The position numbers and the translations under genes were made by a program. From positions 62,001 through 126,000 of the forward strand of contig JAAXVL010000004.1 of assembly GCA_013335535.1 (NCBI GenBank): a stretch of DNA of 64,000 bases. Reading direction: 5' to 3'. The DNA is from Azonexaceae bacterium. Lineage in GTDB: Bacteria; Pseudomonadota; Gammaproteobacteria; Burkholderiales; Rhodocyclaceae. Under the pieces are notes generated by a model. It was given only the letters and a program-made list of their open reading frames with translations. It made no database searches and was not told the origin of the DNA. This document shows positions 1-64,000 of this stretch, in pieces (positions within the stretch are counted from its first letter, which is position 1; each line of letters opens with the position of its first letter).

Positions 1-1841
1 TCGGCCCGGTAGAAACGCTCGCAAACGCGAGCGAGCTGCTCGGGGGTCATCCCGATTCCATGGTCCGCTATGCGAATACCGATACTTCTTGGCTGTGTAT
101 CATCGATCGATTCGAACAGTTCCACTGCGACTTGGCCGCCGTTCGGCGAGTATTTATACGCGTTTGAGAGCACATTGTTCACCACCTGCGTCAGTTTCTT
201 GCGGTCACCCCTGACCCAGTGCGGCTGATCGACGGATGGTGGTGTTGGCGGCTGGAAACCCTCGATGGTCTTGAAATTGGTCAGCACTTCGCGCAACAGG
301 TCGCCGACTTCGATGCGCGCAATATTGAAGTCTTTTCCCCGGCGCTCCTCTATGCGGACCAGATCGAGCAATTCGTTGATGATCGACACCATCAGCTCGG
401 ACTGGCGATGGATGATGTCGAGAAACTCCTGTTGCTCGTCGTGGCTGAACTGGTGTTTCAGCATCAGTTCTGAATAGCCAAAAATGCTGGCCATCGGGGT
501 GCGCAGTTCATGGGCCGCCGTCGACAGAAACTCACTTTTGAGTCGATCAACTTCTGTCTCGTGGGTGACGTCGCGGAAATACAGAATCTGCGATACCGTT
601 TCGGCTCCGGATATGCGAATGCCGACGTCGAGAACGCGATTGCCAGCCCCGGCTATTTCGATCAGTTGCCGCTTCCCGATGTCACCTTTTTTTCCTGAGT
701 GCATCGCGGCGATGCTTGAGAAAGAAGCGTTTGCGGAGCATCTCTGGGCCAGGCGTTCGACGAATGCGTCTTCGTCCAGGCCGGCAATATCGCTTTGTTC
801 CAGGCCAGTCATCCGGGTGAAGGTCGGGCTGATGTATTTGACGCGTCGCTCGCGGTCAAAAGACACGAAACCGTCAGGACTCAGGGAAAAGATCGCATCC
901 AGTTGTCGTCTGACTTCCTCGAGCGAGGATAGCGAGCGAAAGAGCATGAAAAACAGCGACAGCGCCAGGGCAGTGACCGCCGCTGCGCCGGAAACGACGG
1001 TAATTCGATGGTCAAAATAAGGGCGAAGAATTTCATTTACCGATTCACCGACGACGAAATTCAGTCCGTAGTCCGGCACCCTGTAGTAACCGTATATTCG
1101 TTCTGTGCTGTCAACGGTCGCGTTGCGCCGGAAATTGCCTGAGTCCGCAGTATTGTCACTGAGATACGGCGTGTCCCTGAGTATCTTGCCCAGGCTGGAT
1201 TGGAGTGCGGGGTAGCGCGCCATGATTTCCCCGGTATTGCGCACGACCGTCAAAGAGCCCTCGCCCACGATGCGTAGTTTCTCGCCAAAGCTGGCAAATT
1301 GTTCGGGGCTCACCGAAACCACGAGAACTCCGTTGAATTTGCCGTCCCGCAGAATCGGGCGGGTAATCTGGATCGACCATTTACCGGAAACTTTCCCCAC
1401 TACAGGTCGGCTGATAAAAAGGCGGTCGGTGTTTTCATTGTTCTTGTGGACCTTGAAATGTTCGCGCTGACTGAGGTCGACCCGATCGTTGGGGGAGGCC
1501 AGATTGGAGTAAGCCAGTATTCCGTCCCGGTCGACGACGACGACTTGAAAGGTCAGGTCGTCGATGTTTTCCTGTCGGCGCTGGACAGAGGCAGCAAAGG
1601 ATTTCCAGTCCCCTCGCCAGTCATTGCGAATATCCAGAATGAATTCATTGATCCGCTTGATTGTCGAGCGCGAATATTCGGCCAGGACATGGGCGCGTAC
1701 TGCTGTCCTGACCTCCGCCTCGTGCAAGTAGGTTTGACGGCTGCGATACAGTTCGTAGGCGGCTGCCGCCCAGACCAGAATGATGGCAAGCACCACGATG
1801 AAGCTGATCTGGTTTTTTAGTTTGGATCTAGCGTGATTCAT
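1..1841 (-). CDS. membrane sensor histidine kinase, PAS and HisKA domains (C-terminus cut by window edge)
   Basis: Translation from the ATG at 1841 gives about 613 residues before the window edge. An N-terminal membrane segment (residues about 12-32) is followed by a periplasmic double-Cache-like sensor region (about 33-300) and a second hydrophobic segment near 305. Then come a PAS domain with 'SPDGFVSFDRERRVKYISP', the HisKA phospho-acceptor motif HELRTPMAS (His near residue 444), and the ATPase domain with an N box (NNVLSNAYKY, near 557) and G1 box (DHGIGM). The last few dozen residues, including G2, lie outside the window. It should autophosphorylate in response to a periplasmic signal and pass phosphate to a response regulator. 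Five signalling genes follow upstream on the same strand, two of them with intact receivers. The ligand is unknown. Confidence 0.9.
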   Translation of the reverse strand, partial: MNHARSKLKNQISFIVVLAIILVWAAAAYELYRSRQTYLHEAEVRTAVRAHVLAEYSRSTIKRINEFILDIRNDWRGDWKSFAASVQRRQENIDDLTFQVVVVDRDGILAYSNLASPNDRVDLSQREHFKVHKNNENTDRLFISRPVVGKVSGKWSIQITRPILRDGKFNGVLVVSVSPEQFASFGEKLRIVGEGSLTVVRNTGEIMARYPALQSSLGKILRDTPYLSDNTADSGNFRRNATVDSTERIYGYYRVPDYGLNFVVGESVNEILRPYFDHRITVVSGAAAVTALALSLFFMLFRSLSSLEEVRRQLDAIFSLSPDGFVSFDRERRVKYISPTFTRMTGLEQSDIAGLDEDAFVERLAQRCSANASFSSIAAMHSGKKGDIGKRQLIEIAGAGNRVLDVGIRISGAETVSQILYFRDVTHETEVDRLKSEFLSTAAHELRTPMASIFGYSELMLKHQFSHDEQQEFLDIIHRQSELMVSIINELLDLVRIEERRGKDFNIARIEVGDLLREVLTNFKTIEGFQPPTPPSVDQPHWVRGDRKKLTQVVNNVLSNAYKYSPNGGQVAVELFESIDDTQPRSIGIRIADHGIGMTPEQLARVCERFYRA

Positions 1842-1862
1842 CGCGTGCCATTCAGGTTGGAT

Positions 1863-2753
1863 TTAACGTGGGGCATGGGTCGGGCTGGTACCGGTGGCGA
1901 ACATCCTGTTCGCGTGCTGGCTGCGCGCTTCAATCCGGCCAAACAGCGGCTGAATCTCCTTGTCGAAGACCAGGCCAAGCGATTTGCAGGCATCGCTGGA
2001 AATCCCAGTCACCTTGTTTTCGCTTCGACCGCCGAGGTCGAGTGCGCTGGCCAGCACCTCGGCGATTCCAACCAACGGTGCCAGTTGAAATTTAGTTGTC
2101 GGGAAGGCTTTGTGGTGCTCATTGATGCCGGCAACAATGCCTGGCGGCAGGTTCCAGTGCTCGGCCAGCCAGGCGCCGATCCGGGCATGGTCAACGTCGA
2201 ATTGCTCCTGCTCCGCGCTTTCCAGCCCCACACCGCGGCAACAGGCACGTTCCCTGGCCATGGCAAAGGCTTCTGCCCGGAAACGGAATAGCCACAGTTG
2301 CCCGACGTCATGCAGCAACCCTGCAATTAGCGCTGCTTCGGCTTGAATTGGCGCAGTAACGTGCAAGGCCAACTCCTCGGCAGATATGCCGACGGCGACA
2401 CTATGCGTCCAGTAGGTGGCCGGCAGGCATTCGTTGGCAGCTATTTGCGCGAACTGCCCAATGCTGCTCAGCAAGCTGATCTGGCGAACGTGGGACAAGC
2501 CTATCAACGAGGCAGCCGTATAGACGTCACTGACCGTCTGCGCCCGGCCGGTTGTCCGATTTCCGGCCCGGTTGGCTGCAGACAGTACGCGGGCGGCAAT
2601 AACTGGGTCATGGACAATGCAGTCGCTCAGGTCGTTGAGGTTACAGTCCGGATCGTCCAGCGAGGCGAGAATTTCGGTGACGATGCGCGGAAAGCTGGGG
2701 AGCCCGCTTGTCCGCGCGATGACTTCGTCCTGAGTCACTGTGGCTATGGGCAT
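1863..2753 (-). CDS. HDOD domain protein
   Basis: The 296-residue protein has the HDOD fold from about residue 15 to 210, with the typical opening 'LPSFPRIVTEILASLDDPDCN', the 'DCIVHDPVIAARVLSAAN' helix and the 'ALIAGLLHDVGQLWLFR' segment. HDOD proteins are non-catalytic relatives of HD hydrolases found in bacterial signalling, often next to c-di-GMP genes. Here it sits between a histidine kinase and an HD-GYP protein, and its start is one base from the stop of the 108-residue gene upstream, so the genes are probably co-transcribed. A specific partner cannot be named. Confidence 0.85.
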   Translation of the reverse strand: MPIATVTQDEVIARTSGLPSFPRIVTEILASLDDPDCNLNDLSDCIVHDPVIAARVLSAANRAGNRTTGRAQTVSDVYTAASLIGLSHVRQISLLSSIGQFAQIAANECLPATYWTHSVAVGISAEELALHVTAPIQAEAALIAGLLHDVGQLWLFRFRAEAFAMARERACCRGVGLESAEQEQFDVDHARIGAWLAEHWNLPPGIVAGINEHHKAFPTTKFQLAPLVGIAEVLASALDLGGRSENKVTGISSDACKSLGLVFDKEIQPLFGRIEARSQHANRMFATGTSPTHAPR

Positions 2754-2754
2754 G

Positions 2755-3081
2755 TCAGGCGTTCCGGTAAGCCAGGATCTGGTCGAAAAGGGCCATCGCC
2801 GTCGGGTCGCTCAGATCGGCGTGCGAGAAAATTTCCATGACGCGGCGGGCAACAAGCGCGGTATCTAGCGCGATGTCCTCATCGCATCGGCTATCCGGTT
2901 CAACGATGAATATGAATTCAGCTCGATTGGCCGCCATCTGACGAAGATTGTCGGCTGTCAGCACATGCCCTGCCGGCAGCGAAAATCGTGTTTGCCGGTT
3001 CTGGATGACATTGAGCGGGGCGGCCAGTGTCATACCGGCTTCGGCTTCATTGAGCGGAATGTACTGGGTGCGGCTTCTCAT
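2755..3081 (-). CDS. small conserved protein next to HDOD and HD-GYP genes
   Basis: This 108-residue protein begins 'RTQYIPLNEAEAGMTLAAPL' and continues with 'LPAGHVLTADNLRQM'. That pattern resembles the short N-terminal module (DUF3391-like) found in front of many HD-GYP domains, here as a free-standing protein. No catalytic residues are visible. It lies between the HD-GYP and HDOD genes with almost no spacing, which supports co-transcription and a role in the same signalling pathway. The exact function is unknown. Confidence 0.7.
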   Translation of the reverse strand: MRSRTQYIPLNEAEAGMTLAAPLNVIQNRQTRFSLPAGHVLTADNLRQMAANRAEFIFIVEPDSRCDEDIALDTALVARRVMEIFSHADLSDPTAMALFDQILAYRNA

Positions 3082-3101
3082 GCCTCTCTCCGTGAGCGGG
3101 G

Positions 3102-4298
3102 TCAGCCTGCCTGGCTGTCAGCCAAATCGTTGGCAATTTCGGCGAATTTCTGCTCGATCCGGAAAAACGAGTCGACGATGGCGGGATCGAAGTGCGAACC
3201 TCTCCCGCCAGCGATAATCCCGGCCGCCCTCTCGTGCGGCATCGATGATTTGTACACCCGCCGGCTGGTGAGGGCATCGTAGACATCGGCTATCGCCATC
3301 AGCCTGGCCGCGAGCGGAATGGCAACGCCAGAAAGCCCGTTGGGATAGCCGCTGCCATTCCATTTTTCGTGGTGACCGTAGGCAATTTCGCGGGCGACAT
3401 GGAGGAAGGAGTTACTTTCCCCGAGACTGGCTTCGGCGGCGGAAATGGCGCGAAATCCATGTTCGGGATGGGTTTTCATGATCTCGAATTCAGCCGGCGT
3501 CAGCGGACCCTGTTTGAGCAGGATGTGATCAGGGATCGCCACCTTTCCAATATCGTGCAAGGGCGCCGATTTGTAGATGAGTTCGACCGCTTCATCGTCG
3601 AGGGACGGAGCATATTCAGGGTTGTCCCGCAGGGCGAGCGCCAGTTCCCGGACGTAGCGCTGTGTGCGGCGCAAATGTCGCCCGGTATCGTTGTCGCGGG
3701 TTTCTGCCAGTGATGAAAATGCGACGATCGTGACGTCCTGGGTCTTGGCCAATTGCCGCAGCGTGGCCTGCAATTCTTCATTGCGCTGGGCCAGCTGTGC
3801 TGTTCGCTCGGCGATCCGATGGTCGAGCGCATCGTTCTGATTGGCCATCAGGCGCATGACCCGTCCGTGGCTGACATGATTGGCAACGCGGGCGAGCAGG
3901 ATGGCCGATGTCAGTGGCTTGGCGATGTAGTCGTCGGCCCCGGTTGGCAGGCCAAATCCGAGTTCGTGAAGGTTTTCCCGTTCCGTCAGGGAGATGATGG
4001 GGATGTCCTGCAGTTCGGTTCGTTTGCGCAATGCCCGGCAAAGTTCTCGCGCTTCGGATGATGGCATTTCGACATTGAGCAGGATGAGATCGATTTGGTG
4101 TCCCGCTGCAACGTGATGGAGAGCGGCATGGGCGTCCATGAATGTATGGACGTTGTGATGAGGGGAGAGCAGTGCAAACAGGCTCTGCACATCCTCGACC
4201 TGGTCCTTCAACAGCAGGATATCGGCCCGGTCCGCGATCAGCAGGTCTCTGACGGGGTAGGAGGTGGGGCGGGGGGCCACGGTGTTCATGGAGTTCAT
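3102..4298 (-). CDS. HD-GYP phosphodiesterase with degenerate receiver domain
   Basis: The start at 4298 overlaps the stop of the diguanylate cyclase gene in an ATGA, so translation is probably coupled; a longer reading frame upstream lies inside that gene and was not used. The 398-residue product has a receiver-like domain (about 15-140), a coiled linker (about 145-190) and an HD-GYP domain (about 195-385). The HD-GYP motifs are complete: SAPLHDIGKVAIPDHIL, GHHEKWNGSGYP and ADVYDAL. In the receiver, the acceptor aspartate is replaced by asparagine (DLILLNVEMP) and the acidic pair at the first strand is KD rather than DD, so it probably cannot be phosphorylated normally. Expected activity is hydrolysis of cyclic-di-GMP, paired with the adjoining GGDEF enzyme. 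Confidence 0.9.
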   Translation of the reverse strand: MNSMNTVAPRPTSYPVRDLLIADRADILLLKDQVEDVQSLFALLSPHHNVHTFMDAHAALHHVAAGHQIDLILLNVEMPSSEARELCRALRKRTELQDIPIISLTERENLHELGFGLPTGADDYIAKPLTSAILLARVANHVSHGRVMRLMANQNDALDHRIAERTAQLAQRNEELQATLRQLAKTQDVTIVAFSSLAETRDNDTGRHLRRTQRYVRELALALRDNPEYAPSLDDEAVELIYKSAPLHDIGKVAIPDHILLKQGPLTPAEFEIMKTHPEHGFRAISAAEASLGESNSFLHVAREIAYGHHEKWNGSGYPNGLSGVAIPLAARLMAIADVYDALTSRRVYKSSMPHERAAGIIAGGRGSHFDPAIVDSFFRIEQKFAEIANDLADSQAG

Positions 4299-5761
4299 TG
4301 CGTTGCAGCGGGAAACGAGTCCCCCTCCTGTGAAATGAAATATGAATTTCCACCTGCCGCCTTGGCGCGATACATCGCAATGTCGGCTTTTCTGAGCAAG
4401 GCGTTTTCGTCTTCGCCGTGGCGAGGGTATTCGGCGCAGCCAAGGCTGCCGCCGATCTGCAAGGTCTGGTTGTCCAGGATGATCGGTTTGACCAGCGCCT
4501 CGATCGCCTTGTCGCAAACGCGTCCGATGTGTTCTTGGCCGCTGAGACCGGAGGCAATGACCACGAATTCGTCGCCGCCGAGGCGTGCAACGGTATCCAC
4601 CTCGCGCAGGGCTGCGGCAAGGCGTCGTGCGGCTTCCTGCAGGACGCGGTCGCCGGTGTGATGGCCAAGCGTATCGTTGATCGCCTTGAATTTGTCGAGG
4701 TCGATGAAAATCAGTGTGAAAGGTATTCCTGTCCGTTTTGCACTGGCCAGTATCTGCTTCAGGCGGTCCTGGAACAGGATGCGATTCGGGAGGCCGGTCA
4801 GGGTGTCGTAATGGGCGAGGTAGGCCAGGCGTTTTTCCGCCCGCAACAGGCGTGAAATGTCTGAAAAAATGGCGACGTAACTGAGTACGCGACCGGCGTT
4901 GTCGCAGACGGCACTGATGGTCAGCCATTCCGGGAACATTTCGCCGCTTTTCTTGCGGTTGTAAAGCTCGCCCTGCCATTTTCCGGTTTCCCGCAAGGCA
5001 CGCCAGAACTCGGCGAAGAACGCTTCGTCCTGGATGCCCGAGCGCAGGAAACTGGCGTTCTTGCCAATGGCTTCTTCGGGGCTGTAGCCGGTGATGTGGC
5101 TGAAGGCAGGATTGACGGCCAGAATCTGGCCATCAGGGTCAGTGATCATGACCCCCTCCGCGGCGCTCTTGAAGACCATCGTGGCAATCTGGGTATCGAA
5201 TTCGATTTCGCGCAGAAAGGTGATGTTGCGCAGAACCCAGTGCACGGCGTGAATTACCCCTTTGCGATGAACCGGAAATGCGCGTGCGGCAACGATCATC
5301 GGAAAGCGGTCGTTTGAGGTGTGGCGCAGGTGCAATTCGAGTTCGCGTTGATCCTGAGGCGAATAGGACATCGCTTCGCTGCGCAGCAAATTGCAGTTGT
5401 CGATCCACTCAGACAAAACCCAGTCGGCGATGTTTTCTCCGGCCAGGCGTTGCGCTGGGGCCATTGCCGCAGCAGCCGGATTGCATTGCAGAATGATCCC
5501 GCTGGTATTGGTGATGAGGTGAATGTCGGGGGAGCTGCGGACCAGTTCGTCAAGTTCCTGGCGGCTGGAATCCAGCCAGTCGCAGGTATCGAGCAGTTCC
5601 TTGTTGCTGCTTTCCAGGGAGGAGCAGCGCGCGACACTTTGTTCGAGATCCTCTGCGTAACGATAAAGCTGGTCATGCAGCGCAACGGCGCGGGCGGTCC
5701 CGGGCAGGCGCAGGGCCTGGCCGTTGGCCATCTCTTCCGGGTCTGGTTTGTACAGGGTCAT
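4295..5761 (-). CDS. PAS-PAS-GGDEF diguanylate cyclase
   Basis: The 488-residue protein has a short coiled N-terminus, two PAS domains (about 70-190 and 195-310; the second contains 'GVMITDPDGQILAVNPAF') and a GGDEF domain (about 325-485). The active-site motif RLGGDEFVV is intact. An RxxD inhibitory site (REVD) lies five residues before GGDEF, which predicts product inhibition by cyclic-di-GMP. No membrane segment is visible, so it should be cytoplasmic, with PAS domains sensing redox, ligand or partner proteins. It overlaps the HD-GYP gene by four bases, giving a synthesis/degradation pair in one operon. Confidence 0.93.
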   Translation of the reverse strand: MTLYKPDPEEMANGQALRLPGTARAVALHDQLYRYAEDLEQSVARCSSLESSNKELLDTCDWLDSSRQELDELVRSSPDIHLITNTSGIILQCNPAAAAMAPAQRLAGENIADWVLSEWIDNCNLLRSEAMSYSPQDQRELELHLRHTSNDRFPMIVAARAFPVHRKGVIHAVHWVLRNITFLREIEFDTQIATMVFKSAAEGVMITDPDGQILAVNPAFSHITGYSPEEAIGKNASFLRSGIQDEAFFAEFWRALRETGKWQGELYNRKKSGEMFPEWLTISAVCDNAGRVLSYVAIFSDISRLLRAEKRLAYLAHYDTLTGLPNRILFQDRLKQILASAKRTGIPFTLIFIDLDKFKAINDTLGHHTGDRVLQEAARRLAAALREVDTVARLGGDEFVVIASGLSGQEHIGRVCDKAIEALVKPIILDNQTLQIGGSLGCAEYPRHGEDENALLRKADIAMYRAKAAGGNSYFISQEGDSFPAATQ

Positions 5762-5773
5762 GATGGCGTTGCC

Positions 5774-6139
5774 CTAGCGGGCGAGGATTTCCTTGATGGA
5801 TGCAACGAGCTGGAGCGGGCTGAAGGGCTTGATGAAGTACGCATCGGCGCCGCGTTTCATCCCGTAGTCGTAATCCTGGGCCTGACCGCGCGCTGTAACC
5901 ATGATCACTTTTGTGTCGGCCAGGGCCGGGTCGGCCTTGATGGCATCCAGCACCTGGAGGCCGTCGATTTCTCCTGGCATCATGACGTCGAGCACAACAA
6001 GATGAGGCCTTTGGGTGCGAACAATTTCCAGGGCCGTTCCACCATCTTCCGCTTCAAGCACTTCGAAGCTTTTGCCAAGGGTGATGCGCACCAGGCGGCG
6101 GATATCGGAATGGTCATCAACGAGCAGTATTCTGGTCAT
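5774..6139 (-). CDS. single-domain response regulator (CheY-like)
   Basis: The start at 6139 (MTRILLVDDHSDIRRL) was chosen because the receiver fold begins there; the longer open frame upstream adds residues unrelated to any receiver. The 121-residue protein is a stand-alone receiver with acidic pair DD, acceptor Asp in 'HLVVLDVMMPGEIDG', the conserved Thr of 'VIMVTARG' and Lys of 'YFIKPFSP'. It has no output domain, so it must act by protein contact. It lies 12 bases from the PAS-GGDEF gene and is a likely phosphotransfer partner of the nearby kinase. Confidence 0.9.
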   Translation of the reverse strand: MTRILLVDDHSDIRRLVRITLGKSFEVLEAEDGGTALEIVRTQRPHLVVLDVMMPGEIDGLQVLDAIKADPALADTKVIMVTARGQAQDYDYGMKRGADAYFIKPFSPLQLVASIKEILAR

Positions 6140-6261
6140 GATTGTGTCTTTAGATTCGTTTTGGGAACGGCTTTGCCAGCGGCTGTCCAAGGGGGCTCTT
6201 GGCCTGCCTTGCGGGTAATGCAGCCGAGATATGTTTCGGCGCATCCTGCTTTGTCCTGCCG

Positions 6262-6873
6262 CTAGAGGTAGGCGGCCCTGCGCTCAACAATGTTGCTGAC
6301 AATGGCTTTCAGCTGAACGAAGGGAACCGGCTTGGAGAAGAAACTGATATCCGCCGGGAGACCGCCGAGGGCATCGATCTGTGCTTTGTCCAGGCCGCTT
6401 ACCACGACGATTTCAAGACCTTCGCGGAACGACGAGGCGGCCAGCAGGCGGATGAGCTGAATACCATCCATGCCTGGCATCGAGAGGTCGGTGATCATCA
6501 GGTCAGGCGTATCTTTGCCGACGCGAATGAGTCCATCGATGCCGTTGCCGGCAGTGATGATGTCGATGGGCAGGTTCCAGCTGGCAATGACCGTCTTGTA
6601 AAGCTTGAGCAGAATGCTGTCGTCTTCAACGACGAGCACCCTGATGCGCTCTGGCGAAGGTGGGGCGAGCATATTGTTCGTTTCTGCCGGCGAAGCCCCG
6701 TCGAGCAGGCGTTGGACCGAGACGCGACTGATGCGACGATGACCTCCGTCGGTTTTCCAGGCGTCGAGTTGGCCGTTTTCAACCCAGAGCTGGGCGGTTC
6801 TCAGCGATATGCCGAGTGACTGTGCTGCTTCGCGGGTGGTCAGGTACGAATTGGCTTGTGCTGCTCGTTTCAT
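6262..6873 (-). CDS. helix-turn-helix / receiver fusion protein
   Basis: The 203-residue protein starts with an excisionase/MerR-type DNA-binding module (about 8-60: 'YLTTREAAQSLGISLRTAQL', then 'GHRRISRVSV') followed by a linker and a receiver domain (about 75-200) with intact DD pair, acceptor Asp in 'DLMITDLSMPGMDG' and Lys in 'FFSKPVPF'. This order, DNA-binding domain first, is the reverse of most response regulators. It is probably the first gene of the minus-strand signalling operon; the AT-rich stretch at 6890-7000 in front of it (about 90 bp) is the obvious promoter region, though no clear boxes could be assigned. Confidence 0.85.
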   Translation of the reverse strand: MKRAAQANSYLTTREAAQSLGISLRTAQLWVENGQLDAWKTDGGHRRISRVSVQRLLDGASPAETNNMLAPPSPERIRVLVVEDDSILLKLYKTVIASWNLPIDIITAGNGIDGLIRVGKDTPDLMITDLSMPGMDGIQLIRLLAASSFREGLEIVVVSGLDKAQIDALGGLPADISFFSKPVPFVQLKAIVSNIVERRAAYL

Positions 6874-7105
6874 TTTTGCTGTCCGGATTTAATGTTCCAG
6901 ATTGAATATGACGGAAATAAATGAACATTGCAAACAAAAAATGAAACTAAATGATAATAATCGAATAAATTTCTGTATAAATGAAACTTTCGCCGAGGCG
7001 CCTGGCTCTCTTACATCTGCTGCTTGAGGCTTGGGGCTAATGATCCGTGCTGGCCGTGGAAGCCAGATCTGTCGGCCTCCGTTGCGGGCTGGATTGCAGT
7101 GCGGA

Positions 7106-8053
7106 TCAGCCGACTTGTGACGCCAGAAGTTCGCGGGCCTGGGCCTGGCATTGGGCGCTGATGTTGGCATCAAGCGCAGTGCGCCAGCGTTTGGGAATGC
7201 TATCCAGGCCATAACGGGCGCCGGCCAGCATGCCGGCAATGGCGCCGGTGGTGTCTGCGTCGCCACCGCGGTTGACGACGTCGATCAGGCAGTCCTCGAA
7301 GGTTTCGGTGGCAAAGAAGGACTGGAAGACGGCTTGTACGGTGTCGACGACATAGCCGCTGGGGTTTTCTCGACGGCGCTTGTCATAGGCGAAAACCGGA
7401 AAATCGTTGACCAGCTTGCCGGCCCGTTCGCGCTCGACCTCAACCGCGTCGCGGCCGGCGAGAAAGTCCTGAACCATGAGGATCAGCGTTTCGCAGGCGG
7501 CGTCGGACAGCGTGTTGTGGTGGGTGACGTGGGCCTGGGCGGCGTTTGCGATTTTGGTCGTTTTTTCCGGTTGACCGTAGCAAGCCAGCGCCACGGGCAA
7601 AACGCGCATGGCCGCGCCGTTGCCAGCATCGTGCTCGGAAGCGGCGGCTTCGGGGTTGCCGGTCTGGCGAAAGGCGATCAGGTTGCGGCGTACGGTGTTG
7701 CCGATATCGACCGGCTTGGCCCGCATCCAGGCATCGAAGGCTTCGGCCGCAGCCAGGGCGTCGACACGGCCACGGGCGATGATGGACTCGCCGAGGGCGA
7801 GTGACATCGTCGTGTCGTCGGTCACTCTGCCGGCCTTCAGGCGTAGCCAGCCGCCGCCGGTGATCTCGCTGTGCAGGCCGATCTGGTGGCGGATTTCATT
7901 CGGGGTCAGGAATTCGACCGTGGCACCGAGCGCATCGCCGATGGCCAGCCCGAGATAGGCCGCCATGCCGCGGTCGATATGCGGCGGGTAGGCTGGTCCG
8001 GTGCGACGGCGCACCGGCGCGCTCCTGGCGATCAGTTCTCCGGTCCAAAACAT
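7106..8053 (-). CDS. draG: ADP-ribosyl-dinitrogen reductase glycohydrolase
   Basis: The 315-residue protein is an ADP-ribosylglycohydrolase: 'YLGLAIGDALGATVEFLTPN' (with the DraG family EF) near residues 33-52, metal-binding 'GRVTDDTTMSLAL', and the C-terminal metal motif 'GGDADTTGAIAGMLAGA'. In the nitrogenase system DraG removes ADP-ribose from the Fe protein and reactivates it. The start at 8053 overlaps the end of nifQ by 22 bases, which suggests translational coupling; Met30 is an alternative start. No draT is present in the window. A copy of the dispersed repeat lies inside the gene at 7545-7580, coding for the 'YGQPEKTTKIA' segment. Confidence 0.9.
   Translation of the reverse strand: MFWTGELIARSAPVRRRTGPAYPPHIDRGMAAYLGLAIGDALGATVEFLTPNEIRHQIGLHSEITGGGWLRLKAGRVTDDTTMSLALGESIIARGRVDALAAAEAFDAWMRAKPVDIGNTVRRNLIAFRQTGNPEAAASEHDAGNGAAMRVLPVALACYGQPEKTTKIANAAQAHVTHHNTLSDAACETLILMVQDFLAGRDAVEVERERAGKLVNDFPVFAYDKRRRENPSGYVVDTVQAVFQSFFATETFEDCLIDVVNRGGDADTTGAIAGMLAGARYGLDSIPKRWRTALDANISAQCQAQARELLASQVG
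7545..7580 (+). repeat. dispersed repeat copy inside draG
   Basis: CGATTTTGGTCG block followed by TTTTTTCCGGTTGACCGTAG; the core lies at 7571-7580. It is antisense to draG and codes there for part of a conserved-length protein. Confidence 0.75.
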
Positions 8054-8607
8054 TTGGCGTAATCCTTACAAACTCCGCACGACGGGGCTGGGCAGACGTA
8101 GATGCCTTCACGCGAACAGACCTGGCGATAGAGGAATTTCTTCCACTTCATGTCGCCGGTGTTGGCGCGGGCGAGCGCTGGAAAATTAACCCACATCAGC
8201 CGGGAAAGTTCTTCCCGATTGGCCAGGCCGAGATCCTGCCAGAGATGGTCGCGACCGGCGCAGGCGGTGGCGAGGATGTTGGCGATCAGCAGTTCGGACG
8301 GGTATTCGCAGGCGCGATGGTCGAGCAGCAGCTTTTGCAGGTCTTCCCATTCGGGAATGGCCTCAACGGCGCGTTGCGGCCCCCTGACGTCAAGCTGCGG
8401 AAAATAGGTGTGGAGCAGCCCGGCATGCGCCGCCTTGCCCAGCCCGAGATCGGCCGGCAGGCAACCAGTATCGGAAATCTGGCCGGCGACGACGCTGGCC
8501 AGCAGTGAACGATTCGGATCGGCCGCCGCCTTCGCCGTCGCTGCCGGCATGGCCAGCAACTCGGCGAACAGGGTGGTGCGGTAAGGCAGCCGGTCCGGAC
8601 CGTTCAT
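8032..8607 (-). CDS. nifQ: NifQ, molybdenum donor for FeMo-cofactor synthesis
   Basis: The 191-residue protein ends with the NifQ hallmark, a cysteine cluster C-x4-C-x2-C-x5-C in 'CPAPSCGVCKDYAKCFG' (about residues 171-187), which holds a Mo-Fe-S cluster in characterised NifQ proteins. NifQ delivers molybdenum to the NifEN/NifH assembly complex. The rest of the chain is helical and typical in length for the family. It is the seventh gene of the nifB operon and precedes draG, with which it overlaps. Confidence 0.93.
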   Translation of the reverse strand: MNGPDRLPYRTTLFAELLAMPAATAKAAADPNRSLLASVVAGQISDTGCLPADLGLGKAAHAGLLHTYFPQLDVRGPQRAVEAIPEWEDLQKLLLDHRACEYPSELLIANILATACAGRDHLWQDLGLANREELSRLMWVNFPALARANTGDMKWKKFLYRQVCSREGIYVCPAPSCGVCKDYAKCFGPEN

Positions 8608-8642
8608 GTCAGGCTCACTAACTCGGGCTTACTTGCTCGGGC

Positions 8643-9005
8643 TCACTTGCTGGGATATTCGACCAGGATGTCTTCGTCGCGAATGATCATCTGGCAGGCC
8701 AGGCGCCACTGGGTCGGCGGGATGTCATCGACGTACATCTGCTCGATCTGGGCCTTGGTGATGTGGCCGAGTTCGGTCAGCGCAGCGACTTCGCGGACGT
8801 TGAGCGGGCCGCCCATTGGGGCGCGCTTGCCGTCGACCGACGAAACCTTGACCAGACAGGTGCCGCAATTGCCTTCCTGGCAGCCGAAGTCGATCGGGAT
8901 GTGATGTTCCTTGGCCAGCGCGAGGATGGTCTGGGTGTGGCTGCCGGCAACGGCATAAACCGTCTTGTCCTTGTGCAGCGGGCTGGTGAAAGTGATGAGG
9001 GCCAT
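8643..9005 (-). CDS. [2Fe-2S] ferredoxin (nif operon)
   Basis: The 120-residue protein has a plant-type ferredoxin pattern: CQEGNCGTC near residues 43-51 (C-x4-C-x2-C) and a fourth cysteine in 'RLACQ' near 104. The long insert between third and fourth cysteine ('SVDGKRAPMGGPL' and onward) is longer than in classical plant-type ferredoxins. Its position inside the nifB operon, next to another 2Fe-2S ferredoxin and a flavodiiron protein, suggests electron delivery for cofactor biosynthesis, for nitrogenase or for oxygen reduction. Which of these applies cannot be decided from sequence. Confidence 0.88.
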   Translation of the reverse strand: MALITFTSPLHKDKTVYAVAGSHTQTILALAKEHHIPIDFGCQEGNCGTCLVKVSSVDGKRAPMGGPLNVREVAALTELGHITKAQIEQMYVDDIPPTQWRLACQMIIRDEDILVEYPSK

Positions 9006-9093
9006 TTTTTAAGTTCTCCTGGAGAGCGGGTTGATTTGGGTTTCTCTGATGCGGTTGGGCATTTGCTTTTAATCTTGTTCTGATAAGGCGGAA

Positions 9094-9381
9094 TTACGCC
9101 GGCTTGACGACGATTTCACCGCCAATGATCTGTGCCTGGCAGGCCAGTCGATGGCCGCGCGGGGCCAGGTTGTCTTTCAGCACCTGGTCTTCGAGGATGC
9201 TCGGCGGGGCGAGGAATTCGCCGCCGGAAACGATCTTGGTCAGACAGGTGCAGCATTCGCCTTCGCGGCAGCCGTAGGTGATGCCGGCGCCGACTTTCTC
9301 GGACACTTCGATGAGCCGGGTACCGGCCGGTACGGTGACCGAGACGCCGATATCCTGAAAGGTGACTTTCGCTTTTGGCAT
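9094..9381 (-). CDS. [2Fe-2S] ferredoxin (nif operon)
   Basis: This 95-residue plant-type ferredoxin carries CREGECCTC near residues 38-46 and 'RLACQ' near 79-83, a complete C-x4-C-x2-C...C set. It lies 18 bases after the flavodiiron gene and 88 bases before the second ferredoxin. An obvious possibility is that it donates electrons to the neighbouring flavodiiron protein, but ferredoxins of nif operons also serve nitrogenase and NifB directly. Confidence 0.9.
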   Translation of the reverse strand: MPKAKVTFQDIGVSVTVPAGTRLIEVSEKVGAGITYGCREGECCTCLTKIVSGGEFLAPPSILEDQVLKDNLAPRGHRLACQAQIIGGEIVVKPA

Positions 9382-9399
9382 TATTTTTCCCCCTGGTTG

Positions 9400-10671
9400 T
9401 TATGCGAGTGCTGCCATGTCGATCTCGCGGTGTTCTACGCGGCCCGTCAGGTGACGGGCCAGTTGTTCGCCGAGATCGCGGCAGGCTTCGAGTTCGCCGG
9501 CATCCGGCACGAGCTTGATACGCAGTCCTTCGACCGGGACGCGCAGCTTGAGGCCGCGCAGGCGATCTTCGATCAGCCGCACCGCCTCGCCGCTCCAGCC
9601 ATACGAGCCGAAAGCGGCGCCCAGCTTGCCCTTGACGTTGACCGTGGTCAGCGAGGACAGGACGTCCCAGATCGGCTTGACGGCATCGGCGTTGATGGTC
9701 GGGCTGCCGAAGGCGAGGCCATCGGCTTCCTCGATGAGGTCGGTGAAGATGCCCGACTCGCCACCTTCGAGGTCGTATAGCGAGACGCGCACACCGCCGA
9801 TGGCTTCGGCGCCGGCGGCGAGCGATTCGGCCATGCGTCGGGTATTGCCGTAGGCCGAGATGTAGAAGACGACCAGCGTCTTTTCGCTGCGCGCCTCGTT
9901 GAACAACCGGGGCGTCGCCAGTTCGCGGTAGCGGTGCACGTAGTCGCGCGGTGCGTGGCGCAGGATCGGGCCGTGGGCCGGAGCGATCAGGTTGATGTCG
10001 AGCGGCTCGATGAGAGCGATGGCGTCGAGCACATACTCGCGGAACGGCCGCATGATGTGCGCGTAGTAGTACTCGAACGAGAAGCGGAAATCGCCGACCG
10101 TGTCGTTGAACAGCCTGTTGTCGCAGAAATGGCAGCCGAAGATGTCGCCGGTGAACAGCAGGCCATCCTCGACCAGATAGGTGCATTGCGTGTCCGGCCA
10201 GTGCAGGTAAGGCGTGTGCAGGAAGCGCAGGGTGCGGCCGCCGAGGTCGACTTCGTCGTCGGTGGTGACCGGAATGTATTCGGGCGGCTTTTCGCCGGTC
10301 GGCTTGAGCAGAGCTTTCAACATCATCTGCGCGCGGCTCGACAGATAGACCTTGGCCTGCGGCGCGCGCTTGAGCAGTTCGGGCAGGGCGCCGCTGTGGT
10401 CGGGCTCGAGATGGTTGAGGACGATGGTGGTGATTTCGTCGTAGCGGGCCACCGATTCGAGTCGACGGAAGAAATCGTCGGCGAAGTTTTCCTTCACCGT
10501 GTCGATGATCGCCACGCCGTTCTCGCCGCGCACGACGTACGAGTTGTAGCTCGTGCCGTTGGCGGTTTTGAGGATGATGTCGAAACTCCGCAGATGCGGG
10601 TCGAGGGCGCCCACCCAGTGGACGCCCGGCGCAATTTCTACGGCGTTGTCAGTGAGTGCCGCAGCGACCAT
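9400..10671 (-). CDS. flavodiiron protein (A-type flavoprotein, O2/NO reductase)
   Basis: The start at 10671 (MVAAALTDNAVEIAPGVHWV) is preferred; upstream codons in the same frame lie inside the previous gene. The 423-residue protein has a metallo-beta-lactamase-like diiron domain (about 1-250) with ligands in 'LNHLEPDHSGALP', 'TPYLHWPD', 'FTGDIFGCHF' and 'APAHGPILR', and a C-terminal flavodoxin domain (about 255-400; 'VFYISAYGNTRRMAESLA', 'GAAFGSYGWSGEAV'). Such enzymes reduce oxygen to water or nitric oxide to nitrous oxide in the cytoplasm. Inside a nif operon, with two ferredoxins directly downstream, protection of nitrogenase from oxygen is the likely role. It overlaps the preceding gene by 23 bases. 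Confidence 0.92.
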   Translation of the reverse strand: MVAAALTDNAVEIAPGVHWVGALDPHLRSFDIILKTANGTSYNSYVVRGENGVAIIDTVKENFADDFFRRLESVARYDEITTIVLNHLEPDHSGALPELLKRAPQAKVYLSSRAQMMLKALLKPTGEKPPEYIPVTTDDEVDLGGRTLRFLHTPYLHWPDTQCTYLVEDGLLFTGDIFGCHFCDNRLFNDTVGDFRFSFEYYYAHIMRPFREYVLDAIALIEPLDINLIAPAHGPILRHAPRDYVHRYRELATPRLFNEARSEKTLVVFYISAYGNTRRMAESLAAGAEAIGGVRVSLYDLEGGESGIFTDLIEEADGLAFGSPTINADAVKPIWDVLSSLTTVNVKGKLGAAFGSYGWSGEAVRLIEDRLRGLKLRVPVEGLRIKLVPDAGELEACRDLGEQLARHLTGRVEHREIDMAALA

Positions 10672-11128
10672 GGCTGCTTTCCTCTTCCTCGTGATCATGG
10701 GCGTGGCTGCCACAGCTACCGTGGCCTTCCGGGCCATGCACGCAGGCTTCGATGTTGCCTTCCGGGAGCTCAACGTTTTTCAGGCCAATCCACGCGTCGA
10801 CCGCAGCAATGTCAAAGCCGACCAGCCGCTCCTCGCCGATTTCCATGAGCGGGCGACGAATGAGCAGCGGGTTCTCGAGCAGCAAATGCAGGGCATCTTC
10901 GAAACCCAGGTTTTCCGGGACGATTTCGCCCGACTTGATATCGGGCGCCGCCGGGTTGAACCAGGCGCTGATCGGCAGCTTGCCAAGAAAGGCGAGTAGC
11001 CGATCAGCCGTCCAGGCTTCGGTTTTCAGGCTTTTGGCCTGGACGGTGTGGCCGGCTGCTGCGAGCAAGGTCTTCTGGCGAAGATTGCCCTTGCAGCCGG
11101 GTTTTTCGTAGAACGTGACAACCGCCAT
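10649..11128 (-). CDS. NifO-like nitrogenase-associated ArsC-family protein with His-rich tail
   Basis: The 159-residue protein starts at 11128 (MAVVTFYEKPGC), its ATG sharing a base with the TAA of the ferredoxin gene in front. It has a thioredoxin-like ArsC/Spx fold with a single N-terminal cysteine (KPGCKGN rather than CxxC) and 'IRRPLMEIGEERLVGFD' near residues 90-106, as in the nitrogenase-associated NifO group. The last 30 or so residues form a tail rich in His, Cys and Glu ('HGSCGSHAHDHEEEESSHGR'), an unusual extension with the look of a metal-binding or metal-storage segment. Family members affect molybdenum partition between nitrogenase and nitrate reductase; the role here is inferred. 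Confidence 0.8.
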   Translation of the reverse strand: MAVVTFYEKPGCKGNLRQKTLLAAAGHTVQAKSLKTEAWTADRLLAFLGKLPISAWFNPAAPDIKSGEIVPENLGFEDALHLLLENPLLIRRPLMEIGEERLVGFDIAAVDAWIGLKNVELPEGNIEACVHGPEGHGSCGSHAHDHEEEESSHGRCGTH

Positions 11129-11406
11129 TACGCCGCGTCCTTCCACAAGCCGAATTGCTTGAGCTTTTCGATCGGGATGCCGGTCAGCGAACCCGGCGGG
11201 TTCAGGAAGGCGCCCAGTTCATCGACGATGGCCATTTCAATCGGGCAGATCGCAGCGCATTGCGGCACCCCGTGATCGCCCAGACACTCGGTACATTTGC
11301 CGTCATCGATCAGGAAATGCGGCGTGTCCTGATAGATCGCCTCGTTCGGACAGACATCGACGCAAGCCCAGCAATTGACGCAGGATTCGGTGATTTGCAG
11401 TGCCAT
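11128..11406 (-). CDS. dicluster 4Fe-4S ferredoxin following nifB
   Basis: The 92-residue protein has two 4Fe-4S motifs: CVNCWACVDVCP (residues about 9-20) and a second set CTECLGDHGVPQCAAICP with an expanded spacing between its second and third cysteines. This layout matches the FdxN-type ferredoxins that accompany nifB and supply it with electrons. The gene begins directly after the nifB stop, so the two are translated from one message. The following ArsC-family gene overlaps its stop codon. Confidence 0.9.
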   Translation of the reverse strand: MALQITESCVNCWACVDVCPNEAIYQDTPHFLIDDGKCTECLGDHGVPQCAAICPIEMAIVDELGAFLNPPGSLTGIPIEKLKQFGLWKDAA

Positions 11407-12915
11407 TTACGCCACCTTCAGAGCTTCTGCGGACGGACTCAACTTGCCGGTCGCCGCGATTTCCTTGTACACCGCCATCACGGCTTCCTCGATCGGCTCC
11501 ATTGCGTGTTCGCCGTTCGGCGCGATGCCGGCGGCTTCCAGCTTGGCCCAGGGTTCGTAACCGACCTTGGAGCAGAGCACGACTTCGCAGCCTTCAAGGA
11601 CGCGGATGTTGCGGTCGAGCAGCGATTCGGTTGAGCCAGCTTCGGCCACGTCGCCGTCACCGCAGGCATCCATGCCGCCGCAGTAGAGCTCGGTCTTGCG
11701 ATGGCTCATGAAGCGGACGCCAGCCGGCGAAGCTTCGTAGATCAGGAATTCCTTGGCATGACCGAAGTGCTCGGCAACGACGCCGTTCTTGCCGGCCACC
11801 GCCATGAGCACCGGGCGGGCATCGGCCGGGATGCCGAGCTCTTCGGCCTTTGGCTTGACGATGCCGCGCTTGGCGTCGAGCTTTTCGATGATCTCGTCGT
11901 GGACAACCTTGCGACGGACCATGGCAGCTTCGTAATCGACCTCCATGACGTCGATCTTGTCCATGGTGAATTCGTCGCCGCGATCTTCGCCGAGCAGGCC
12001 GACCGCATCGGCACGGCACTGGCGGCAGTGGCGCATCATCGCCATGTCACCGGCACAGGCGTCCTGCAGATCCTGCAACTGTTCCGGCGTCGGTTCCGGC
12101 TGTTCCATGATGCCGTAGTAGGTGCCGTGTTCAGCTTCGGCAATCAGCGGCATGACGTTGTGCAGGAAGGCGCCCTTGGCCTTGACGATTTTCGAGACTT
12201 CCTTGAGATGCTCGTCATTGACGCCGGGGATCAGCACCGAGTTGACCTTCACCAGGATGCCGCGGTCGGTCAGCATCTGCAGACCCTTCTGCTGCTGTTC
12301 GATCAGGATGCGCGCGCCTTCGACGCCGAAGATGCGTTTGTTCTCCCAGAAAATCCACGGGTAGATCTTGGCACCGACTTCCGGATCGACGCAGTTGATG
12401 GTGATCGTCACGTGGTCGATGTTGTGCTGGGCAATACGGTCGACATACATCGGCAGGTTGAGGCCGTTGGTCGATACGCAGAGTTTGATATCCGGGGCGC
12501 GCGCCGAGAGCTCTTCAAAGGTCTCGAAAGTGCGGCCCGGGTTGGCGAGGGGGTCGCCAGGTCCGGCGATGCCGAGTACCGTCATCTGCGGGATTTCGGC
12601 CGCGACGGCGAGCACCTTGTTGATCGCCTGTTTCGGCGTCAATACCTCGGAAACGACGCCCGGACGGGATTCGTTCGAGCAGTCATACTTGCGGTTGCAG
12701 TAATTGCACTGAATGTTGCAGGCCGGGGCCACGGCAACGTGCATGCGGGCGAAGTAGTGGTGCGCTTCTTCCGAATAACACGGGTGGTCCTGAACCTTGG
12801 CGCGAATGTGATCGGGCAGGTGGCCCAAGGCGTCCGGGGCCGTACCGCAGCCGCTGGATGCACAACCGCCGCCTTCAGCGGCAGGGGCAGAATTGCTGAT
12901 AACAGGTAGTTCCAC
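11407..12915 (-). CDS. nifB: NifB, radical SAM FeMo-cofactor precursor synthase
   Basis: The 502-residue protein has an N-terminal radical-SAM domain with the cluster motif CNIQCNYCNRKYDC (residues about 66-79), the NifB signatures 'GIAGPGDPLANPGRTFETFE' and 'MRHCRQCRADAVGLLGEDRG', and a C-terminal NifX/NafY-like domain (about 370-490; 'VAEHFGHAKEFLIY', 'GGMDACGDGDVAEAG'). NifB uses S-adenosylmethionine and two 4Fe-4S clusters to make the carbide-containing NifB-co. It is the first gene of an operon that continues to draG. Its upstream region carries a perfect TGGCAC-N5-TTGC promoter and a NifA enhancer, so expression should require RpoN and NifA. Confidence 0.97.
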   Translation of the reverse strand: MELPVISNSAPAAEGGGCASSGCGTAPDALGHLPDHIRAKVQDHPCYSEEAHHYFARMHVAVAPACNIQCNYCNRKYDCSNESRPGVVSEVLTPKQAINKVLAVAAEIPQMTVLGIAGPGDPLANPGRTFETFEELSARAPDIKLCVSTNGLNLPMYVDRIAQHNIDHVTITINCVDPEVGAKIYPWIFWENKRIFGVEGARILIEQQQKGLQMLTDRGILVKVNSVLIPGVNDEHLKEVSKIVKAKGAFLHNVMPLIAEAEHGTYYGIMEQPEPTPEQLQDLQDACAGDMAMMRHCRQCRADAVGLLGEDRGDEFTMDKIDVMEVDYEAAMVRRKVVHDEIIEKLDAKRGIVKPKAEELGIPADARPVLMAVAGKNGVVAEHFGHAKEFLIYEASPAGVRFMSHRKTELYCGGMDACGDGDVAEAGSTESLLDRNIRVLEGCEVVLCSKVGYEPWAKLEAAGIAPNGEHAMEPIEEAVMAVYKEIAATGKLSPSAEALKVA

Positions 12916-12951
12916 GATGTCGGCTCCTCGAATGCAGTCGGAGCCTATTCA

Positions 12952-12966
12952 GCAATCGCTGTGCCA
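12952..12966 (-). promoter_or_regulatory. RpoN (sigma-54) promoter of the nifB operon
   Basis: On the minus strand the sequence reads TGGCAC-AGCGA-TTGC, an exact match to the -24/-12 consensus with correct GG-N10-GC spacing. It lies 37 bases before the nifB start codon and 64 bases from the NifA site at 13030-13045. Confidence 0.92.
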
Positions 12967-13029
12967 GAGAGGTTTTGCCAATTAAATCAGCGAGATGCAT
13001 GTTTCCCCCGAAGCGCGTGTTGGCCGTCT

Positions 13030-13045
13030 TGTCGCAAATGCGACA
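13030..13045. promoter_or_regulatory. NifA upstream activator site shared by two divergent promoters
   Basis: TGT-CGCAAATGCG-ACA is a perfect TGT-N10-ACA NifA site, inside the wider palindrome CTTGTCGCAAATGCGACAG. It sits midway between the nifB promoter (12952-12966) and a second RpoN-type promoter pointing the other way (13106-13120), 63 and 60 bases from them. Confidence 0.9.
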
Positions 13046-13105
13046 GCGCTGCAGTGCACAAGCCACAGCGGCCACTGCCGTGAAAATGTCGTGTAAGTTG
13101 CGGAG

Positions 13106-13120
13106 CGGCATTTCAATTGC
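13106..13120 (+). promoter_or_regulatory. RpoN (sigma-54) promoter in front of the 68-residue gene
   Basis: CGGCAT-TTCAA-TTGC on the plus strand keeps the essential GG-N10-GC pair. It lies 56 bases before the ATG at 13177 and 60 bases from the NifA site, a geometry almost symmetrical to that of nifB. Confidence 0.75.
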
Positions 13121-13176
13121 CGGCGCCGGTCTGTACACTGCGCGCATCTATTGCACGACCATTTGGAGAACGAAGC

Positions 13177-13383
13177 ATGCGCGGTACGTTTGAATACAAG
13201 CTTGGCGGTAGCGGCGACGCAGTTACCCTGAATATTGATCTGGACGCAGTCAGCGCCAATGCCCTGGTCCGGCTCGACCGCTACATCAGCTGGACCGACA
13301 TCCTGAAACTCACGGAAAACGACCCGGAAGCCGCCTACGCCGCCGAACGCCTGCACACCGTGCTGCAGCACATGGGCAAGTAA
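13177..13383 (+). CDS. small protein of unknown function, probable NifA/RpoN target
   Basis: The 68-residue product (starts MRGTFEYKLGGSGDAVTLNI, ends LHTVLQHMGK) is not recognised. It has a short beta-like N-terminus followed by an acidic helical half; there is no signal peptide, membrane segment or cysteine. The ATG is preceded by GGAG at 13165-13168. It is transcribed away from nifB, with a -24/-12 promoter at 13106-13120 and the NifA site at 13030-13045, and it is closed by a strong terminator at about 13426-13466, so it forms its own one-gene unit. Control by NifA is inferred from these sites. Confidence 0.8.
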   Translation: MRGTFEYKLGGSGDAVTLNIDLDAVSANALVRLDRYISWTDILKLTENDPEAAYAAERLHTVLQHMGK

Positions 13384-13425
13384 GCAGACGCAAGGAATCT
13401 TCGGCCGGCTTCCCCGAGTCCGCCG

Positions 13426-13466
13426 AAAAAGAAGGAGCCTTGGCTTGCGCCCTGCGCTCCTTTTTT
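13426..13466 (+). terminator. rho-independent terminator after the 68-residue gene
   Basis: A stem AAGGAGC/GCTCCTT with an inner GC-rich loop is followed by a run of six T residues (13461-13466) and preceded by A residues, so it could work in both directions. Confidence 0.8.
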
Positions 13467-13554
13467 GTGCCTGGCTTTCTCCATCAGCCTTGTTTCGATT
13501 TTCGAAGACGGCATAATCCGGACTTCTCCAACCCGGTAGCCTTACGGAGCAGTT

Positions 13555-13794
13555 GTGAACCTGACCCCTTTGAAAAACTATGGCTCGGATGAAAATCCGT
13601 GGCGAGGCCCTGACGGCGAGGTGATCGCCTGCCATGAGAAGCTCAAGGTGATGTCTGAAAACCTCGAGGAGTTACGAGACATGGCGCTCGCTGCGCTCGA
13701 AGACGCAGTCCTCATGGGATGCTCGGAAGATCAGGTCAAAGCGGTCTTTGTCGAGATCATCGATCAGCTATCGACCAGCTACCAGCCTCGCTGA
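13555..13794 (+). CDS. small conserved hypothetical protein near the nif genes (GTG start)
   Basis: This 79-residue protein starts at a GTG (13555) with GGAG six bases upstream. It begins NLTPLKNYGSDENPWRGPDG and continues with a helical, acidic part ('EKLKVMSENLEELRDMALAA', 'LEDAVLMGCSEDQV'). One cysteine is present; no known domain is recognised. It stands alone between two terminators. Its place between nifB and other nif-linked genes suggests but does not prove a link to nitrogen fixation. Confidence 0.7.
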   Translation: MNLTPLKNYGSDENPWRGPDGEVIACHEKLKVMSENLEELRDMALAALEDAVLMGCSEDQVKAVFVEIIDQLSTSYQPR

Positions 13795-13806
13795 CGAGGC
13801 GCTTTT
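13785..13806 (+). terminator. terminator overlapping the stop codon of the 79-residue gene
   Basis: GCCTCG-CTGA-CGAGGC forms a six-base-pair stem whose loop contains the TGA stop; it is followed by GCTTTT. Confidence 0.65.
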
Positions 13807-13830
13807 CTCCCGCTTCCGGACTTCAGGCCG

Positions 13831-13867
13831 ATTTCAAATTTGGCCAATTTTTCCGGTTGACCGTGGC
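13831..13867 (+). repeat. dispersed 40-bp repeat, intergenic full-length copy
   Basis: This copy shows the whole pattern: an ATTTCAAATTTGGCC block and then AATTTTTCCGGTTGACCGTGG. It lies between two convergent genes and serves as the reference copy of the family (other copies at 7545, 15879, 16473, 21213, 28222, 30637, 34412, 39829, 41748 and 47142). Confidence 0.85.
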
Positions 13868-13905
13868 GTCCGGTCTGGGGCGAGGCGGACATTAAATCCG
13901 CGAGT

Positions 13906-14379
13906 TCATTTTCTCCACTTGGCCCATGGGTCCGAATCACTGGGCGGCGTGCTTGAGCGGTTTGGCGTTCTCTTGCCCGAAGCGGCGCGATGGCTTTTTT
14001 CTTCGTCGTGCCGGGCCGCCTTTTTGGCGCGTTTTTCGCGCAGGCGCTCGGCGTCTTCCAGACTCAATTCGGCCGGTGAGCCGGGTTTTTGGTCCGGCGG
14101 TACGATGCGGTCTCGGGGGGGCAGTTCAAACTGCTCGTCAGAAGCGCGGGGCAGGCTTTTGAACTTGTACAGATAGAAGGCTTCGACCTTCTCGCGCGCC
14201 CAATCCGTCTTTTTGAGGTACTTGATGGCGGAATCGATGCTCGGGTTTTTGTTGAAACAATTGATGTTGAGATAGGCAAACAGGATCTCGAAGCCGTAGT
14301 GATCGACGATTTCAGTGAGCAGTTTTTTCAGACTGAGCCCGTGCAGCGGGTTGTTCTGGTAATTGATCTCGTCGTTCAT
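13906..14379 (-). CDS. VF530/DUF2132-family protein with basic C-terminal tail
   Basis: The first 75 residues match the VF530 (DUF2132) fold: '[20 protein letters not shown]', '[20 protein letters not shown]', '[13 protein letters not shown]'. Family members are small, possibly DNA-binding proteins of unknown role. This protein (157 residues) adds a long Lys/Arg/Glu-rich, low-complexity tail that is absent from the short members. It is transcribed divergently from the Fe-S oxidoreductase at 14.5 kb and shares its upstream region, but no -24/-12 promoter was found on its side. Confidence 0.8.
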
Positions 14380-14441
14380 GCTCGTGCCTAATCAGGATAA
14401 GGCCGGCATTATACCGATCACTGTCCCGGCAATAGCCTTCT

Positions 14442-14457
14442 TGTCGCATTGTCGACA
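14442..14457. promoter_or_regulatory. NifA upstream activator site
   Basis: TGT-CGCATTGTCG-ACA is a perfect TGT-N10-ACA site, in the context CTTGTCGCATTGTCGACAG that closely matches the nifB enhancer. Confidence 0.85.
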
Positions 14458-14490
14458 GTTGCGATACCTTGATTTTAAAGACTATTGCCG

Positions 14491-14505
14491 TGGCGCCGGT
14501 TTTGC
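14491..14505 (+). promoter_or_regulatory. RpoN-type promoter overlapping the start of the Fe-S oxidoreductase gene
   Basis: TGGCGC-CGGTT-TTGC keeps GG-N10-GC and lies 33 bases after the NifA site. Transcription would start near 14517, almost on the ATG at 14518, leaving no room for a ribosome-binding site. Confidence 0.7.
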
Positions 14506-14517
14506 TTCATGTCCAGC

Positions 14518-15858
14518 ATGAAAACCTTTCTCGACTGGTCGGCCTACGACACCTACGGCATGGGCGACGCCTACGCCGGCATTCCGGCGACGGGCGGCAA
14601 TTACGCCAAGGCGGTGGCCGTCTGCATGAACAATCACCAGTGCCAGCGCGACGCCAAGGGCGTCATGTGCCCGAGCTACCGCATCACGCACGATCCGGCG
14701 CATTCGACCGGGGCGCGGGTCAAGGCCTTCAAGGCGGCGCTGAATGGCGAACTGGGCGAGCACCCCTTCGTCCATCCCGACCTGGCGGCGGCCATGGACC
14801 TTTGCGTGTCGTGCAAGGGCTGCAAGAAGGAGTGTCCGAGCTCGGTCGACATGACGCTGATCAAGACCGAATACCTGGCGCACCGCAACGAGGAAATGGG
14901 CTTGCCCCGCCGGGCGAAACTGTTCGGCGGTCTGCCGGAATGGCTGCATCGCTATCGCCGGCCGCTCGCCGCGCTGGTTCGCCTGCGCAACGCCTCGCCT
15001 TTCCTGGCCGGGCTGGTCGAACGCCGGCTGGGCATTTCGGCCAGGCGACCGATTCCGGAGATCGTCAGCCAGCCGGTATTTGCCACGGCCGAGCCGGCCA
15101 CGGCGCCGCGCGGCAAGGTCGTGCTGTTCGTCGATACCTTCACGCATTACTACACGCCGGAAGTGGCCGAGGCGGCGCTGGCCGTGCTGACCGCCGGCGG
15201 CTACGCGGTCGAGGTGCTGCGCCCGGTAGCCGAAGATGCCGAGCCGGATCGCCCGCTGTGCTGCGGTCGGACCTATTTGTCGCAAGGCATGGTCGATGCG
15301 GCCAAGGCGGAAGGCAAACGGGTCATGGCGGCGCTCAAGCCCGCGCTGGCCGAAGGCACGCCGATTGTCGGGCTGGAGCCGTCCTGCCTGCTCGCCCTGC
15401 GCGACGAGTTCTACAGCCTGTCGCTCGGGCCGGAGGTCGGGCAACTCGGCAAGCAGGCCTTCCTGTTCGAGGAATTCCTCATGCGCGAGGGCAACAAGGG
15501 GCTGAAGCTCGATCTCAAGCCGATTCCCGGCGGCAAGGCCGTGGTCCATGGCCATTGCCACCAGAAGGCGTTTGGTGCCATGAAGTCGATGAAGAAGGTG
15601 CTCGGCTGGATACCGGAATTCGAGTTTGAGATCGTCGATGCCAGTTGTTGCGGCATGTCGGGCAGCTTTGGGCTGGAGGCGGAGCACTACGAGGCGTCGG
15701 TGAAGATGGGCGAACTGGCGCTGTTGCCGGCCGTGCGTTCAGCGCCGGCCGATGCGACCATCGTGGCCGATGGCTTCTCCTGTCGGCACCAGATCAAGGA
15801 CGGCACCGGGCGGGATGCGGTGCATGTCGCCGTGCTGCTGGCGCGGGCGCTGGCCTGA
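14518..15858 (+). CDS. (Fe-S)-binding oxidoreductase with two 4Fe-4S motifs and CCG domains
   Basis: The roughly 446-residue protein resembles the iron-sulfur half of FAD-linked oxidases and GlpC/HdrD-type subunits. It shows CMNNHQCQRDAKGVMCPSY near residues 39-57, CVSCKGCKKECPSSVDM near 98-114, and two cysteine-rich CCG segments ('LCCGRTYLSQGM' and 'DASCCGMSGSFGLEAEHY'). No FAD domain is present, so a separate partner is expected. A NifA site and a -24/-12 promoter directly upstream suggest expression during nitrogen fixation, perhaps in electron supply. Start choice is uncertain: ATGs at 14485 and 14509 lie before the predicted transcription start, 14518 would be leaderless, and 14560 is also in frame. 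Confidence 0.8.
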   Translation: MKTFLDWSAYDTYGMGDAYAGIPATGGNYAKAVAVCMNNHQCQRDAKGVMCPSYRITHDPAHSTGARVKAFKAALNGELGEHPFVHPDLAAAMDLCVSCKGCKKECPSSVDMTLIKTEYLAHRNEEMGLPRRAKLFGGLPEWLHRYRRPLAALVRLRNASPFLAGLVERRLGISARRPIPEIVSQPVFATAEPATAPRGKVVLFVDTFTHYYTPEVAEAALAVLTAGGYAVEVLRPVAEDAEPDRPLCCGRTYLSQGMVDAAKAEGKRVMAALKPALAEGTPIVGLEPSCLLALRDEFYSLSLGPEVGQLGKQAFLFEEFLMREGNKGLKLDLKPIPGGKAVVHGHCHQKAFGAMKSMKKVLGWIPEFEFEIVDASCCGMSGSFGLEAEHYEASVKMGELALLPAVRSAPADATIVADGFSCRHQIKDGTGRDAVHVAVLLARALA

Positions 15859-15878
15859 TTTCAGTGGCCGCGAGGCAA

Positions 15879-15918
15879 TGCCACGGTCAACCGGAATAAA
15901 CGGCCAAAATTGAAATGC
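15879..15918 (-). repeat. dispersed repeat copy, the only one in minus orientation
   Basis: The plus strand shows CCACGGTCAACCGG (from 15881) and then TAAACGGCCAAAATTGAAAT, the reverse complement of the consensus. It lies between convergent genes. Confidence 0.85.
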
Positions 15919-15922
15919 TGCC

Positions 15923-16315
15923 TCAGTGCCGCGAGAACAAATCGCGCACCTTGCACAGCGTCGTCGTGATGTCGAAGCGCGGGTCGGGCAGGGCTTCGCC
16001 GGCCAGGATGCGGGTGATGGCGAGGGCCGGGTCGGACTCGCCGGTGAGCAATACTTCTGCGCCGCGTTTCTTCATGTGGCGGATGAAACCGTCGCCGGCG
16101 CTGGCGCAGACGATGAGGTCGACGCCGTCGAGCGGATGCGGTTCGTTGTCCTCGAAAACATGCAGAACCTGATCCTTGGCCAGATCGACCCGGCTGGGCG
16201 CCGGCAGCAACTGGTTGGAACGGTGGTTTGTCAGGTCGTAAACCAGCCATTGTCGGGTTTGCCCCGCGTGGCCGCTGACTTCCTGGAAATCCTTGGTGGC
16301 GATGGCGATTTTCAT
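15923..16315 (-). CDS. NifX/NifB-type FeMo-cofactor-binding domain protein
   Basis: The start at 16315 (MKIAIATKDFQEVSGHAG) fits the domain; the longer frame upstream runs into modD. The 130-residue protein is a stand-alone dinitrogenase iron-molybdenum cofactor-binding domain like NifX, VnfX or NafY C-termini ('EVSGHAGQTRQWLVYD', 'DGVDLIVCASAGDGFIRHM'). Such proteins carry NifB-co or FeMo-co. It follows modD by 13 bases and ends the modABCD operon, which ties molybdate uptake to cofactor handling. Confidence 0.85.
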   Translation of the reverse strand: MKIAIATKDFQEVSGHAGQTRQWLVYDLTNHRSNQLLPAPSRVDLAKDQVLHVFEDNEPHPLDGVDLIVCASAGDGFIRHMKKRGAEVLLTGESDPALAITRILAGEALPDPRFDITTTLCKVRDLFSRH

Positions 16316-16328
16316 GGCAAAGGCGCTT

Positions 16329-17183
16329 CTAGACGACGGATAGGGTGACCGCCACATCGCGTGGCGGGGCGAAATACGGGGCCGAAGTGACCAGAATGTC
16401 AGCCCCGGCCCGCGCATAGTCCCCTGCGTTAGCAGAATTTATGCCGCCCGCCGCCGCGATGCGGGTGGATGCGGATTTCAAAATTAGCCCTTTTATCCTG
16501 TTGACCGTGGCAACCGGCATTTTTTCGAGTTGCAGGATGTCGGCGCCGGCCTCTTGCCAGCGCAGGGCTTCCGCTTCGTCGCCGACCTCGACGACGATGG
16601 CCCGTTCCGGCCAGGCCCGACGCAGGCGTCGCACGGTGTCCTTGGGCGCTTCGTTGCCGAGAAAACAACGGTGCTCGGCGAAGACGAGCAGGGTTTCCGA
16701 CAGGCTCAGGCGATGCGGGCTGGCGCCGCCGGCCATGATGGCCTTGATGGCGGCAGCCTTGGTGCCTGGGAAATTCTTGCGTGTGCAGGCGATGCCGATA
16801 TCCGGATTCTCGGCACGGGCGGCGGCGACGATGTCGGCCGTGCTGCTGGCGATGCCCGACAGGTATTCCATGAAGGTCTGCGCCGTTTTCCAGACGGTGT
16901 GCAGGCCGGCGGCGTGGCCTTCCAGCGTCAGGATGGTCTCACCGGCGGCGAGCCGGCTGCCGCTGGCGACCATGTTGCCGACGCAGCGCAGGCCGTGCAG
17001 TTCGCCCATGCGCCGGGCTTCCTCGCTGGCGCAGACGACCATGGCTTGCCGGGCGCGGAAGACCAGGCGGCCGGGCTGGTCGCCGATGCCGAGCGCGAAG
17101 GTCGTCGCGTCGCCGCAGGGCACGTCTTCGTCGAGCAGGCGGATGAGCTCGCTGTCGGGCAGGGTGTAGGGGTTGCTCGTCAT
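16329..17183 (-). CDS. modD: ModD, molybdenum-linked quinolinate phosphoribosyltransferase homologue
   Basis: The 284-residue protein belongs to the NadC superfamily: 'ALGIGDQPGRLVFRARQAMV' near residues 30-49, 'TRKNFPGTKAAAIKAIMAGG', 'EVGDEAEALRWQEAGADILQ' and 'AAAGGINSANAGDYA'. Unlike true NadC it has the ModD-type TRKNFPGTK rather than TRKTTPG, and it sits next to modC. It overlaps modC by four bases (ATGA). The biochemical role of ModD is not established. A dispersed-repeat copy is embedded just before the AAAGGIN motif. Confidence 0.9.
   Translation of the reverse strand: MTSNPYTLPDSELIRLLDEDVPCGDATTFALGIGDQPGRLVFRARQAMVVCASEEARRMGELHGLRCVGNMVASGSRLAAGETILTLEGHAAGLHTVWKTAQTFMEYLSGIASSTADIVAAARAENPDIGIACTRKNFPGTKAAAIKAIMAGGASPHRLSLSETLLVFAEHRCFLGNEAPKDTVRRLRRAWPERAIVVEVGDEAEALRWQEAGADILQLEKMPVATVNRIKGLILKSASTRIAAAGGINSANAGDYARAGADILVTSAPYFAPPRDVAVTLSVV
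16473..16512 (+). repeat. dispersed repeat copy inside modD
   Basis: GGATTTCAAAATTAGCCC is followed by TTTTATCCTGTTGACCGTGG (core 16501-16510). In modD it codes for 'ATVNRIKGLILKS' on the minus strand, just before the conserved AAAGGIN motif. Confidence 0.75.
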
Positions 17184-18250
17184 TCCATCAAGGCCACGGA
17201 TTTGATCTGGACGCTGATCGGTAAACCCGGCGCGATGCCGAGCTGGGCAGCCGATCGGCGGGTCAGGCGGGCGACCAGCTGGCTGGCGCCGACCTGGACG
17301 CGGACGAGCAGCAGACCGGGATGGTCGTCGGCGCCCATCGATTCGACCGTGCCCTCAAGCACGTTCTGGATACTGCTCGGCTCCGGGTGATGCACGGCCA
17401 GGCTGACGTCGCGGGCCAGTACGCGAACGCGTACGTGCTTGCCGGTCGGCAGGCCGCGATCCCGGGTCCACAGGCTGCCGCCGGCGAAATCGACGCGGGC
17501 TAGGTGCCATTCGGCATCGATCTCGCCGACCGTCGCATCGAGCACGACCCCAACGTCCTCGCCGAGCCGGATCGGCAAGTCGAGGCGGGCCAGCGTTTCG
17601 ACCAGCGGGCCGTCGGCGACGACCCGGCCGCCGTCCATGGCGACGATGTGGTCGGCCAGTCGCGCCACTTCATCCGGAGAGTGGCTGACGTAGATGACCG
17701 GAATGGCCAGTTCGTCGTGCAGGCGTTCGAGGTAGGGCAGGATTTCCTGTTTTCGCTTGAGGTCGAGCGCCGCCAGGGGTTCGTCCATGAGCAGGATTTC
17801 CGGGCCGACGGCCAGGGCGCGGGCGATGCCGACGCGCTGGCGTTCACCGCCGGAGAGGGTGTCCGGCTCGCGCTCGAGCAGATGACCGATGCCGAGCAGT
17901 TCGATGGCCTGTTCCAGCCCGACGCGCTGCGCCGTGGCGCTGCGTTTGAGGCCGAAATTCAGGTTGCCGAGCACATTGAGATGGGCGAACAGGCTGGCTT
18001 CCTGAAAGACGTAGCCGATGGGCCGCTGGTGCGTCGGCAGCCAGGTTTTTTCGTCCTGCCAGATTTGGCCCTTGAATTCGAGGCGGCCGTGGGAAGGCCG
18101 TTCCAGTCCGGCCAGGCAGCGCAATAGGGTGGTCTTGCCCGAGCCGGAATGGCCAAACAGTGCGGTGACACCGCGGCCGGGCAGGGCGAGGTCTACATCG
18201 AGCGTGAAGCCGGGCCAGTCGAGTTTGAAACGGGCGTTGATGCTTTCCAT
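17180..18250 (-). CDS. modC: molybdate ABC transporter ATP-binding protein
   Basis: The 356-residue protein carries Walker A (GHSGSGKTT, near residues 33-41), Q-loop 'YVFQEASLFAHL', signature '[15 protein letters not shown]', Walker B 'EILLMDEPLAALD' and the switch histidine in 'VIYVSHSPDEV'. A C-terminal TOBE/Mop-like domain (about 290-353; 'VEGTVESMGADDHPG'-type segment) is expected to bind molybdate. It energises molybdate import with ModA and ModB. It begins one base after modB ends. Confidence 0.95.
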   Translation of the reverse strand: MESINARFKLDWPGFTLDVDLALPGRGVTALFGHSGSGKTTLLRCLAGLERPSHGRLEFKGQIWQDEKTWLPTHQRPIGYVFQEASLFAHLNVLGNLNFGLKRSATAQRVGLEQAIELLGIGHLLEREPDTLSGGERQRVGIARALAVGPEILLMDEPLAALDLKRKQEILPYLERLHDELAIPVIYVSHSPDEVARLADHIVAMDGGRVVADGPLVETLARLDLPIRLGEDVGVVLDATVGEIDAEWHLARVDFAGGSLWTRDRGLPTGKHVRVRVLARDVSLAVHHPEPSSIQNVLEGTVESMGADDHPGLLLVRVQVGASQLVARLTRRSAAQLGIAPGLPISVQIKSVALME

Positions 18251-18251
18251 G

Positions 18252-18929
18252 TCACTCCCCCTTCACCGGCTTGGGGCGGCGCAGATACATGGCGAGCAGC
18301 ACCGTGAAGGAGAAAATCAGCATGACGGCGGCCAGTCGGTGGGCGTCGGCGTATTCCATGGCCTCGACGTGGTCGTAGATCTGCACCGAGGCGACGCGGG
18401 TGACGCCGGGGATGTTGCCGCCGATCATGAGCACGACACCGAATTCGCCGACGGTGTGGGCGAAGGTCAGCACGCCGGCCGTGATGAAGCCCGGTTTGGC
18501 CAGCGGCAGGACGACCGAAAAGAAGGTGTCGAGCGGCGAGGCGCGCAGGGTCGCGGCGACTTCGAGCGGCCGCTCGCCGATGCCTTCGAAGGCGTTTTGC
18601 AATGGCTGCACCATGAAGGGCAGCGAATAGAACGACGAGGCGACGACCAGGCCCCAGAAGGTGAAGGGCAGCACGCCAAGGCCGAGCGAGGCGGTGAGTT
18701 GCCCGACCGGCCCCTGCGGCCCCATGGCCAGCAGCAGGTAGAAGCCGAGTACCGACGGCGGCAGGACCAGCGGCAGGGCGACAACGGCGCCAAGCGGCCC
18801 CTTCCACCACGACCGGCTTCGCGCCAGCAGCCAGGCGATGGGCGTGCCGACGAGGAGCAGGATCACGGTCGTGATCCCGGCCAGTCGCGTGGTTAGCCAG
18901 ATGGCCTGGAGGTCGCTGTCGGTCAGCAT
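18252..18929 (-). CDS. modB: molybdate ABC transporter permease
   Basis: The 225-residue integral membrane protein has about five hydrophobic segments and the permease motif of the cytoplasmic loop '[20 protein letters not shown]' followed by '[20 protein letters not shown]', both typical of ModB. It forms the transmembrane channel. It lies between modA (six bases) and modC (one base) in a tightly packed operon. Confidence 0.95.
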
Positions 18930-18935
18930 CGTGGA

Positions 18936-20518
<1,583 letters not shown>

Positions 20519-20533
20519 GATTTCGTGATGTTC

Positions 20534-20561
20534 AAGTTTATATAGCGGTTAATATAACTCA
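20534..20561. promoter_or_regulatory. putative ModE box upstream of modE
   Basis: AAGTTTATATA-GCGGTT-AATATAACTCA has the 11-6-11 layout of a ModE box with half-sites TATAT and GTTATAT. It starts 16 bases before the modE ATG. Confidence 0.6.
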
Positions 20562-20654
20562 GGTGCGCAAGATCGAAATAGCTAGAAATAGGGCTAGCGC
20601 TATGGTTGCATCGACAAAACGACACGCCGTAAAGTGGTGCTGACCCGACAAGAA

Positions 20655-20682
20655 AGCGTTAAGTTAATTTGTATATAGCGAA
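20655..20682. promoter_or_regulatory. putative ModE box upstream of mop
   Basis: AGCGTTAAGTT-AATTTG-TATATAGCGAA has one half (TATATAGCGA) close to the ModE consensus and a weaker other half. It lies 38 bases before the mop ATG. Confidence 0.6.
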
Positions 20683-20720
20683 AAGCGGGCCAGCTCACTC
20701 AAGTCAACCTGGAGAACATC

Positions 20721-21149
20721 ATGAATGTCAGTGCACGCAATGTATTCAAAGGAAAAATCACGGCCCTGGTGGATGGCGCCGTCAATGCCGAAGTCGAATT
20801 GACCCTGCCGGGAGGCGACAAAATTGTCGCAATCGTGACAGAGGGCAGCGTCCAGTCGCTTGGCCTCGCCGTCGGCAAGGAAGCCGTCGCCTACGTCAAG
20901 GCGCCATGGGTCATGCTGCTGGCCGGCCCGGCCAACGTGAAGTTCTCGGCGCGCAACCAGTTGGCCGGCAAGGTCGGCAAGCTGCAAAAGGGTGCGGTGA
21001 ATACGGAAGTCGCGATCACCCTGCCGGGCGGCACGACGGTTTTTTCCGTGGTGACCAACGAGGCGGTCATGGAATTGGGCCTGAAAGAGGGCAGCGAAGC
21101 CTCGGCGCTGATCAAGGCCAGCCACGTCATTCTGGGTATTCCTGCCTGA
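20721..21149 (+). CDS. mop: Mop, di-domain molybdate-binding protein
   Basis: The 142-residue protein is two tandem Mop domains, each beginning SARN ('SARNVFKGKITALVDGAV', 'SARNQLAGKVGKLQKGAV'), with a matching 'LGLAVGKEAVAYVKAPWVML' and 'LGLKEGSEASALIKASHVIL'. Molbindins of this kind assemble into oligomers that hold molybdate and buffer its cytoplasmic level. GGAG stands about ten bases before the ATG. The gene is divergent from modE with ModE boxes between them and is followed by a strong terminator. Confidence 0.93.
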   Translation: MNVSARNVFKGKITALVDGAVNAEVELTLPGGDKIVAIVTEGSVQSLGLAVGKEAVAYVKAPWVMLLAGPANVKFSARNQLAGKVGKLQKGAVNTEVAITLPGGTTVFSVVTNEAVMELGLKEGSEASALIKASHVILGIPA

Positions 21150-21168
21150 TCGACTCTGACTGCAGATG

Positions 21169-21197
21169 AAAAAGGCGGTCGTTTTGACCGCCTTTTT
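21169..21197 (+). terminator. terminator after mop
   Basis: AAAAGGCGGTC-GTTTT-GACCGCCTTTTT: a perfect stem with flanking A and T runs. Confidence 0.9.
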
Positions 21198-21212
21198 GTT
21201 GCCCAGGCCAGG

Positions 21213-21250
21213 CATTTCAATTTTGGGCATTTTTTACGGTTGACCGTGAA
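21213..21250 (+). repeat. dispersed repeat copy after mop
   Basis: CATTTCAATTTTGGGCAT is followed by TTTTTACGGTTGACCGTGA (core 21240-21249). It is intergenic, between the terminators of mop and of the di-heme cytochrome gene. Confidence 0.8.
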
Positions 21251-21266
21251 AGTGCCGGATGGCGCG

Positions 21267-21302
21267 AAAAAAGCCCGCTGCCACCGGTTGGCGGCAACGG
21301 GC
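21267..21302 (-). terminator. terminator after the TonB-receptor operon
   Basis: On the minus strand GCCCGTTGCCGCC pairs with GGTGGCAGCGGGC and is followed by TTTTTT. It lies 58 bases after the di-heme cytochrome stop codon. Confidence 0.85.
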
Positions 21303-21360
21303 AAAACCTGCCGGGAGAGAGGGCGGCGAGGGTTCGTTGGCGGTTCCGGAGGAGCCTCAA

Positions 21361-22683
21361 TCACAGCGACTCAAGAAAGGCGAGCAGGGCCTTGCGGGCT
21401 TCCGGTTTGGTGGCGACGTAGCGCTGGCGGGCGGTGCGCGCCTCGCCGCCGTGCCAGAGGATGGCTTCCTGCAGATTGCGGGCGCGGCCGTCGTGCAGGA
21501 ATTGGCTGTGTTCATTGACCAGCGGGACGAGGCCGATGCCCCAGAGCGGTGGCGTGCGCCATTCGCGGCCGGTGGCCTGGAAATCCGGCCGGCCGTCGGC
21601 CAGTCCCTGGCCCATGTCGTGAATCAGCAGGTCGGTGTAGGGCGCGATGCGCTGGTTGGCGGTGAGCGGGAAGCGCTGGTTCGGCCCAGTCTGCAGTTCG
21701 GGGCGATGGCAACTGGCGCAGCCTAGGCTGGCGAATTGCCGCTCGCCGGCGCGGACTTGCGGGTCGTCGGCGTTGCGCCGGGACGGCGGGGCGATGTTGG
21801 CGAGGTAGAACTCCATGGCGTCGAGGTCGGCGTCGCTCAATTCCGGATGACCAGCCGACGGGGCTTTCTGGCAGGCCTTCTGCGCCGGCGTACAGTTCTC
21901 GTCCGGGAATAGCGTCGAGGTGATGCCGAGGTCGCCGACCATGGCGCCGGCGATTTGTTGGCGCAGATTGGGCTGGTTGGACTTGAAGCCGAAGCGGCCG
22001 ATGACCGTCTGCTTTGCGGCAGCGTCCCACACCCGGTTGACCCGGCCGCGCACGCCGTCGGCCTTGTTCTCCGCCGCCATGGTGAGGAGTGTCGCGTCGG
22101 GAACGGCTTCGAGCAGGCCGAGGCCATAGACCGGCTGTCCGATGCGCGGCGAGGTCAGCACCTTGCCCATGGGGCCGTAGGCGAGTTCGACGAAGCGAAT
22201 CTGCGGGCGGCGGAAGCTGACCTTCTCGCCGCCGGCTAGGGTAATCGGCTTGGTCTCGACCCAACTCAGCGCGGCACGACCTTCGCCGGGGACGCCGGCG
22301 ATGCCTTCCTCGTTGAGCTGGCCGCCGTAGGCAGGATGTGCCTTCGGCCCGCCATCCGCCGCCTTGCCGGGCACCGACAGGCGGACGAGCATCGACAACA
22401 TGCGTTCGTCGGGGCCGTCCGGCGAGCGGCCCCGGCCGTTCTTCTGGTGGCAGGAGATGCACGACAGGCGGTTGTAGAGCGGGCCGAGGCCGGCGGCGCG
22501 ATCCTCGGCCGGGGCGACGACCCAGCTCTGGCGGAACAGGCCGCGGCCGCGGAAGAAGGTTTCGCGGTCGCTGTCGGCAAGGCCGGGCAGCGGATGGGTA
22601 TAGGCTTCGCGCAGGGCGTCGTCGGCCTGCGCCGGCAGGACGCAGGCGGCCAGTAGCATTGCGGCAAGCAGGTTGCGTCGCAT
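21361..22683 (-). CDS. periplasmic di-heme oxidoreductase (DHOR/DUF1111-type cytochrome c)
   Basis: The start at 22683 (MRRNLLAAMLLAACVLPAQA) gives a clear signal peptide; a longer upstream frame lies inside the neighbouring gene. The 440-residue protein has two heme c attachment sites, CISCH near residue 80 and CASCH near 322, each with its axial His, and 'SWVETKPITLAGGEKVSFRR' as in the di-heme oxidoreductase (putative peroxidase) family. Family members are often found next to iron-uptake genes, such as imelysins. Here it is the last gene of a ModE-box operon with a TonB receptor and a binding protein, starting two bases after the binding-protein stop. A redox step on the imported metal or carrier is a guess. 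Confidence 0.85.
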   Translation of the reverse strand: MRRNLLAAMLLAACVLPAQADDALREAYTHPLPGLADSDRETFFRGRGLFRQSWVVAPAEDRAAGLGPLYNRLSCISCHQKNGRGRSPDGPDERMLSMLVRLSVPGKAADGGPKAHPAYGGQLNEEGIAGVPGEGRAALSWVETKPITLAGGEKVSFRRPQIRFVELAYGPMGKVLTSPRIGQPVYGLGLLEAVPDATLLTMAAENKADGVRGRVNRVWDAAAKQTVIGRFGFKSNQPNLRQQIAGAMVGDLGITSTLFPDENCTPAQKACQKAPSAGHPELSDADLDAMEFYLANIAPPSRRNADDPQVRAGERQFASLGCASCHRPELQTGPNQRFPLTANQRIAPYTDLLIHDMGQGLADGRPDFQATGREWRTPPLWGIGLVPLVNEHSQFLHDGRARNLQEAILWHGGEARTARQRYVATKPEARKALLAFLESL

Positions 22684-22685
22684 GC

Positions 22686-24008
22686 TCAAGCACCCTGCGC
22701 GGTGAGCAGCCCGGCCACGCCGGCGCGGCGGGACTGGCTGGCGGCCTGCCATTGCCGTTCGAGATCGCCGGCCTCCGGGTTGGCGCCCTCCAGGCGTGCC
22801 CGGAAGGCCTGTTGCAGCGCCGGGGCCGCGGCCTCTTCCTGCGAAATCAACGGCGCTTCGAGCAGTTGCCGGGCGGCGCCGACGTCCTTGCCGGCAGCCT
22901 CGGCCCGGTGAATGCGTTGCCACAGGTTGACCAGCTCGCCGTGGTCGCGGATCAGCGTTTGCTCGAAGAGGGCTGCGACGACATTGAGCCGGTTGCGCGT
23001 GGCGTCGCCGTTGTAATCGAAAACGCCCTGTTCGGCCGCCTTGAAGGGGTTGAAGTAATCGGCCGGCAGCTTGGCGTAGATCGCCGGGCGCACCGGCAGC
23101 TTGTGGATGTCGGCGTGTGTGATGATGCGCTGGCCGGCCTCGGACAGCACGAAGTTGGCAAAGGCGCGGGCGCCGGCCGGGTTGGCCGCGTGTCTGGTGA
23201 TGGCGATGTGGGCCGGGTTGATGCCGCTGTGTTTCGGGTAGGCGAAGCGCAGCGGCGCGCCGTTGGCGATGGCCGAGGCGGCAAAGAAGTCGATGGTCAG
23301 CCCGAGCGCCTGGCGACCGCTGGCCACTTCGTCGGTGACGAAGGTCGAGCCGCGTTCGTTCAGGCTGCCTGCATTGCCGGCGATGGCGCTCCACACGGCC
23401 CAGCCTTTGTCCCAGCCGTAAGCTTGCAACACGAGGTCGATCATGACCGGGGCGAAACCGACGCGGGCGGGATTGGGCAGCACGATGTTGCCGGCGTAGC
23501 CGGGCTGGGTCAGGTCGGTCCAATCGGTTGGCGGCTTGAGTTGCAGGCGGGCCAAGGCGTTCGGATTGACGATGAAACCGTAGCCGGCCATTTCGGTGAC
23601 GGTGTAAAAACCGTCCGAATCGCGCAGGCTAGCCTTGCCGATGCGCTCGGGCAGGCCGGTAAGGTCGATGCCGAGCTGCTGCCAGGCGCCGTCGCGGGCG
23701 AGGGCGGCGAAATTGCGCGGCGAGGCACTCCAGTAAACATCGATGCCGCCCTGGTTCGGCTGGCGCAGCAGGGTCTGGGCTTCGTGCGGCATTTTCCAGA
23801 CGAGTTGCAGCTTGTATTGCGGCCAGGCTTTTTCAAAGGCCGCTTCGAAACGCGAGAAGACTTCGTCGTTGTAGCTGGTCAGGACGACGACGGGTTTGCG
23901 TTCGCGGACTGTGGCGGCGCTCAGCGGTGCTGCGGCGAGCGAGGCGGCGGCGCCTAGGCCGAGCAGCAGGCGGCGGCGGGAACTTTGACAGGGCGGGGTG
24001 TTTTTCAT
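22686..24008 (-). CDS. Tat-type periplasmic solute-binding protein (ABC family 1 fold)
   Basis: The 440-residue protein begins with a twin-arginine-like leader (SSRRRLLLGLGAAASLAAAP, residues 9-28). The mature part has a family-1 binding-protein pattern, like iron(III)-binding proteins: 'VVVLTSYNDEVFSRFEAAFE', 'GGIDVYWSASPRNFAALA', 'GAPLRFAYPKHSGINPAHIA'. The C-terminal 100 residues are an extra helical region. No ABC permease or ATPase gene is adjacent, so it either uses a distant transporter or only binds and hands over ligand. Its operon mates are a TonB receptor and a di-heme cytochrome. Confidence 0.8.
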   Translation of the reverse strand: MKNTPPCQSSRRRLLLGLGAAASLAAAPLSAATVRERKPVVVLTSYNDEVFSRFEAAFEKAWPQYKLQLVWKMPHEAQTLLRQPNQGGIDVYWSASPRNFAALARDGAWQQLGIDLTGLPERIGKASLRDSDGFYTVTEMAGYGFIVNPNALARLQLKPPTDWTDLTQPGYAGNIVLPNPARVGFAPVMIDLVLQAYGWDKGWAVWSAIAGNAGSLNERGSTFVTDEVASGRQALGLTIDFFAASAIANGAPLRFAYPKHSGINPAHIAITRHAANPAGARAFANFVLSEAGQRIITHADIHKLPVRPAIYAKLPADYFNPFKAAEQGVFDYNGDATRNRLNVVAALFEQTLIRDHGELVNLWQRIHRAEAAGKDVGAARQLLEAPLISQEEAAAPALQQAFRARLEGANPEAGDLERQWQAASQSRRAGVAGLLTAQGA

Positions 24009-24039
24009 GCTATGCCTCCATGCGTTTCGTGGGCGAGGG

Positions 24040-26037
24040 CTAGAACCGATAGTTGGCGTTGGCGAACCACATCCGGCCCGGGTTCGGGAAGCCGTCGGCC
24101 AGCGCGTAGTTTTCGTCGGTCAGGTTGGTGACGCCGGCTTCCAGTGTCAGATCCTTGAGCGGGCGATAGGCCGCCTTGAGGTTGATCGTCGTGTGGTCGC
24201 CGGTCTTGACCGTATTCGACGCCCAGCGGCTGCTTTCCGACTCGATGAAGGGAATGATCTCGAGTTGGCCGAAGGGGCGGATCAAGGCATAGATGCTCAG
24301 CTTTTCGCTTGGTACGTCGGTGAGCTTGGTGCTTGGGCTGCTGACGTTCTCCATGTTGATGAAGGTGAAGTTCCCGCCAACATCGAGCCAGCTGGCAAGT
24401 GGGGTGCGCAGGCCAAGTTCGAAGCCGGTGCTGCGCACCTTGCCGACGTTCTGCATCTGGCAGCGGTTGGCACCGGTACAGGTCGTTGTGCCCGGCCGAT
24501 AGACGGTCTGGATCTTGTCGCTGATATCGCTGTAGAAGATCGCCGCTTCGGCCTTGGCGCCTGGCCATGGGCTCCCCTGGTAGCCGATTTCGTAATTGAT
24601 CGACTCTTCCGGCGCCAGCGCGGGATTTTCTATGTAGGTTGAGAAACGCAGCGAGAAGCGATCCTTGAGTGTCGGCAGGCGGGTTTTCTGGGCGACGGTG
24701 GCGTAGAGCCGCGCATTCGCGGTAAGGTCGTAAAACAGGCCGGCTTGACCATTGGTCGCGCTTTTTTCGTCGGGGACGGTGATGGTTGCGCCCGATTTGA
24801 AGACGCGATCAGCGGTCAGGCTGTGATGCGACAGGCCCAGTGACAGCAGCAGATCGGGCGTAATCTTGAGGTTGTCCTCAATGGCGTATGAAAGCAGCGT
24901 GTCCTGGAATGATTCGGTGGTCGCGCCGGCGCCGTCGGTGGCCAGGTGTTTGTCGCCCTTGTAGTGCGTGACGAACTTGATTTCGTTATTTGCCAGGCGA
25001 ACGGACGACAGCTCCAGCGAGCCGCCATAGGTTTCGTCGTCATAGGCGCTGATGTCGGCTACCGGATTGGCGATCGTCGTATAGGTAGCGTTCGAGAAAA
25101 TGTGCAGCGAATTCTTGAATTTGTCGTCATACATCCGGACCTTGAGCGTTTCGTTCTCGCCGAGGGCGGTACTCGAGACGAAATAGAGGCTTTCCTTGTC
25201 CCAGTACGGCCATTGCCAGAAGCGGCTGACGCTCGGGTAGGTCGATGGGGGTTGCCCTTTTTCACCTTCCTGCCGGGTGTAGCTGATGGTGTATTCATCG
25301 CTGGCGTTCGGCGTCAGGCCAAGCTTGAGCGAGAGTTTCTGGTCCTTGCGGTAAGAATTTTCGCGATGGCCGCCATCCTCGCGGGTGGTCGGCTGGTAAT
25401 CCTTGGACATCGGAAAATAGTCGCTTTCCAGATACGATGCGCCGGCCTGGATGTACCACAGGCCCTGGTTGGAGCCGACATTGACCGAGGTCTGGCGTTC
25501 GTTGCCGGAGCCGAATCCGAGGCTGGCATCCCCTTCGAGGACAGCGCGCGGCTTGCGCGAGATGAGGTTGACCGCGCCGCCCATGACGTTGGGGCCGTAG
25601 GAAACCGAGCTGAACCCCTTGGCCACTTGGATGGCGGCGAGGTCCGCCGTGGTGAAGCGGGTGATGTCGACGTTGCCGTCGTAGGGAACATAGACCGGGA
25701 TGCCGTCGATGAAGAGCGGCGTCTGGCGCGAATCGAAGCCACGGATATTGATCGCCCTTTCGTTGCGCATGCCGCCCAGCGCGATGCTGACACCGGACAG
25801 CAGGTTGACCGCATCGCCAACGTTGTCGCGGTTGAATTGCTTCATTTCCTCGCGGGTGATCAGTGATGAAACCTGATCCTCTGCTACTTCTCCAATCAGC
25901 GTTTTGCGCGCGCTGACCTGAACCGTGCCCAGTTCAAAGACAGGTTCGGCTGCCATGGCAAAGCCGACAGTCAAGAGGTTGGCAATGAGGATGGCCAGCA
26001 ATTTCTTGCGGCTCGACGGGTTGGTGTTTTTCAGCAT
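24040..26037 (-). CDS. TonB-dependent outer-membrane receptor, probable ModE target
   Basis: The start at 26037 (MLKNTNPSSRKKLLAILIAN) has an AGGAGGA ribosome site and a signal peptide ending at FAMAA. The 665-residue protein has a plug domain (about 30-150; 'ITREEMKQFNRDNVGDAVNL', 'INIRGFDSRQTPLFIDGIPV', 'VMGGAVNLISRKP') and a beta barrel ending in the outer-membrane signal '...RMWFANANYRF' with C-terminal Phe. A TonB-box-like segment is 'ELGTVQVSA'. It should import a metal complex or similar large ligand. Because the operon starts at a ModE box, a molybdate- or tungstate-chelate is a reasonable candidate ligand; a siderophore cannot be excluded. Confidence 0.9.
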   Translation of the reverse strand: MLKNTNPSSRKKLLAILIANLLTVGFAMAAEPVFELGTVQVSARKTLIGEVAEDQVSSLITREEMKQFNRDNVGDAVNLLSGVSIALGGMRNERAINIRGFDSRQTPLFIDGIPVYVPYDGNVDITRFTTADLAAIQVAKGFSSVSYGPNVMGGAVNLISRKPRAVLEGDASLGFGSGNERQTSVNVGSNQGLWYIQAGASYLESDYFPMSKDYQPTTREDGGHRENSYRKDQKLSLKLGLTPNASDEYTISYTRQEGEKGQPPSTYPSVSRFWQWPYWDKESLYFVSSTALGENETLKVRMYDDKFKNSLHIFSNATYTTIANPVADISAYDDETYGGSLELSSVRLANNEIKFVTHYKGDKHLATDGAGATTESFQDTLLSYAIEDNLKITPDLLLSLGLSHHSLTADRVFKSGATITVPDEKSATNGQAGLFYDLTANARLYATVAQKTRLPTLKDRFSLRFSTYIENPALAPEESINYEIGYQGSPWPGAKAEAAIFYSDISDKIQTVYRPGTTTCTGANRCQMQNVGKVRSTGFELGLRTPLASWLDVGGNFTFINMENVSSPSTKLTDVPSEKLSIYALIRPFGQLEIIPFIESESSRWASNTVKTGDHTTINLKAAYRPLKDLTLEAGVTNLTDENYALADGFPNPGRMWFANANYRF

Positions 26038-26107
26038 GAAGTCCTCCCTGACTGTTGCTGGCTGCTTGGTTGATTCGGTTGTTCGGGCGCGGATTAGGGG
26101 TTGGCGA

Positions 26108-26521
26108 TCAGCGCGGCATGTCGGGGCTGAGCACATAGAAACCCTTGGACGGATAGCAGTGGCTGGTCGAGATCCGGCGGAAAACCAGCCAGCGCTCGTC
26201 GCGCAGGCGCCAGGCGGCCATTTCCTCGCTGTAGCTGACGACTTCGTAGAACTCCTCGTCGTCGTCCGAGGCGACGCTGGTCAGCATGAAGCGGTGCGAC
26301 GTGAAGCAGGGGTGGTCGTCGGCGTCGTAGCCCAGGGTGCGCTCGGCCGATATTTCGTATTCGCTATATCGCTTGAAATGGAGCGGCGCATCGACGAGGT
26401 CCCGCCAGATCGCGGGCAGGTGTTCTGTCCAGTCCGGCGAAGAGGCATCCGTACCGCTGCGGGTGTTTCGCCTTTTTTCCTGTGCGGCCGGAAAGCAGCC
26501 TTGGTTATTCGTGCGGCTCAT
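26108..26521 (-). CDS. unknown small protein, first gene of the TonB-receptor operon
   Basis: The 137-residue product starts at 26521 (MSRTNNQGCF); an earlier in-frame Met at 26578 lies within the ModE box region and is unlikely. It has no recognised domain: a polar N-terminus, then 'PLHFKRYSEYEISAERTLGY' and a mostly beta-like acidic middle part ('SVASDDDEEFYEVVSYSEEM'), ending 'STSHCYPSKGFYVLSPDMPR'. No signal peptide is visible, so it is probably cytoplasmic. It precedes the receptor gene by 70 bases. Confidence 0.65.
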   Translation of the reverse strand: MSRTNNQGCFPAAQEKRRNTRSGTDASSPDWTEHLPAIWRDLVDAPLHFKRYSEYEISAERTLGYDADDHPCFTSHRFMLTSVASDDDEEFYEVVSYSEEMAAWRLRDERWLVFRRISTSHCYPSKGFYVLSPDMPR

Positions 26522-26522
26522 G

Positions 26523-26550
26523 ATCAAAATATAGATGTGTATATAACGAT
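26523..26550. promoter_or_regulatory. near-consensus ModE box abutting the start of the TonB-receptor operon
   Basis: ATCAAAATATA-GATGTG-TATATAACGAT has the 11-6-11 architecture; the second half-site is a perfect TATATAACGAT and the first deviates at a few positions. It ends one base from the start codon at 26519-26521, a position expected for repression. Confidence 0.75.
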
Positions 26551-26626
26551 GCTTTCTGTTTAGCAAAACCGATGCCAAGCAAATTTGGGGTGTTTAGGGT
26601 GATTATTGACGTGTTTTGTTGGGCAT

Positions 26627-26654
26627 TTGTATCGTTATGTTGTTAACGATACAA
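26627..26654. repeat. perfect 11-bp inverted repeat upstream of the TonB-receptor operon
   Basis: TTGTATCGTTA-TGTTGT-TAACGATACAA is a perfect dyad about 106 bases before the start of the operon. The half-site ATCGTTA resembles the outer part of ModE boxes, but the centre is shorter. It could be a second ModE site or the operator of another dimeric regulator. The rest of the 284-base intergenic stretch 26522-26805 shows no gene. Confidence 0.75.
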
Positions 26655-26805
26655 CGATGTCGACAAGCCGACAGGCGTTGTTGGGTGATTGGAGGCGGCT
26701 TTCGAAAGGCGCAGCCTGGCTGCTCGATGTTGCAGGCAGGGGGGGCTTGCTGGCTTGCCCGGCCGTTCGGCAACGGGGCGTGGAAGATGTGCCGGGGCTG
26801 TCGCC

Positions 26806-27327
26806 TCAGGCTTGCTCCATGTCCTTGTCCTGGCCAAACCAGGCGTCGAGCGCTTTGACGTCCGGGCGAAGTTCGCAGGCCAGGCCGCCGGTGAAGCGGC
26901 GCCAGACAGGCAGCCATTTTTCGCGGACGATGACGATGGTCGGGATGCCGCGGCTCATGATGTCGAGCATTTCGGCGGCGAAGCCTTCGCCGCCGGCCTC
27001 CATACCGGAAAAACGGTTGAAGACGGCAAGATCGGCCCCTTCATCGGCGATGAGGCGCAGGACGATGCTGGCTTCGGCCAGTCCCTGCGGGTTGACCGAG
27101 CAGGAGGCGGACTGGCGGCCGAGATTCTGCGAGATGCCGTAGCGTTGTCCATCTTCGAGATCGACGAGGCTGATGCTGCAGCCGTTGTCGGTCTGGCACA
27201 TTTCCTGGGCCAGACCGCGCACGCGCAGGCCGCGTTGCTGCAGGTGGCTGATGAAGGTGTGCAGAACCCGGTCGGCGTTTTCGTCGTCGTGAGGGACGAT
27301 GGCGGCAATCGTCGGGGCACTCGTCAT
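26806..27327 (-). CDS. DUF2478-family protein (nif/mod-associated)
   Basis: The 173-residue protein fits the DUF2478 family: 'IAAIVPHDDENADRVLHTFI' at the N-terminus where an NTPase P-loop would sit, 'SCSVNPQGLAEASIVLRLIA', 'GADLAVFNRFSGMEAGGEGF' and 'GIPTIVIVREKWLPVWRRFT'. The family is found with molybdenum and nitrogenase genes. A standard Walker A motif is lacking, so nucleotide binding is uncertain. It is the last gene of the NifA-type operon that begins at 28842. Confidence 0.8.
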   Translation of the reverse strand: MTSAPTIAAIVPHDDENADRVLHTFISHLQQRGLRVRGLAQEMCQTDNGCSISLVDLEDGQRYGISQNLGRQSASCSVNPQGLAEASIVLRLIADEGADLAVFNRFSGMEAGGEGFAAEMLDIMSRGIPTIVIVREKWLPVWRRFTGGLACELRPDVKALDAWFGQDKDMEQA

Positions 27328-27397
27328 GGCGGGGCGGGTCGGTCAGGAATTCGCGATTGTAGGCGTTCGCCGCCCGGCTTGCCTGCGCCGGGGCGAG

Positions 27398-27703
27398 TCA
27401 GGCGTCGAAATGCAGTGCGAGACTCGCCAGAACCTTGGGCAGCGGCAGGTTTTCTTCACTTTCGAGTATGCCCGGCACCGGATGCGGATATTCGTAGAAG
27501 ATGCCGTAGGTGCCGCTGCGCTGGCCGTGAAGGTAAACGTGGGCGCGCAAGGTAGCGATTTCGGCATGGCGCAGGGTGACGATATGGGGATCGTCACCGG
27601 CGTCCGGTTCGATGTCGCAGGCTTGGGCGATGCGTTCGTCGAGCGAAACCAGAACACGGCGGATTTCGCGGGATTTGGGGGCGGCCCAGGGGTTGGCGTT
27701 CAT
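27398..27703 (-). CDS. small conserved protein of the nifF operon, function unknown
   Basis: The 101-residue protein (starts MNANPWAAPKSREIRRVLVS) is not recognised. It contains 'HVYLHGQRSGTYGIFYEYPH' in the middle and ends with 'SLALHFDA'. It overlaps the flavodoxin stop codon by four bases, so translation is probably coupled to nifF. No export signal or metal motif is seen. Confidence 0.75.
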   Translation of the reverse strand: MNANPWAAPKSREIRRVLVSLDERIAQACDIEPDAGDDPHIVTLRHAEIATLRAHVYLHGQRSGTYGIFYEYPHPVPGILESEENLPLPKVLASLALHFDA

Positions 27704-28233
27704 GGCAGTAGCTCCGGTCGGATTTGCGCCAGCCAGGCGTCGATGCGGGCCTCGGTCAGCAGCGGCTGGTGGTGCTGGTCCAGCGCCAGGCCGAGGAATT
27801 CGTCGCCATCCACCGCCTGCGAGGCGGTGAAGTCGTAGCCGGCGGTCAGCCAGCGACCGACGACGCGGCCGCCGGCAGCGACAAAGGCGTCGTGCAGCAG
27901 GCCAATGGCGTCGACAAATTCTTCGGGGTATTTTTTCTGGTCGCCCAGGCCGAAGATGGCGATGGTCTTGCCAGTCAGGTCGGCGCCGGCCAGTTGCGGA
28001 AGGAACTCCTCCCAGCTCGGCTGGCTGAGGCCGACCGACTGGCCGGGTAGTTCGCCATCGCCGAGCGTCGGGCTGCCGACGATGAGCGCGTCGTAGGCTA
28101 GGAAATCTTCAAGTGTCGTGCGGCCGATGTTGACCGGCGCCTCGGCAACGTCCCCCAGTTTTTTCGCCATCTGCTTGGCGATGAGCCGGGTGCGGCCGGT
28201 GTCGGTGCCGAAGAAGATTCCGATTTTGGCCAT
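27700..28233 (-). CDS. nifF: flavodoxin, nitrogenase electron donor type
   Basis: The 177-residue long-chain flavodoxin has the FMN phosphate loop 'GIFFGTDTGRTRLIAKQMAK' (residues 5-24), 'LIVGSPTLGDGELPGQSVGL' and 'IFGLGDQKKYPEEFVDAIGL' and the long-chain insert near residues 125-150. The place between a nifZ-like gene and other nif-linked genes, under a NifA/RpoN promoter, supports the NifF role of passing electrons from NifJ to the nitrogenase Fe protein. nifJ is encoded at 33.3 kb. A dispersed-repeat copy covers its start codon. Confidence 0.92.
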   Translation of the reverse strand: MAKIGIFFGTDTGRTRLIAKQMAKKLGDVAEAPVNIGRTTLEDFLAYDALIVGSPTLGDGELPGQSVGLSQPSWEEFLPQLAGADLTGKTIAIFGLGDQKKYPEEFVDAIGLLHDAFVAAGGRVVGRWLTAGYDFTASQAVDGDEFLGLALDQHHQPLLTEARIDAWLAQIRPELLP

Positions 28234-28254
28234 TTTTACCGGTTGACCGTGGAA
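28222..28254 (+). repeat. dispersed repeat copy spanning the nifZ-like stop and nifF start
   Basis: CGATTTTGGCC is followed by ATTTTTACCGGTTGACCGTGG (core 28243-28252). Read on the minus strand it supplies the last codons and TAA stop of the nifZ-like gene and the first codons (ATGGCCAAAATC) of the flavodoxin. Confidence 0.8.
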
Positions 28255-28508
28255 TCCTGCGTCAGCTCGTCGGGCAGGCAGCCAATCGGGGCGCCGAGGC
28301 TGCCATCGGGGCCGTTTTCAAACTGGACCAGATAGATTTCCTTGGTTTCGTCCATTTCGGCGACGCCAAAATGGACGACCACGCCGCGCAGGCCGGAGGG
28401 AACGATCAAGGCTTCTTCATCTTCGAAGCCGGGCATGCCGCCGTCGTTGAAGATGTCTTCGGCCGCGAAGACCATGTCGCCGATGTGATATTGCTGAGCG
28501 GTTTCCAT
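28236..28508 (-). CDS. NifZ-like protein
   Basis: The 90-residue protein has the pattern of the NifZ domain: 'YHIGDMVFAAEDIFNDGGMP' (compare NDGTYPG in NifZ), 'LIVPSGLRGVVVHFGVAEMD', 'EIYLVQFE' and 'IGCLPDELT' (compare VGCREEEL). NifZ assists maturation of the P-cluster of the MoFe protein. Its final residues and stop codon (STVNR, TAA) come from a dispersed-repeat copy. It lies two bases before nifF and four after the ferredoxin gene. Confidence 0.8.
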   Translation of the reverse strand: METAQQYHIGDMVFAAEDIFNDGGMPGFEDEEALIVPSGLRGVVVHFGVAEMDETKEIYLVQFENGPDGSLGAPIGCLPDELTQDSTVNR

Positions 28509-28512
28509 GATC

Positions 28513-28842
28513 TCAGGCCCAGACGTCAGGCGGTGCCAGCAGGCGCTCGACCGGCTGGTCGAACATCAGGTGCTCGTCGATGATGACGCCGACGTCTTCC
28601 GGCTTGACGCCGGTGTACATGATGCCGTCCGGGTAGACCAGGACGCTTGGGCCGAGGTGGCACGGGCCGAGGCAGCCGGTGTTGGTCAGCGCGAAGCCCG
28701 AGACCCACAGGTTGCGGGCGGTGAATTCATCTGAAAACGCCTGCCAGGTGGCGCCGCAGCCCTTTTCCTGGCAAGAGCCGCGCGGGTGGCCGGCTGGGCG
28801 CCCCTGGACGCAGACGAGTAGGTGTTTCTTCGGTTTGGGCAT
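28513..28842 (-). CDS. thioredoxin-like [2Fe-2S] ferredoxin
   Basis: The 109-residue protein belongs to the thioredoxin-fold 2Fe-2S ferredoxins (Shethna I type): 'KKHLLVCVQGRP', then 'GSCQEKGC' and 'NTGCLGPCHLGPSVLVYPDG'. The cysteines of 'LLVC', 'GC' and 'CLGPC' supply the cluster ligands. Such ferredoxins are common in nif regions of diazotrophs. It is the first gene of the operon ferredoxin, nifZ-like, nifF, small protein, DUF2478, with an RpoN promoter 31 bases upstream. Confidence 0.88.
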   Translation of the reverse strand: MPKPKKHLLVCVQGRPAGHPRGSCQEKGCGATWQAFSDEFTARNLWVSGFALTNTGCLGPCHLGPSVLVYPDGIMYTGVKPEDVGVIIDEHLMFDQPVERLLAPPDVWA

Positions 28843-28872
28843 GGCGCTCTCCTGGTTGATGGCTTTGCTATT

Positions 28873-28887
28873 GCAAGTCGAGTGCCA
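28873..28887 (-). promoter_or_regulatory. RpoN promoter of the nifF operon
   Basis: The minus strand reads TGGCAC-TCGAC-TTGC, a perfect -24/-12 element, 31 bases before the ferredoxin ATG at 28842. Confidence 0.92.
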
Positions 28888-28929
28888 GCTTTAAAGTTAA
28901 TTAATTCAGTGGCTTGCATTTTTGCGCCT

Positions 28930-28945
28930 TGTCGTCTTTGCGACA
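28930..28945. promoter_or_regulatory. NifA upstream activator site of the nifF operon
   Basis: TGT-CGTCTTTGCG-ACA is a perfect TGT-N10-ACA site in the same CTTGTCG...GCGACA context as the other two, 43 bases from the RpoN promoter. Confidence 0.88.
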
Positions 28946-29080
28946 AATTGGTCTTGGGAACACCAATTCTGTTTTGCTGCGGGGGGGATTGATTGGTCTC
29001 TCTTCGCCAAAAAGGCAGCGAAGCACAAGGGATATCGCCAATACAACCGACCCCGTGTGTCGATGCAATAATCCACCCCT

Positions 29081-30019
29081 ATGGAACTCCTCATAGAAAT
29101 CATCCTGAAAGCGGGCCGTTCGGCTGTCGAACTCGCCTTCTTTGTCCTGCTTCCCGTCATGGTCGTCATGCTCTCGCTCATGCGCCTGCTCGAAGCACGC
29201 GGTGTGCTGGACTGGGTGGTCGCCCGTCTGGCGCCCCTGCTCAAGCCGGTCGGCCTGACCGGGTTGGGCGTCTTCGCCGCCCTGCAGATCAATTTCGTCA
29301 GTTTCGCTGCGCCGATGGCGACGCTGACCATGATGGAGCAGCGCGGTGCGTCCGACCGCCACATCGCCGCCACGCTGGCCATGGTCTTCGCCATGTCACA
29401 GGCCAACGCGGCGCTGCCGATGATGACCATGGGCCTCGATCTGGCGCTGACCCTGACGTATTCGCTGATCGGCGGCCTGACCGCGGCGGCGGCGACCTAT
29501 TACCTGTTCGGCCGGGCGCTATCGAGCAGCGAAAGCCGGCTTGACGAAACCCTGCACCATCCCGTTGCAGAAACCGCCAAGGGGGTGCTCGATGTCATCA
29601 ACCGGGCCGGTGCCGAGGCATTCAAGCTCTCTGTCGGGGCCATTCCAATGCTCGTGCTGTCGCTGGTTGTCGTGACCGCATTGCGCAGCGGTGGCGCCAT
29701 CGATGCCCTGACGCGACTGCTGGCGCCGGTGCTGACCGCCGCGTCGATCGACAGCGCGCTGATCCTGCCGACGCTGACCAAATACATGGCCGGCGGGACG
29801 GCGATGATGGGGGTCATGGACGAAATGCGCAAAGCGGGCCAGATCAGCGTGGAATTACTCAATGCCAGCGCCGGCTTCCTGATTTCGCCCTTCGACCTGC
29901 CCGGCGTGGCCGTCCTGATTTCCGCCGGGCCGCGCATCGCGGCGGTGTGGAAGCCGGCCGCCCTCGGTGCTTGTATCGGTATCGCCGTGCGTACTGTCGG
30001 GCATATACTCGCCGTATGA
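29081..30019 (+). CDS. nucleoside-recognition (Gate) domain membrane protein, SpmA/B-like
   Basis: The 312-residue protein has about eight hydrophobic segments. Two Gate-type halves can be seen: 'FFVLLPVMVVMLSLMRLLEA' with 'FVSFAAPMATLTMM', and 'AFKLSVGAIPMLVLSLVVVT' with 'LTKYMAGGTAMMGVMDEM'. Gate-domain proteins are inner-membrane carriers with poorly known substrates. The stop overlaps the ATG of the next gene (ATGA), so the pair is co-translated. No nif-type promoter was found in front of it. Confidence 0.8.
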   Translation: MELLIEIILKAGRSAVELAFFVLLPVMVVMLSLMRLLEARGVLDWVVARLAPLLKPVGLTGLGVFAALQINFVSFAAPMATLTMMEQRGASDRHIAATLAMVFAMSQANAALPMMTMGLDLALTLTYSLIGGLTAAAATYYLFGRALSSSESRLDETLHHPVAETAKGVLDVINRAGAEAFKLSVGAIPMLVLSLVVVTALRSGGAIDALTRLLAPVLTAASIDSALILPTLTKYMAGGTAMMGVMDEMRKAGQISVELLNASAGFLISPFDLPGVAVLISAGPRIAAVWKPAALGACIGIAVRTVGHILAV

Positions 30020-30369
30020 ACAGACGATATTTGACCCGCTTGATCCTGGCGAGCAGCGCCGGCCTGATGATGGCCAGCGCCTCGGCTGCCCCCCTGAATC
30101 TGCTCGGTTTCGACGACATGTCCTGCGCGGCATGGAGCAAGTCTAAGGACGACCCCGATCAGCGCGCCGCTTACGTTGTCTGGGTCCGCGGCTTTTTGAC
30201 CGGACATAACTACGCGCTGCCGAACCAGCAGGTTGCCAGTTTTTCCAGCGGCTCGCTGGAATTGAAGCTGAATCAGTATTGCAGCCGGAATCCGACCGGC
30301 CTGATCAGCGATGCCGCGATGCGCATGAGCGACGAGCTTTCGGGACGGAATCAGCCGGTCAGAAAGTAA
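30016..30369 (+). CDS. small exported protein, HdeA-like length and Cys pair
   Basis: The 117-residue protein has a signal peptide (residues 1-24, 'LILASSAGLMMASASAAPLN'). The mature part of about 93 residues has two cysteines ('DDMSCAAW' and 'NQYCSRNP') and the segment 'YVVWVRGFLTGHNYAL', a layout shared with HdeA-like and Rap1a-type periplasmic proteins. Function is not known. It is translationally coupled to the Gate-domain gene. Confidence 0.7.
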   Translation: MNRRYLTRLILASSAGLMMASASAAPLNLLGFDDMSCAAWSKSKDDPDQRAAYVVWVRGFLTGHNYALPNQQVASFSSGSLELKLNQYCSRNPTGLISDAAMRMSDELSGRNQPVRK

Positions 30370-30702
30370 TCAAGCTGCGCTGTAATGAACGGCCAGCCAG
30401 AGCGTTGGCTGCTCCGGGTCGGTCCATTCGACGCGGTGCCGGCGGTGCGGGGCGATGTCGATGCAGTCGCCGGGATTGAGCGTGAGCGGCGCTGGCGTGT
30501 CCTCGAAACGTAGCGTGGCTTTGCCTTGCAGCAGCGTCACCCATTCGCCTTCGGGCTGGTCGTACCAGAAGCCCGGCGGGCTGCACTGGCCGGTGGAAAC
30601 GATGCGTTCGATGCGCAGGCCGGGGCGCTCGAGCAGATTTGAAAATTGCTCGTTATTTCCGGTTGACCGTGGAATATCGGCAAAAAGGTTGTCTGTCATC
30701 AT
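30370..30702 (-). CDS. cupin-fold protein
   Basis: The 110-residue protein has a single cupin barrel: 'PPGFWYDQPEGEWVTLLQGK' and 'LNPGDCIDIAPHRRHRVEWT' give the usual metal-site positions (E and H) of motifs 1 and 2. Proteins of this size are often annotated as phosphoribosylaminoimidazole-like cupins, without known substrate. A dispersed-repeat copy codes for part of residues 9-24, just before the barrel. Its start overlaps the stop of the upstream gene; Met2 is an equal start candidate. Confidence 0.8.
   Translation of the reverse strand: MMTDNLFADIPRSTGNNEQFSNLLERPGLRIERIVSTGQCSPPGFWYDQPEGEWVTLLQGKATLRFEDTPAPLTLNPGDCIDIAPHRRHRVEWTDPEQPTLWLAVHYSAA
30637..30674 (+). repeat. dispersed repeat copy inside the cupin gene
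   Basis: AGATTTGAAAATTGCTCG is followed by TTATTTCCGGTTGACCGTGG (core 30663-30672). It codes for 'PRSTGNNEQFSNL' of the cupin on the minus strand. Confidence 0.8.
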
Positions 30703-31949
30703 GGCTCCGGCTTGTAGAGCGGGATGGCGTCGAGGCGGCGTTCGATTTCTGTGGTCAGCTGCCGATAGGCCGGGCTGCTCGTGTTGCCGAAGCGGCGCTG
30801 GAAATCGCCGGCGCTGATCGCTTCCGGCAGGTCACTGATGAGGGGAATCAGGTCGCTGTCGTTCAATTCCCCTTTGAGCAGGGCATCCAGTCGTGCGTCC
30901 TTGCGGGCGAGCCGTTCGCCGAAGCGGGTGCCGGCCCGGTCGGCGGCCAGATCAGCGAAGGAAAAGCCGCTGCCGTGACGGGAGTCGGCCATTTCCTTAT
31001 AGACGCCGATGGCATCGGCCACCGGTTCGCCGGCCCAGGCGGCGAGGGTGGCAGAGACGACGAAATGCTGGGCGCTGTCGTTGCGGCCGGCCAGCATCAG
31101 GGCCAGGGGGCGCAGTTGCGGCCAGTTTCGCGCCTCGGGAATGAGCGAAGCGATGTTTTTCTCGGCGAGATAGACGCCGAGGACAAGCAGGGCGGCGCGC
31201 CGGTTTTCGTACTGGTCGGTGCCATCGATGTCGAGCGAGGCGCGGAGGACTTCGCTCAGCGGAACCTGCCTGCCCGGCGCGTGATGGTCGAAAAGGGCGG
31301 CCAGTGCCGTCTGGGCGGAACTCAGGCGAACGAGATCATCGGGGTTGAAGGCGATGGAACGGGCACGGTCGAGCAGCGCCGATTCCCAAACGTAGCTGAC
31401 GACAATGCGCTGGCGCTGCGGCTCGAAGCTCAGTTCGCGCACTGCCTGGCGGGCCATGCTCCATTCCGGCCCGTAGCCGGCGCCCTGAACGGCGGTGGTG
31501 AGCACGAGTTCAAGGAGGCTGGCCGGAATCGGCAGGCGGCCAACGGCGGCCGATACGATCTTCGGTTCGCCACTGCCTTCACGCAGCGTGGCGCGCAAAT
31601 TCAGGTAGCGTTCGCCGGGTAGCAGCGGCACGCGCGTGCTGAGGCGGATTTCAGCTGTTTCCTCACCGAGCACGAGGGCGCCGCGGCCATGCAGGCTGCG
31701 CCCGGCCAGGTAATTGATGCCCTCGTCGATCAGCGCGGCGGGAATGGCCGTCCGGCGTGCCTCACCCGATTGCAGGTGGCGTGGGTCGTTGGTGTGGAAT
31801 AGCCAGCGCGCCTGATTGACGGCGGCCTGCGAGATGGTTTCACTGCGCTCGACCAGCGGCTGGCTGTCGAGCGCCAGCAGGAAGAACCCGCCGGCGGCCA
31901 GTACGAATAACAGCAGCGTGCCGGCCAGCCAGGCCAGGAGGCGAGTCAT
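30699..31949 (-). CDS. membrane-anchored conserved hypothetical protein
   Basis: The 416-residue protein has one N-terminal membrane anchor (residues 4-26, 'LLAWLAGTLLLFVLAAGGFF') and a large domain outside the cytoplasm. Features include 'SFADLAADRAGTRFGERLAR' near residues 335-354 and the preceding 'ADSRHGSGFS'. No enzymatic motif is recognised; the sequence resembles conserved betaproteobacterial proteins of unknown function. It follows prfB on the same strand and overlaps the cupin gene by four bases. Confidence 0.7.
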   Translation of the reverse strand: MTRLLAWLAGTLLLFVLAAGGFFLLALDSQPLVERSETISQAAVNQARWLFHTNDPRHLQSGEARRTAIPAALIDEGINYLAGRSLHGRGALVLGEETAEIRLSTRVPLLPGERYLNLRATLREGSGEPKIVSAAVGRLPIPASLLELVLTTAVQGAGYGPEWSMARQAVRELSFEPQRQRIVVSYVWESALLDRARSIAFNPDDLVRLSSAQTALAALFDHHAPGRQVPLSEVLRASLDIDGTDQYENRRAALLVLGVYLAEKNIASLIPEARNWPQLRPLALMLAGRNDSAQHFVVSATLAAWAGEPVADAIGVYKEMADSRHGSGFSFADLAADRAGTRFGERLARKDARLDALLKGELNDSDLIPLISDLPEAISAGDFQRRFGNTSSPAYRQLTTEIERRLDAIPLYKPEP

Positions 31950-31967
31950 GGCTGACTCACCGCCCGT

Positions 31968-33072
31968 TTACACACCTTGCTTGAGGCTGGCCTCGATGAA
32001 CGGATCGAGATCGCCGTCGAGTACGCCCTGGGTGTTGCCGGTTTCGTGGTTGGTGCGCAGATCCTTGATACGGCTCTGGTCGAGCACGTAGGAGCGGATC
32101 TGGTGGCCCCAGCCGATGTCGGACTTGGCGTCTTCGAGCTTCTGCTGCTCGGCTTGCTGCTTGCGCAGCTCGAACTCGTAGATGCGGGCGCGCAGCATTT
32201 GCCAGGCTTCGTCGCGATTGCGGTGCTGCGAACGGTCGTTCTGGCACTGGACGACGATGCCGGTCGGCACGTGGGTCAGACGGACGGCCGAGTCAGTCTT
32301 ATTGATGTGCTGACCACCGGCACCGGAGGCGCGATAGGTGTCGGTGCGCACGTCGGCTGGATTGATGTTGATTTCGATCGAGTCATCGACTTCCGGGAAG
32401 ACGAATACCGAGGTGAAGCTGGTGTGGCGGCGGGCGGCCGAGTCGAAAGGCGACTTGCGGACCAGGCGATGGATGCCGGTTTCGGTGCGCAGCGTGCCGT
32501 AGGCATAGTCGCCCGTGAACTTGACGGTGGCGCTCTTGAGGCCGGCGACGTCGCCTTCGGATTCTTCCATGACTTCCACGGTGAACCCTTTTTTCTCGCC
32601 ATATTTCAAATACATGCGCAGCAGCATCGAGGCCCAGTCCTGGGCTTCCGTACCGCCGGCGCCGGCCTGGATTTCCAGGAAGCAGGGCATTGGGTCGGAC
32701 GGGTTGTTGAACATGCGGCGGAATTCGAGGGCGGCGACCTTGGCTTCGAGGCCGGCGTTGTCAGCCTCGACGGCGAGCAGGGTGTCTTCATCGCCATCTT
32801 CCTTGCCCATGTCGAACAGCTCGCGGCCATCCTTGAGGCCGGCAGCGACTTCCTCGAGCACGAGCACGATGTTTTCCAGCGATTTCTTCTCGCGACCGAG
32901 TTCCTGGGCGCGCTTGGCGTCGTCCCAGATCTTCGGGTCTTCCATCTCCTGCGTGAGGAGGGTCAGGCGTTCGCGTTTCTGATCGTAGTCAAAGATACCT
33001 CCGCAGCTCGGCGGCGCGCTGCGCCAGATCGTCGAGCTTGTTGGAGATGCTGTTGATGTGTTCGGCTTCCAT
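31968..33072 (-). CDS. prfB: peptide chain release factor 2 with programmed +1 frameshift
   Basis: The gene starts at 33072 ([20 protein letters not shown]), meets an in-frame UGA at 32991-32989 after 27 codons, and continues in the +1 frame to 31968. The main frame contains the release-factor motifs '[20 protein letters not shown]' (GGQ) and '[16 protein letters not shown]', and the SPF tripeptide in '[15 protein letters not shown]' that reads UGA and UAA. RF2 made from this gene competes with the frameshift, which gives autoregulation. The coordinates span both frames (join of 33072-32992 and 32990-31968). Confidence 0.95.
32986..33004 (-). promoter_or_regulatory. prfB programmed frameshift site
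   Basis: The minus strand reads GCGGAGGTATCTTTGACTA: a Shine-Dalgarno-like GGAGG three bases before the slippery CTT and the UGA-C stop, essentially the E. coli arrangement. Confidence 0.95.
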
Positions 33073-33273
33073 GATGGGGCGTCCAGATACTTGAAAACCG
33101 AACATTATAAAGGTTTAGGGCGAGTCGTCGGGCCTCGTTTTGGCGTCAATATTTTTGCGGCCAATTGGCATAAATGCTTGCCAGGCGGGCGTAGAATGGA
33201 CTTGCTGCGTCGCAACAAATAGAAGGAGGGACCCACCTCCGCGGGCGGTGCACTTTTCAGGGCAGGACCGAAC

Positions 33274-36892
<3,619 letters not shown>

Positions 36893-36900
<8 letters not shown>

Positions 36901-37903
36901 TCTGTCCACCACCTACCTTGGCCTGCACCTCAAAAACCCGCTGGTCCCCTCATCGAGCCCGCTCAGTCATGACCTCGATGCCATACTGCATCTTGAAGAT
37001 GCTGGCGCGGCGGCCATCGTCATGCATTCGCTGTTCGAGGAGGACGTCCGCCACGATGAACGAATGATCGACCGCTTCCTCGTCCATCCCGATACTTTCG
37101 GCGAATCGGCTGGCCACCTGCCTTTCGGCCACGACTACCAGAGCCGGCTCGACACTTACCTCGAGCAAATACAGCGCCTCAAGTCGCGGCTTTCGATCCC
37201 GGTTGTCGCCAGCCTCAACGGCTCGTCGCTGAGTGGTTGGGTCGAACTGGGCAAGGAGCTTCAGGCAGCCGGCGCCGACGCGCTCGAACTTAACGCCTGG
37301 TACATGCCGAGCGACCCCAAGGTTTCCGGCGAAGCCATCGAGGACCACCACATTTCGCTGCTGCAGGAACTGAAAACTGCGGTGAGCATCCCGGTCGGCA
37401 TGAAGCTGTCGCCCTTCTTTTCGTCGCTGCCGCATTTCGTCCATCAGGCCGAAGCGGCCGGGGCGGCGGGCATCTCGCTATTCAACCGATTCTTCCAGCC
37501 TGACATTGACCTGGAAACCCTGAGCGTCGTGGACCGCGTCCAGCTATCGTCTTCAGCCGACACGCTACTCGCCATGCGCTGGATCGCCATCCTGCGTGGC
37601 AATACCAATCTCTCGCTGGCCGCCACCGGCGGAGTCCACTCTGCTGCCGATGCCCTGAAACTCCTGCTGGCCGGCGCCGACGTCGTGCACATGACCAGCG
37701 CCCTACTCAAACACGGCCCGCAGGCGCTTGGTAATGTTCTGCAAGGCATGACTGACTGGTTAAGGGAGCGCGAATACACCTCGGTCGCGCAAATGAAAGG
37801 CTCAATGAGCCAGCAGAATTCCCCCAACCCGAGCACTTTCGCCCGGGCCTCTTATCTTCATGTCCTGAATTCGTTTGTGCCACCGGCTGGAGTCCGCTAC
37901 TAG
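36893..37903 (+). CDS. dihydroorotate-dehydrogenase-like flavoprotein coupled to nifJ
   Basis: The start at 36893 overlaps the last codons of nifJ by eight bases; the open frame upstream is the nifJ shadow. The 336-residue TIM-barrel protein resembles PyrD ('LGLHLKNPLVPSSSPLSHDL', 'GADALELNAWYMPSDPKVSG', 'KLSPFFSSLPHFVHQAEAAG', 'LAATGGVHSAADALKLLLAG'). Asn in place of the usual 'NxSCPN' segment suggests a different substrate from dihydroorotate. Similar proteins follow nifJ in other bacteria; the reaction is unknown. Confidence 0.85.
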
Positions 37904-38043
37904 CGGCGATTTGGCCACATGGGCACTGTGCGGGCTAGAAGTGTCGAATAACTTTACAGCAGCCTATTCTGGCCTATGAAAATGCCATCCTTGCCCTCTG
38001 GAAACGATTGCTAGCTAATGGCCTATTCCATATGACTTTAACG

Positions 38044-38058
38044 TGGCACGGTATGTGC
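38044..38058 (+). promoter_or_regulatory. RpoN-type promoter of the PEP-CTERM gene
   Basis: TGGCAC-GGTAT-GTGC keeps GG-N10-GC. It lies 38 bases before the ATG at 38097, leaving a short leader with a GGAG site. The 193-base region 37904-38096 shows no gene. Confidence 0.75.
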
Positions 38059-38096
38059 TTTGATTTTTTTATCTAATGTTGTTTTTGGAGTTCATC

Positions 38097-39296
38097 ATGG
38101 CTAACCGATTGTCTGCAATGTCTTTGGCGATTTCTTCTGCCGCCTTACTTCTATTCGCAAGCAACGTGGGGGCTGCAGCATATCCGGAATTTGTTCTTCC
38201 GACGCCAGAGAATAATGCAAATGTGACAACTGCGTTGTATCCCGATGCGACCGGGGCTCTTAGGCCCGCATTGATGATGGCCGGTATTCCGATTGCATTT
38301 AAATATAACGACATGTGGTCTTATTCAGCGCGGGTTCTTGACCAAATTCAATCTTCTACAAGTCAGTTGCCGTCGGCGATATTCGGTAACTATAGCTTTT
38401 CGACTGGAACCGGTACTATTCCTGTGCTGTTAACCAGCGAGAGCGGTACGCATACAAATCTTAGCGGACTGCAAAACCCCATCAATGTGGCTTCTAATAG
38501 TAGTGGAAATGTGCTTGGGTGGAATGGTGTTTGGGGTGCATCAACACAATCGTTCACTTCATACTTGTCGGGGCAGGGAAACTATATTGACACTACTCCT
38601 GGTGGTGGGACTTCTACTATCGCGGAAATGCTAAGCGCGTTGAATGCGTTGAACCCCAATGCAACGATTCCTGTTTTTTATGCGGATTACAATCAATCCC
38701 AAGGAAAGACTGAAGCCTCGTTGTTTGTATCTGCTGTTGCAAATATTTACGATCCAACCGGAACCAACATCCTCGCGAGTTTTAATCTCGATGGAGGCAC
38801 AGGGAGTTCCTATGATCCGACAAAGCCGACTTTCAATTACGGTACGGCAACCTTCTACGATGTGGCAGATACAGGTCAGGGAAATTATGCGGCTGCTCAG
38901 GCTTGGTGTCAGCTTCCTGCAAATCGCTACGATCCCATAGCCGGTACTGGCTGTGCCGGAGTCTTGGATCCTAGTTCAGGTATGAAGACGTTTTCAATCG
39001 ATAATAATAAAGGTTCCGGGCAACCAGACTTTTTCGCCTATGCGCCGGAAATGGATTTGGGAAAATATGCATTAGATGACCTTTTTGTCATTACCTTAAA
39101 TATTGGATGCGTTCCAAATCTTGATCCCTTAACGAATGGTACGAGTGATGCAGGATGTAACGTGGGTGGCGCGGAAGAGTTCGGTATTGCAGGGGCGCTT
39201 GCACCAAGAACAAATGTTCCCGAGCCAGCTGTGCTTTCCCTTCTTGGACTGGCCATGATGGCGCTTGGCTTTACCCGCCGTCGCAGGTCCGTTTGA
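38097..39296 (+). CDS. exported PEP-CTERM sorting-domain protein
   Basis: The start at 38097 follows GGAG by six bases. The 399-residue protein has a signal peptide (residues 1-25, ending 'FASNVGAAA') and a C-terminal PEP-CTERM tail: VPEPAVLSLLGLAMMALGF then RRRRSV. Such tails are recognised by exosortase EpsH/XrtA and removed at the outer surface. The body is rich in Asn, Ser, Thr and Gly, with no recognised enzyme domain, as usual for secreted biofilm or floc proteins. The gene is richer in AT than its neighbours. No exosortase gene is in the window. Confidence 0.9.
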   Translation: MANRLSAMSLAISSAALLLFASNVGAAAYPEFVLPTPENNANVTTALYPDATGALRPALMMAGIPIAFKYNDMWSYSARVLDQIQSSTSQLPSAIFGNYSFSTGTGTIPVLLTSESGTHTNLSGLQNPINVASNSSGNVLGWNGVWGASTQSFTSYLSGQGNYIDTTPGGGTSTIAEMLSALNALNPNATIPVFYADYNQSQGKTEASLFVSAVANIYDPTGTNILASFNLDGGTGSSYDPTKPTFNYGTATFYDVADTGQGNYAAAQAWCQLPANRYDPIAGTGCAGVLDPSSGMKTFSIDNNKGSGQPDFFAYAPEMDLGKYALDDLFVITLNIGCVPNLDPLTNGTSDAGCNVGGAEEFGIAGALAPRTNVPEPAVLSLLGLAMMALGFTRRRRSV

Positions 39297-39360
39297 GATG
39301 TGGGATAACGTTCAGGTTTGGTAAGCAGATGGAGTAGTACTTGCTGTTAATAAAGTAATG

Positions 39361-39390
39361 AAAAAGCCCACGGTTAGGTGGGCTTTTTTT
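39361..39390. terminator. bidirectional terminator between the PEP-CTERM gene and recJ
   Basis: AAAAAGCCCAC-CGGTTAG-GTGGGCTTTTTTT-like hairpin with A and T runs on both sides, between convergent genes. Confidence 0.9.
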
Positions 39391-39464
39391 ATACGGAAAA
39401 TTGCCAAAGGATTTGTTCTCTGTTCTCGGTGATTTTTGGTCATTGTGCTGACCTATTTCGGGCG

Positions 39465-41153
39465 TTATTCCAAGTGTTCCACCATCAACTGCGGGCTTTC
39501 GACGCCCATATACTCGTTGATCGCCAGCCGGTAGGCGACGCGGGTGCAATTGCCGGGCTGGGTGCTGAAGTTGAACTGGATTGCGTCGATGCGGGTGTCG
39601 CCTTTGCGCAGGCGCAGCTTGAGGTGTTTTTCCTTGAGCACGCGTTGCTGTTCGACGTCGAAATCGTCCATGAATAGCGGCGCCGGGAAGCCCTGGCCCC
39701 AGATTTCGTTTTCCAGCAGGCGGGCGGTGGCCAGCGAGATGTAGCTGCCTTCTAGGGTGCCGTCGGTTTCCAGCGTGCGGGTCAGATCGGCCGGGGCGAG
39801 CAGTTCGCCGGCGACATCGGCGAACAAGGATTTAAATTTTTCGAAGTTTTCGGCGTTGACCGTGGCACCGGCCGCCATGGCGTGGCCGCCGAAGCGGATG
39901 AGCAGGCCGGGGGCGCGTTTGGCGACGAGGTCGAGTGCGTCACGCAGGTGCAGGCCGGGGATAGAGCGGCCGGAACCCTTGATGATGCCGCCTTCGCCAG
40001 GGGCGAAGGCGAAGACCGGGCGGTGCAGCTTGTCCTTGATGCGTGAGGCGAGGATGCCGACGACGCCTTCGTGCCAGCTTTCGTCGAACATCGCGATGCC
40101 GGGGGCGGCGTCGTTGGCGTCGAGTGATTCGAGCAGGGCCAATGCCTGTTCCTGCATGCCGGATTCGATTTCGCGGCGTTCGCGGTTCAGGGTGTCGAGC
40201 TCCTGGGCGATTTGCAGGGCGCGGCTGGCGTCGTCTGTGAGTAGGCATTCGACGCCCAGGCGCATGTCGGCCAGGCGACCGGCGGCATTGAGGCGCGGGC
40301 CGAGGATGAAGCCGAGATCCATCGCCGTGGCCTTTTTCGGGTCGCGGCCGGCGGCCTTGAACAGGGCGGCGATGCCCGGCTGCATCTGGCCGGCGCGCAT
40401 GCGCTTCAAGCCTTGGCTGACGAGAATACGGTTGTTGCGGTCGAGCTTGACCACGTCGGCCACCGTGCCCAGCGCGACGAGGTCGAGCAGGTTGGCGAAG
40501 TTGGGTTCCGGGCGTTCGGCAAACCAGCCGCGTTCGCGCAGTTCAGCGCGCAGAGCGAGCATGACGTAGAACATGACGCCGACGCCGGCGATACATTTTG
40601 ACGGGAAGTCGCAGTCGGGCTGGTTGGGATTGACGATGCAATCGGCGGCCGGGAGCGTTTCGGCCGGCAGGTGGTGGTCGGTGATCAGCGTCGCGATGCC
40701 GTGCTGTTGGGCGCGGGCGACGCCTTCAAGGCTGGCGATGCCGTTGTCAACGGTGATGATGAGGTCTGGCGATTGCTGGGCGGCAACGTCGACGATTTCG
40801 GGTGATAGGCCGTAGCCGAGCTTGAAGCGGTCGGGGAGCAGGAAATCGACGTTGGCGCCGAGCGACTTCAAGGCGCGCATGCCGACGGCCGTGGCGGTGG
40901 CGCCATCGCAGTCGTAGTCGCCGATGATCAGCATCTTGGCTTCGGCCTCGATGGCATCGGCCAGCAGGTGTGCGGCTTCGGTGGCGTTGGTCAGGGCTGT
41001 GGGCGGGATCAGCGACTTCAGTTCGTAGTCGAGTTCGGATTTGTCCTTGATGCCACGCGCGGCGTAGAGCCGGGCGAGCAGAGGGTGCAGACCCTGCTGC
41101 TCGAGTTGCCAGACGATGCGGGGCGGGCTGCTGCGGGTGGTGATGTTGGTCAC
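39465..41153 (-). CDS. recJ: single-stranded-DNA-specific exonuclease RecJ
   Basis: The 562-residue protein starts at a GTG (41153) whose GTGA overlaps the stop of the upstream gene. It shows the DHH-family motifs 'LIIGDYDCDGATATAVGMRA', 'VDNGIASLEGVARAQQHG', 'LITDHHLPAETLPAADCIVN' and the DHHA1 GGHAMAAG motif. RecJ degrades single-stranded DNA 5' to 3' in recombination and repair. Residues right after GGHAMAAG are encoded by a diverged copy of the dispersed repeat. Confidence 0.96.
   Translation of the reverse strand: MTNITTRSSPPRIVWQLEQQGLHPLLARLYAARGIKDKSELDYELKSLIPPTALTNATEAAHLLADAIEAEAKMLIIGDYDCDGATATAVGMRALKSLGANVDFLLPDRFKLGYGLSPEIVDVAAQQSPDLIITVDNGIASLEGVARAQQHGIATLITDHHLPAETLPAADCIVNPNQPDCDFPSKCIAGVGVMFYVMLALRAELRERGWFAERPEPNFANLLDLVALGTVADVVKLDRNNRILVSQGLKRMRAGQMQPGIAALFKAAGRDPKKATAMDLGFILGPRLNAAGRLADMRLGVECLLTDDASRALQIAQELDTLNRERREIESGMQEQALALLESLDANDAAPGIAMFDESWHEGVVGILASRIKDKLHRPVFAFAPGEGGIIKGSGRSIPGLHLRDALDLVAKRAPGLLIRFGGHAMAAGATVNAENFEKFKSLFADVAGELLAPADLTRTLETDGTLEGSYISLATARLLENEIWGQGFPAPLFMDDFDVEQQRVLKEKHLKLRLRKGDTRIDAIQFNFSTQPGNCTRVAYRLAINEYMGVESPQLMVEHLE
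39829..39867 (+). repeat. dispersed repeat-like copy inside recJ
   Basis: GGATTTAAATTTTTCGAAG is followed by TTTTCGGCGTTGACCGTGG (core 39856-39865). It is antisense to recJ, where it codes for 'ATVNAENFEKFKS'. This copy is diverged in the CCGG part. Confidence 0.6.
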
Positions 41154-42205
41154 GAGGTAGTTCCTTCGGCCTGTTTTTCAGCCAATGCCTTGGCCATGCT
41201 CTGCAGCGGGTGACTCTTGCGCCAGAATTTCCAGCGGTCCTTGCCGCGCAGCGTCCAGGTCAGCTGGCCGTAGATGGTGGGGGCGACGATGGTCAGGGTG
41301 TCGACCTTACTGCCCAGCGCAGCGCGCAGCGGGACGAACCAGTTGCTTTCCAGCGCGGCGAAGGTATTGCGCCAATCTTCGCTGTTTTCGTAAAGCACCG
41401 GCGGCAGCAGGCTGTCGAGGACGACAAGCTGGTTGTCGTTGGGGCCGGCATCGGCGTCGGCGAGCAGGGCGCTCAGGCTGGCCGGGCAGGGTGGTGCTTC
41501 GATGCCGGCGGTGAGCGCCAGTCCAATGGCCAGCGGGTTGTCGCTGCAGACGGTCGAAAAATTGGGCGAGGAAATTTCGGGTAACGGTCCGCCACCCCAC
41601 AGCCAGACGCTGTTGACGGCTGGCTTGCCCTCGGCCTGGCGGCGGGCGTTGACCGGGTGGCCGTGGAGGAACATCTGTACTTCGTTGAGCCAGCGGTTGA
41701 GCGGGCCGTTTTTGTCGGTCAGATCGCTATCGAGGCGGCGGCCGGCAATTGTTGAAATTGGGGCAAATTTCTCGTTGACCGTGGAATTGAGTTGCAAGTA
41801 CCAGCGGCGGGCGGTCGCGACATGGAAGCGCCCGATGTCGGCGAATTCGCTGTTGAGCGCGGCCGTGATGGCGTGCGCTTCGTCGACGTCGAGATCGAAG
41901 GCGCCTGCATCGGCGAGGACAATGCGTTCATGGTGAAAGCGCAGGTGCACGGGGTCGGCGCACAGCCAGTGGCCGTCTTCGACCTCTCCTTTTCCCGTTT
42001 CACCGAGCAGGCGCAGAGGCCCGAATGGCGCGTCAGCGAGCCCGAAGCAGTCAGCCAGTGTGTCTTCAAAAGCCTTACGTGGCTGGCGCGAAAACTCGGC
42101 ATGGGCGGTCAGCCATTCGAAGCCAGGGGCCGCCAGTTTCCCGAGGGTCAGTTGGTCGTTCGGTTCGGGCCAGATCAATTCGGGGACAAGCAGGGTGAGG
42201 CGCAC
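41150..42205 (-). CDS. cofactor-independent phosphoglycerate mutase-like regulatory protein
   Basis: A GTG at 42205 (VRLTLLVPELIWPEPNDQ) is the likely start; the first ATG in frame lies far upstream, over the lolC start. The roughly 351-residue protein resembles the conserved group annotated as 'cofactor-independent phosphoglycerate mutase' or RpfE-type, with 'HWLCADPVHLRFHHERIVLA' and 'NSVWLWGGGPLP'. The metal- and serine-site residues of true iPGM are not evident, so catalysis is doubtful. It is followed directly by recJ. A dispersed-repeat copy lies inside. Confidence 0.7.
   Translation of the reverse strand: MRLTLLVPELIWPEPNDQLTLGKLAAPGFEWLTAHAEFSRQPRKAFEDTLADCFGLADAPFGPLRLLGETGKGEVEDGHWLCADPVHLRFHHERIVLADAGAFDLDVDEAHAITAALNSEFADIGRFHVATARRWYLQLNSTVNEKFAPISTIAGRRLDSDLTDKNGPLNRWLNEVQMFLHGHPVNARRQAEGKPAVNSVWLWGGGPLPEISSPNFSTVCSDNPLAIGLALTAGIEAPPCPASLSALLADADAGPNDNQLVVLDSLLPPVLYENSEDWRNTFAALESNWFVPLRAALGSKVDTLTIVAPTIYGQLTWTLRGKDRWKFWRKSHPLQSMAKALAEKQAEGTTS
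41748..41786 (+). repeat. dispersed repeat copy inside the phosphoglycerate-mutase-like gene
   Basis: TTGTTGAAATTGGGGC is followed by AAATTTCTCGTTGACCGTGG (core 41775-41784). It is antisense to the gene, coding for 'NSTVNEKFAPIST'. Confidence 0.65.
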
Positions 42206-42274
42206 GGGCGGCAGGCAAGGGGTGGGCGACCAAAAAGTGTACCATAGCGACTTTCCCCGCCCGGTGTTATCCGC

Positions 42275-43522
42275 ATGGCATTGCCTTACGAACTGTTGAT
42301 CGGCCTGCGCTACACGCGCGCCAAGAAACGCAATCACTTCATTTCATTCATTTCGCTGATCTCGATGCTCGGCATCGGCCTCGGCGTTGCCGCGCTGATC
42401 GTTGTGCTGTCAGTCATGAACGGCTTTCAGAAGGAGTTGCGGACACGCATTCTCGGCGTCGCCTCGCACATCCAGATTACAGGCATCAACGGTGAGTTGC
42501 CGAACTGGGCGCTGGTTGCCGAGCAGGCCGCCAAACACCCGGAAGTCCGCGCCAGTGCGCCCTTCGTCCAGTCGCAGGGGATGTTCAGCGTTGATGGCAC
42601 GGTCAAGGGCACCATCGTGCGCGGCATCATTCCCGATCAGGAAGACCGCGTCGCCGATTTCCGCAAGACCATCCAGAGCGGCAGCCTCGACGACCTGCGG
42701 CCGGGCGAGTTCGGTGTCGTGCTGGGTTCCGATCTGGCCCGCTCGCTACGCGTTTTCACTGGCGACAAGCTCACGCTGATTGCGCCGCAGGGCACGGTGA
42801 CGCCGGCCGGCGTGATGCCGCGGCTCAAGTCTTTCAAGGTGGTTGGTATTTTCGAAGTCGGGATGTTCGAGTACGACTCTGGGCTGGCGCTGATCAATCT
42901 GGAGGATGCGCAAAAGCTTTACCAGATGGACGACCGGGTGACCGGCGTGCGGCTCAAGGTCGACGATCTCTTCCAGGCGCCGCGCATCGCCCGCGAACTG
43001 GTCCGCTACATCGACGCCGACGCCTACCTGAGCGACTGGACGAAGAGCCACGCCAATTTCTTCCGCGCCGTGCAGATCGAGAAAAACATGATGTTCATCA
43101 TCCTCTCGCTGATCGTTGCCGTGGCGGCCTTCAACCTCGTGTCGACACTGGTCATGGCGGTTACCGACAAACAGGCCGACATCGCCATCCTGCGCACGCT
43201 GGGGGCGCGGCCGCTGTCGATCATGGCTGTCTTTGTCGTGCAGGGTGCGCTGGTCGGCTTCATCGGGCTGGGTATGGGCATCCTTGGCGGCGTGTTGCTG
43301 GCGTTCAATATTGATACCGTCGTGCCGTTCATCGAACAAATGCTCGGCGTGCATTTTCTGTCCAAGGAGGTCTATTACATCTCCGACCTGCCTTCCGAGT
43401 TGCAATGGGGCGATGTCTGGGGCGTCACGTTGATCGCCTTCGTGCTCGCCTTGCTGGCGACGCTTTACCCCAGTTGGCGGGCTTCCCGCGTCAATCCGGC
43501 GGAGGCCCTGCGCTATGAGTGA
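42275..43522 (+). CDS. lolC: lipoprotein-releasing ABC transporter permease
   Basis: The 415-residue protein has a first membrane segment (residues 25-48) after '[20 protein letters not shown]', a large periplasmic MacB-like domain (about 50-265) and three further membrane segments in the C-terminal FtsX domain. It extracts lipoproteins from the inner membrane for LolA, with LolD as ATPase. Only one permease gene is present, so it may be the LolCE/LolF type that works as a homodimer. It overlaps lolD by eight bases. Confidence 0.92.
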
Positions 43523-44192
43523 ACCGATTCTGATCGCCCGCGGGCTGTCCAAGATATTTCGTGGCGGCGGGCTGGATGTACCCGTGCTGTCTGGCGTCGA
43601 TCTGCAGGTCAATCCCGGCGAAACGGTGGCTATTGTGGGTGCTTCCGGCTCCGGAAAAAGTACCTTGCTGCACCTGCTGGGCGGGTTGGATACGCCGTCG
43701 ACCGGCGAGGTGACCTTGATGGGCCGCGAATTTTCAACGCTCGGCGAGGTTGGTCGTGGGGACTGGCGCAACCTCCATCTCGGTTTCGTCTATCAGTTTC
43801 ACCATCTGCTCGCCGAGTTCTCGGCGCTGGAAAACGTCGCCATGCCCTTGCTGATTCGCCGCATGGAGCGCGGCGCAGCACTGAAAAAGGCGGGCGAAAT
43901 ACTGAACGCCGTCGGTCTTGGCCATCGGCTGGAACATCGCCCCGGAGAGCTTTCTGGCGGCGAGCGCCAGCGTGCGGCGATTGCCCGGGCCTTGGTCAGC
44001 GATCCATCCTGTCTGCTGGCCGATGAACCAACTGGCAATCTGGACAGTCATACTGCGTCGCTTGTTTTTGGATTGCTCATTGATCGGGTGCGTGAGCAGC
44101 AGGCCAGTCTGATCGTTGTTACGCACGATCAGCGACTGGCGGCAAGAGCGGACCGGGTGCTATATTTAAATGACGGTGTTCTTTGCCAATAA
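43515..44192 (+). CDS. lolD: lipoprotein-releasing ABC transporter ATP-binding protein
   Basis: The 225-residue ATPase has Walker [17 protein letters not shown] (near residues 37-52), the LolD-type '[20 protein letters not shown]', signature '[15 protein letters not shown]', Walker B '[12 protein letters not shown]' and the switch 'LIVVTHD'. It powers LolC. Its ATG lies inside the end of lolC. Confidence 0.95.
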
Positions 44193-44275
44193 TTTAATAA
44201 GTGTCAATTCGAACAAAATCTGCTTAAATTAGCATCCTGTTTGTTGCTAACGGCACGTCGCTGAGGAGACCACGA

Positions 44276-46291
44276 ATGCAAGTCCTTTTTTCCCCGGCAG
44301 TTGCACTGATGAACAGGCTTCGTTACACCAGCAAGTTTTTGCTGCTTGGTTCGGCAGTGCTGGTCGTGATGCTGGTTCTGCTCTATTCCGTTTTTTCCTT
44401 TTTGAGTCGGGATATCGAAACGAGTGAGCAGGAAATGGCCGGCTTGCAGATGATCAAGCCGATCAACAGACTGGCACAGGCAATGCAGCAGCATCGTGGT
44501 TTGTCGTCTGGCGTGCTCAACGGCAACGAGGCGATGAAGGACAAGCGGGCGGCCAAGGAAAAAGAGGTGGCTGCGGCCATCTTGGCGACCGATGCGGCGC
44601 TCCCCTCTAAATTACGCGAAACGGCTGATTGGAAGACGATTCGTCGCGACTGGGAAGCGATTGCCGGGCAAGGGCTGACGTGGACGCCGCCGGAGAACAT
44701 CAAGCGGCATACGCTGATGATCGGCAATGTCCTGCAATTCATGGTGACGGTGGCCGACGAGACGCAAATGACCCTCGATCCGGTCATGGATACCTACTAT
44801 TTCATGGACACGTTGGTTACCAAGATGCCGGCAATGCTGGAGCAGATGGGGATCACGCGGGCCCGTGGCACCGGCTTGCTGACTAAAAAAGAGTTGTCGC
44901 AGCAGCAGCGGGTCGAATTTTCATCGATTCTGGCGCAAATGGAGGGCACGCTACGTGCTCAGAACATCAATCTGGAAAAGGTGATGCGCTATTCGCCGGC
45001 ACTGCAGTCGGCCCTTTCCGGGCCGACCAAGGAGTTTTCGGCTGGGGCGGAGAAGATTTTTGCCTTGGTTCGCGACGATATTTTCGGGGAAAAGTACGCG
45101 ACTGCACCGCAGGATTATTTTGCGATGACCACGCAGGTCATCGATCTCGGCTACAAGGTCATGTTCGACACGTTGATTCCGCAGTTCGAGAATCAATTGC
45201 AGGGGCGGATCGATCGGTCGCGCAAGGTTCTCGTGCTGGAAATCGGCATGGCTGTCGGCATTGGCTTGCTCGTCTTGTATCTGGGCATTGGCACTTACTA
45301 CTCGGTGATCAACAGCGTTAGCGATTTTTCCCGGGGCGCCAGTCGTATGGCCGATGGTGACCTGACGACCGAGTTCGATACGGAGGGCGTTGATGAATTG
45401 CATGGCGCCGGCCGGAATTTCAACGGAATGGCTGCCGCCTTCCGCAAGTTGTTAGGCGGCATTCAGGGAGACGTGCAGCAACTCAATCGGGCTGCCGAGC
45501 AACTGGCTACGTCGAGCCAGCAGATTTCCTCGGGCACGGCCGCACAGAGCGATTCCGCTTCAAGCATGGCGGCCGCCGTCGAGCAAATGACGGTCGGCAT
45601 CGATCATATTTCCCGCAATGCGCAGGATGCGCAGATGTACTCGCGGGAGTCGGACGAGGTCGCGACACGGGGTGGCCTGATTGTGCAGGAAGTGGTTAAC
45701 GAAATTCAGGGTATCGCCCAGACCGTCAATGAGTCTGCCGCTGCGGTTGAGGCGCTCGGTCAGCAATCCGGACAAATTTCGGCTATCGTCGGGACGATCA
45801 AGGATATCGCTGACCAGACCAACCTGCTGGCGCTCAACGCCGCCATCGAGGCCGCGCGGGCCGGTGAATCGGGCCGTGGTTTTGCCGTGGTGGCCGATGA
45901 GGTGAGAAAACTGGCGGAACGGACGACCAAATCGACCCATGAAATTTCCGCGATGATCTCGTCCGTCCAGTCGGACACGGCGACGGCAGTTTCGAGCATG
46001 AAAGAGGGTGTTTCCCGGGTGTCGTCCGGTGTCGAGCAGGCGCGACTGGCTGGCGAAGCGATCGGTCAGGTTCAGGCGCAGTCGCGCCAGGTTCTCAACG
46101 CTGTTTCGGAGATTTCCGTGGCCTTGCGCGAACAGGCTGCGGCCAGCACCGAAATCGCCCAGAACGTCGAGCGCATTGCCCAGATGGCTGAGGAAAACAG
46201 CGCAGCAGCGAGCGGCAATGCCGATACTTCGGATACGCTGCGCAAGCTGGCGCACGCGCTGACGACGGCTATCGCCCGCTTCCGGACCTGA
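44276..46291 (+). CDS. methyl-accepting chemotaxis protein with nitrate/nitrite-type (NIT) sensor region
   Basis: The 671-residue receptor starts at 44276 after GAGGAG. It has a membrane segment (about 20-42), a periplasmic helical sensor (about 45-310) with '[20 protein letters not shown]', as in NIT domains, a second segment (about 318-342), a HAMP domain and a signalling domain. The hairpin tip is '[20 protein letters not shown]' with '[18 protein letters not shown]'. It sends attractant or repellent signals to CheA. The ligand may be nitrate or nitrite by family, which is not proven. Its 3' end overlaps the convergent DUF2062 gene by 23 bases. Confidence 0.9.
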
Positions 46292-46817
46292 GTTTTTTCC
46301 GGCGCCGCCAGGCGCCGATCAGATAAGCCCGCCACGCTGCCTGCGTGGCGAAATAGCCGACTACGGCCAGCCCACCGGCGAGCATGATCAGGCCGATGCC
46401 CAGCGGTTGGGCGACGGCCAGCATCCAGGTCTGCATCGCGCTTGTCCAGCCGATGAAATCGGTCGCTGTGAAAGCGGGCGGCGTCAGGAAACCGTTGCTT
46501 TCGCCGATGGTCAGCCGGCCGATCTGGTAGGCCAGCAGGTAAAGCGGGACGATGGTGAACGGGTTGGTGTAGAGCGTCACTAACATCGCCAGCGGCAGAT
46601 TGACGCGAAAGACCAGCGCGCAGGCAGCCGCGCCGAGCATTTGCAGCGGTCCGGGAATGAGCCCGCAGAACAGCCCGGCCGCTACCGCGCCCGCTGCCGA
46701 GTGGCGGTTCAGGTGCCACAGCCGTGGGTGCAGCAACGACGAGGCAAACGGTCTCAGCCAGGGGTTGTCGCGGATCGTTTGCGGATCGGGCAGGTATTTT
46801 TTCAGGGTCCGGCGCAT
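46269..46817 (-). CDS. DUF2062 membrane protein
   Basis: The 182-residue protein contains '[20 protein letters not shown]' followed by '[20 protein letters not shown]' and '[20 protein letters not shown]', the DUF2062 signature, and three or four hydrophobic segments. It is an inner-membrane protein of unknown function, common in betaproteobacteria next to comEC, as here. It is divergent from comEC with only 17 bases between start codons. Confidence 0.88.
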
Positions 46818-46834
46818 GCCCGTATTATTGCAGC

Positions 46835-47611
46835 ATGCGCCTGAATATTCTCGCCTTCGCTGCCGGGGTCCTCGGCGTGCAAATGCAGCCGGAACTGCCC
46901 GGCTGGACGCTCTGGGCGGTTATCGGCGGGCTGCTGGCACTGCCCCGGCTGCGCTGGTCGGGCTGGCCGGCGCGCGTACTGGCGCTCCTCGCTTGTCTGG
47001 CGTTCGGTGTGGCGTGGGCTGGCTGGCGGGCCGAGATTCGGCTGGCCGATCAGCTTGGCGCGGAGTGGGAGGGGCGCGACGTCGAAGTGATTGGCGTGGT
47101 CGCCGGATTGCCCCAGGATTTCAGCAACGGTACGCGTTTCGAATTTGACGTGAATTTCCGGTTGACCGTGGCAACCGGAAATCCCGTCGTTCCAGGGCGG
47201 ATCATGCTCTCGTGGTACCAGGGGCGGCGCGATGGCGAGCAATTCGAGCGATTGCAGGTCCGACCCGGCGAGCGCTGGCGCTTTACGGTGCGGTTGAAGC
47301 GGCCGCACGGCAATGCCAATCCCGGGGGCTTCGATTACGAGGCCTGGCTGCTTGAGCGCAACATCCGGGCGACCGGCTACATCCGCCCCAATCCGCCGCA
47401 GCGTCTCGACGACATGGTATGGCGCCCAGATTACGCCATCGAGCGGCTGCGCCATACCATCCGCGAATCGTTTGCCCGCATGCTGCCGGAAGAACGCTAT
47501 CCGTGGGCCGGGGTGCTGGTGGCCTTGGTCATCGGTGACCAGAAGGCGATTCAGGGCGAATTGTGGACGACCTTCAACCGGACCGGCACGACACACCTGA
47601 TGAGCATCTAA
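46835..47611 (+). pseudogene. comEC: comEC, 5' fragment cut by an integrated element
   Basis: The 258-residue product begins with membrane segments (about 5-60), continues with the soluble OB-like DUF4131 region and stops at TAA right after 'FNRTGTTHLMSI'. In intact ComEC/Rec2 proteins this is followed by SGLH and about 500 more residues with the channel and the metallo-beta-lactamase domain. The break coincides with a cluster of repeats and a serine recombinase gene, so the gene was split by insertion. The missing part is not in the window. DNA uptake by natural transformation should be lost unless the element excises. A dispersed-repeat copy lies at residues 105-112. Confidence 0.93.
47142..47173 (+). 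repeat. dispersed repeat copy inside the comEC fragment
   Basis: GAATTTGACG is followed by TGAATTTCCGGTTGACCGTGG (core 47162-47171). It is read in sense as 'FDVNFRLTVATG', inside the soluble part of ComEC. No copy was seen to the right of this point. Confidence 0.75.
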
Positions 47612-47688
47612 TGTCTATTAAAACGTTGGTCAGCCAGGAATTACGTTTTGATAGACATCAAAGCTCGATCTCGTAGCTATTAAAACGT
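47611..47688. other. putative left attachment site with three recombinase-binding-like repeats
   Basis: ATGTCTATTAAAACGT (47611-47626) is repeated inverted as ACGTTTTGATAGACAT (47643-47658, one mismatch) and directly as CTATTAAAACGT (47677-47688). The first copy begins exactly where comEC stops. The third overlaps the -35 region of a TATAAT box (47698-47703) for the recombinase gene, which would allow autoregulation. Confidence 0.7.
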
Positions 47689-47736
47689 AAGCATTCGTAT
47701 AATGACGGCACGCTATAAAAACAAGGCAATGCCATC

Positions 47737-49533
47737 ATGCCCAAGGCTTACTCCTACATTCGGTTTTCAAGTGTCAAACAGCAACGAGGCGATTCAGTAG
47801 CTCGTCAAACGAAGCTTTCCGTGGAGTATGCGGCAAAGCATGGCTTGGACCTCGATACCGACTTGAACCTGAGCGATCTCGGGATGTCCGCATTTGACCG
47901 CTCTAACCTCAATAAGGGGGCGTTAGGGCAATTCCTTCGGTTGGTCGAGGAGAAGGGCATCCCGGAAGGGTCTTACCTCCTTGTTGAGAGCTTAGATCGA
48001 CTGTCACGGGACAAGGTGATGGATGCTCTGCATATTTTCATGGGCATCCTGAAAGCTGGAATTACCGTTGTCACTCTGGCAGATGAACAGGTCTATAGCT
48101 ACGAAAAGGTAAATGAAAATTGGTCGAGCCTGATCATGTCCATCGTGATCATGAGTCGTGCCAACGAAGAATCTGCGATGAAAAGTCACCGCATCCGCTC
48201 TTCGTGGGATGCCAAGCGGAAAAATATTGCTAACAAACGCCTGACGAGCCGTGGTCCGTATTGGTTGAGGCCGACTGCTGACGAAAAGGGATTTGAATTC
48301 ATCCCTGAGCGCGTAGAGGTCGTGCGACGCATCTTCAAGATGTCTCTGGATGGCGTCGGTGGTGCAACCATCGTCAAAATGTTCAATAAGGAAGGTGTCC
48401 CTGTTTTTTCGACGAAATCGAATGGCTGGCAAAATTCCTATATTGAGAAGGTCCTGCATAGCGTCTCTGTTTATGGTGCATTGCAGTTGAAGCAACAGCG
48501 AGACGGTGAAGAGACAGAACTCGAAGAGATACCGGATTACTACCCGGCGATCATGTCGAAAGAAGAATGGTTGCTGGTGACGGCTGCCCGAAAAGCACGA
48601 CGTACTCGCGGTGGCGTTAGCAAGGGCAAACAACTGAGCAATCTATTTTCTGGATTGCTGCGCTGTGGATACTGCGGTGGGCCGATGAATATGGGCAGCT
48701 CCATGAGAAAGCGACTCAGCGGCAACCACAGTGAAAGGAAATACGTGGCGTGTAGCAATGCTCGCCGAGGCATCAAGTGCAACTACATTCAATGGACTTA
48801 CGACGATTTCGAGCAGTTGGTATTGAAGTTCTGCAAGGCCGTCGATCTCTCTCAAGTGCTTGGTGTAGATCGACGTGGTGAAATTGAACTCAATACCGAG
48901 ATGCAGCGCCATGAGGGGATCAAGCAAGAAATCATTGTGCTGAATAAAGGCAATCAGTCCCTGCTGGATATATTGGAAAGCGGCTCCCAGGCTGAGACTA
49001 TGCAGTTGATTCTCGACCGGATGAAGGCCAATGAAACCAAGCTTGTCAGCTTGAATGCCGAGTTGAAGCTATCGGAAGAAACGATACTGCGCCTTACAAA
49101 TTCGCGGGTGGACGCCTCGGTTCAGCAAAACCTGATTGTTGCATTGCTACAGCAACTTGAAACCTTGGAGGGCGATGAGTTGCACCTGCTGCGCATCCGC
49201 TTGTCCGAAGCTATCAAGCGCGTTATCAAGCGGATTGCGACCTATCCCGGTGGCCGGTGGTATTCCGAGGAAGAAATCGAGACCTATCGGCGAGATTTGA
49301 TTGCTTCCGAAGAGTTCGATGATGAATCCATTACTGAGATGTGTGCCAAGCTCGATGCTCAGCCCAACAAGAAGAACAAGATGTTCATGCTCGAATTCCA
49401 CAATGGCGAGCATCGAACGGTCCTGGCGTCAGGTAAGGTCCTCGACCAGAAAACACCACCGCCCGTTGAATGGGATATTCCCACGCTGTTCGAGAGCTTG
49501 GCCTTCAAGGTTTTCAAGGCAGCAGTGATCTAG
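47737..49533 (+). CDS. large serine recombinase (integrase)
   Basis: The 598-residue protein has the serine-recombinase catalytic domain (about 1-150; 'YIRFSSVKQQRGDSVARQ' with the nucleophilic Ser, 'LLVESLDRLSRDKVMDALHI'), a recombinase domain (about 165-280), a zinc ribbon (about 305-350; LLRCGYCGGPMNMGS then YVACSNARRGIKCNY) and a coiled-coil C-terminus. Such enzymes insert and excise elements between short att sites without host factors. Its ATG stands 125 bases after the broken end of comEC, the usual place for an integrase of this class. It is probably responsible for the insertion. Confidence 0.95.
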   Translation: MPKAYSYIRFSSVKQQRGDSVARQTKLSVEYAAKHGLDLDTDLNLSDLGMSAFDRSNLNKGALGQFLRLVEEKGIPEGSYLLVESLDRLSRDKVMDALHIFMGILKAGITVVTLADEQVYSYEKVNENWSSLIMSIVIMSRANEESAMKSHRIRSSWDAKRKNIANKRLTSRGPYWLRPTADEKGFEFIPERVEVVRRIFKMSLDGVGGATIVKMFNKEGVPVFSTKSNGWQNSYIEKVLHSVSVYGALQLKQQRDGEETELEEIPDYYPAIMSKEEWLLVTAARKARRTRGGVSKGKQLSNLFSGLLRCGYCGGPMNMGSSMRKRLSGNHSERKYVACSNARRGIKCNYIQWTYDDFEQLVLKFCKAVDLSQVLGVDRRGEIELNTEMQRHEGIKQEIIVLNKGNQSLLDILESGSQAETMQLILDRMKANETKLVSLNAELKLSEETILRLTNSRVDASVQQNLIVALLQQLETLEGDELHLLRIRLSEAIKRVIKRIATYPGGRWYSEEEIETYRRDLIASEEFDDESITEMCAKLDAQPNKKNKMFMLEFHNGEHRTVLASGKVLDQKTPPPVEWDIPTLFESLAFKVFKAAVI

Positions 49534-49568
49534 ATGTGGTTTTCACCAACAGACCCGTACCCATCAAC

Positions 49569-51629
49569 ATGAACAGAATAATGCTCGAACAGTTTGCAAA
49601 TCTTTGGAAGCGATTTGACGCAGCTTTTTTGGAGGCAAAGCAAGTCGCTCCTAACTTCGAACGAGCTAAGGAAATGCTTTGGTCAAAGGCCGAGTCACGA
49701 AGATCCGCTAGTATGCCGGAGCGTTTATACCTCGAGTACGAGCAATTCTTAATCGCTACAGCGTCGCTGTGTTATGCGCAGAGTTGCGGCGAGTTGAATC
49801 TCATGGGTGACTGGGCAATGTGGGCCCTTGTAGAGGAACCTAAAGATCACTTCGTTCAGGACATGGAATTAGGACGCCTTTACGATTTTAGAAAATGTCC
49901 CGAAATTTTTTATTCTCCGGGCTACGAGGGGGTAAGCGTCATCTATTTCAATGGCCTTTACGATTACGCTCGGAAACGAGTTGCTTTTAAGGAAGCCTGT
50001 GAAATCTCTTGGCCATATGCACAGGAGATTTTCTTCGCTGTCATGTCTCAGCCTCCTCAAAATATTCACCCAGTTGAGGTCTTTCTTGGCTGCGCAATGC
50101 TCTCTTGGGCTGTTCGGGACTGTCAAGAAAAGGCTCCGAGCTTGGCTAAACTTATCGAAGAACAGGTCTCGAACCAAGCGCTGCCCGCTGAGCTACGTGG
50201 TTTGTTCTGTTTGACGCTGGCCACAAGAGCTGGGCAGTTTACAGGTCACTCCAGTCCTTATTGGGCTCGCCGTGCTCTGACGGAGTTCTATGATTCCCTT
50301 TCAAACCTGTACCGCGCGCAGATGATGGTGAGCGTCCTGAACATCGAACGCCAAGGGCGTACCGATGCGGAGGCAGCTTTAGCCCAGATGGCCGTTGTTA
50401 GGGCAGAGAGCAACCCTGGCAGGACATTGGCAGCGACAAGAGAAGCTGCGCAGACGGTTGAATACGTGACGCCTTACTTTGTGTGGGCTATCAACATGGC
50501 TGCATCCGATTTGCTCCTGCGTGGCCTTCAGACTTGGTACTGCCAGGGAGACGATGCGACTCATCCTGATCCGAACAGCTTCTTGTTCAGCATGCCATTT
50601 GGTGAAACTGGGTCAGTGCTACTTTGCGGTAATGAGAAACGAGAGCTCGTGCGAAACACTCAAGATCCACTCGAGGGTGTCTCAAGAAAGATGATGGAAC
50701 TTCTTAGCACCTATACGACTGTGGCAGGAGCTGATAATGGCAGTCTCCCGATACCCGAGCGATACGGGTTCGCACTGGAACATGTCAAAGGGCTCAGTGA
50801 TGCCTTGCGCGATGCATACTGTCCTGATGGTTTAGATGTTCCAGGCCAACCGAAATGCCAACTCATCCTTCCAATGGAGGGCCATCCTATCCAGGGGACT
50901 CAATTGGCGGCGTGGGGACGAACCTGGCCGATCAGTTCATCTCTAGCCGAGCCTCGCCCAGATCGCGTGGTCAAGTCCGTCTTGATTTGGTGTGGTGACG
51001 TCTATTCGGGCCAAATGGAGCTCGAAATGGTCGAAGCTGCATTCAAGACCGCCGGCGCTCAGATCCAATTTGTAAATCCTGAAACGAGCACCCCGGAAGA
51101 ATTCTTGCGGGAGTATGAGAACACTGGATATGACGTGCTTTGGGTCGCTTCTCATGGTGATCTTGATCACTGGTCTCCTCATCAGATCAAGTTGCATCTT
51201 GCACGAGACAGATCTGCCGTGATGCTTGACGATCTATGGAATTGCTTGCCTGACGGTGAGGGAAGACGTCTGCTTGTCTTGAACGTGTGCGATGGCGCAA
51301 GATTTGGGGAGCCAGGATTGCTTCCTCGGATTGGGCTGGCTGCCGGTCTTACTGGACCGACGCAGGCAACTATCTCCCACCTATGGCCTGTGCGTTCTCT
51401 TCCATCTGCTGCATTTGGTGCATATCTCGCTCATTTCGTGGCTTCCGGTATGTCCTTCTTCGAAGCCTACTGCTCAACATTACTTTCTTTGCAGAAATCC
51501 GCCGCAGACGTTGGTGTCGAACTCGATTCATTTTACGGAGGGGAATTCCAACTGGTGCAAAGTTTGAAGTCCAGCAGCGCCAATTTTTCGAACATCGAGA
51601 CCTGGGGTTCGGCAGCATTCTTCGAGTGA
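49569..51629 (+). CDS. CHAT-domain protease homologue
   Basis: Translation from the ATG at 49569 gives 686 residues; a start at 49470 in the same frame would overlap the recombinase gene and no clear ribosome site decides. The N-terminal 480 residues are helical and unassigned. The C-terminal part is a caspase-like CHAT domain: 'GYDVLWVASHGDLDHWSPHQ' with the catalytic His (near residue 545) and 'RRLLVLNVCDGARFGEPGLL' with the catalytic Cys (near 585), then 'GLTGPTQATISHLWPVRS'. CHAT proteases often cut and activate a partner effector in antiphage systems. The neighbouring genes of this island are candidates for such partners; this is inference. Confidence 0.85.
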   Translation: MNRIMLEQFANLWKRFDAAFLEAKQVAPNFERAKEMLWSKAESRRSASMPERLYLEYEQFLIATASLCYAQSCGELNLMGDWAMWALVEEPKDHFVQDMELGRLYDFRKCPEIFYSPGYEGVSVIYFNGLYDYARKRVAFKEACEISWPYAQEIFFAVMSQPPQNIHPVEVFLGCAMLSWAVRDCQEKAPSLAKLIEEQVSNQALPAELRGLFCLTLATRAGQFTGHSSPYWARRALTEFYDSLSNLYRAQMMVSVLNIERQGRTDAEAALAQMAVVRAESNPGRTLAATREAAQTVEYVTPYFVWAINMAASDLLLRGLQTWYCQGDDATHPDPNSFLFSMPFGETGSVLLCGNEKRELVRNTQDPLEGVSRKMMELLSTYTTVAGADNGSLPIPERYGFALEHVKGLSDALRDAYCPDGLDVPGQPKCQLILPMEGHPIQGTQLAAWGRTWPISSSLAEPRPDRVVKSVLIWCGDVYSGQMELEMVEAAFKTAGAQIQFVNPETSTPEEFLREYENTGYDVLWVASHGDLDHWSPHQIKLHLARDRSAVMLDDLWNCLPDGEGRRLLVLNVCDGARFGEPGLLPRIGLAAGLTGPTQATISHLWPVRSLPSAAFGAYLAHFVASGMSFFEAYCSTLLSLQKSAADVGVELDSFYGGEFQLVQSLKSSSANFSNIETWGSAAFFE

Positions 51630-52239
51630 CGGGGCATTATCGGATCGAAATGAGACCGCGCAGCAAGTTGCCGATGGGCTGGATGGCCGACTACAGAAAG
51701 GCGCGTCATGGTGATTGCTTTCCACACGGGTTCGGAGCTCAAGCAGTGCTATGTGGATATTCAACCCAGTGCTGTGAAAGAGCGCATTAGGTCGATGGCG
51801 GCTTCTTAGGATTTGGGTATCGATCTGTCTTTAAATTCCGAAAACAGTGAAGTGATGAGTTCCTGCCTGGTTTGGCTTTCCTAAACGGTGTTTGGCCACC
51901 GTTAGTTAGTTAAGTGTGTGGTTATAGTGGGATGACGACCAGCCTACTATTTTCCCGGAAACCCGCATGAAATAAGGGTTCTTGGCCGATAGTGCGAGCA
52001 GTGTGAGATGCTTAGACACAACCTATTGAATCCTTACAGGCTTTCGAAAAGTTGCATCCATCCCCATTATCGCCACTGTCCCTCCAGAAACCGTTACGGG
52101 CAACGGTATTCGGGTTCCGGCAACTGTTGATCTTTCAGGGTTCCCAGAGTACGGAACTTGTCATATATCCCGCGTTGTCGATTCAACACCGTGGCTGGAT
52201 TATGGGGAGGCTGGAGAACCTGTCTGTGTCGAGTGGCCC
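51630..52239. other. gene-poor stretch with a 34-codon ORF and a gene remnant
   Basis: An ORF at 51708-51809 (plus) reads MVIAFHTGSELKQCYVDIQP and ends at a TAG; it overlaps the end of a start-less open frame and may be the last piece of a lost gene. A hairpin CGGTG-TTTGGC-CACCG lies at 51886-51901. From 52030 to 52302 (plus) a frame of 90 codons without a start codon reads 'VPPETVTGNGIRVPATVDLS' and on through the first 45-bp repeat to a TGA. It looks like the 3' remnant of a coding sequence. No complete gene is supported before 52384. Confidence 0.6.
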
Positions 52240-52284
52240 GGTGTAGGTTACGGGATGGGGTATGTGTACGGGACTGTTACACCA
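52240..52284 (+). repeat. 45-bp direct repeat, left copy
   Basis: The sequence starts GGTGTAGGTTACGGGATGGG and ends GGGACTGTTACACCA. It is identical over 45 bases to 54295-54339; a few flanking bases (TCGAG.GGCC) also match. Its ends GGTGTA and TACACC are inverted repeats. Read as protein in one frame it gives GVGYGMGYVYGTVTP. Confidence 0.95.
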
Positions 52285-52383
52285 ATGCTTGAAGTTGTCT
52301 GAGGATAGTAATTAGGGCAACTGCATGGCATTTTCGATTGATGACGATAGAATTCAAGCATCAGTTATTCAAGGGGGAATACC

Positions 52384-53346
52384 GTGGCGGATTCCATCGA
52401 ATTCGAAGAGGTTGGATTCATCAAATATTTCGGTGATGCCGTACCTCGTGGCGTTATCGATGCAAGCAGTGCAGGCAATGCCTTGCTGGGTCTTGATGAG
52501 GCTCTACGCTTTTTTAATGCTCAACAGACCCCTGATCTTGCTTCCGTCTCCTATGAAATTCCTGTTGAAACCCGACCGGGCTCTTGGGAGGCAGTCCTCT
52601 TGGCAACAGTAGGAGGTGTAGCTGGCACATTTGCTCTCAGCTACGCCAAGAAGGCCGGCGAGAAAATGGCCGAGAGTGACTTCAAAGAAATCGGGCTGAA
52701 GACTGTTTTGCAGAAATCTATGGCCGCTATAAAAAACTTGGCCAGGCTCATCAAGCACACGCGCAAGCCGAAAAATTGGCAAATTGAGCGAGTTGAACCA
52801 GTTGGTAACATTGATATGGCTGTTGTTTTCAATAGTAGGGGCGAGCCTATCTTTGTTCCAATCGAGCACATGAAATGGTTCCAGCAGCTTCCGCCTCAAC
52901 TATTGGTTCGCCTCACTGGAGTTGTGCGAAAAAATCGCACACTTTCGATTGGTGTTGTTGCGCCCACTTGCCCGCCAGAGGACGTAGTCATTGACGAGTA
53001 CGACAAAACTTTCTTCGAGCAGCCAGAGCCTGAAGAGATCGAGGATGACACATTGTTCCCAGAGTTAATTCACGGCATCGAAGCTCAGTTAATTGGCAGA
53101 CTAATCCGTGGAAACGAATCGTCCAATACGGTTGGGCTTGAGTACGAGGGGCATGTGATCAATTGTGTGCCGGCTATTGGAAGCGTTCGGCAGTACAAGC
53201 CCGCATTGTTCCTTCGGTGCAGAGTAGAGGGGCGTATTACTCGACACACCAAGCACAGGTTCGTTGCTGATAAAAAGCCGACGCTGATTGTCAGCAGCGT
53301 TATTCCCCTGGAATCTGATGGCCAAATGGGCTTATTCAATAGCTAA
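52384..53346 (+). CDS. unknown protein with hydrophobic segment, first gene of the repeat-flanked cassette
   Basis: The 320-residue protein starts at a GTG (52384) behind a strong GGGGGAA site. It opens 'FIKYFGDAVPRGVIDASSAG', has a glycine-rich hydrophobic stretch near residues 65-85 ('WEAVLLATVGGVAGTFALSY') that could span or enter a membrane, then a basic helical part ('AAIKNLARLIKHTRKPKN') and a C-terminal domain with 'RCRVEGRITRHTKHRFVADK'. I do not recognise the family with certainty; the layout resembles DUF7946-type proteins from mobile elements. The second cassette gene follows 94 bases later. Confidence 0.8.
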   Translation: MADSIEFEEVGFIKYFGDAVPRGVIDASSAGNALLGLDEALRFFNAQQTPDLASVSYEIPVETRPGSWEAVLLATVGGVAGTFALSYAKKAGEKMAESDFKEIGLKTVLQKSMAAIKNLARLIKHTRKPKNWQIERVEPVGNIDMAVVFNSRGEPIFVPIEHMKWFQQLPPQLLVRLTGVVRKNRTLSIGVVAPTCPPEDVVIDEYDKTFFEQPEPEEIEDDTLFPELIHGIEAQLIGRLIRGNESSNTVGLEYEGHVINCVPAIGSVRQYKPALFLRCRVEGRITRHTKHRFVADKKPTLIVSSVIPLESDGQMGLFNS

Positions 53347-53440
53347 CTGATAGCTGCGTCATCGACTGGACATATGAGCTTTACGCAAAGATGATTGCCG
53401 GTCCTGGTAATACGCCAACGGCGATGAAGGCGGCAACGTC

Positions 53441-54223
53441 ATGAGTGATTATGTGTTGTTCCAAATGTGGGGGCCTTTTCGTCAATCTCTCATTGGTGGC
53501 CACCTCTTTTATGTTGAACAGGCGCGAAAGCGCCTGTTCTCCCAGTTTGACGATATTGAATCGGAGGCCGACAAGGCAGCCGAGAATTGGTTGGAGCAAA
53601 GTAGCCATAGATTTGATCCTGACCGACACGACCCCGGTTCCTTTTATGAAGCTGCAAATGATGTGGGAGTTGAGTTCTACGGACTACTGAGCGACATGCG
53701 GGATCAAACTCGTTTAAGCGTAGTGGCCGGGATGTTTCACGAATGGGATAAGCAGTTGCGCGGCTGGCTTGTGCAGGAGATAAAGCATTGGCACCTTGGA
53801 GACAATACTACCCTCAAGGTCTGGTCTGCTGATTTCGGCGATATCGCCGATTTGTTGGAATGTCTGGGCTGGAAAATTCGCAGCACGCGCTATTTCGCCA
53901 CGCTTGATGCATGTCGTCTGGTTGTGAATGTCTACAAGCATGGTGAGGGGAAATCCCTCGTCGACTTGAGACACAAATACTCTGAATATCTTCCTGACCC
54001 GTTCCAAAGTGCTGGTGGCAGCATATTTGGCTTTGAATATCGTGACCACACACACCTGAAGGTGAGTGATGAGCAGTTTCAGGCATTCTCGGACGCTATT
54101 GTGGCGTTCTGGCAGGACGTTCCAGAAAATGTATTTTCTTCCCAAACAACTGACGTACCCGGCTGGTTTGAGAAGGCTATTTTGAATGATCAAGCCAAAC
54201 GGAAACAGTCGAGCCAGAAATGA
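53441..54223 (+). CDS. unknown protein, second gene of the repeat-flanked cassette
   Basis: The 260-residue, mainly helical, acidic protein is not recognised. It contains 'WLVQEIKHWHLGDN' and 'LDACRLVVNVYKHGEGKSLV'; the R-x7-H in the latter is reminiscent of, but not equal to, the RxxxxH motif of HEPN RNases. No membrane segment is visible. Start at 53441 (MSDYVLFQMW); no strong ribosome site precedes it. With the upstream gene it forms the whole content of the 45-bp-repeat cassette, so the two probably act together. Confidence 0.75.
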   Translation: MSDYVLFQMWGPFRQSLIGGHLFYVEQARKRLFSQFDDIESEADKAAENWLEQSSHRFDPDRHDPGSFYEAANDVGVEFYGLLSDMRDQTRLSVVAGMFHEWDKQLRGWLVQEIKHWHLGDNTTLKVWSADFGDIADLLECLGWKIRSTRYFATLDACRLVVNVYKHGEGKSLVDLRHKYSEYLPDPFQSAGGSIFGFEYRDHTHLKVSDEQFQAFSDAIVAFWQDVPENVFSSQTTDVPGWFEKAILNDQAKRKQSSQK

Positions 54224-54294
54224 CAGAAGTTTTCAAGAAAACGGTTCCTGCCTCGCTTTGACAATCTGAAGCCTCTGCCAGTATCGAGAGGCCT

Positions 54295-54339
54295 GGTGTA
54301 GGTTACGGGATGGGGTATGTGTACGGGACTGTTACACCA
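54295..54339 (+). repeat. 45-bp direct repeat, right copy
   Basis: Identical to 52240-52284. The stop codon and last codons (LV, TAA) of the minus-strand gene 54332-55093 lie in it. Together the two copies enclose about 2.0 kb with two plus-strand genes. Confidence 0.95.
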
Positions 54340-55093
54340 GTTTGGGAGCACCCATGAGACGCCGACCGATCTCGAATATTCCAGCCATTGCTAAAGATTG
54401 GACAGGTTCGATACATTCGCCGTTATCGACCCTTATCCAGTTTTCGCCGTCGCTATAGACAGCAAGCAGCAGGTCCTTGGCGTTGAGCGATTCTGAAACC
54501 TTAAGCATTCCGCCATGCGTCAATATTGCGGCCATGGCCGAATGGTTTCCATTGTCGATCCATGCTAACGGCCACGGTTGCCAGACGACTGCATGTGTAT
54601 TGTCGGTCTGACGCCAATTCCCATGCTTACCCGTTGGGCCGAGGTTTTGCAGTGCGCGAGCTAATCTCCAGCGCTCCCATGGCTGTGGAATTATGGCCGA
54701 GTGCGCCAGATCGAGAGATATTTCACCCGTTTCATGAGATAGCAAATCCTTCATTGTGCTTCCATCGGCTCGAAGAGGGATTGCCGTGTCCCACAGGAGC
54801 GTCTCGGGGCAGTTAGCTGGTGCTCTGTGCTCACGGGCGTCGAATAGTAATCCCTGAAGAATTTCAGCCTGAACCATCCGAGCCAGTGCTTGTGTCAGTC
54901 CTGCCAACGCTCTCGGGCCATGGGATTCGGCTGTATCGATGTTCCACAACAACGAACGCCATTTGTCTTTGATGGAGAGTTTTCCCTTCGGAAATTTCGG
55001 TGCAGGGATGCGCTCCCCTTGTTTCGTGTCTTCTGGTTGCCCTATGTCCAATTCTTCCATCAGGCGTGCAAGTGCTTTCAATTTTTTATTCAT
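54332..55093 (-). CDS. unknown protein, possibly DUF6710-like
   Basis: The 253-residue protein starts MNKKLKALARLMEELDIGQP and contains 'HGNWRQTDNTHAVVWQPWPL' followed by 'WIDNGNHSAMAAILTHGGML', which recalls the family DUF6710; this assignment is from memory and weak. No export signal is seen. Its last codons lie in the right 45-bp repeat, so the cassette boundary runs through its 3' end. It is downstream of the minus-strand genes at 55.1-56.7 kb but separated by 54 bases. Confidence 0.7.
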   Translation of the reverse strand: MNKKLKALARLMEELDIGQPEDTKQGERIPAPKFPKGKLSIKDKWRSLLWNIDTAESHGPRALAGLTQALARMVQAEILQGLLFDAREHRAPANCPETLLWDTAIPLRADGSTMKDLLSHETGEISLDLAHSAIIPQPWERWRLARALQNLGPTGKHGNWRQTDNTHAVVWQPWPLAWIDNGNHSAMAAILTHGGMLKVSESLNAKDLLLAVYSDGENWIRVDNGECIEPVQSLAMAGIFEIGRRLMGAPKLV

Positions 55094-55147
55094 GGCGGCG
55101 AGTCAATGTGAAGGTGTCGGAGTTATTTATCCGGAATGCCTTCGTGA

Positions 55148-55657
55148 TCAGGTAAGCAACCGGGTAATGTGATCGAAAGCGGCTAACTTCGCCTCGCCAA
55201 TTGTTTTGTAATTCCGCCTTGAGTGCTGAACTGACGACTGATCAACAGAGGCTAATGTACACGCCCACCCCGTTCCTCGCTGATACACAGTAATCCGATA
55301 GCCATCGGCACTGATGTAGGGATTTCCTTTCGCTGACACCTTCCAAGCCCGAGACAGCCAGCGCTTCCGCTTAGCAGACCGGCTTTTCATCGACACTTCT
55401 CGTGCCTTCGATGCATCAAGGTCGCCTTCCATGTGACCCGCGCAGATACAGCCTACCTGGAGAATGTCAGGGTAGTCATCGTGAGACATGTGATGGACGT
55501 AGCGGATTGTTTGCGACTCGCACATTTCGCAGTTGATAGAGGGTTCTCCCAAGTCCTCGATATCGACGCAGACCCATCCCCTGTGCGGGACTCCAGCAAC
55601 CGACCACTTGCCCCTTTTTGAGGCGACCAAATCCTCTTCGCTGATGGCCATTCTCAT
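55148..55657 (-). CDS. zinc-ribbon-like protein of mobile elements
   Basis: The start at 55657 (MRMAISEEDLV) overlaps the stop of the SIR2-like gene in an ATGA. The 169-residue protein has 'GWVCVDIEDLGEP', then CEMC and, 34 residues later, 'VGCICAGHMEGD', giving a C-x2-C...C-x-C metal site. The C-terminal half is basic ('SMKSRSAKRKRWLSRAWKVS') and ends with a small beta domain ('YRITVYQRGTGWACTLAS'). Similar proteins occur in many mobile elements without known function. Coupling to the SIR2-like gene suggests a joint role. Confidence 0.75.
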   Translation of the reverse strand: MRMAISEEDLVASKRGKWSVAGVPHRGWVCVDIEDLGEPSINCEMCESQTIRYVHHMSHDDYPDILQVGCICAGHMEGDLDASKAREVSMKSRSAKRKRWLSRAWKVSAKGNPYISADGYRITVYQRGTGWACTLASVDQSSVQHSRRNYKTIGEAKLAAFDHITRLLT

Positions 55658-56694
55658 GCCCCCCAAACGTTCGCGGTCTTCGCGTCGAATAGCTGAACCT
55701 TGACTTCAAACTTTGGCAGTATCGACTCGATGTGCTTTACATCCGCGTCGGAATAAATGCCGATGTACACGCTCCGAAGCTTGTCGACAGCTTTCGCGCC
55801 GTGCTTCGCTGCTTTGTTGATCGATTCGATGATGTGCTCATCATACGGCCCGAAATTGAAGCCAAAAGTAACCAGCGAACCCACGGTGCCCAATAGGCGG
55901 TCATAACAGTACGACAGATAGCGGTTGTGCCTGATGTGCTCCATTTTTTCCTCACCGTTGCCCGCAGTGACGAATATTGGATAGCTGCCATTATCGAGGC
56001 GAGCTGTAATGTGCTCCAGCAAGTAGCCGGTCCAGTCGTATTGTTCCTTGATAATTTCAGAACCGACATCGAACAGATGAAGTGCTCCGTGCAGATAGTG
56101 AATGTTCTGCTTTGCCTGATTCGGCCCCCAGATAAGGTCAGACAATTGCTCGTCTTCTCCCTTCTGTACTTCGAGAGGGTTTTCCAACTCACGCCCAAAC
56201 CCGTCAATGTGTTGCGCTGTTCCTTGACGCATCAACACCCAGTAAAGCAGGAGGTCGTAGTTTGTGGTGAAAATCTGTCCACCGCTATCCAGGAATAAAC
56301 GAAGGAAGTTTGCGCATGCCACGCTTTTTGCATCGGGAATCTTGAATACGTGCTCCGGGTGCAGTTCCTTGACGGATTTGAGCAAACCTTGCTTGAGCTT
56401 TTCCGATGCCGCCAGAATCTGTTGCTTGACCGATTCCTCTGCTCCGAAAGCATCCAGCAGCGCAATTGTTGTGTCCAATTGCTGCATTACCAGCTCGAAG
56501 TTCTTGGTTTTGATCGCGCCGAACAGCTTGGTCAGCAACTCGTCATCCTGAGATTGAAGAAAATCGTACAAGGCGTTGTACGAAAATATCTCCTTGTCGT
56601 ATGCCATGCTGAAGCCGTTACCCATCAGTAACGACATGATTCTGCGCTTCTTCTGGAGATAGGTTACAACCTCGTCAAAGCTCATTATGTCCAT
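55654..56694 (-). CDS. DUF4917 SIR2-like domain protein
   Basis: The 346-residue protein matches the DUF4917/SIR2-like fold: nucleotide-loop 'SLLMGNGFSMAYDKEIFSYN' (near residue 20), 'QIFTTNYDLLLYWVL' with the Asn of the NAD site (near 140), 'IHYLHGALHLFD' with the likely catalytic His (near 200), and 'TFGFNFGPYDEHIIESIN'. In phage defence, SIR2-like enzymes deplete NAD after infection; whether this one does is not shown. It is translated with the zinc-ribbon gene downstream. The promoter should lie at 56695-56830, AT-rich and without a recognisable box. Confidence 0.85.
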   Translation of the reverse strand: MDIMSFDEVVTYLQKKRRIMSLLMGNGFSMAYDKEIFSYNALYDFLQSQDDELLTKLFGAIKTKNFELVMQQLDTTIALLDAFGAEESVKQQILAASEKLKQGLLKSVKELHPEHVFKIPDAKSVACANFLRLFLDSGGQIFTTNYDLLLYWVLMRQGTAQHIDGFGRELENPLEVQKGEDEQLSDLIWGPNQAKQNIHYLHGALHLFDVGSEIIKEQYDWTGYLLEHITARLDNGSYPIFVTAGNGEEKMEHIRHNRYLSYCYDRLLGTVGSLVTFGFNFGPYDEHIIESINKAAKHGAKAVDKLRSVYIGIYSDADVKHIESILPKFEVKVQLFDAKTANVWGA

Positions 56695-57128
56695 GGTGAT
56701 CCTCCCTGTGTTTGGACATTATGCCCTTATCGACACCAACCTAATTATTTTGCATATGCAGAAAGTTGGTCTGCTTTTGTGGTTTGAATCTGGAACGCAC
56801 AGCAATCTGGCATAGAAGCCTGCCCAGTTTTGTCAGCCGACTTGTAACCCCTTGGTTTCCGTGGCGGCTTCGAGGTACGTCATAAACCCATACAGGTTCG
56901 CCCCGTGGTCGTAGGGGCTGAAAAAGAAGAGGACGCCGAAAGGGCGTCCTCGAAGTGATCCAGCGTTGTCAGATTTATCGACCGCATCAATGCTGGCAAA
57001 CAGTCTTGGCTTTGTGCCGGTGACTGTCTCTTGGCCGATGCTGACCGGCAACGCTGATTGCCTTGCCGACTTCCAGCCCCACTCGGTTGTCGGGATAAAT
57101 ACCGTTGAACGATTCAACGGAGATGACC
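56695..57128. other. intergenic stretch with a minus-strand small ORF and terminator
   Basis: This stretch separates the SIR2-like gene from the plus-strand gene at 57129. At 56987-57130 (minus) a 47-codon frame reads MVISVESFNGIYPDNRVGLE and ends '...KAKTVCQH'; it stops 35 bases before a strong minus-strand terminator at 56921-56951. It may be a real small gene, but no relative is recognised. The remaining sequence shows nothing else. Confidence 0.45.
56921..56951 (-). terminator. rho-independent terminator on the minus strand
   Basis: The minus strand reads GAGGACGCC-CTTTC-GGCGTCCTC followed by TTCTTTTT, a nine-base-pair stem with T-rich tail. Confidence 0.85.
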
Positions 57129-57305
57129 ATGAAACTTGCTGAACTATTTGACCTGTCGGGCATGGAAAAGAATGCCGAACGTTTAAAGAAAAATGCCAAG
57201 CGTCAGGCGGATATCGCGAAAACCGCCCGGGCGCGCTTGAAGATGCTAAAGGCACGGCAACAGCTACAATCGGTGCAGCAAAATGCTACGGCACAAGATC
57301 GTTGA
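57129..57305 (+). CDS. small basic coiled-coil protein
   Basis: A 58-residue product from ATG 57129 with ACGGAG about ten bases upstream. It is rich in Lys, Arg, Ala and Gln ('KNAERLKKNAKRQADIAKTA') and predicted fully helical. No family is recognised. It lies 31 bases before the acetyltransferase gene and may be co-transcribed with it. Confidence 0.6.
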   Translation: MKLAELFDLSGMEKNAERLKKNAKRQADIAKTARARLKMLKARQQLQSVQQNATAQDR

Positions 57306-57336
57306 TTAGCCAATTCTGATGCTGTGAGGGGAAGGC

Positions 57337-57891
57337 ATGGTCGAACGTCGTGAAGAGCAAATTCGAGTGTGGAACCGTGATGGTCGTGAGCATCGAATAT
57401 TGGTGGTGTTTGGAGATGGCCCTGCAGCGGCTATGGTCGGTGCCATGTATGAGGGTGGTTGCGCGGAAGTCGCCTCAGGAACTGGTATAGCTGTTTGGCA
57501 AGCTACTTACGTGTCACCAGCTGGATCGGATGAAGGGCACGTGTGGTTTGGCAATGGGCGGATTGATATAGAGATCGAGTCGCTGAGAGGAATTGGTATC
57601 GGATCTCTATTGATGCTTCCTCTGGTGCATTGGGCTAAATCGCGACCTTGCAATGTTCCGGTGGTTCCAATCAATCTTCAAGGGCAAGATGCCAAAACCG
57701 AAGCTGAGCGATTGCGGCGCAATCGGTTTTACGAAAAGCTGGGTTTCGAATTTGACTTTCAGGATCAAGAACGATCGTACGGAGTGGCTCGTAGGCTGTT
57801 TGTCTCCGATCTGATTACACCGGATTTCAAAATGTCTGGCGAGTGGCAAGTTGAGACGCTCACTGGGGCTGGTAGTATTTTTAGCCTGTAA
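57337..57891 (+). CDS. GNAT-family N-acetyltransferase
   Basis: The 184-residue protein starts at 57337 after GAGGGGAAGG. The acetyl-CoA-binding stretch is 'ESLRGIGIGSLLMLPLVHWA' (compare R/Q-x-x-G-x-G/A) and the C-terminal GNAT helix 'RRNRFYEKLGFEFDF' is clear. The acceptor substrate cannot be predicted. Acetyltransferases of mobile elements can be toxins acting on tRNA or proteins, but no ribbon-helix-helix antitoxin is adjacent; only the small basic gene precedes it. Confidence 0.85.
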   Translation: MVERREEQIRVWNRDGREHRILVVFGDGPAAAMVGAMYEGGCAEVASGTGIAVWQATYVSPAGSDEGHVWFGNGRIDIEIESLRGIGIGSLLMLPLVHWAKSRPCNVPVVPINLQGQDAKTEAERLRRNRFYEKLGFEFDFQDQERSYGVARRLFVSDLITPDFKMSGEWQVETLTGAGSIFSL

Positions 57892-57895
57892 CCAG

Positions 57896-58081
57896 TTAAA
57901 TTTGTTTTATCCCATGCACCGAGCAATTTTTGCCGTACTGGGCTTCGATCATCGCTCGTGCTTGGCCCATGTTGTTGGCCTGGATAGTAGTCTTCAGGCC
58001 TGAAGTTAGGCTGCTGCCAATCGTCGCTTTCCCCGGCTCGTTTTGGCGATAGATGCTGAATCTGACTTCGAACAGTGGCAT
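57896..58081 (-). CDS. small protein downstream of the tyrosine recombinase
   Basis: The 61-residue protein (starts MPLFEVRFSIYRQNEPGKAT, contains 'NMGQARAMIEAQYGKNCSVH') follows the recombinase gene by 14 bases on the same strand, so it is probably in the same transcript. The beta-then-helix pattern looks like a small ferredoxin-like fold found in mobile elements. Function unknown. Confidence 0.65.
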   Translation of the reverse strand: MPLFEVRFSIYRQNEPGKATIGSSLTSGLKTTIQANNMGQARAMIEAQYGKNCSVHGIKQI

Positions 58082-58095
58082 GGTGATTTCCTCGG

Positions 58096-59166
58096 TTAGT
58101 TGCTGCGCTGGTTGAGTCGGTTGATTACGTCACGGGCCTTCGATGTCACCTGACGGGATTCGAGGTGGGCGTAACGCATGGTGGTCTTGATGTCGCTGTG
58201 GCCGAGGATTTCACGCACTTCGTAAACGCTCATTCCATTCTGGACAAGGCGAGAGGCGAGGGTGTGACGCAAGGTATGCACTCGGCACCTCTGTAATCCA
58301 GCTCGTAAAATCGCTTTGCGGATTGATTGGGTGCAATAGCCACGGGCTTCGCCGTCCCGGTTGCTAAAGACATAGCGGCTGGACTTCGTCTTTTCCCGGC
58401 GAGAAAGCACCTCGAATACCCGGTCGGTCATGTACAGAACCGTCTCGTTTTCGACCTTTGACCGCCAGAGGTAAATGGCTTGCTCCGCGAGATCGATGCG
58501 TTGCCATTCGATGTTGGCAATTTCGCTGTACCGAGCCCCGGTATCCAGCAGCAAAATAACGAGATCGTAGGCGTCCTGCATGACCCGCTTCAGTTCTTCG
58601 CTGCGCTCAGCCATTGGTTTCAGGCCAGGTCCTTCCCGGTCAGGTGCCAGCTCACGGAGCAGGCGGCTTTCCTCCTCGCTCGTCAGGTAGCGCAATGGCA
58701 CCTTCGGGATTTTCACGGTGGGGAATTCGAGGTCGCTGACTTGGTAACCCAGTTTCTTGCTGAATTTCCATGTGCCACGCACCAGCAGCAACCCGTACTT
58801 GATGATTTCTGCACCAACGCCTTCGTTGGTGCGTGCTTGCTTGAACCGCTCCAGGTCATGTGCCGTGATTTCGTCGATGTACTTCTTCACCGGGAGCAGG
58901 CGGAACAACACAGCCTCGTGGGCAAGCAAGTTGGCGTAGCTGGCAATTCCTTTCTTCGATACCGTGTATTGCTGGAATGCATCTGCCAGCGAAATCCGTG
59001 GCTTCCTGCATCGGTATTGCTGTGCATGGAGCTGGGCTTTCCATTCGACCTCCATCTGCTCGGCGGTTTTCTTGTTGGTGGTCCGGGTGGAGCGGATGTA
59101 CGTCTCGCCGTTGAGCTGGAATTGCATGTACCAGTACTTGCTATTTCCTCGTTTAACGATGCTCAT
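58096..59166 (-). CDS. tyrosine recombinase / phage-type integrase
   Basis: The 356-residue protein has an N-terminal arm and SAM-like domain (about 1-160; 'GNSKYWYMQFQLNGETYIRS') and a catalytic domain (about 165-350) with all residues: Arg in 'LDTGARYSEIANIEW', Lys near 'WRSKVENETV', His and Arg in 'VHTLRHTLASRLVQNGM', His in 'LGHSDIKTTMRYAH' and the Tyr of that segment. It should integrate or excise DNA at a specific site. Its presence besides the serine recombinase shows that the island is composite. No matching att pair could be assigned in the window. Confidence 0.93.
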   Translation of the reverse strand: MSIVKRGNSKYWYMQFQLNGETYIRSTRTTNKKTAEQMEVEWKAQLHAQQYRCRKPRISLADAFQQYTVSKKGIASYANLLAHEAVLFRLLPVKKYIDEITAHDLERFKQARTNEGVGAEIIKYGLLLVRGTWKFSKKLGYQVSDLEFPTVKIPKVPLRYLTSEEESRLLRELAPDREGPGLKPMAERSEELKRVMQDAYDLVILLLDTGARYSEIANIEWQRIDLAEQAIYLWRSKVENETVLYMTDRVFEVLSRREKTKSSRYVFSNRDGEARGYCTQSIRKAILRAGLQRCRVHTLRHTLASRLVQNGMSVYEVREILGHSDIKTTMRYAHLESRQVTSKARDVINRLNQRSN

Positions 59167-59916
59167 GACTTAGGTCCAATTCAGGTGATCTACATGGGGA
59201 CCATCCATGACCTACCGGGTTGGGGCAACGCTGATTACCGGGAAATACATGCGGGGAAAGAAGCCATCGAGTGGGTGAATTCGGAGCGGCGAAGTGCGAC
59301 GGAATTCACCACGAGATCAGTCGCCGAAGGCGAATGCATTGCATCGGTGGAAGGTAAAAATGCAGTGGCCGTTCGGGAAAATTGAACGCAATGCCAAAGC
59401 TGTTTTTTCATCGGCGAGATCGGTCGTGAGCATTCAAGGGTTGCGTGCTTCGCACGTGATTTGCGATAGTTCCTCAGCTTTGCTTCGTCACCACTCGCAA
59501 ATCAGGTCTTTTCTTGCAACCGGGAGGCAGGGCATTGCCCCGTGTGAGTTTGACCAACTCGCACAACTCCTGTCGGGTTCGCTGCGCTGCCATTGCTGGC
59601 GGTGTGTTACGGATCGTGGATGAATAGTTGAAGCGTAATTCCCAAGCTGACACATCATCGACGCCATCCACAAGGCATTGCTGAAACTTTAACCGGCTTC
59701 ATCCGGCAGGCTCGTTATTGCGGCTCCACGCAATCTGTTCCCATCACTGCCAGTCAGTAAGGGTATGGCTGGCTGAGTCGTCTGTCTGCTTGTGTTCGTG
59801 CTTGTCTCGACGCTCGACAAGGGTATTTATGCTTGAGGGATGATTGGAGGGCAGTTCTACGCTGAAATGCGCTAACTGCCATCCCAAGAGCTTGTTTGAG
59901 CTGGGCTGCTTGATGG
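59167..59916. other. 750-base stretch without a recognisable gene
   Basis: A 63-codon plus-strand frame at 59194-59385 (MGTIHDLPGWGNADYREIHA onward) and a minus-strand frame at 59474-59671 are open, but neither is recognised. A 10-base inverted repeat TGATTTGCGA (59457-59466) / TCGCAAATCA (59495-59504) and a small hairpin CGTGC-TTC-GCACG at 59444-59456 lie in the middle. Either could belong to an untranslated RNA or an attachment region. Nothing further is seen. Confidence 0.5.
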
Positions 59917-62900
59917 TTAGTTTTCAAGAATATCCAAATTGGGTAATGTCCGCACGATCTTCATCGTTTCCAGGCTGACTGTGACCACCCTCATGAACAG
60001 CTCCAGTGGGTAACGCGGATTGTTCATGGTTTCGACGGCCCAGTCGTTGGCATCATTGACGATACCGCTGTCCTTGTCAGTCTTCACACACTGGCGTTCC
60101 ACCACCCAGTCCAGCGCCGGTTTACCGTTTACCACATAGTCGTAGGCTTCCAGCGGAATGCCGGTCAGGGTGATCTTGTCGTTGTAGTGCAGTGTGGTGA
60201 GGTCTTTGTCTTTACCCTTCTTGCCGTACTTCATTTTTTCGACGCGATAGTCGATATCGGTCAGTTTGCCTGACGATTCGATCTTGAGCGGGTACGGCTC
60301 CACGGTTTCGTAGTTTAGGTGCAGGTCGGCCAGCTTGCGTCCAGCTTGGGAGAAAGCCCAGAAGTCGGCGGAGGACTTCACGCGAGGGATGCGCGGCAAT
60401 TCCTTACTCAGGTTGTCGGCGTAGCGTTCGCGGTAGTCGGGGGAGTGCAATAGACCGTAGACGTAATAAAAAACATCTTCTTTGTTTATATGTTCAGCGG
60501 AATATGTCGTCTGGAAATGTACTAGCCCTTCATCAGTGAGGGCGTCACGACGCTTTTGGTTGGCTAAATTAGTCGCGGAAAAAAGATCATTTTGGCTGCT
60601 ACACCGTTCCTGTTCATCATAAATGTAGAGGGGATAACATTGACCATTATCTACGACCTGAAGATCAGGCAGTGTGTTCGTGATTAAAGTAGAAAACCCA
60701 CTCCGCGCACCCACACCACTCACACAAATAACCAAGTTATCAGAGTTGGCGTCAGGAAAGTACTTGGGCATCAAGTGTCGAGTCCAGTTCCACTTGGCAT
60801 TAGAGTAGACCCAGCATTTTAGAAAAGGACGATATAAAGCAATATTAAAATCTGAAATATTAACTTCGTGCTTTCTGCCTTTTTCAAGATCTGATTGAAT
60901 ATCTGTTGTCCATTTTATTTTTGTTTTATCCCGGATAATTAGCTTGTTTATTTCGTCGCCGCTTTTTCCAGATAGCCTAGTCATTTCCAGGTTGTAAAAA
61001 GAAATCATACTTTGGATGGATTTATTGAGACGGGCTTTCGATGAGTTATATACCCAGCTATCCCGATTCGTCTTAAGACCCATAGAATAACTATCGAACA
61101 AGGCTACTTCACCTTTGTCACCTTTTCTACCTATGCACATATAGGCTGAGAAGCTGGAATCGCGCTGATTTATCCAGTCGTTATGCTCATCTGGCGTTAC
61201 GCTTAACCACTTCCCAGCCTGCTGGATGCCAAAGATGTCCTTGTATTTCTTAATGATGGCTAACTTTTCTTTAGACAGGAGGTCATCGCCTATATCGTGC
61301 CAGAATATTTTTCCAGTTTTTTTGGAGGAGGGGTTCTTCACTAAAACTGTTATGGCAATTCCGGTCATGCTGCCAGAGTCAAATATATTCTGACCTTCTT
61401 TGGCTCTTCCTTTGCTAAGGATGTTCTTTCTGATGTCGCCGCGCAAATTGAATACATAGACGCTATTAAACTCATTTTTAATGGCTTTTCTCATGCCGTC
61501 CATTGCGGGTTTTTCAGCGAAGCCGCTACCTGACACAAACGCAACTACACCGCTCTCTTTTAATAAGTCGGTAGCCCATCTAAAAGCCCTAATATACGAA
61601 TCGTAGCCCTTGCTCTTCCCCATGGATTTTCTTGAGCCTTGAATATAAGTCTCGAAAATTCGACTATCTAAAGCCGGGTAGTCAATGTTTTTATTGTTGT
61701 CGTTCTCATCTTCCTGTCCTGCTGAATATGGAGGATTTCCAAATATGACTCGAATGTCGAGTTGTTTTTGTCGCTTACGCCGTGCGCTGTTTTGCTCGAG
61801 TAGTGCATCAACCATGTCCTCTTTTTCGTACATCTGGAAGGTGTCAGTCAGGCAGATTCCGTCAAATGGCTGGTAGTCACCTCCCACAATGCCGTGGTAA
61901 ACCGCTTCAATGTTGATGGCAGCAATGTAATAGGCTAATAGAACAATCTCGTTAGCATGGATTTCGTTCTGGTACTTGTAGGGTAGCTGCTCAGGAGTAA
62001 TCAGTCCGCTTTGCAACAGGCGGGTAATAAAGGTTCCCGTGCCGGTGAAGGGGTCGAGAATATGCACTCCCTTGCTGCCCAAACTTTGGCCGAATTCGGT
62101 TTGCAGAATGTGATTGACACTACTGATGATGAAATCGACCACTTCTACAGGTGTATAGACGATGCCTAAGCGCTGAGCGAGCTTCGGGAAAGCTCCGTTG
62201 AAAAATTTGTCATACAACTCTTTGATGATCTTTTGCTTACCCGCCGCACTGTCGATACCTTCAGCCCGCAGCTTCACGCTGTCGTAGAAGGCTTGGAGAG
62301 TGTCAGCTTCTTTACTAAGGCGATGCTCTTGCAGCACATCCAGGACAGCCTGCATGGCCTGCGACATGGGGTTGTATTGGGCGAAGCTGTAGCCCTCGAA
62401 AAGCGCATCAAAAACCGGCTTGGTGATCAGGTGCTGGGCCAGCATTTCGATGATTTCTCCATCGGTGATGCTGTCGTTAAGGTCGTCGCGCAGCTCTTCT
62501 GCAAAAGCATTGAAGGCTTCATGCTCTTTGGTGTTGGCCTCGTTTTTCAGAATGCCGGTGAGGCGGTCGATGTGGGTGCGGGCGATCTTGGCAATGTCGT
62601 TGGCCCAGTCTTCCCAGTGGTGGCGGTTGCCTACCTTCTGCACCAGCTTGGCGTAGATGGCACGCTCAATTTCGCCAATCTCGAATTCAAGGGTGTGCTG
62701 CACCGGCTTGGGTTGATCGCCACCGGTGCCGATGGTGAAGCCGCCTTGGCCGGTTTGCCCCTTGGTTTTGCCCTTGGTTTTCTCCTGCTTCTTGGCGATC
62801 TTGTCGGTGATGGCGATAACTTCCATCTTGGAAGTGTCCTTGCCGATCAAATCCAGCTTGTTCACCATCGCATCAAAGCGGTCATCGTGGGACCGCAAGG

Positions 62901-64000
62901 CTTGAAGCACTTGCCAGACCACTTTGTAAGTCTGGTTGTCGTTCAGAGCCTCATGGGGCTCGACGCCGGCCGGAATAACCACGGGCAGGATCACATAGCC
63001 ACGCTTTTTGCCGGGAGCGTTTCGCATGACACGACCGACCGATTGCACCACATCCACTTGTGAATTGCGCGGTGTCAGGAACAACACTGCATCGAGGGCT
63101 GGTACATCCACGCCTTCGGAAAGACAGCGCACATTGGAGAGAATCCGGCAGGTGTTGTCTGGTGGAGAATCCTTGAGCCAGGCCAGCTTTGCTTCCTTCT
63201 CGCTGGCATTCATGCTGCCGTCCACGTGTGCTGCTTCACAGTTGAGACGAGCGACCTGTTCGAATTCTTCCTCTTCCTGATACGCCTCGACTACGGACTG
63301 GAACATGGAGGCAATTTGCTTCGAGCTGACCTTGTGTGTCTTGCCGGCCTTGGCGATTTCGATGACCTGACAGAAGGCGACGGCGCGTTGCATGGCCTGA
63401 CTGTCGCCGACCAGATCATCCGACAACCCTTGCTTGGAAAGTGCTTTCCAACAACCGATGATCTTCGCAGCGTCATCGACCTTGAGCTGGTTGTCCGGGT
63501 CTTTCAACAGATTCTGGATACGACGGCTAACGTGGGCCTCTTCAACGGCCAGCACGATCACCTTGTAGTCGCATAGCAGGCCACGACGCACTGCCTCTGA
63601 GAAGGTGATAACAAAAAGCTCTTTGCCGAACCATTCTTCTTTATTCATGCCATATAGCTTGGCATTGTCTTTTTCTGCCTGCACTTCGGCTGAATCGCTG
63701 TAGATCCTTGGTGTTGCCGTCATGTAGAGTCGTTTGGCGGCGCGGATGTAAGCGTTGTTGTGGACCCGAACAAACGCACTCTCATCTTCGTCACCGAATG
63801 AGACCCCCGTTGTTCGGTGTGCTTCGTCGCAGATGATCAGATCAAAATCAGCCAGAGCATGATCAAGCTGGGCACGGCTAATCACTTCGATGGAATGGTA
63901 GGTACTGAACACCACGCTCATGTGCTCGGTATCGTGACGCTTGCCCATTTCCGTTGCCAGCCGGCCCGGTTCGGTCGTCGCGGGGTAGCGTAATTCATGG
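59917..64000 (-). CDS. type ISP restriction-modification enzyme (N-terminus outside the window)
   Basis: The open frame continues past the Met at 63948 to the right window edge ('ELRYPATTEPGRLATEMGKR'), so the gene is cut at its 5' end; about 1360 residues are visible. It has an SF2 helicase part ('FDLIICDEAHRTTG' with DEAH, 'KRLYMTATPRIYSDSAEVQA', 'VQSVGRVMRNAPGKKRGYVI'), a linker, then an adenine methylase with 'ILDPFTGTGTFITRLLQ' and catalytic 'IRVIFGNPPYSAGQ' (NPPY), and a target-recognition C-terminus. Single-chain enzymes of this class (LlaGI-like) carry nuclease, translocase, methylase and specificity. The nuclease domain would be in the missing part. Confidence 0.93.
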   Translation of the reverse strand, partial: HELRYPATTEPGRLATEMGKRHDTEHMSVVFSTYHSIEVISRAQLDHALADFDLIICDEAHRTTGVSFGDEDESAFVRVHNNAYIRAAKRLYMTATPRIYSDSAEVQAEKDNAKLYGMNKEEWFGKELFVITFSEAVRRGLLCDYKVIVLAVEEAHVSRRIQNLLKDPDNQLKVDDAAKIIGCWKALSKQGLSDDLVGDSQAMQRAVAFCQVIEIAKAGKTHKVSSKQIASMFQSVVEAYQEEEEFEQVARLNCEAAHVDGSMNASEKEAKLAWLKDSPPDNTCRILSNVRCLSEGVDVPALDAVLFLTPRNSQVDVVQSVGRVMRNAPGKKRGYVILPVVIPAGVEPHEALNDNQTYKVVWQVLQALRSHDDRFDAMVNKLDLIGKDTSKMEVIAITDKIAKKQEKTKGKTKGQTGQGGFTIGTGGDQPKPVQHTLEFEIGEIERAIYAKLVQKVGNRHHWEDWANDIAKIARTHIDRLTGILKNEANTKEHEAFNAFAEELRDDLNDSITDGEIIEMLAQHLITKPVFDALFEGYSFAQYNPMSQAMQAVLDVLQEHRLSKEADTLQAFYDSVKLRAEGIDSAAGKQKIIKELYDKFFNGAFPKLAQRLGIVYTPVEVVDFIISSVNHILQTEFGQSLGSKGVHILDPFTGTGTFITRLLQSGLITPEQLPYKYQNEIHANEIVLLAYYIAAINIEAVYHGIVGGDYQPFDGICLTDTFQMYEKEDMVDALLEQNSARRKRQKQLDIRVIFGNPPYSAGQEDENDNNKNIDYPALDSRIFETYIQGSRKSMGKSKGYDSYIRAFRWATDLLKESGVVAFVSGSGFAEKPAMDGMRKAIKNEFNSVYVFNLRGDIRKNILSKGRAKEGQNIFDSGSMTGIAITVLVKNPSSKKTGKIFWHDIGDDLLSKEKLAIIKKYKDIFGIQQAGKWLSVTPDEHNDWINQRDSSFSAYMCIGRKGDKGEVALFDSYSMGLKTNRDSWVYNSSKARLNKSIQSMISFYNLEMTRLSGKSGDEINKLIIRDKTKIKWTTDIQSDLEKGRKHEVNISDFNIALYRPFLKCWVYSNAKWNWTRHLMPKYFPDANSDNLVICVSGVGARSGFSTLITNTLPDLQVVDNGQCYPLYIYDEQERCSSQNDLFSATNLANQKRRDALTDEGLVHFQTTYSAEHINKEDVFYYVYGLLHSPDYRERYADNLSKELPRIPRVKSSADFWAFSQAGRKLADLHLNYETVEPYPLKIESSGKLTDIDYRVEKMKYGKKGKDKDLTTLHYNDKITLTGIPLEAYDYVVNGKPALDWVVERQCVKTDKDSGIVNDANDWAVETMNNPRYPLELFMRVVTVSLETMKIVRTLPNLDILEN

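Follow-up and report, generated by a model that had tools for sequence, protein, structure and literature searches.

The window, by which we mean the whole 64,000-nucleotide stretch of Azonexaceae DNA analysed here, contains a dispersed 39-bp repeat, ATTTCAATTTTGGCCNNTTTTTCCGGTTGACCGTGGNA. Copies at 13830..13868 (plus strand, weight-matrix score 60.6), 15879..15917 (minus strand, 62.4) and 21213..21251 (plus strand, 54.5) are intergenic. Within minus-strand open reading frames (ORFs), and themselves on the plus strand, lie the copies at 7544..7582 (51.9), 16474..16512 (51.6), 30636..30674 (54.8), 39829..39867 (32.9; the surrounding ORF is presumably recJ-like) and 41748..41786 (34.8). Further plus-strand copies are those at 28216..28254 (56.5), where a minus-strand ORF begins, at 34408..34446 (45.4), within a plus-strand ORF, and at 47135..47173 (48.7), within the 5′ part of comEC. 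The latter gene fragment (46826..47611, plus strand), which encodes a DUF4131 domain as well as positions 1–28 of the Competence domain, is cut by a 33.7-kb island. The part of the island inside the window spans positions 47612..64000 and has the gene for a large serine recombinase near its left end (47737..49533, plus strand; PF00239, PF07508, PF13408). All eleven copies listed in an earlier sequence-only reading are present at the places given, and the constant layout described there (AT block, GCC, T tract, CCGGTTGACCGTGG) was confirmed. The weight matrix added a weak match in a conserved ORF (32574..32612, minus strand, 19.0), which we regard as a doubtful copy.

The repeat is far more frequent than expected by chance. 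With up to three mismatches allowed, the core CCGGTTGACCGTGG has 23 matches in the window against 7.3 ± 2.8 in shuffled sequences, and none of 100 shuffles attained 23. A 39-bp weight matrix, for which 86 core matches including 8 window copies served as training set, identified 113 copies scoring at least 14 in 464 kb of the same genome (G000), as opposed to none in the reversed sequence, where a single match reached 12. Window copies not used for training, such as those at 39829 and 41748, score far above this control. Extrapolation gives roughly 950 copies in the genome. The expectation that a genome-wide pattern search would find many copies was borne out: a relaxed pattern has 791 matches, 396 and 395 on the two strands, versus 3 control matches (1 and 2). 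Presence in hundreds to thousands of copies, shared alike by both strands, is characteristic of uptake sequences. The consensus core is CCACGGTCAACCGG. The 14-bp core occurs 375 times without mismatch and 262 times with one (637 at up to one mismatch minus 375). Such a preponderance of exact copies over near-matches is expected of uptake sequences, being a trait of both the uptake signal sequences (USS) of Pasteurellaceae and the DNA uptake sequences (DUS) of Neisseriaceae (PMC1626085, in excerpt).

The tag combines a GC core with two AT tracts, at positions -12 to -7 and -28 to -18, about one helical turn apart. The A/T share is 94–100% at -22 to -19 and 98–100% at -11 to -8 in 50 of 51 intergenic copies, the remaining one lying too near a stretch end. 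Each copy carries about 46–58 bits of information. One pair of copies stands head to head, with 4 bp separating the cores (stretch L030; again as L054, 19168/19207). A scan of 2.9 million viral contigs, from which records near the own genome were possibly excluded, gave two exact matches to the extended core.

In the window, ten copies lie on the plus strand and two on the minus strand (two-sided p 0.04), and this common direction had led to the proposal of a strand-polarised architecture motif of the Chi, KOPS or AIMS type. The polarity does not extend beyond the window. Genome-wide, exact cores divide 188/187 between strands and cores with up to one mismatch 315/322; the genus has 25 tag-rich genomes, and in these too the strands are near-equal. 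Nor was a replichore bias seen, with GC skew as a stand-in: relative to the G-rich strand, taken to represent the leading strand, copies divide 55/44 in the G000 sample and 19/22 in a second genome, G159. The strand-polarised reading is thus refuted for this genome. A region of contig C1 that appeared one-stranded among the places listed was likewise rejected, since sampled stretches and full counts are balanced.

Sixty-one of the 113 copies fall in coding sequence; as this makes up 91% of the DNA scored, copy density is 8.5 times higher between genes. This intergenic excess could point to a regulatory or terminator element, as could some palindromic copies of a relative, G127, found by eye within terminator-like hairpins. 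That role is nonetheless very improbable: half of the copies are inside genes, intergenic copies are near-equally divided in orientation and show no tie to gene direction, and the 113 include a single inverted pair spaced by no more than 150 bp. No clear gene-direction bias was seen for coding copies either, 25 of which have the orientation of the gene and 36 the opposite one. Forty-four of the 61 share one codon phase. By gene third, 57 intragenic copies distribute as 27 (first), 14 (middle) and 16 (last); in Pasteurellaceae, intragenic tags are described as favouring gene ends and a single orientation (PMC2346458, in excerpt), and the gene-end preference is not clear in our counts.

Copies are more evenly spaced than chance would predict (coefficient of variation 0.64 versus 0.91 in simulations, none of 5000 being as low), and they are lacking where GC is lowest. 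Blocks of 5 kb with less than 54% GC have no copy in 30 kb; moving up in GC, blocks of intermediate content have 11 copies in 95 kb and then 54 in 250 kb, and those with at least 62% GC have 70 in 225 kb. This preference runs against the AT-rich composition of the motif itself. The reported absence from the island starting at 47.6 kb is real, the entire 33.7 kb being without a copy (chance about 2e-4); together with the empty low-GC blocks, this amounts to scarcity in recently acquired DNA, as expected of uptake sequences. The first 7.5 kb of the window are also devoid of copies, as had been noted, which is unremarkable given about one copy per 4 kb.

Orthologous regions were used to ask how the copies arose. 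In 37 comparisons at 14 sites, none lacked 20 or more bases at the copy (none in 25 when the close relative G131 was left out); the contig used for comparison has 34 copies, and the 14 that could be aligned across are mostly coding, with few intergenic sites comparable; one alignment had to span the copy, a requirement that could hide real insertions. Four split-flank cases were uninformative. As no relative without the 39 bp was found, copies at those sites arose in place, by point mutation, a trait of uptake sequences. The copy at 30636 is common to G131, while G133, G146 and G147 are co-linear with differing sequence; G146 is co-linear at 28216 with small gaps, and the copy at 39829 aligns without gaps in G131, G133, G149, G147 and G127. 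The counterpart of the copy at 34408 is GTTGACCGCAGCATT in G133, and that of the copy at 41748 is GTCGACCGCAGCATG in G127 and GTCTACCGCAGCATT in G133. In four of nine G133 alignments, the relative's own dialect, ACCGCAG, occupies the G000 site.

These data bear on a further alternative, a small mobile element of the REP or MITE kind spreading through copying and insertion. The near-identity of copies, their patchiness across species and the head-to-head pair would all suit such an element. Against it stand the absence of empty sites, albeit in a comparison that most intergenic copies did not enter, the favoured codon phase, the presence of a different dialect at the same position and the scarcity of copies in low-GC DNA. 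We consider this origin highly doubtful, in agreement with the sequence-only reading, which had judged a transposon the poorer fit.

Among 76 genomes of what appears to be the genus Azonexus/Dechloromonas, 25 have at least 100 pattern matches and 33 have 15 or fewer; elsewhere in the order, none of 392 sampled genomes exceeds 8. Within the genus the tag exists as species-specific dialects, some of them palindromic. For G130, G149, G154, G112 and G174, refinement did not yield a usable motif; the dialects of G151, G130 and G149 come from separate word counts or alignments. In G151, refinement captured a tandem array. In G153 and G159, other words outranked the motif when samples were small; in G159 it took first place once samples were enlarged and words restricted to those present in at least a third of stretches.

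Even spacing, the lack of copies from the island and where GC is lowest, and the palindromic dialects of some species, suggestive of a dimeric binder, would also suit sites for a chromosome-organising or nucleoid protein (SlmA-, Noc- or SMC-like), maintained by selection at some thousand positions. No site family of this kind is known to reach such numbers. Moreover, the information per copy goes far beyond the need for marking a site, one-mismatch cores are fewer than exact ones, more than half of the scored copies lie within genes, GC skew is unrelated, and each dialect would require hundreds of sites to change together. On balance this explanation is unlikely.

Close parallels exist with the USS of Pasteurellaceae, which have a GC core and, on one side of it, two AT-rich segments centred 12 positions apart (PMC1626085, PMC12616744, both in excerpt). 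The AT segments described here are also on one side of the core and centred about 11–13 apart, and the same sources agree with our data on numerous copies on both strands, perfect cores exceeding near-matches, origin by point mutation and existence of dialects. Some dialects share GCGGT with the USS core. However, the core here is neither AAGTGCGGT nor ACAAGCGGT, the dialects are more divergent and in part palindromic, and the bacterial order is another one. Distribution differs too: USS were present in all eight Pasteurellacean genomes studied (PMC1626085, in excerpt), unlike the patchy tag of this genus. As for the DUS of Neisseriaceae, likenesses include the over-representation of a 10-mer in the genome, the occurrence of several dialects among related species, a resemblance of the palindromic dialects to overlapping dyad DUS pairs in Simonsiella, and a minor pilin of the ComP family (PMC3630211, in excerpt), although the match here is modest and also found in tag-poor species. 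In contrast to DUS, the tag has 39 bp rather than 10–12 and includes AT tracts; it does not have a DUS consensus, its own consensus containing neither CTG nor CAG and not being a GCCGTCTGAA-type sequence with a CTG core.

In excerpts of two sources, sequence-tagged DNA uptake is described for these two families, Pasteurellaceae and Neisseriaceae (PMC5031613, PMC3630211). The open-access literature yielded no description of the present tag, in line with the earlier statement that no described element with such a sequence was known; searches there with the core letters returned apparently unrelated papers only, and those for Dechloromonas or Rhodocyclaceae uptake sequences nothing describing the tag.

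Competence machinery, as uptake sequences would require, exists in tag-bearing genomes but does not discriminate rich from poor. Domain searches detected ComEC in 56 of 56 genomes (split by the island in G000), the ComP_DUS family (PF16732) in 54, tag-poor ones included, and GspH/FimT in 52; DprA was present in all eight genomes searched, three of them motif-poor. ComEC, GspH/FimT and ComP_DUS were therefore discarded as the cause of the difference. With ComEC and ComP_DUS equally common in motif-poor genomes, and DprA there too, none of the genes found explains which species have tags. The G000 ComP_DUS match scores 44 bits against a cut-off of 27.3. Its predicted fold (mean pLDDT 71.6) has generic pilin matches only, and Foldseek returned nothing at E≤0.001, ComP ranking fourth at E 0.34. 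This minor pilin may be regarded as only a candidate for the tag receptor. With comEC split by the island, the strain itself is probably unable to transform at present.

Taken together, the many copies on both strands, the in-place origin at alignable sites, the even spacing, the preference for DNA of typical GC, the absence from the island and the dialects support one half of the initial guess, that of uptake sequences; its Chi/KOPS half fell with the polarity argument. Judging from these genomic patterns, the repeat is probably a DNA-uptake sequence, a self-tag read by type IV pilus or competence machinery, and we infer uptake to be the selecting process. Tags on free double-stranded DNA would be recognised by that machinery, the GC core being the part read by the receptor and the two AT tracts, a helical turn apart, aiding bending or melting. 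Uptake would favour tagged DNA from the same or a sister species, which would then recombine into the chromosome, and untagged alleles would be overwritten with tagged ones (molecular drive). Tags would thereby accumulate in core DNA through point mutation, to roughly one per 4 kb. Both orientations are proposed to be functional, hence the lack of polarity. Drift in receptor specificity might drag the whole tag set along, generating dialects.

It also seems fairly likely that a DNA-uptake-sequence system has here evolved independently for a third time. Such a system would be confined, within the order as sampled, to one genus, apparently Azonexus/Dechloromonas, and would feature a two-part tag of 39 bp, rapid change of dialect at gene positions that stay fixed, and fully palindromic dialects pointing to a dimeric or two-sided receptor. 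Azonexus and Dechloromonas are environmental bacteria. If a third origin is true, the side-by-side existence of tag-rich and tag-poor species and of several dialects would allow a test of why uptake tags evolve, of co-evolution between receptor and tag, and of whether tags act as a barrier to DNA exchange between species. A third origin would also tell what DNA such bacteria will probably accept.

The sequence-only reading had listed eleven copies of the repeat in the window, and all 11 were found where it placed them. With up to 3 mismatches the core matches the window 23 times, against 7.3 +/- 2.8 in shuffled sequence. A 39-bp weight matrix, trained on 86 core matches and with a copy defined by a score of at least 14, was run on 464 kb of the source genome G000 (the window and, from contig C1, 20 stretches of 20 kb each). 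It returned 113 copies, and none in the reversed-sequence control; twelve lie in the window, the eleven listed and a weak match at 32574. All scored G000 sequence, which amounts to 604 kb (C33:22001-226000, on the contig that holds the window, together with 400 kb from C1), contains 135 copies, which scaled to 4,246,987 bases gives an estimated 950 or so per genome. Pattern searches of the whole genome found the exact 14-bp core 375 times (control 0), the core with at most one mismatch 637 times (control 2) and a relaxed pattern 791 times (control 3). A scan of viral contigs gave 2 exact matches to an extended core.

The repeat had also been thought to keep a fixed strand. Copies in the window are indeed skewed (10 plus, 2 minus; p 0.04), but the genome is balanced, with 188/187 exact cores and 315/322 at up to one mismatch per strand, and the 135 scored copies divide into 70 plus and 65 minus. 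Orientation shows no tie to the G-rich strand of the 20-kb stretch, either in the G000 sample (55/44) or in the related complete chromosome of G159 (19/22). The polarity of the window is a local accident.

Numbered from the centre of GGTTGACC, the motif comprises a core (about -6 to +7), a first AT tract (-12 to -7), a GC spacer, GGCC (-17 to -14), a second AT tract interrupted by one fixed C (-28 to -18) and a small A-rich patch (+9 to +10). Read on the opposite strand, the core, CCACGGTCAACCGG, precedes the first AT tract, the spacer and the second AT tract in turn, which is the plan of the Pasteurellaceae uptake signal sequence (USS). One head-to-head pair of full copies was seen (near 1500 in sampled stretch L030, equal to L054 19168-19245), its cores 4 bp apart, forming a near-perfect palindrome.

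Genes were called on 447.6 kb of G000 (91% CDS) with a simple custom ORF caller, whose roughness makes the placement figures approximate: 61 of the 113 copies lie in CDS, 1 partly so and 51 in intergenic DNA, where they are 8.5 times denser (p 1e-23, approximate count-based test). Copies in coding sequence score lower (mean 42.7 versus 55.4; 46.1 bits in informative columns for 61 copies versus 57.9 for 50 intergenic ones), and 44 of the 61 use a single codon phase (p 1e-9), read as FRLTVA when the motif is on the gene strand (comEC is an example) and as STVNRK when it is on the other. By first, middle and last third of the gene, 57 copies distribute 27/14/16. Spacing is more even than chance (CV 0.64 over 92 gaps; simulated mean 0.91, 95% range 0.77-1.05), none of 5000 simulations giving so low a value. 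AT-rich as it is, the motif nonetheless becomes denser as GC rises in 5-kb blocks of G000, from 0 copies in 30 kb below 54% GC through 11 in 95 kb and 54 in 250 kb to 70 in the 225 kb with at least 62% GC. Its reported absence from the island starting at window 47.6 kb holds over all 33.7 kb, with 0 copies.

C33:22001-226000 (34 copies) was aligned with stretches of six congeners. The motif was spanned in 37 comparisons, at 14 copies, mostly in coding sequence, few intergenic sites being alignable; 25 of the 37 involve relatives other than G131, a close one with many copies in common. None of the 37 shows a 39-bp empty site, the largest loss in a relative being 7 bases. Since local alignments may stop at a genuine insertion, copies with separately aligned flanks were given a second look; the four cases all differ by several hundred bases or more and are hence uninformative on insertion. 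At some sites a relative carries its own dialect where G000 has GTTGACCGTGG: GTTGACCGCAGCATT in G133 at C33 96408 (window 34408), GTCGACCGCAGCATG in G127 at 103748 (window 41748) and GTTGACCGCAGCAAC in G133 at 181044. As read from the alignments, ACCGCAG occurs in 4 of 9 G133 comparisons and is absent from the other 5. At the 14 alignable copies of the 34, these sequence comparisons indicate origin in place, not by insertion.

The pattern WWWYNSGGTYGACCG was counted in 76 genomes of the genus and occurs at least 100 times in 25, at most 15 times in 33 and in between in 18, with control totals of at most 8 and near-equal strands in the 25 richest; the counts are a guide, as the pattern fits some dialects better, can score a palindromic site on both strands, and when low need not mean that the tag is absent. 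Outside the genus, 392 genomes (of 399 sampled in the order) never exceeded 8 matches. In sampled stretches of 7 of 10 species the over-represented 10-mers are motif variants: GTTGACCGTG in G000 (84 seen, 1.9 expected), GGTTGACCGT in G159, GTTGACCGCA in G191 and G133, GTCGACCGTG in G151, GTCGACCGCA in G149 and G127. No 10-mer stands out (z below 9) in tag-poor G150, G155 and G146, the last sampled over 60 kb. G151 and G156 have palindromic forms such as AATTTGACGGTCGACCGTCAAATT. By eye, some palindromic copies of G127 (L070, L194-L196) lie within hairpins that resemble terminators, with GCCCGG...CCGGGC ahead of a T run; paired USS and DNA uptake sequences (DUS, of Neisseriaceae) do likewise, according to PMC12616744. 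The dialects of G133, G149, G127 and G191 read GCGGT on the reverse strand, five letters common to both USS cores; the match is probably coincidental, although the AT tracts are on the same side as in the USS. Among the matches listed to named genome contigs, the genus names on repeated matches were Dechloromonas and Azonexus, from which we infer that the tag-bearing genus is Azonexus/Dechloromonas; the other repeated matches were MAGs labelled Rhodocyclaceae, Beta-, Gamma- or Proteobacteria, and Stenotrophomonas, Pseudomonas and an Azobacteroides MAG had a single listed match each.

Judged from sequence, the motif quite probably serves DNA uptake. It matches recognition traits of USS and DUS described in PMC1626085 and PMC3630211: abundance, strong consensus, presence on both strands, mutational origin, AT segments and dialects. 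Neither known core occurs in it, and by sequence it is therefore neither USS nor DUS; uptake tags are placed in Pasteurellaceae and Neisseriaceae by PMC5031613 and PMC3630211. Among 56 genus genomes of at least 90% completeness, a ComEC domain is found in 56, a GspH/FimT pilin in 52 and the ComP_DUS family in 54 (0 of 14 named controls); DprA is present in 8 of 8 searched. In the genomes searched, none of the four separates tag-rich from tag-poor species. The minor-pilin cluster of G000 opens with the ComP_DUS-family pilin, whose predicted fold is that of a generic pilin, and includes a GspH/FimT pilin, a PilV-like protein whose score narrowly misses its cut-off, PilW and PilY1.

In G000 comEC is split by the 33.7-kb island: the 5′ part (window 46826-47611) ends at HLMSI, and the rest resumes at SGLHVTM, in sampled stretch L186 from about 17320. 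The island occupies window 47612-64000 and its continuation; a large serine recombinase gene starts 126 bp from its left junction. Defence-like genes lie at window 49470-63948: a CHAT domain (49470-51629), DUF6710 (54332-55093), DUF4917 together with a SIR2-like match below cut-off (55654-56694), an integrase of the tyrosine type, the second in the island (58096-59166), and a type ISP restriction-modification enzyme (59917-63948). The two copies of a 74-nt direct repeat (52211-52284 and 54266-54339) are 88% identical and lie 2055 bp apart. The remainder (L186 1-17300), judged by eye, encodes a phage-type primase/helicase as well as proteins resembling a polymerase and UmuC/UmuD. Three other species have the ComEC match in two pieces: G181 (C1:2218607 and 2251157, 32.5 kb apart), where an insertion similar to that of G000 may be present, G164 (C1:1959698 and 1959178, adjacent) and G127 (contigs C10 and C17, with a stop codon inside one).

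Because its comEC is split, the G000 strain is probably not transformable now. That the tags are well kept despite the split suggests a recent loss of competence, an argument also made, in PMC1626085, for Pasteurellaceae that lost competence. By inserting into a competence gene, an element could prevent transformation from removing it.
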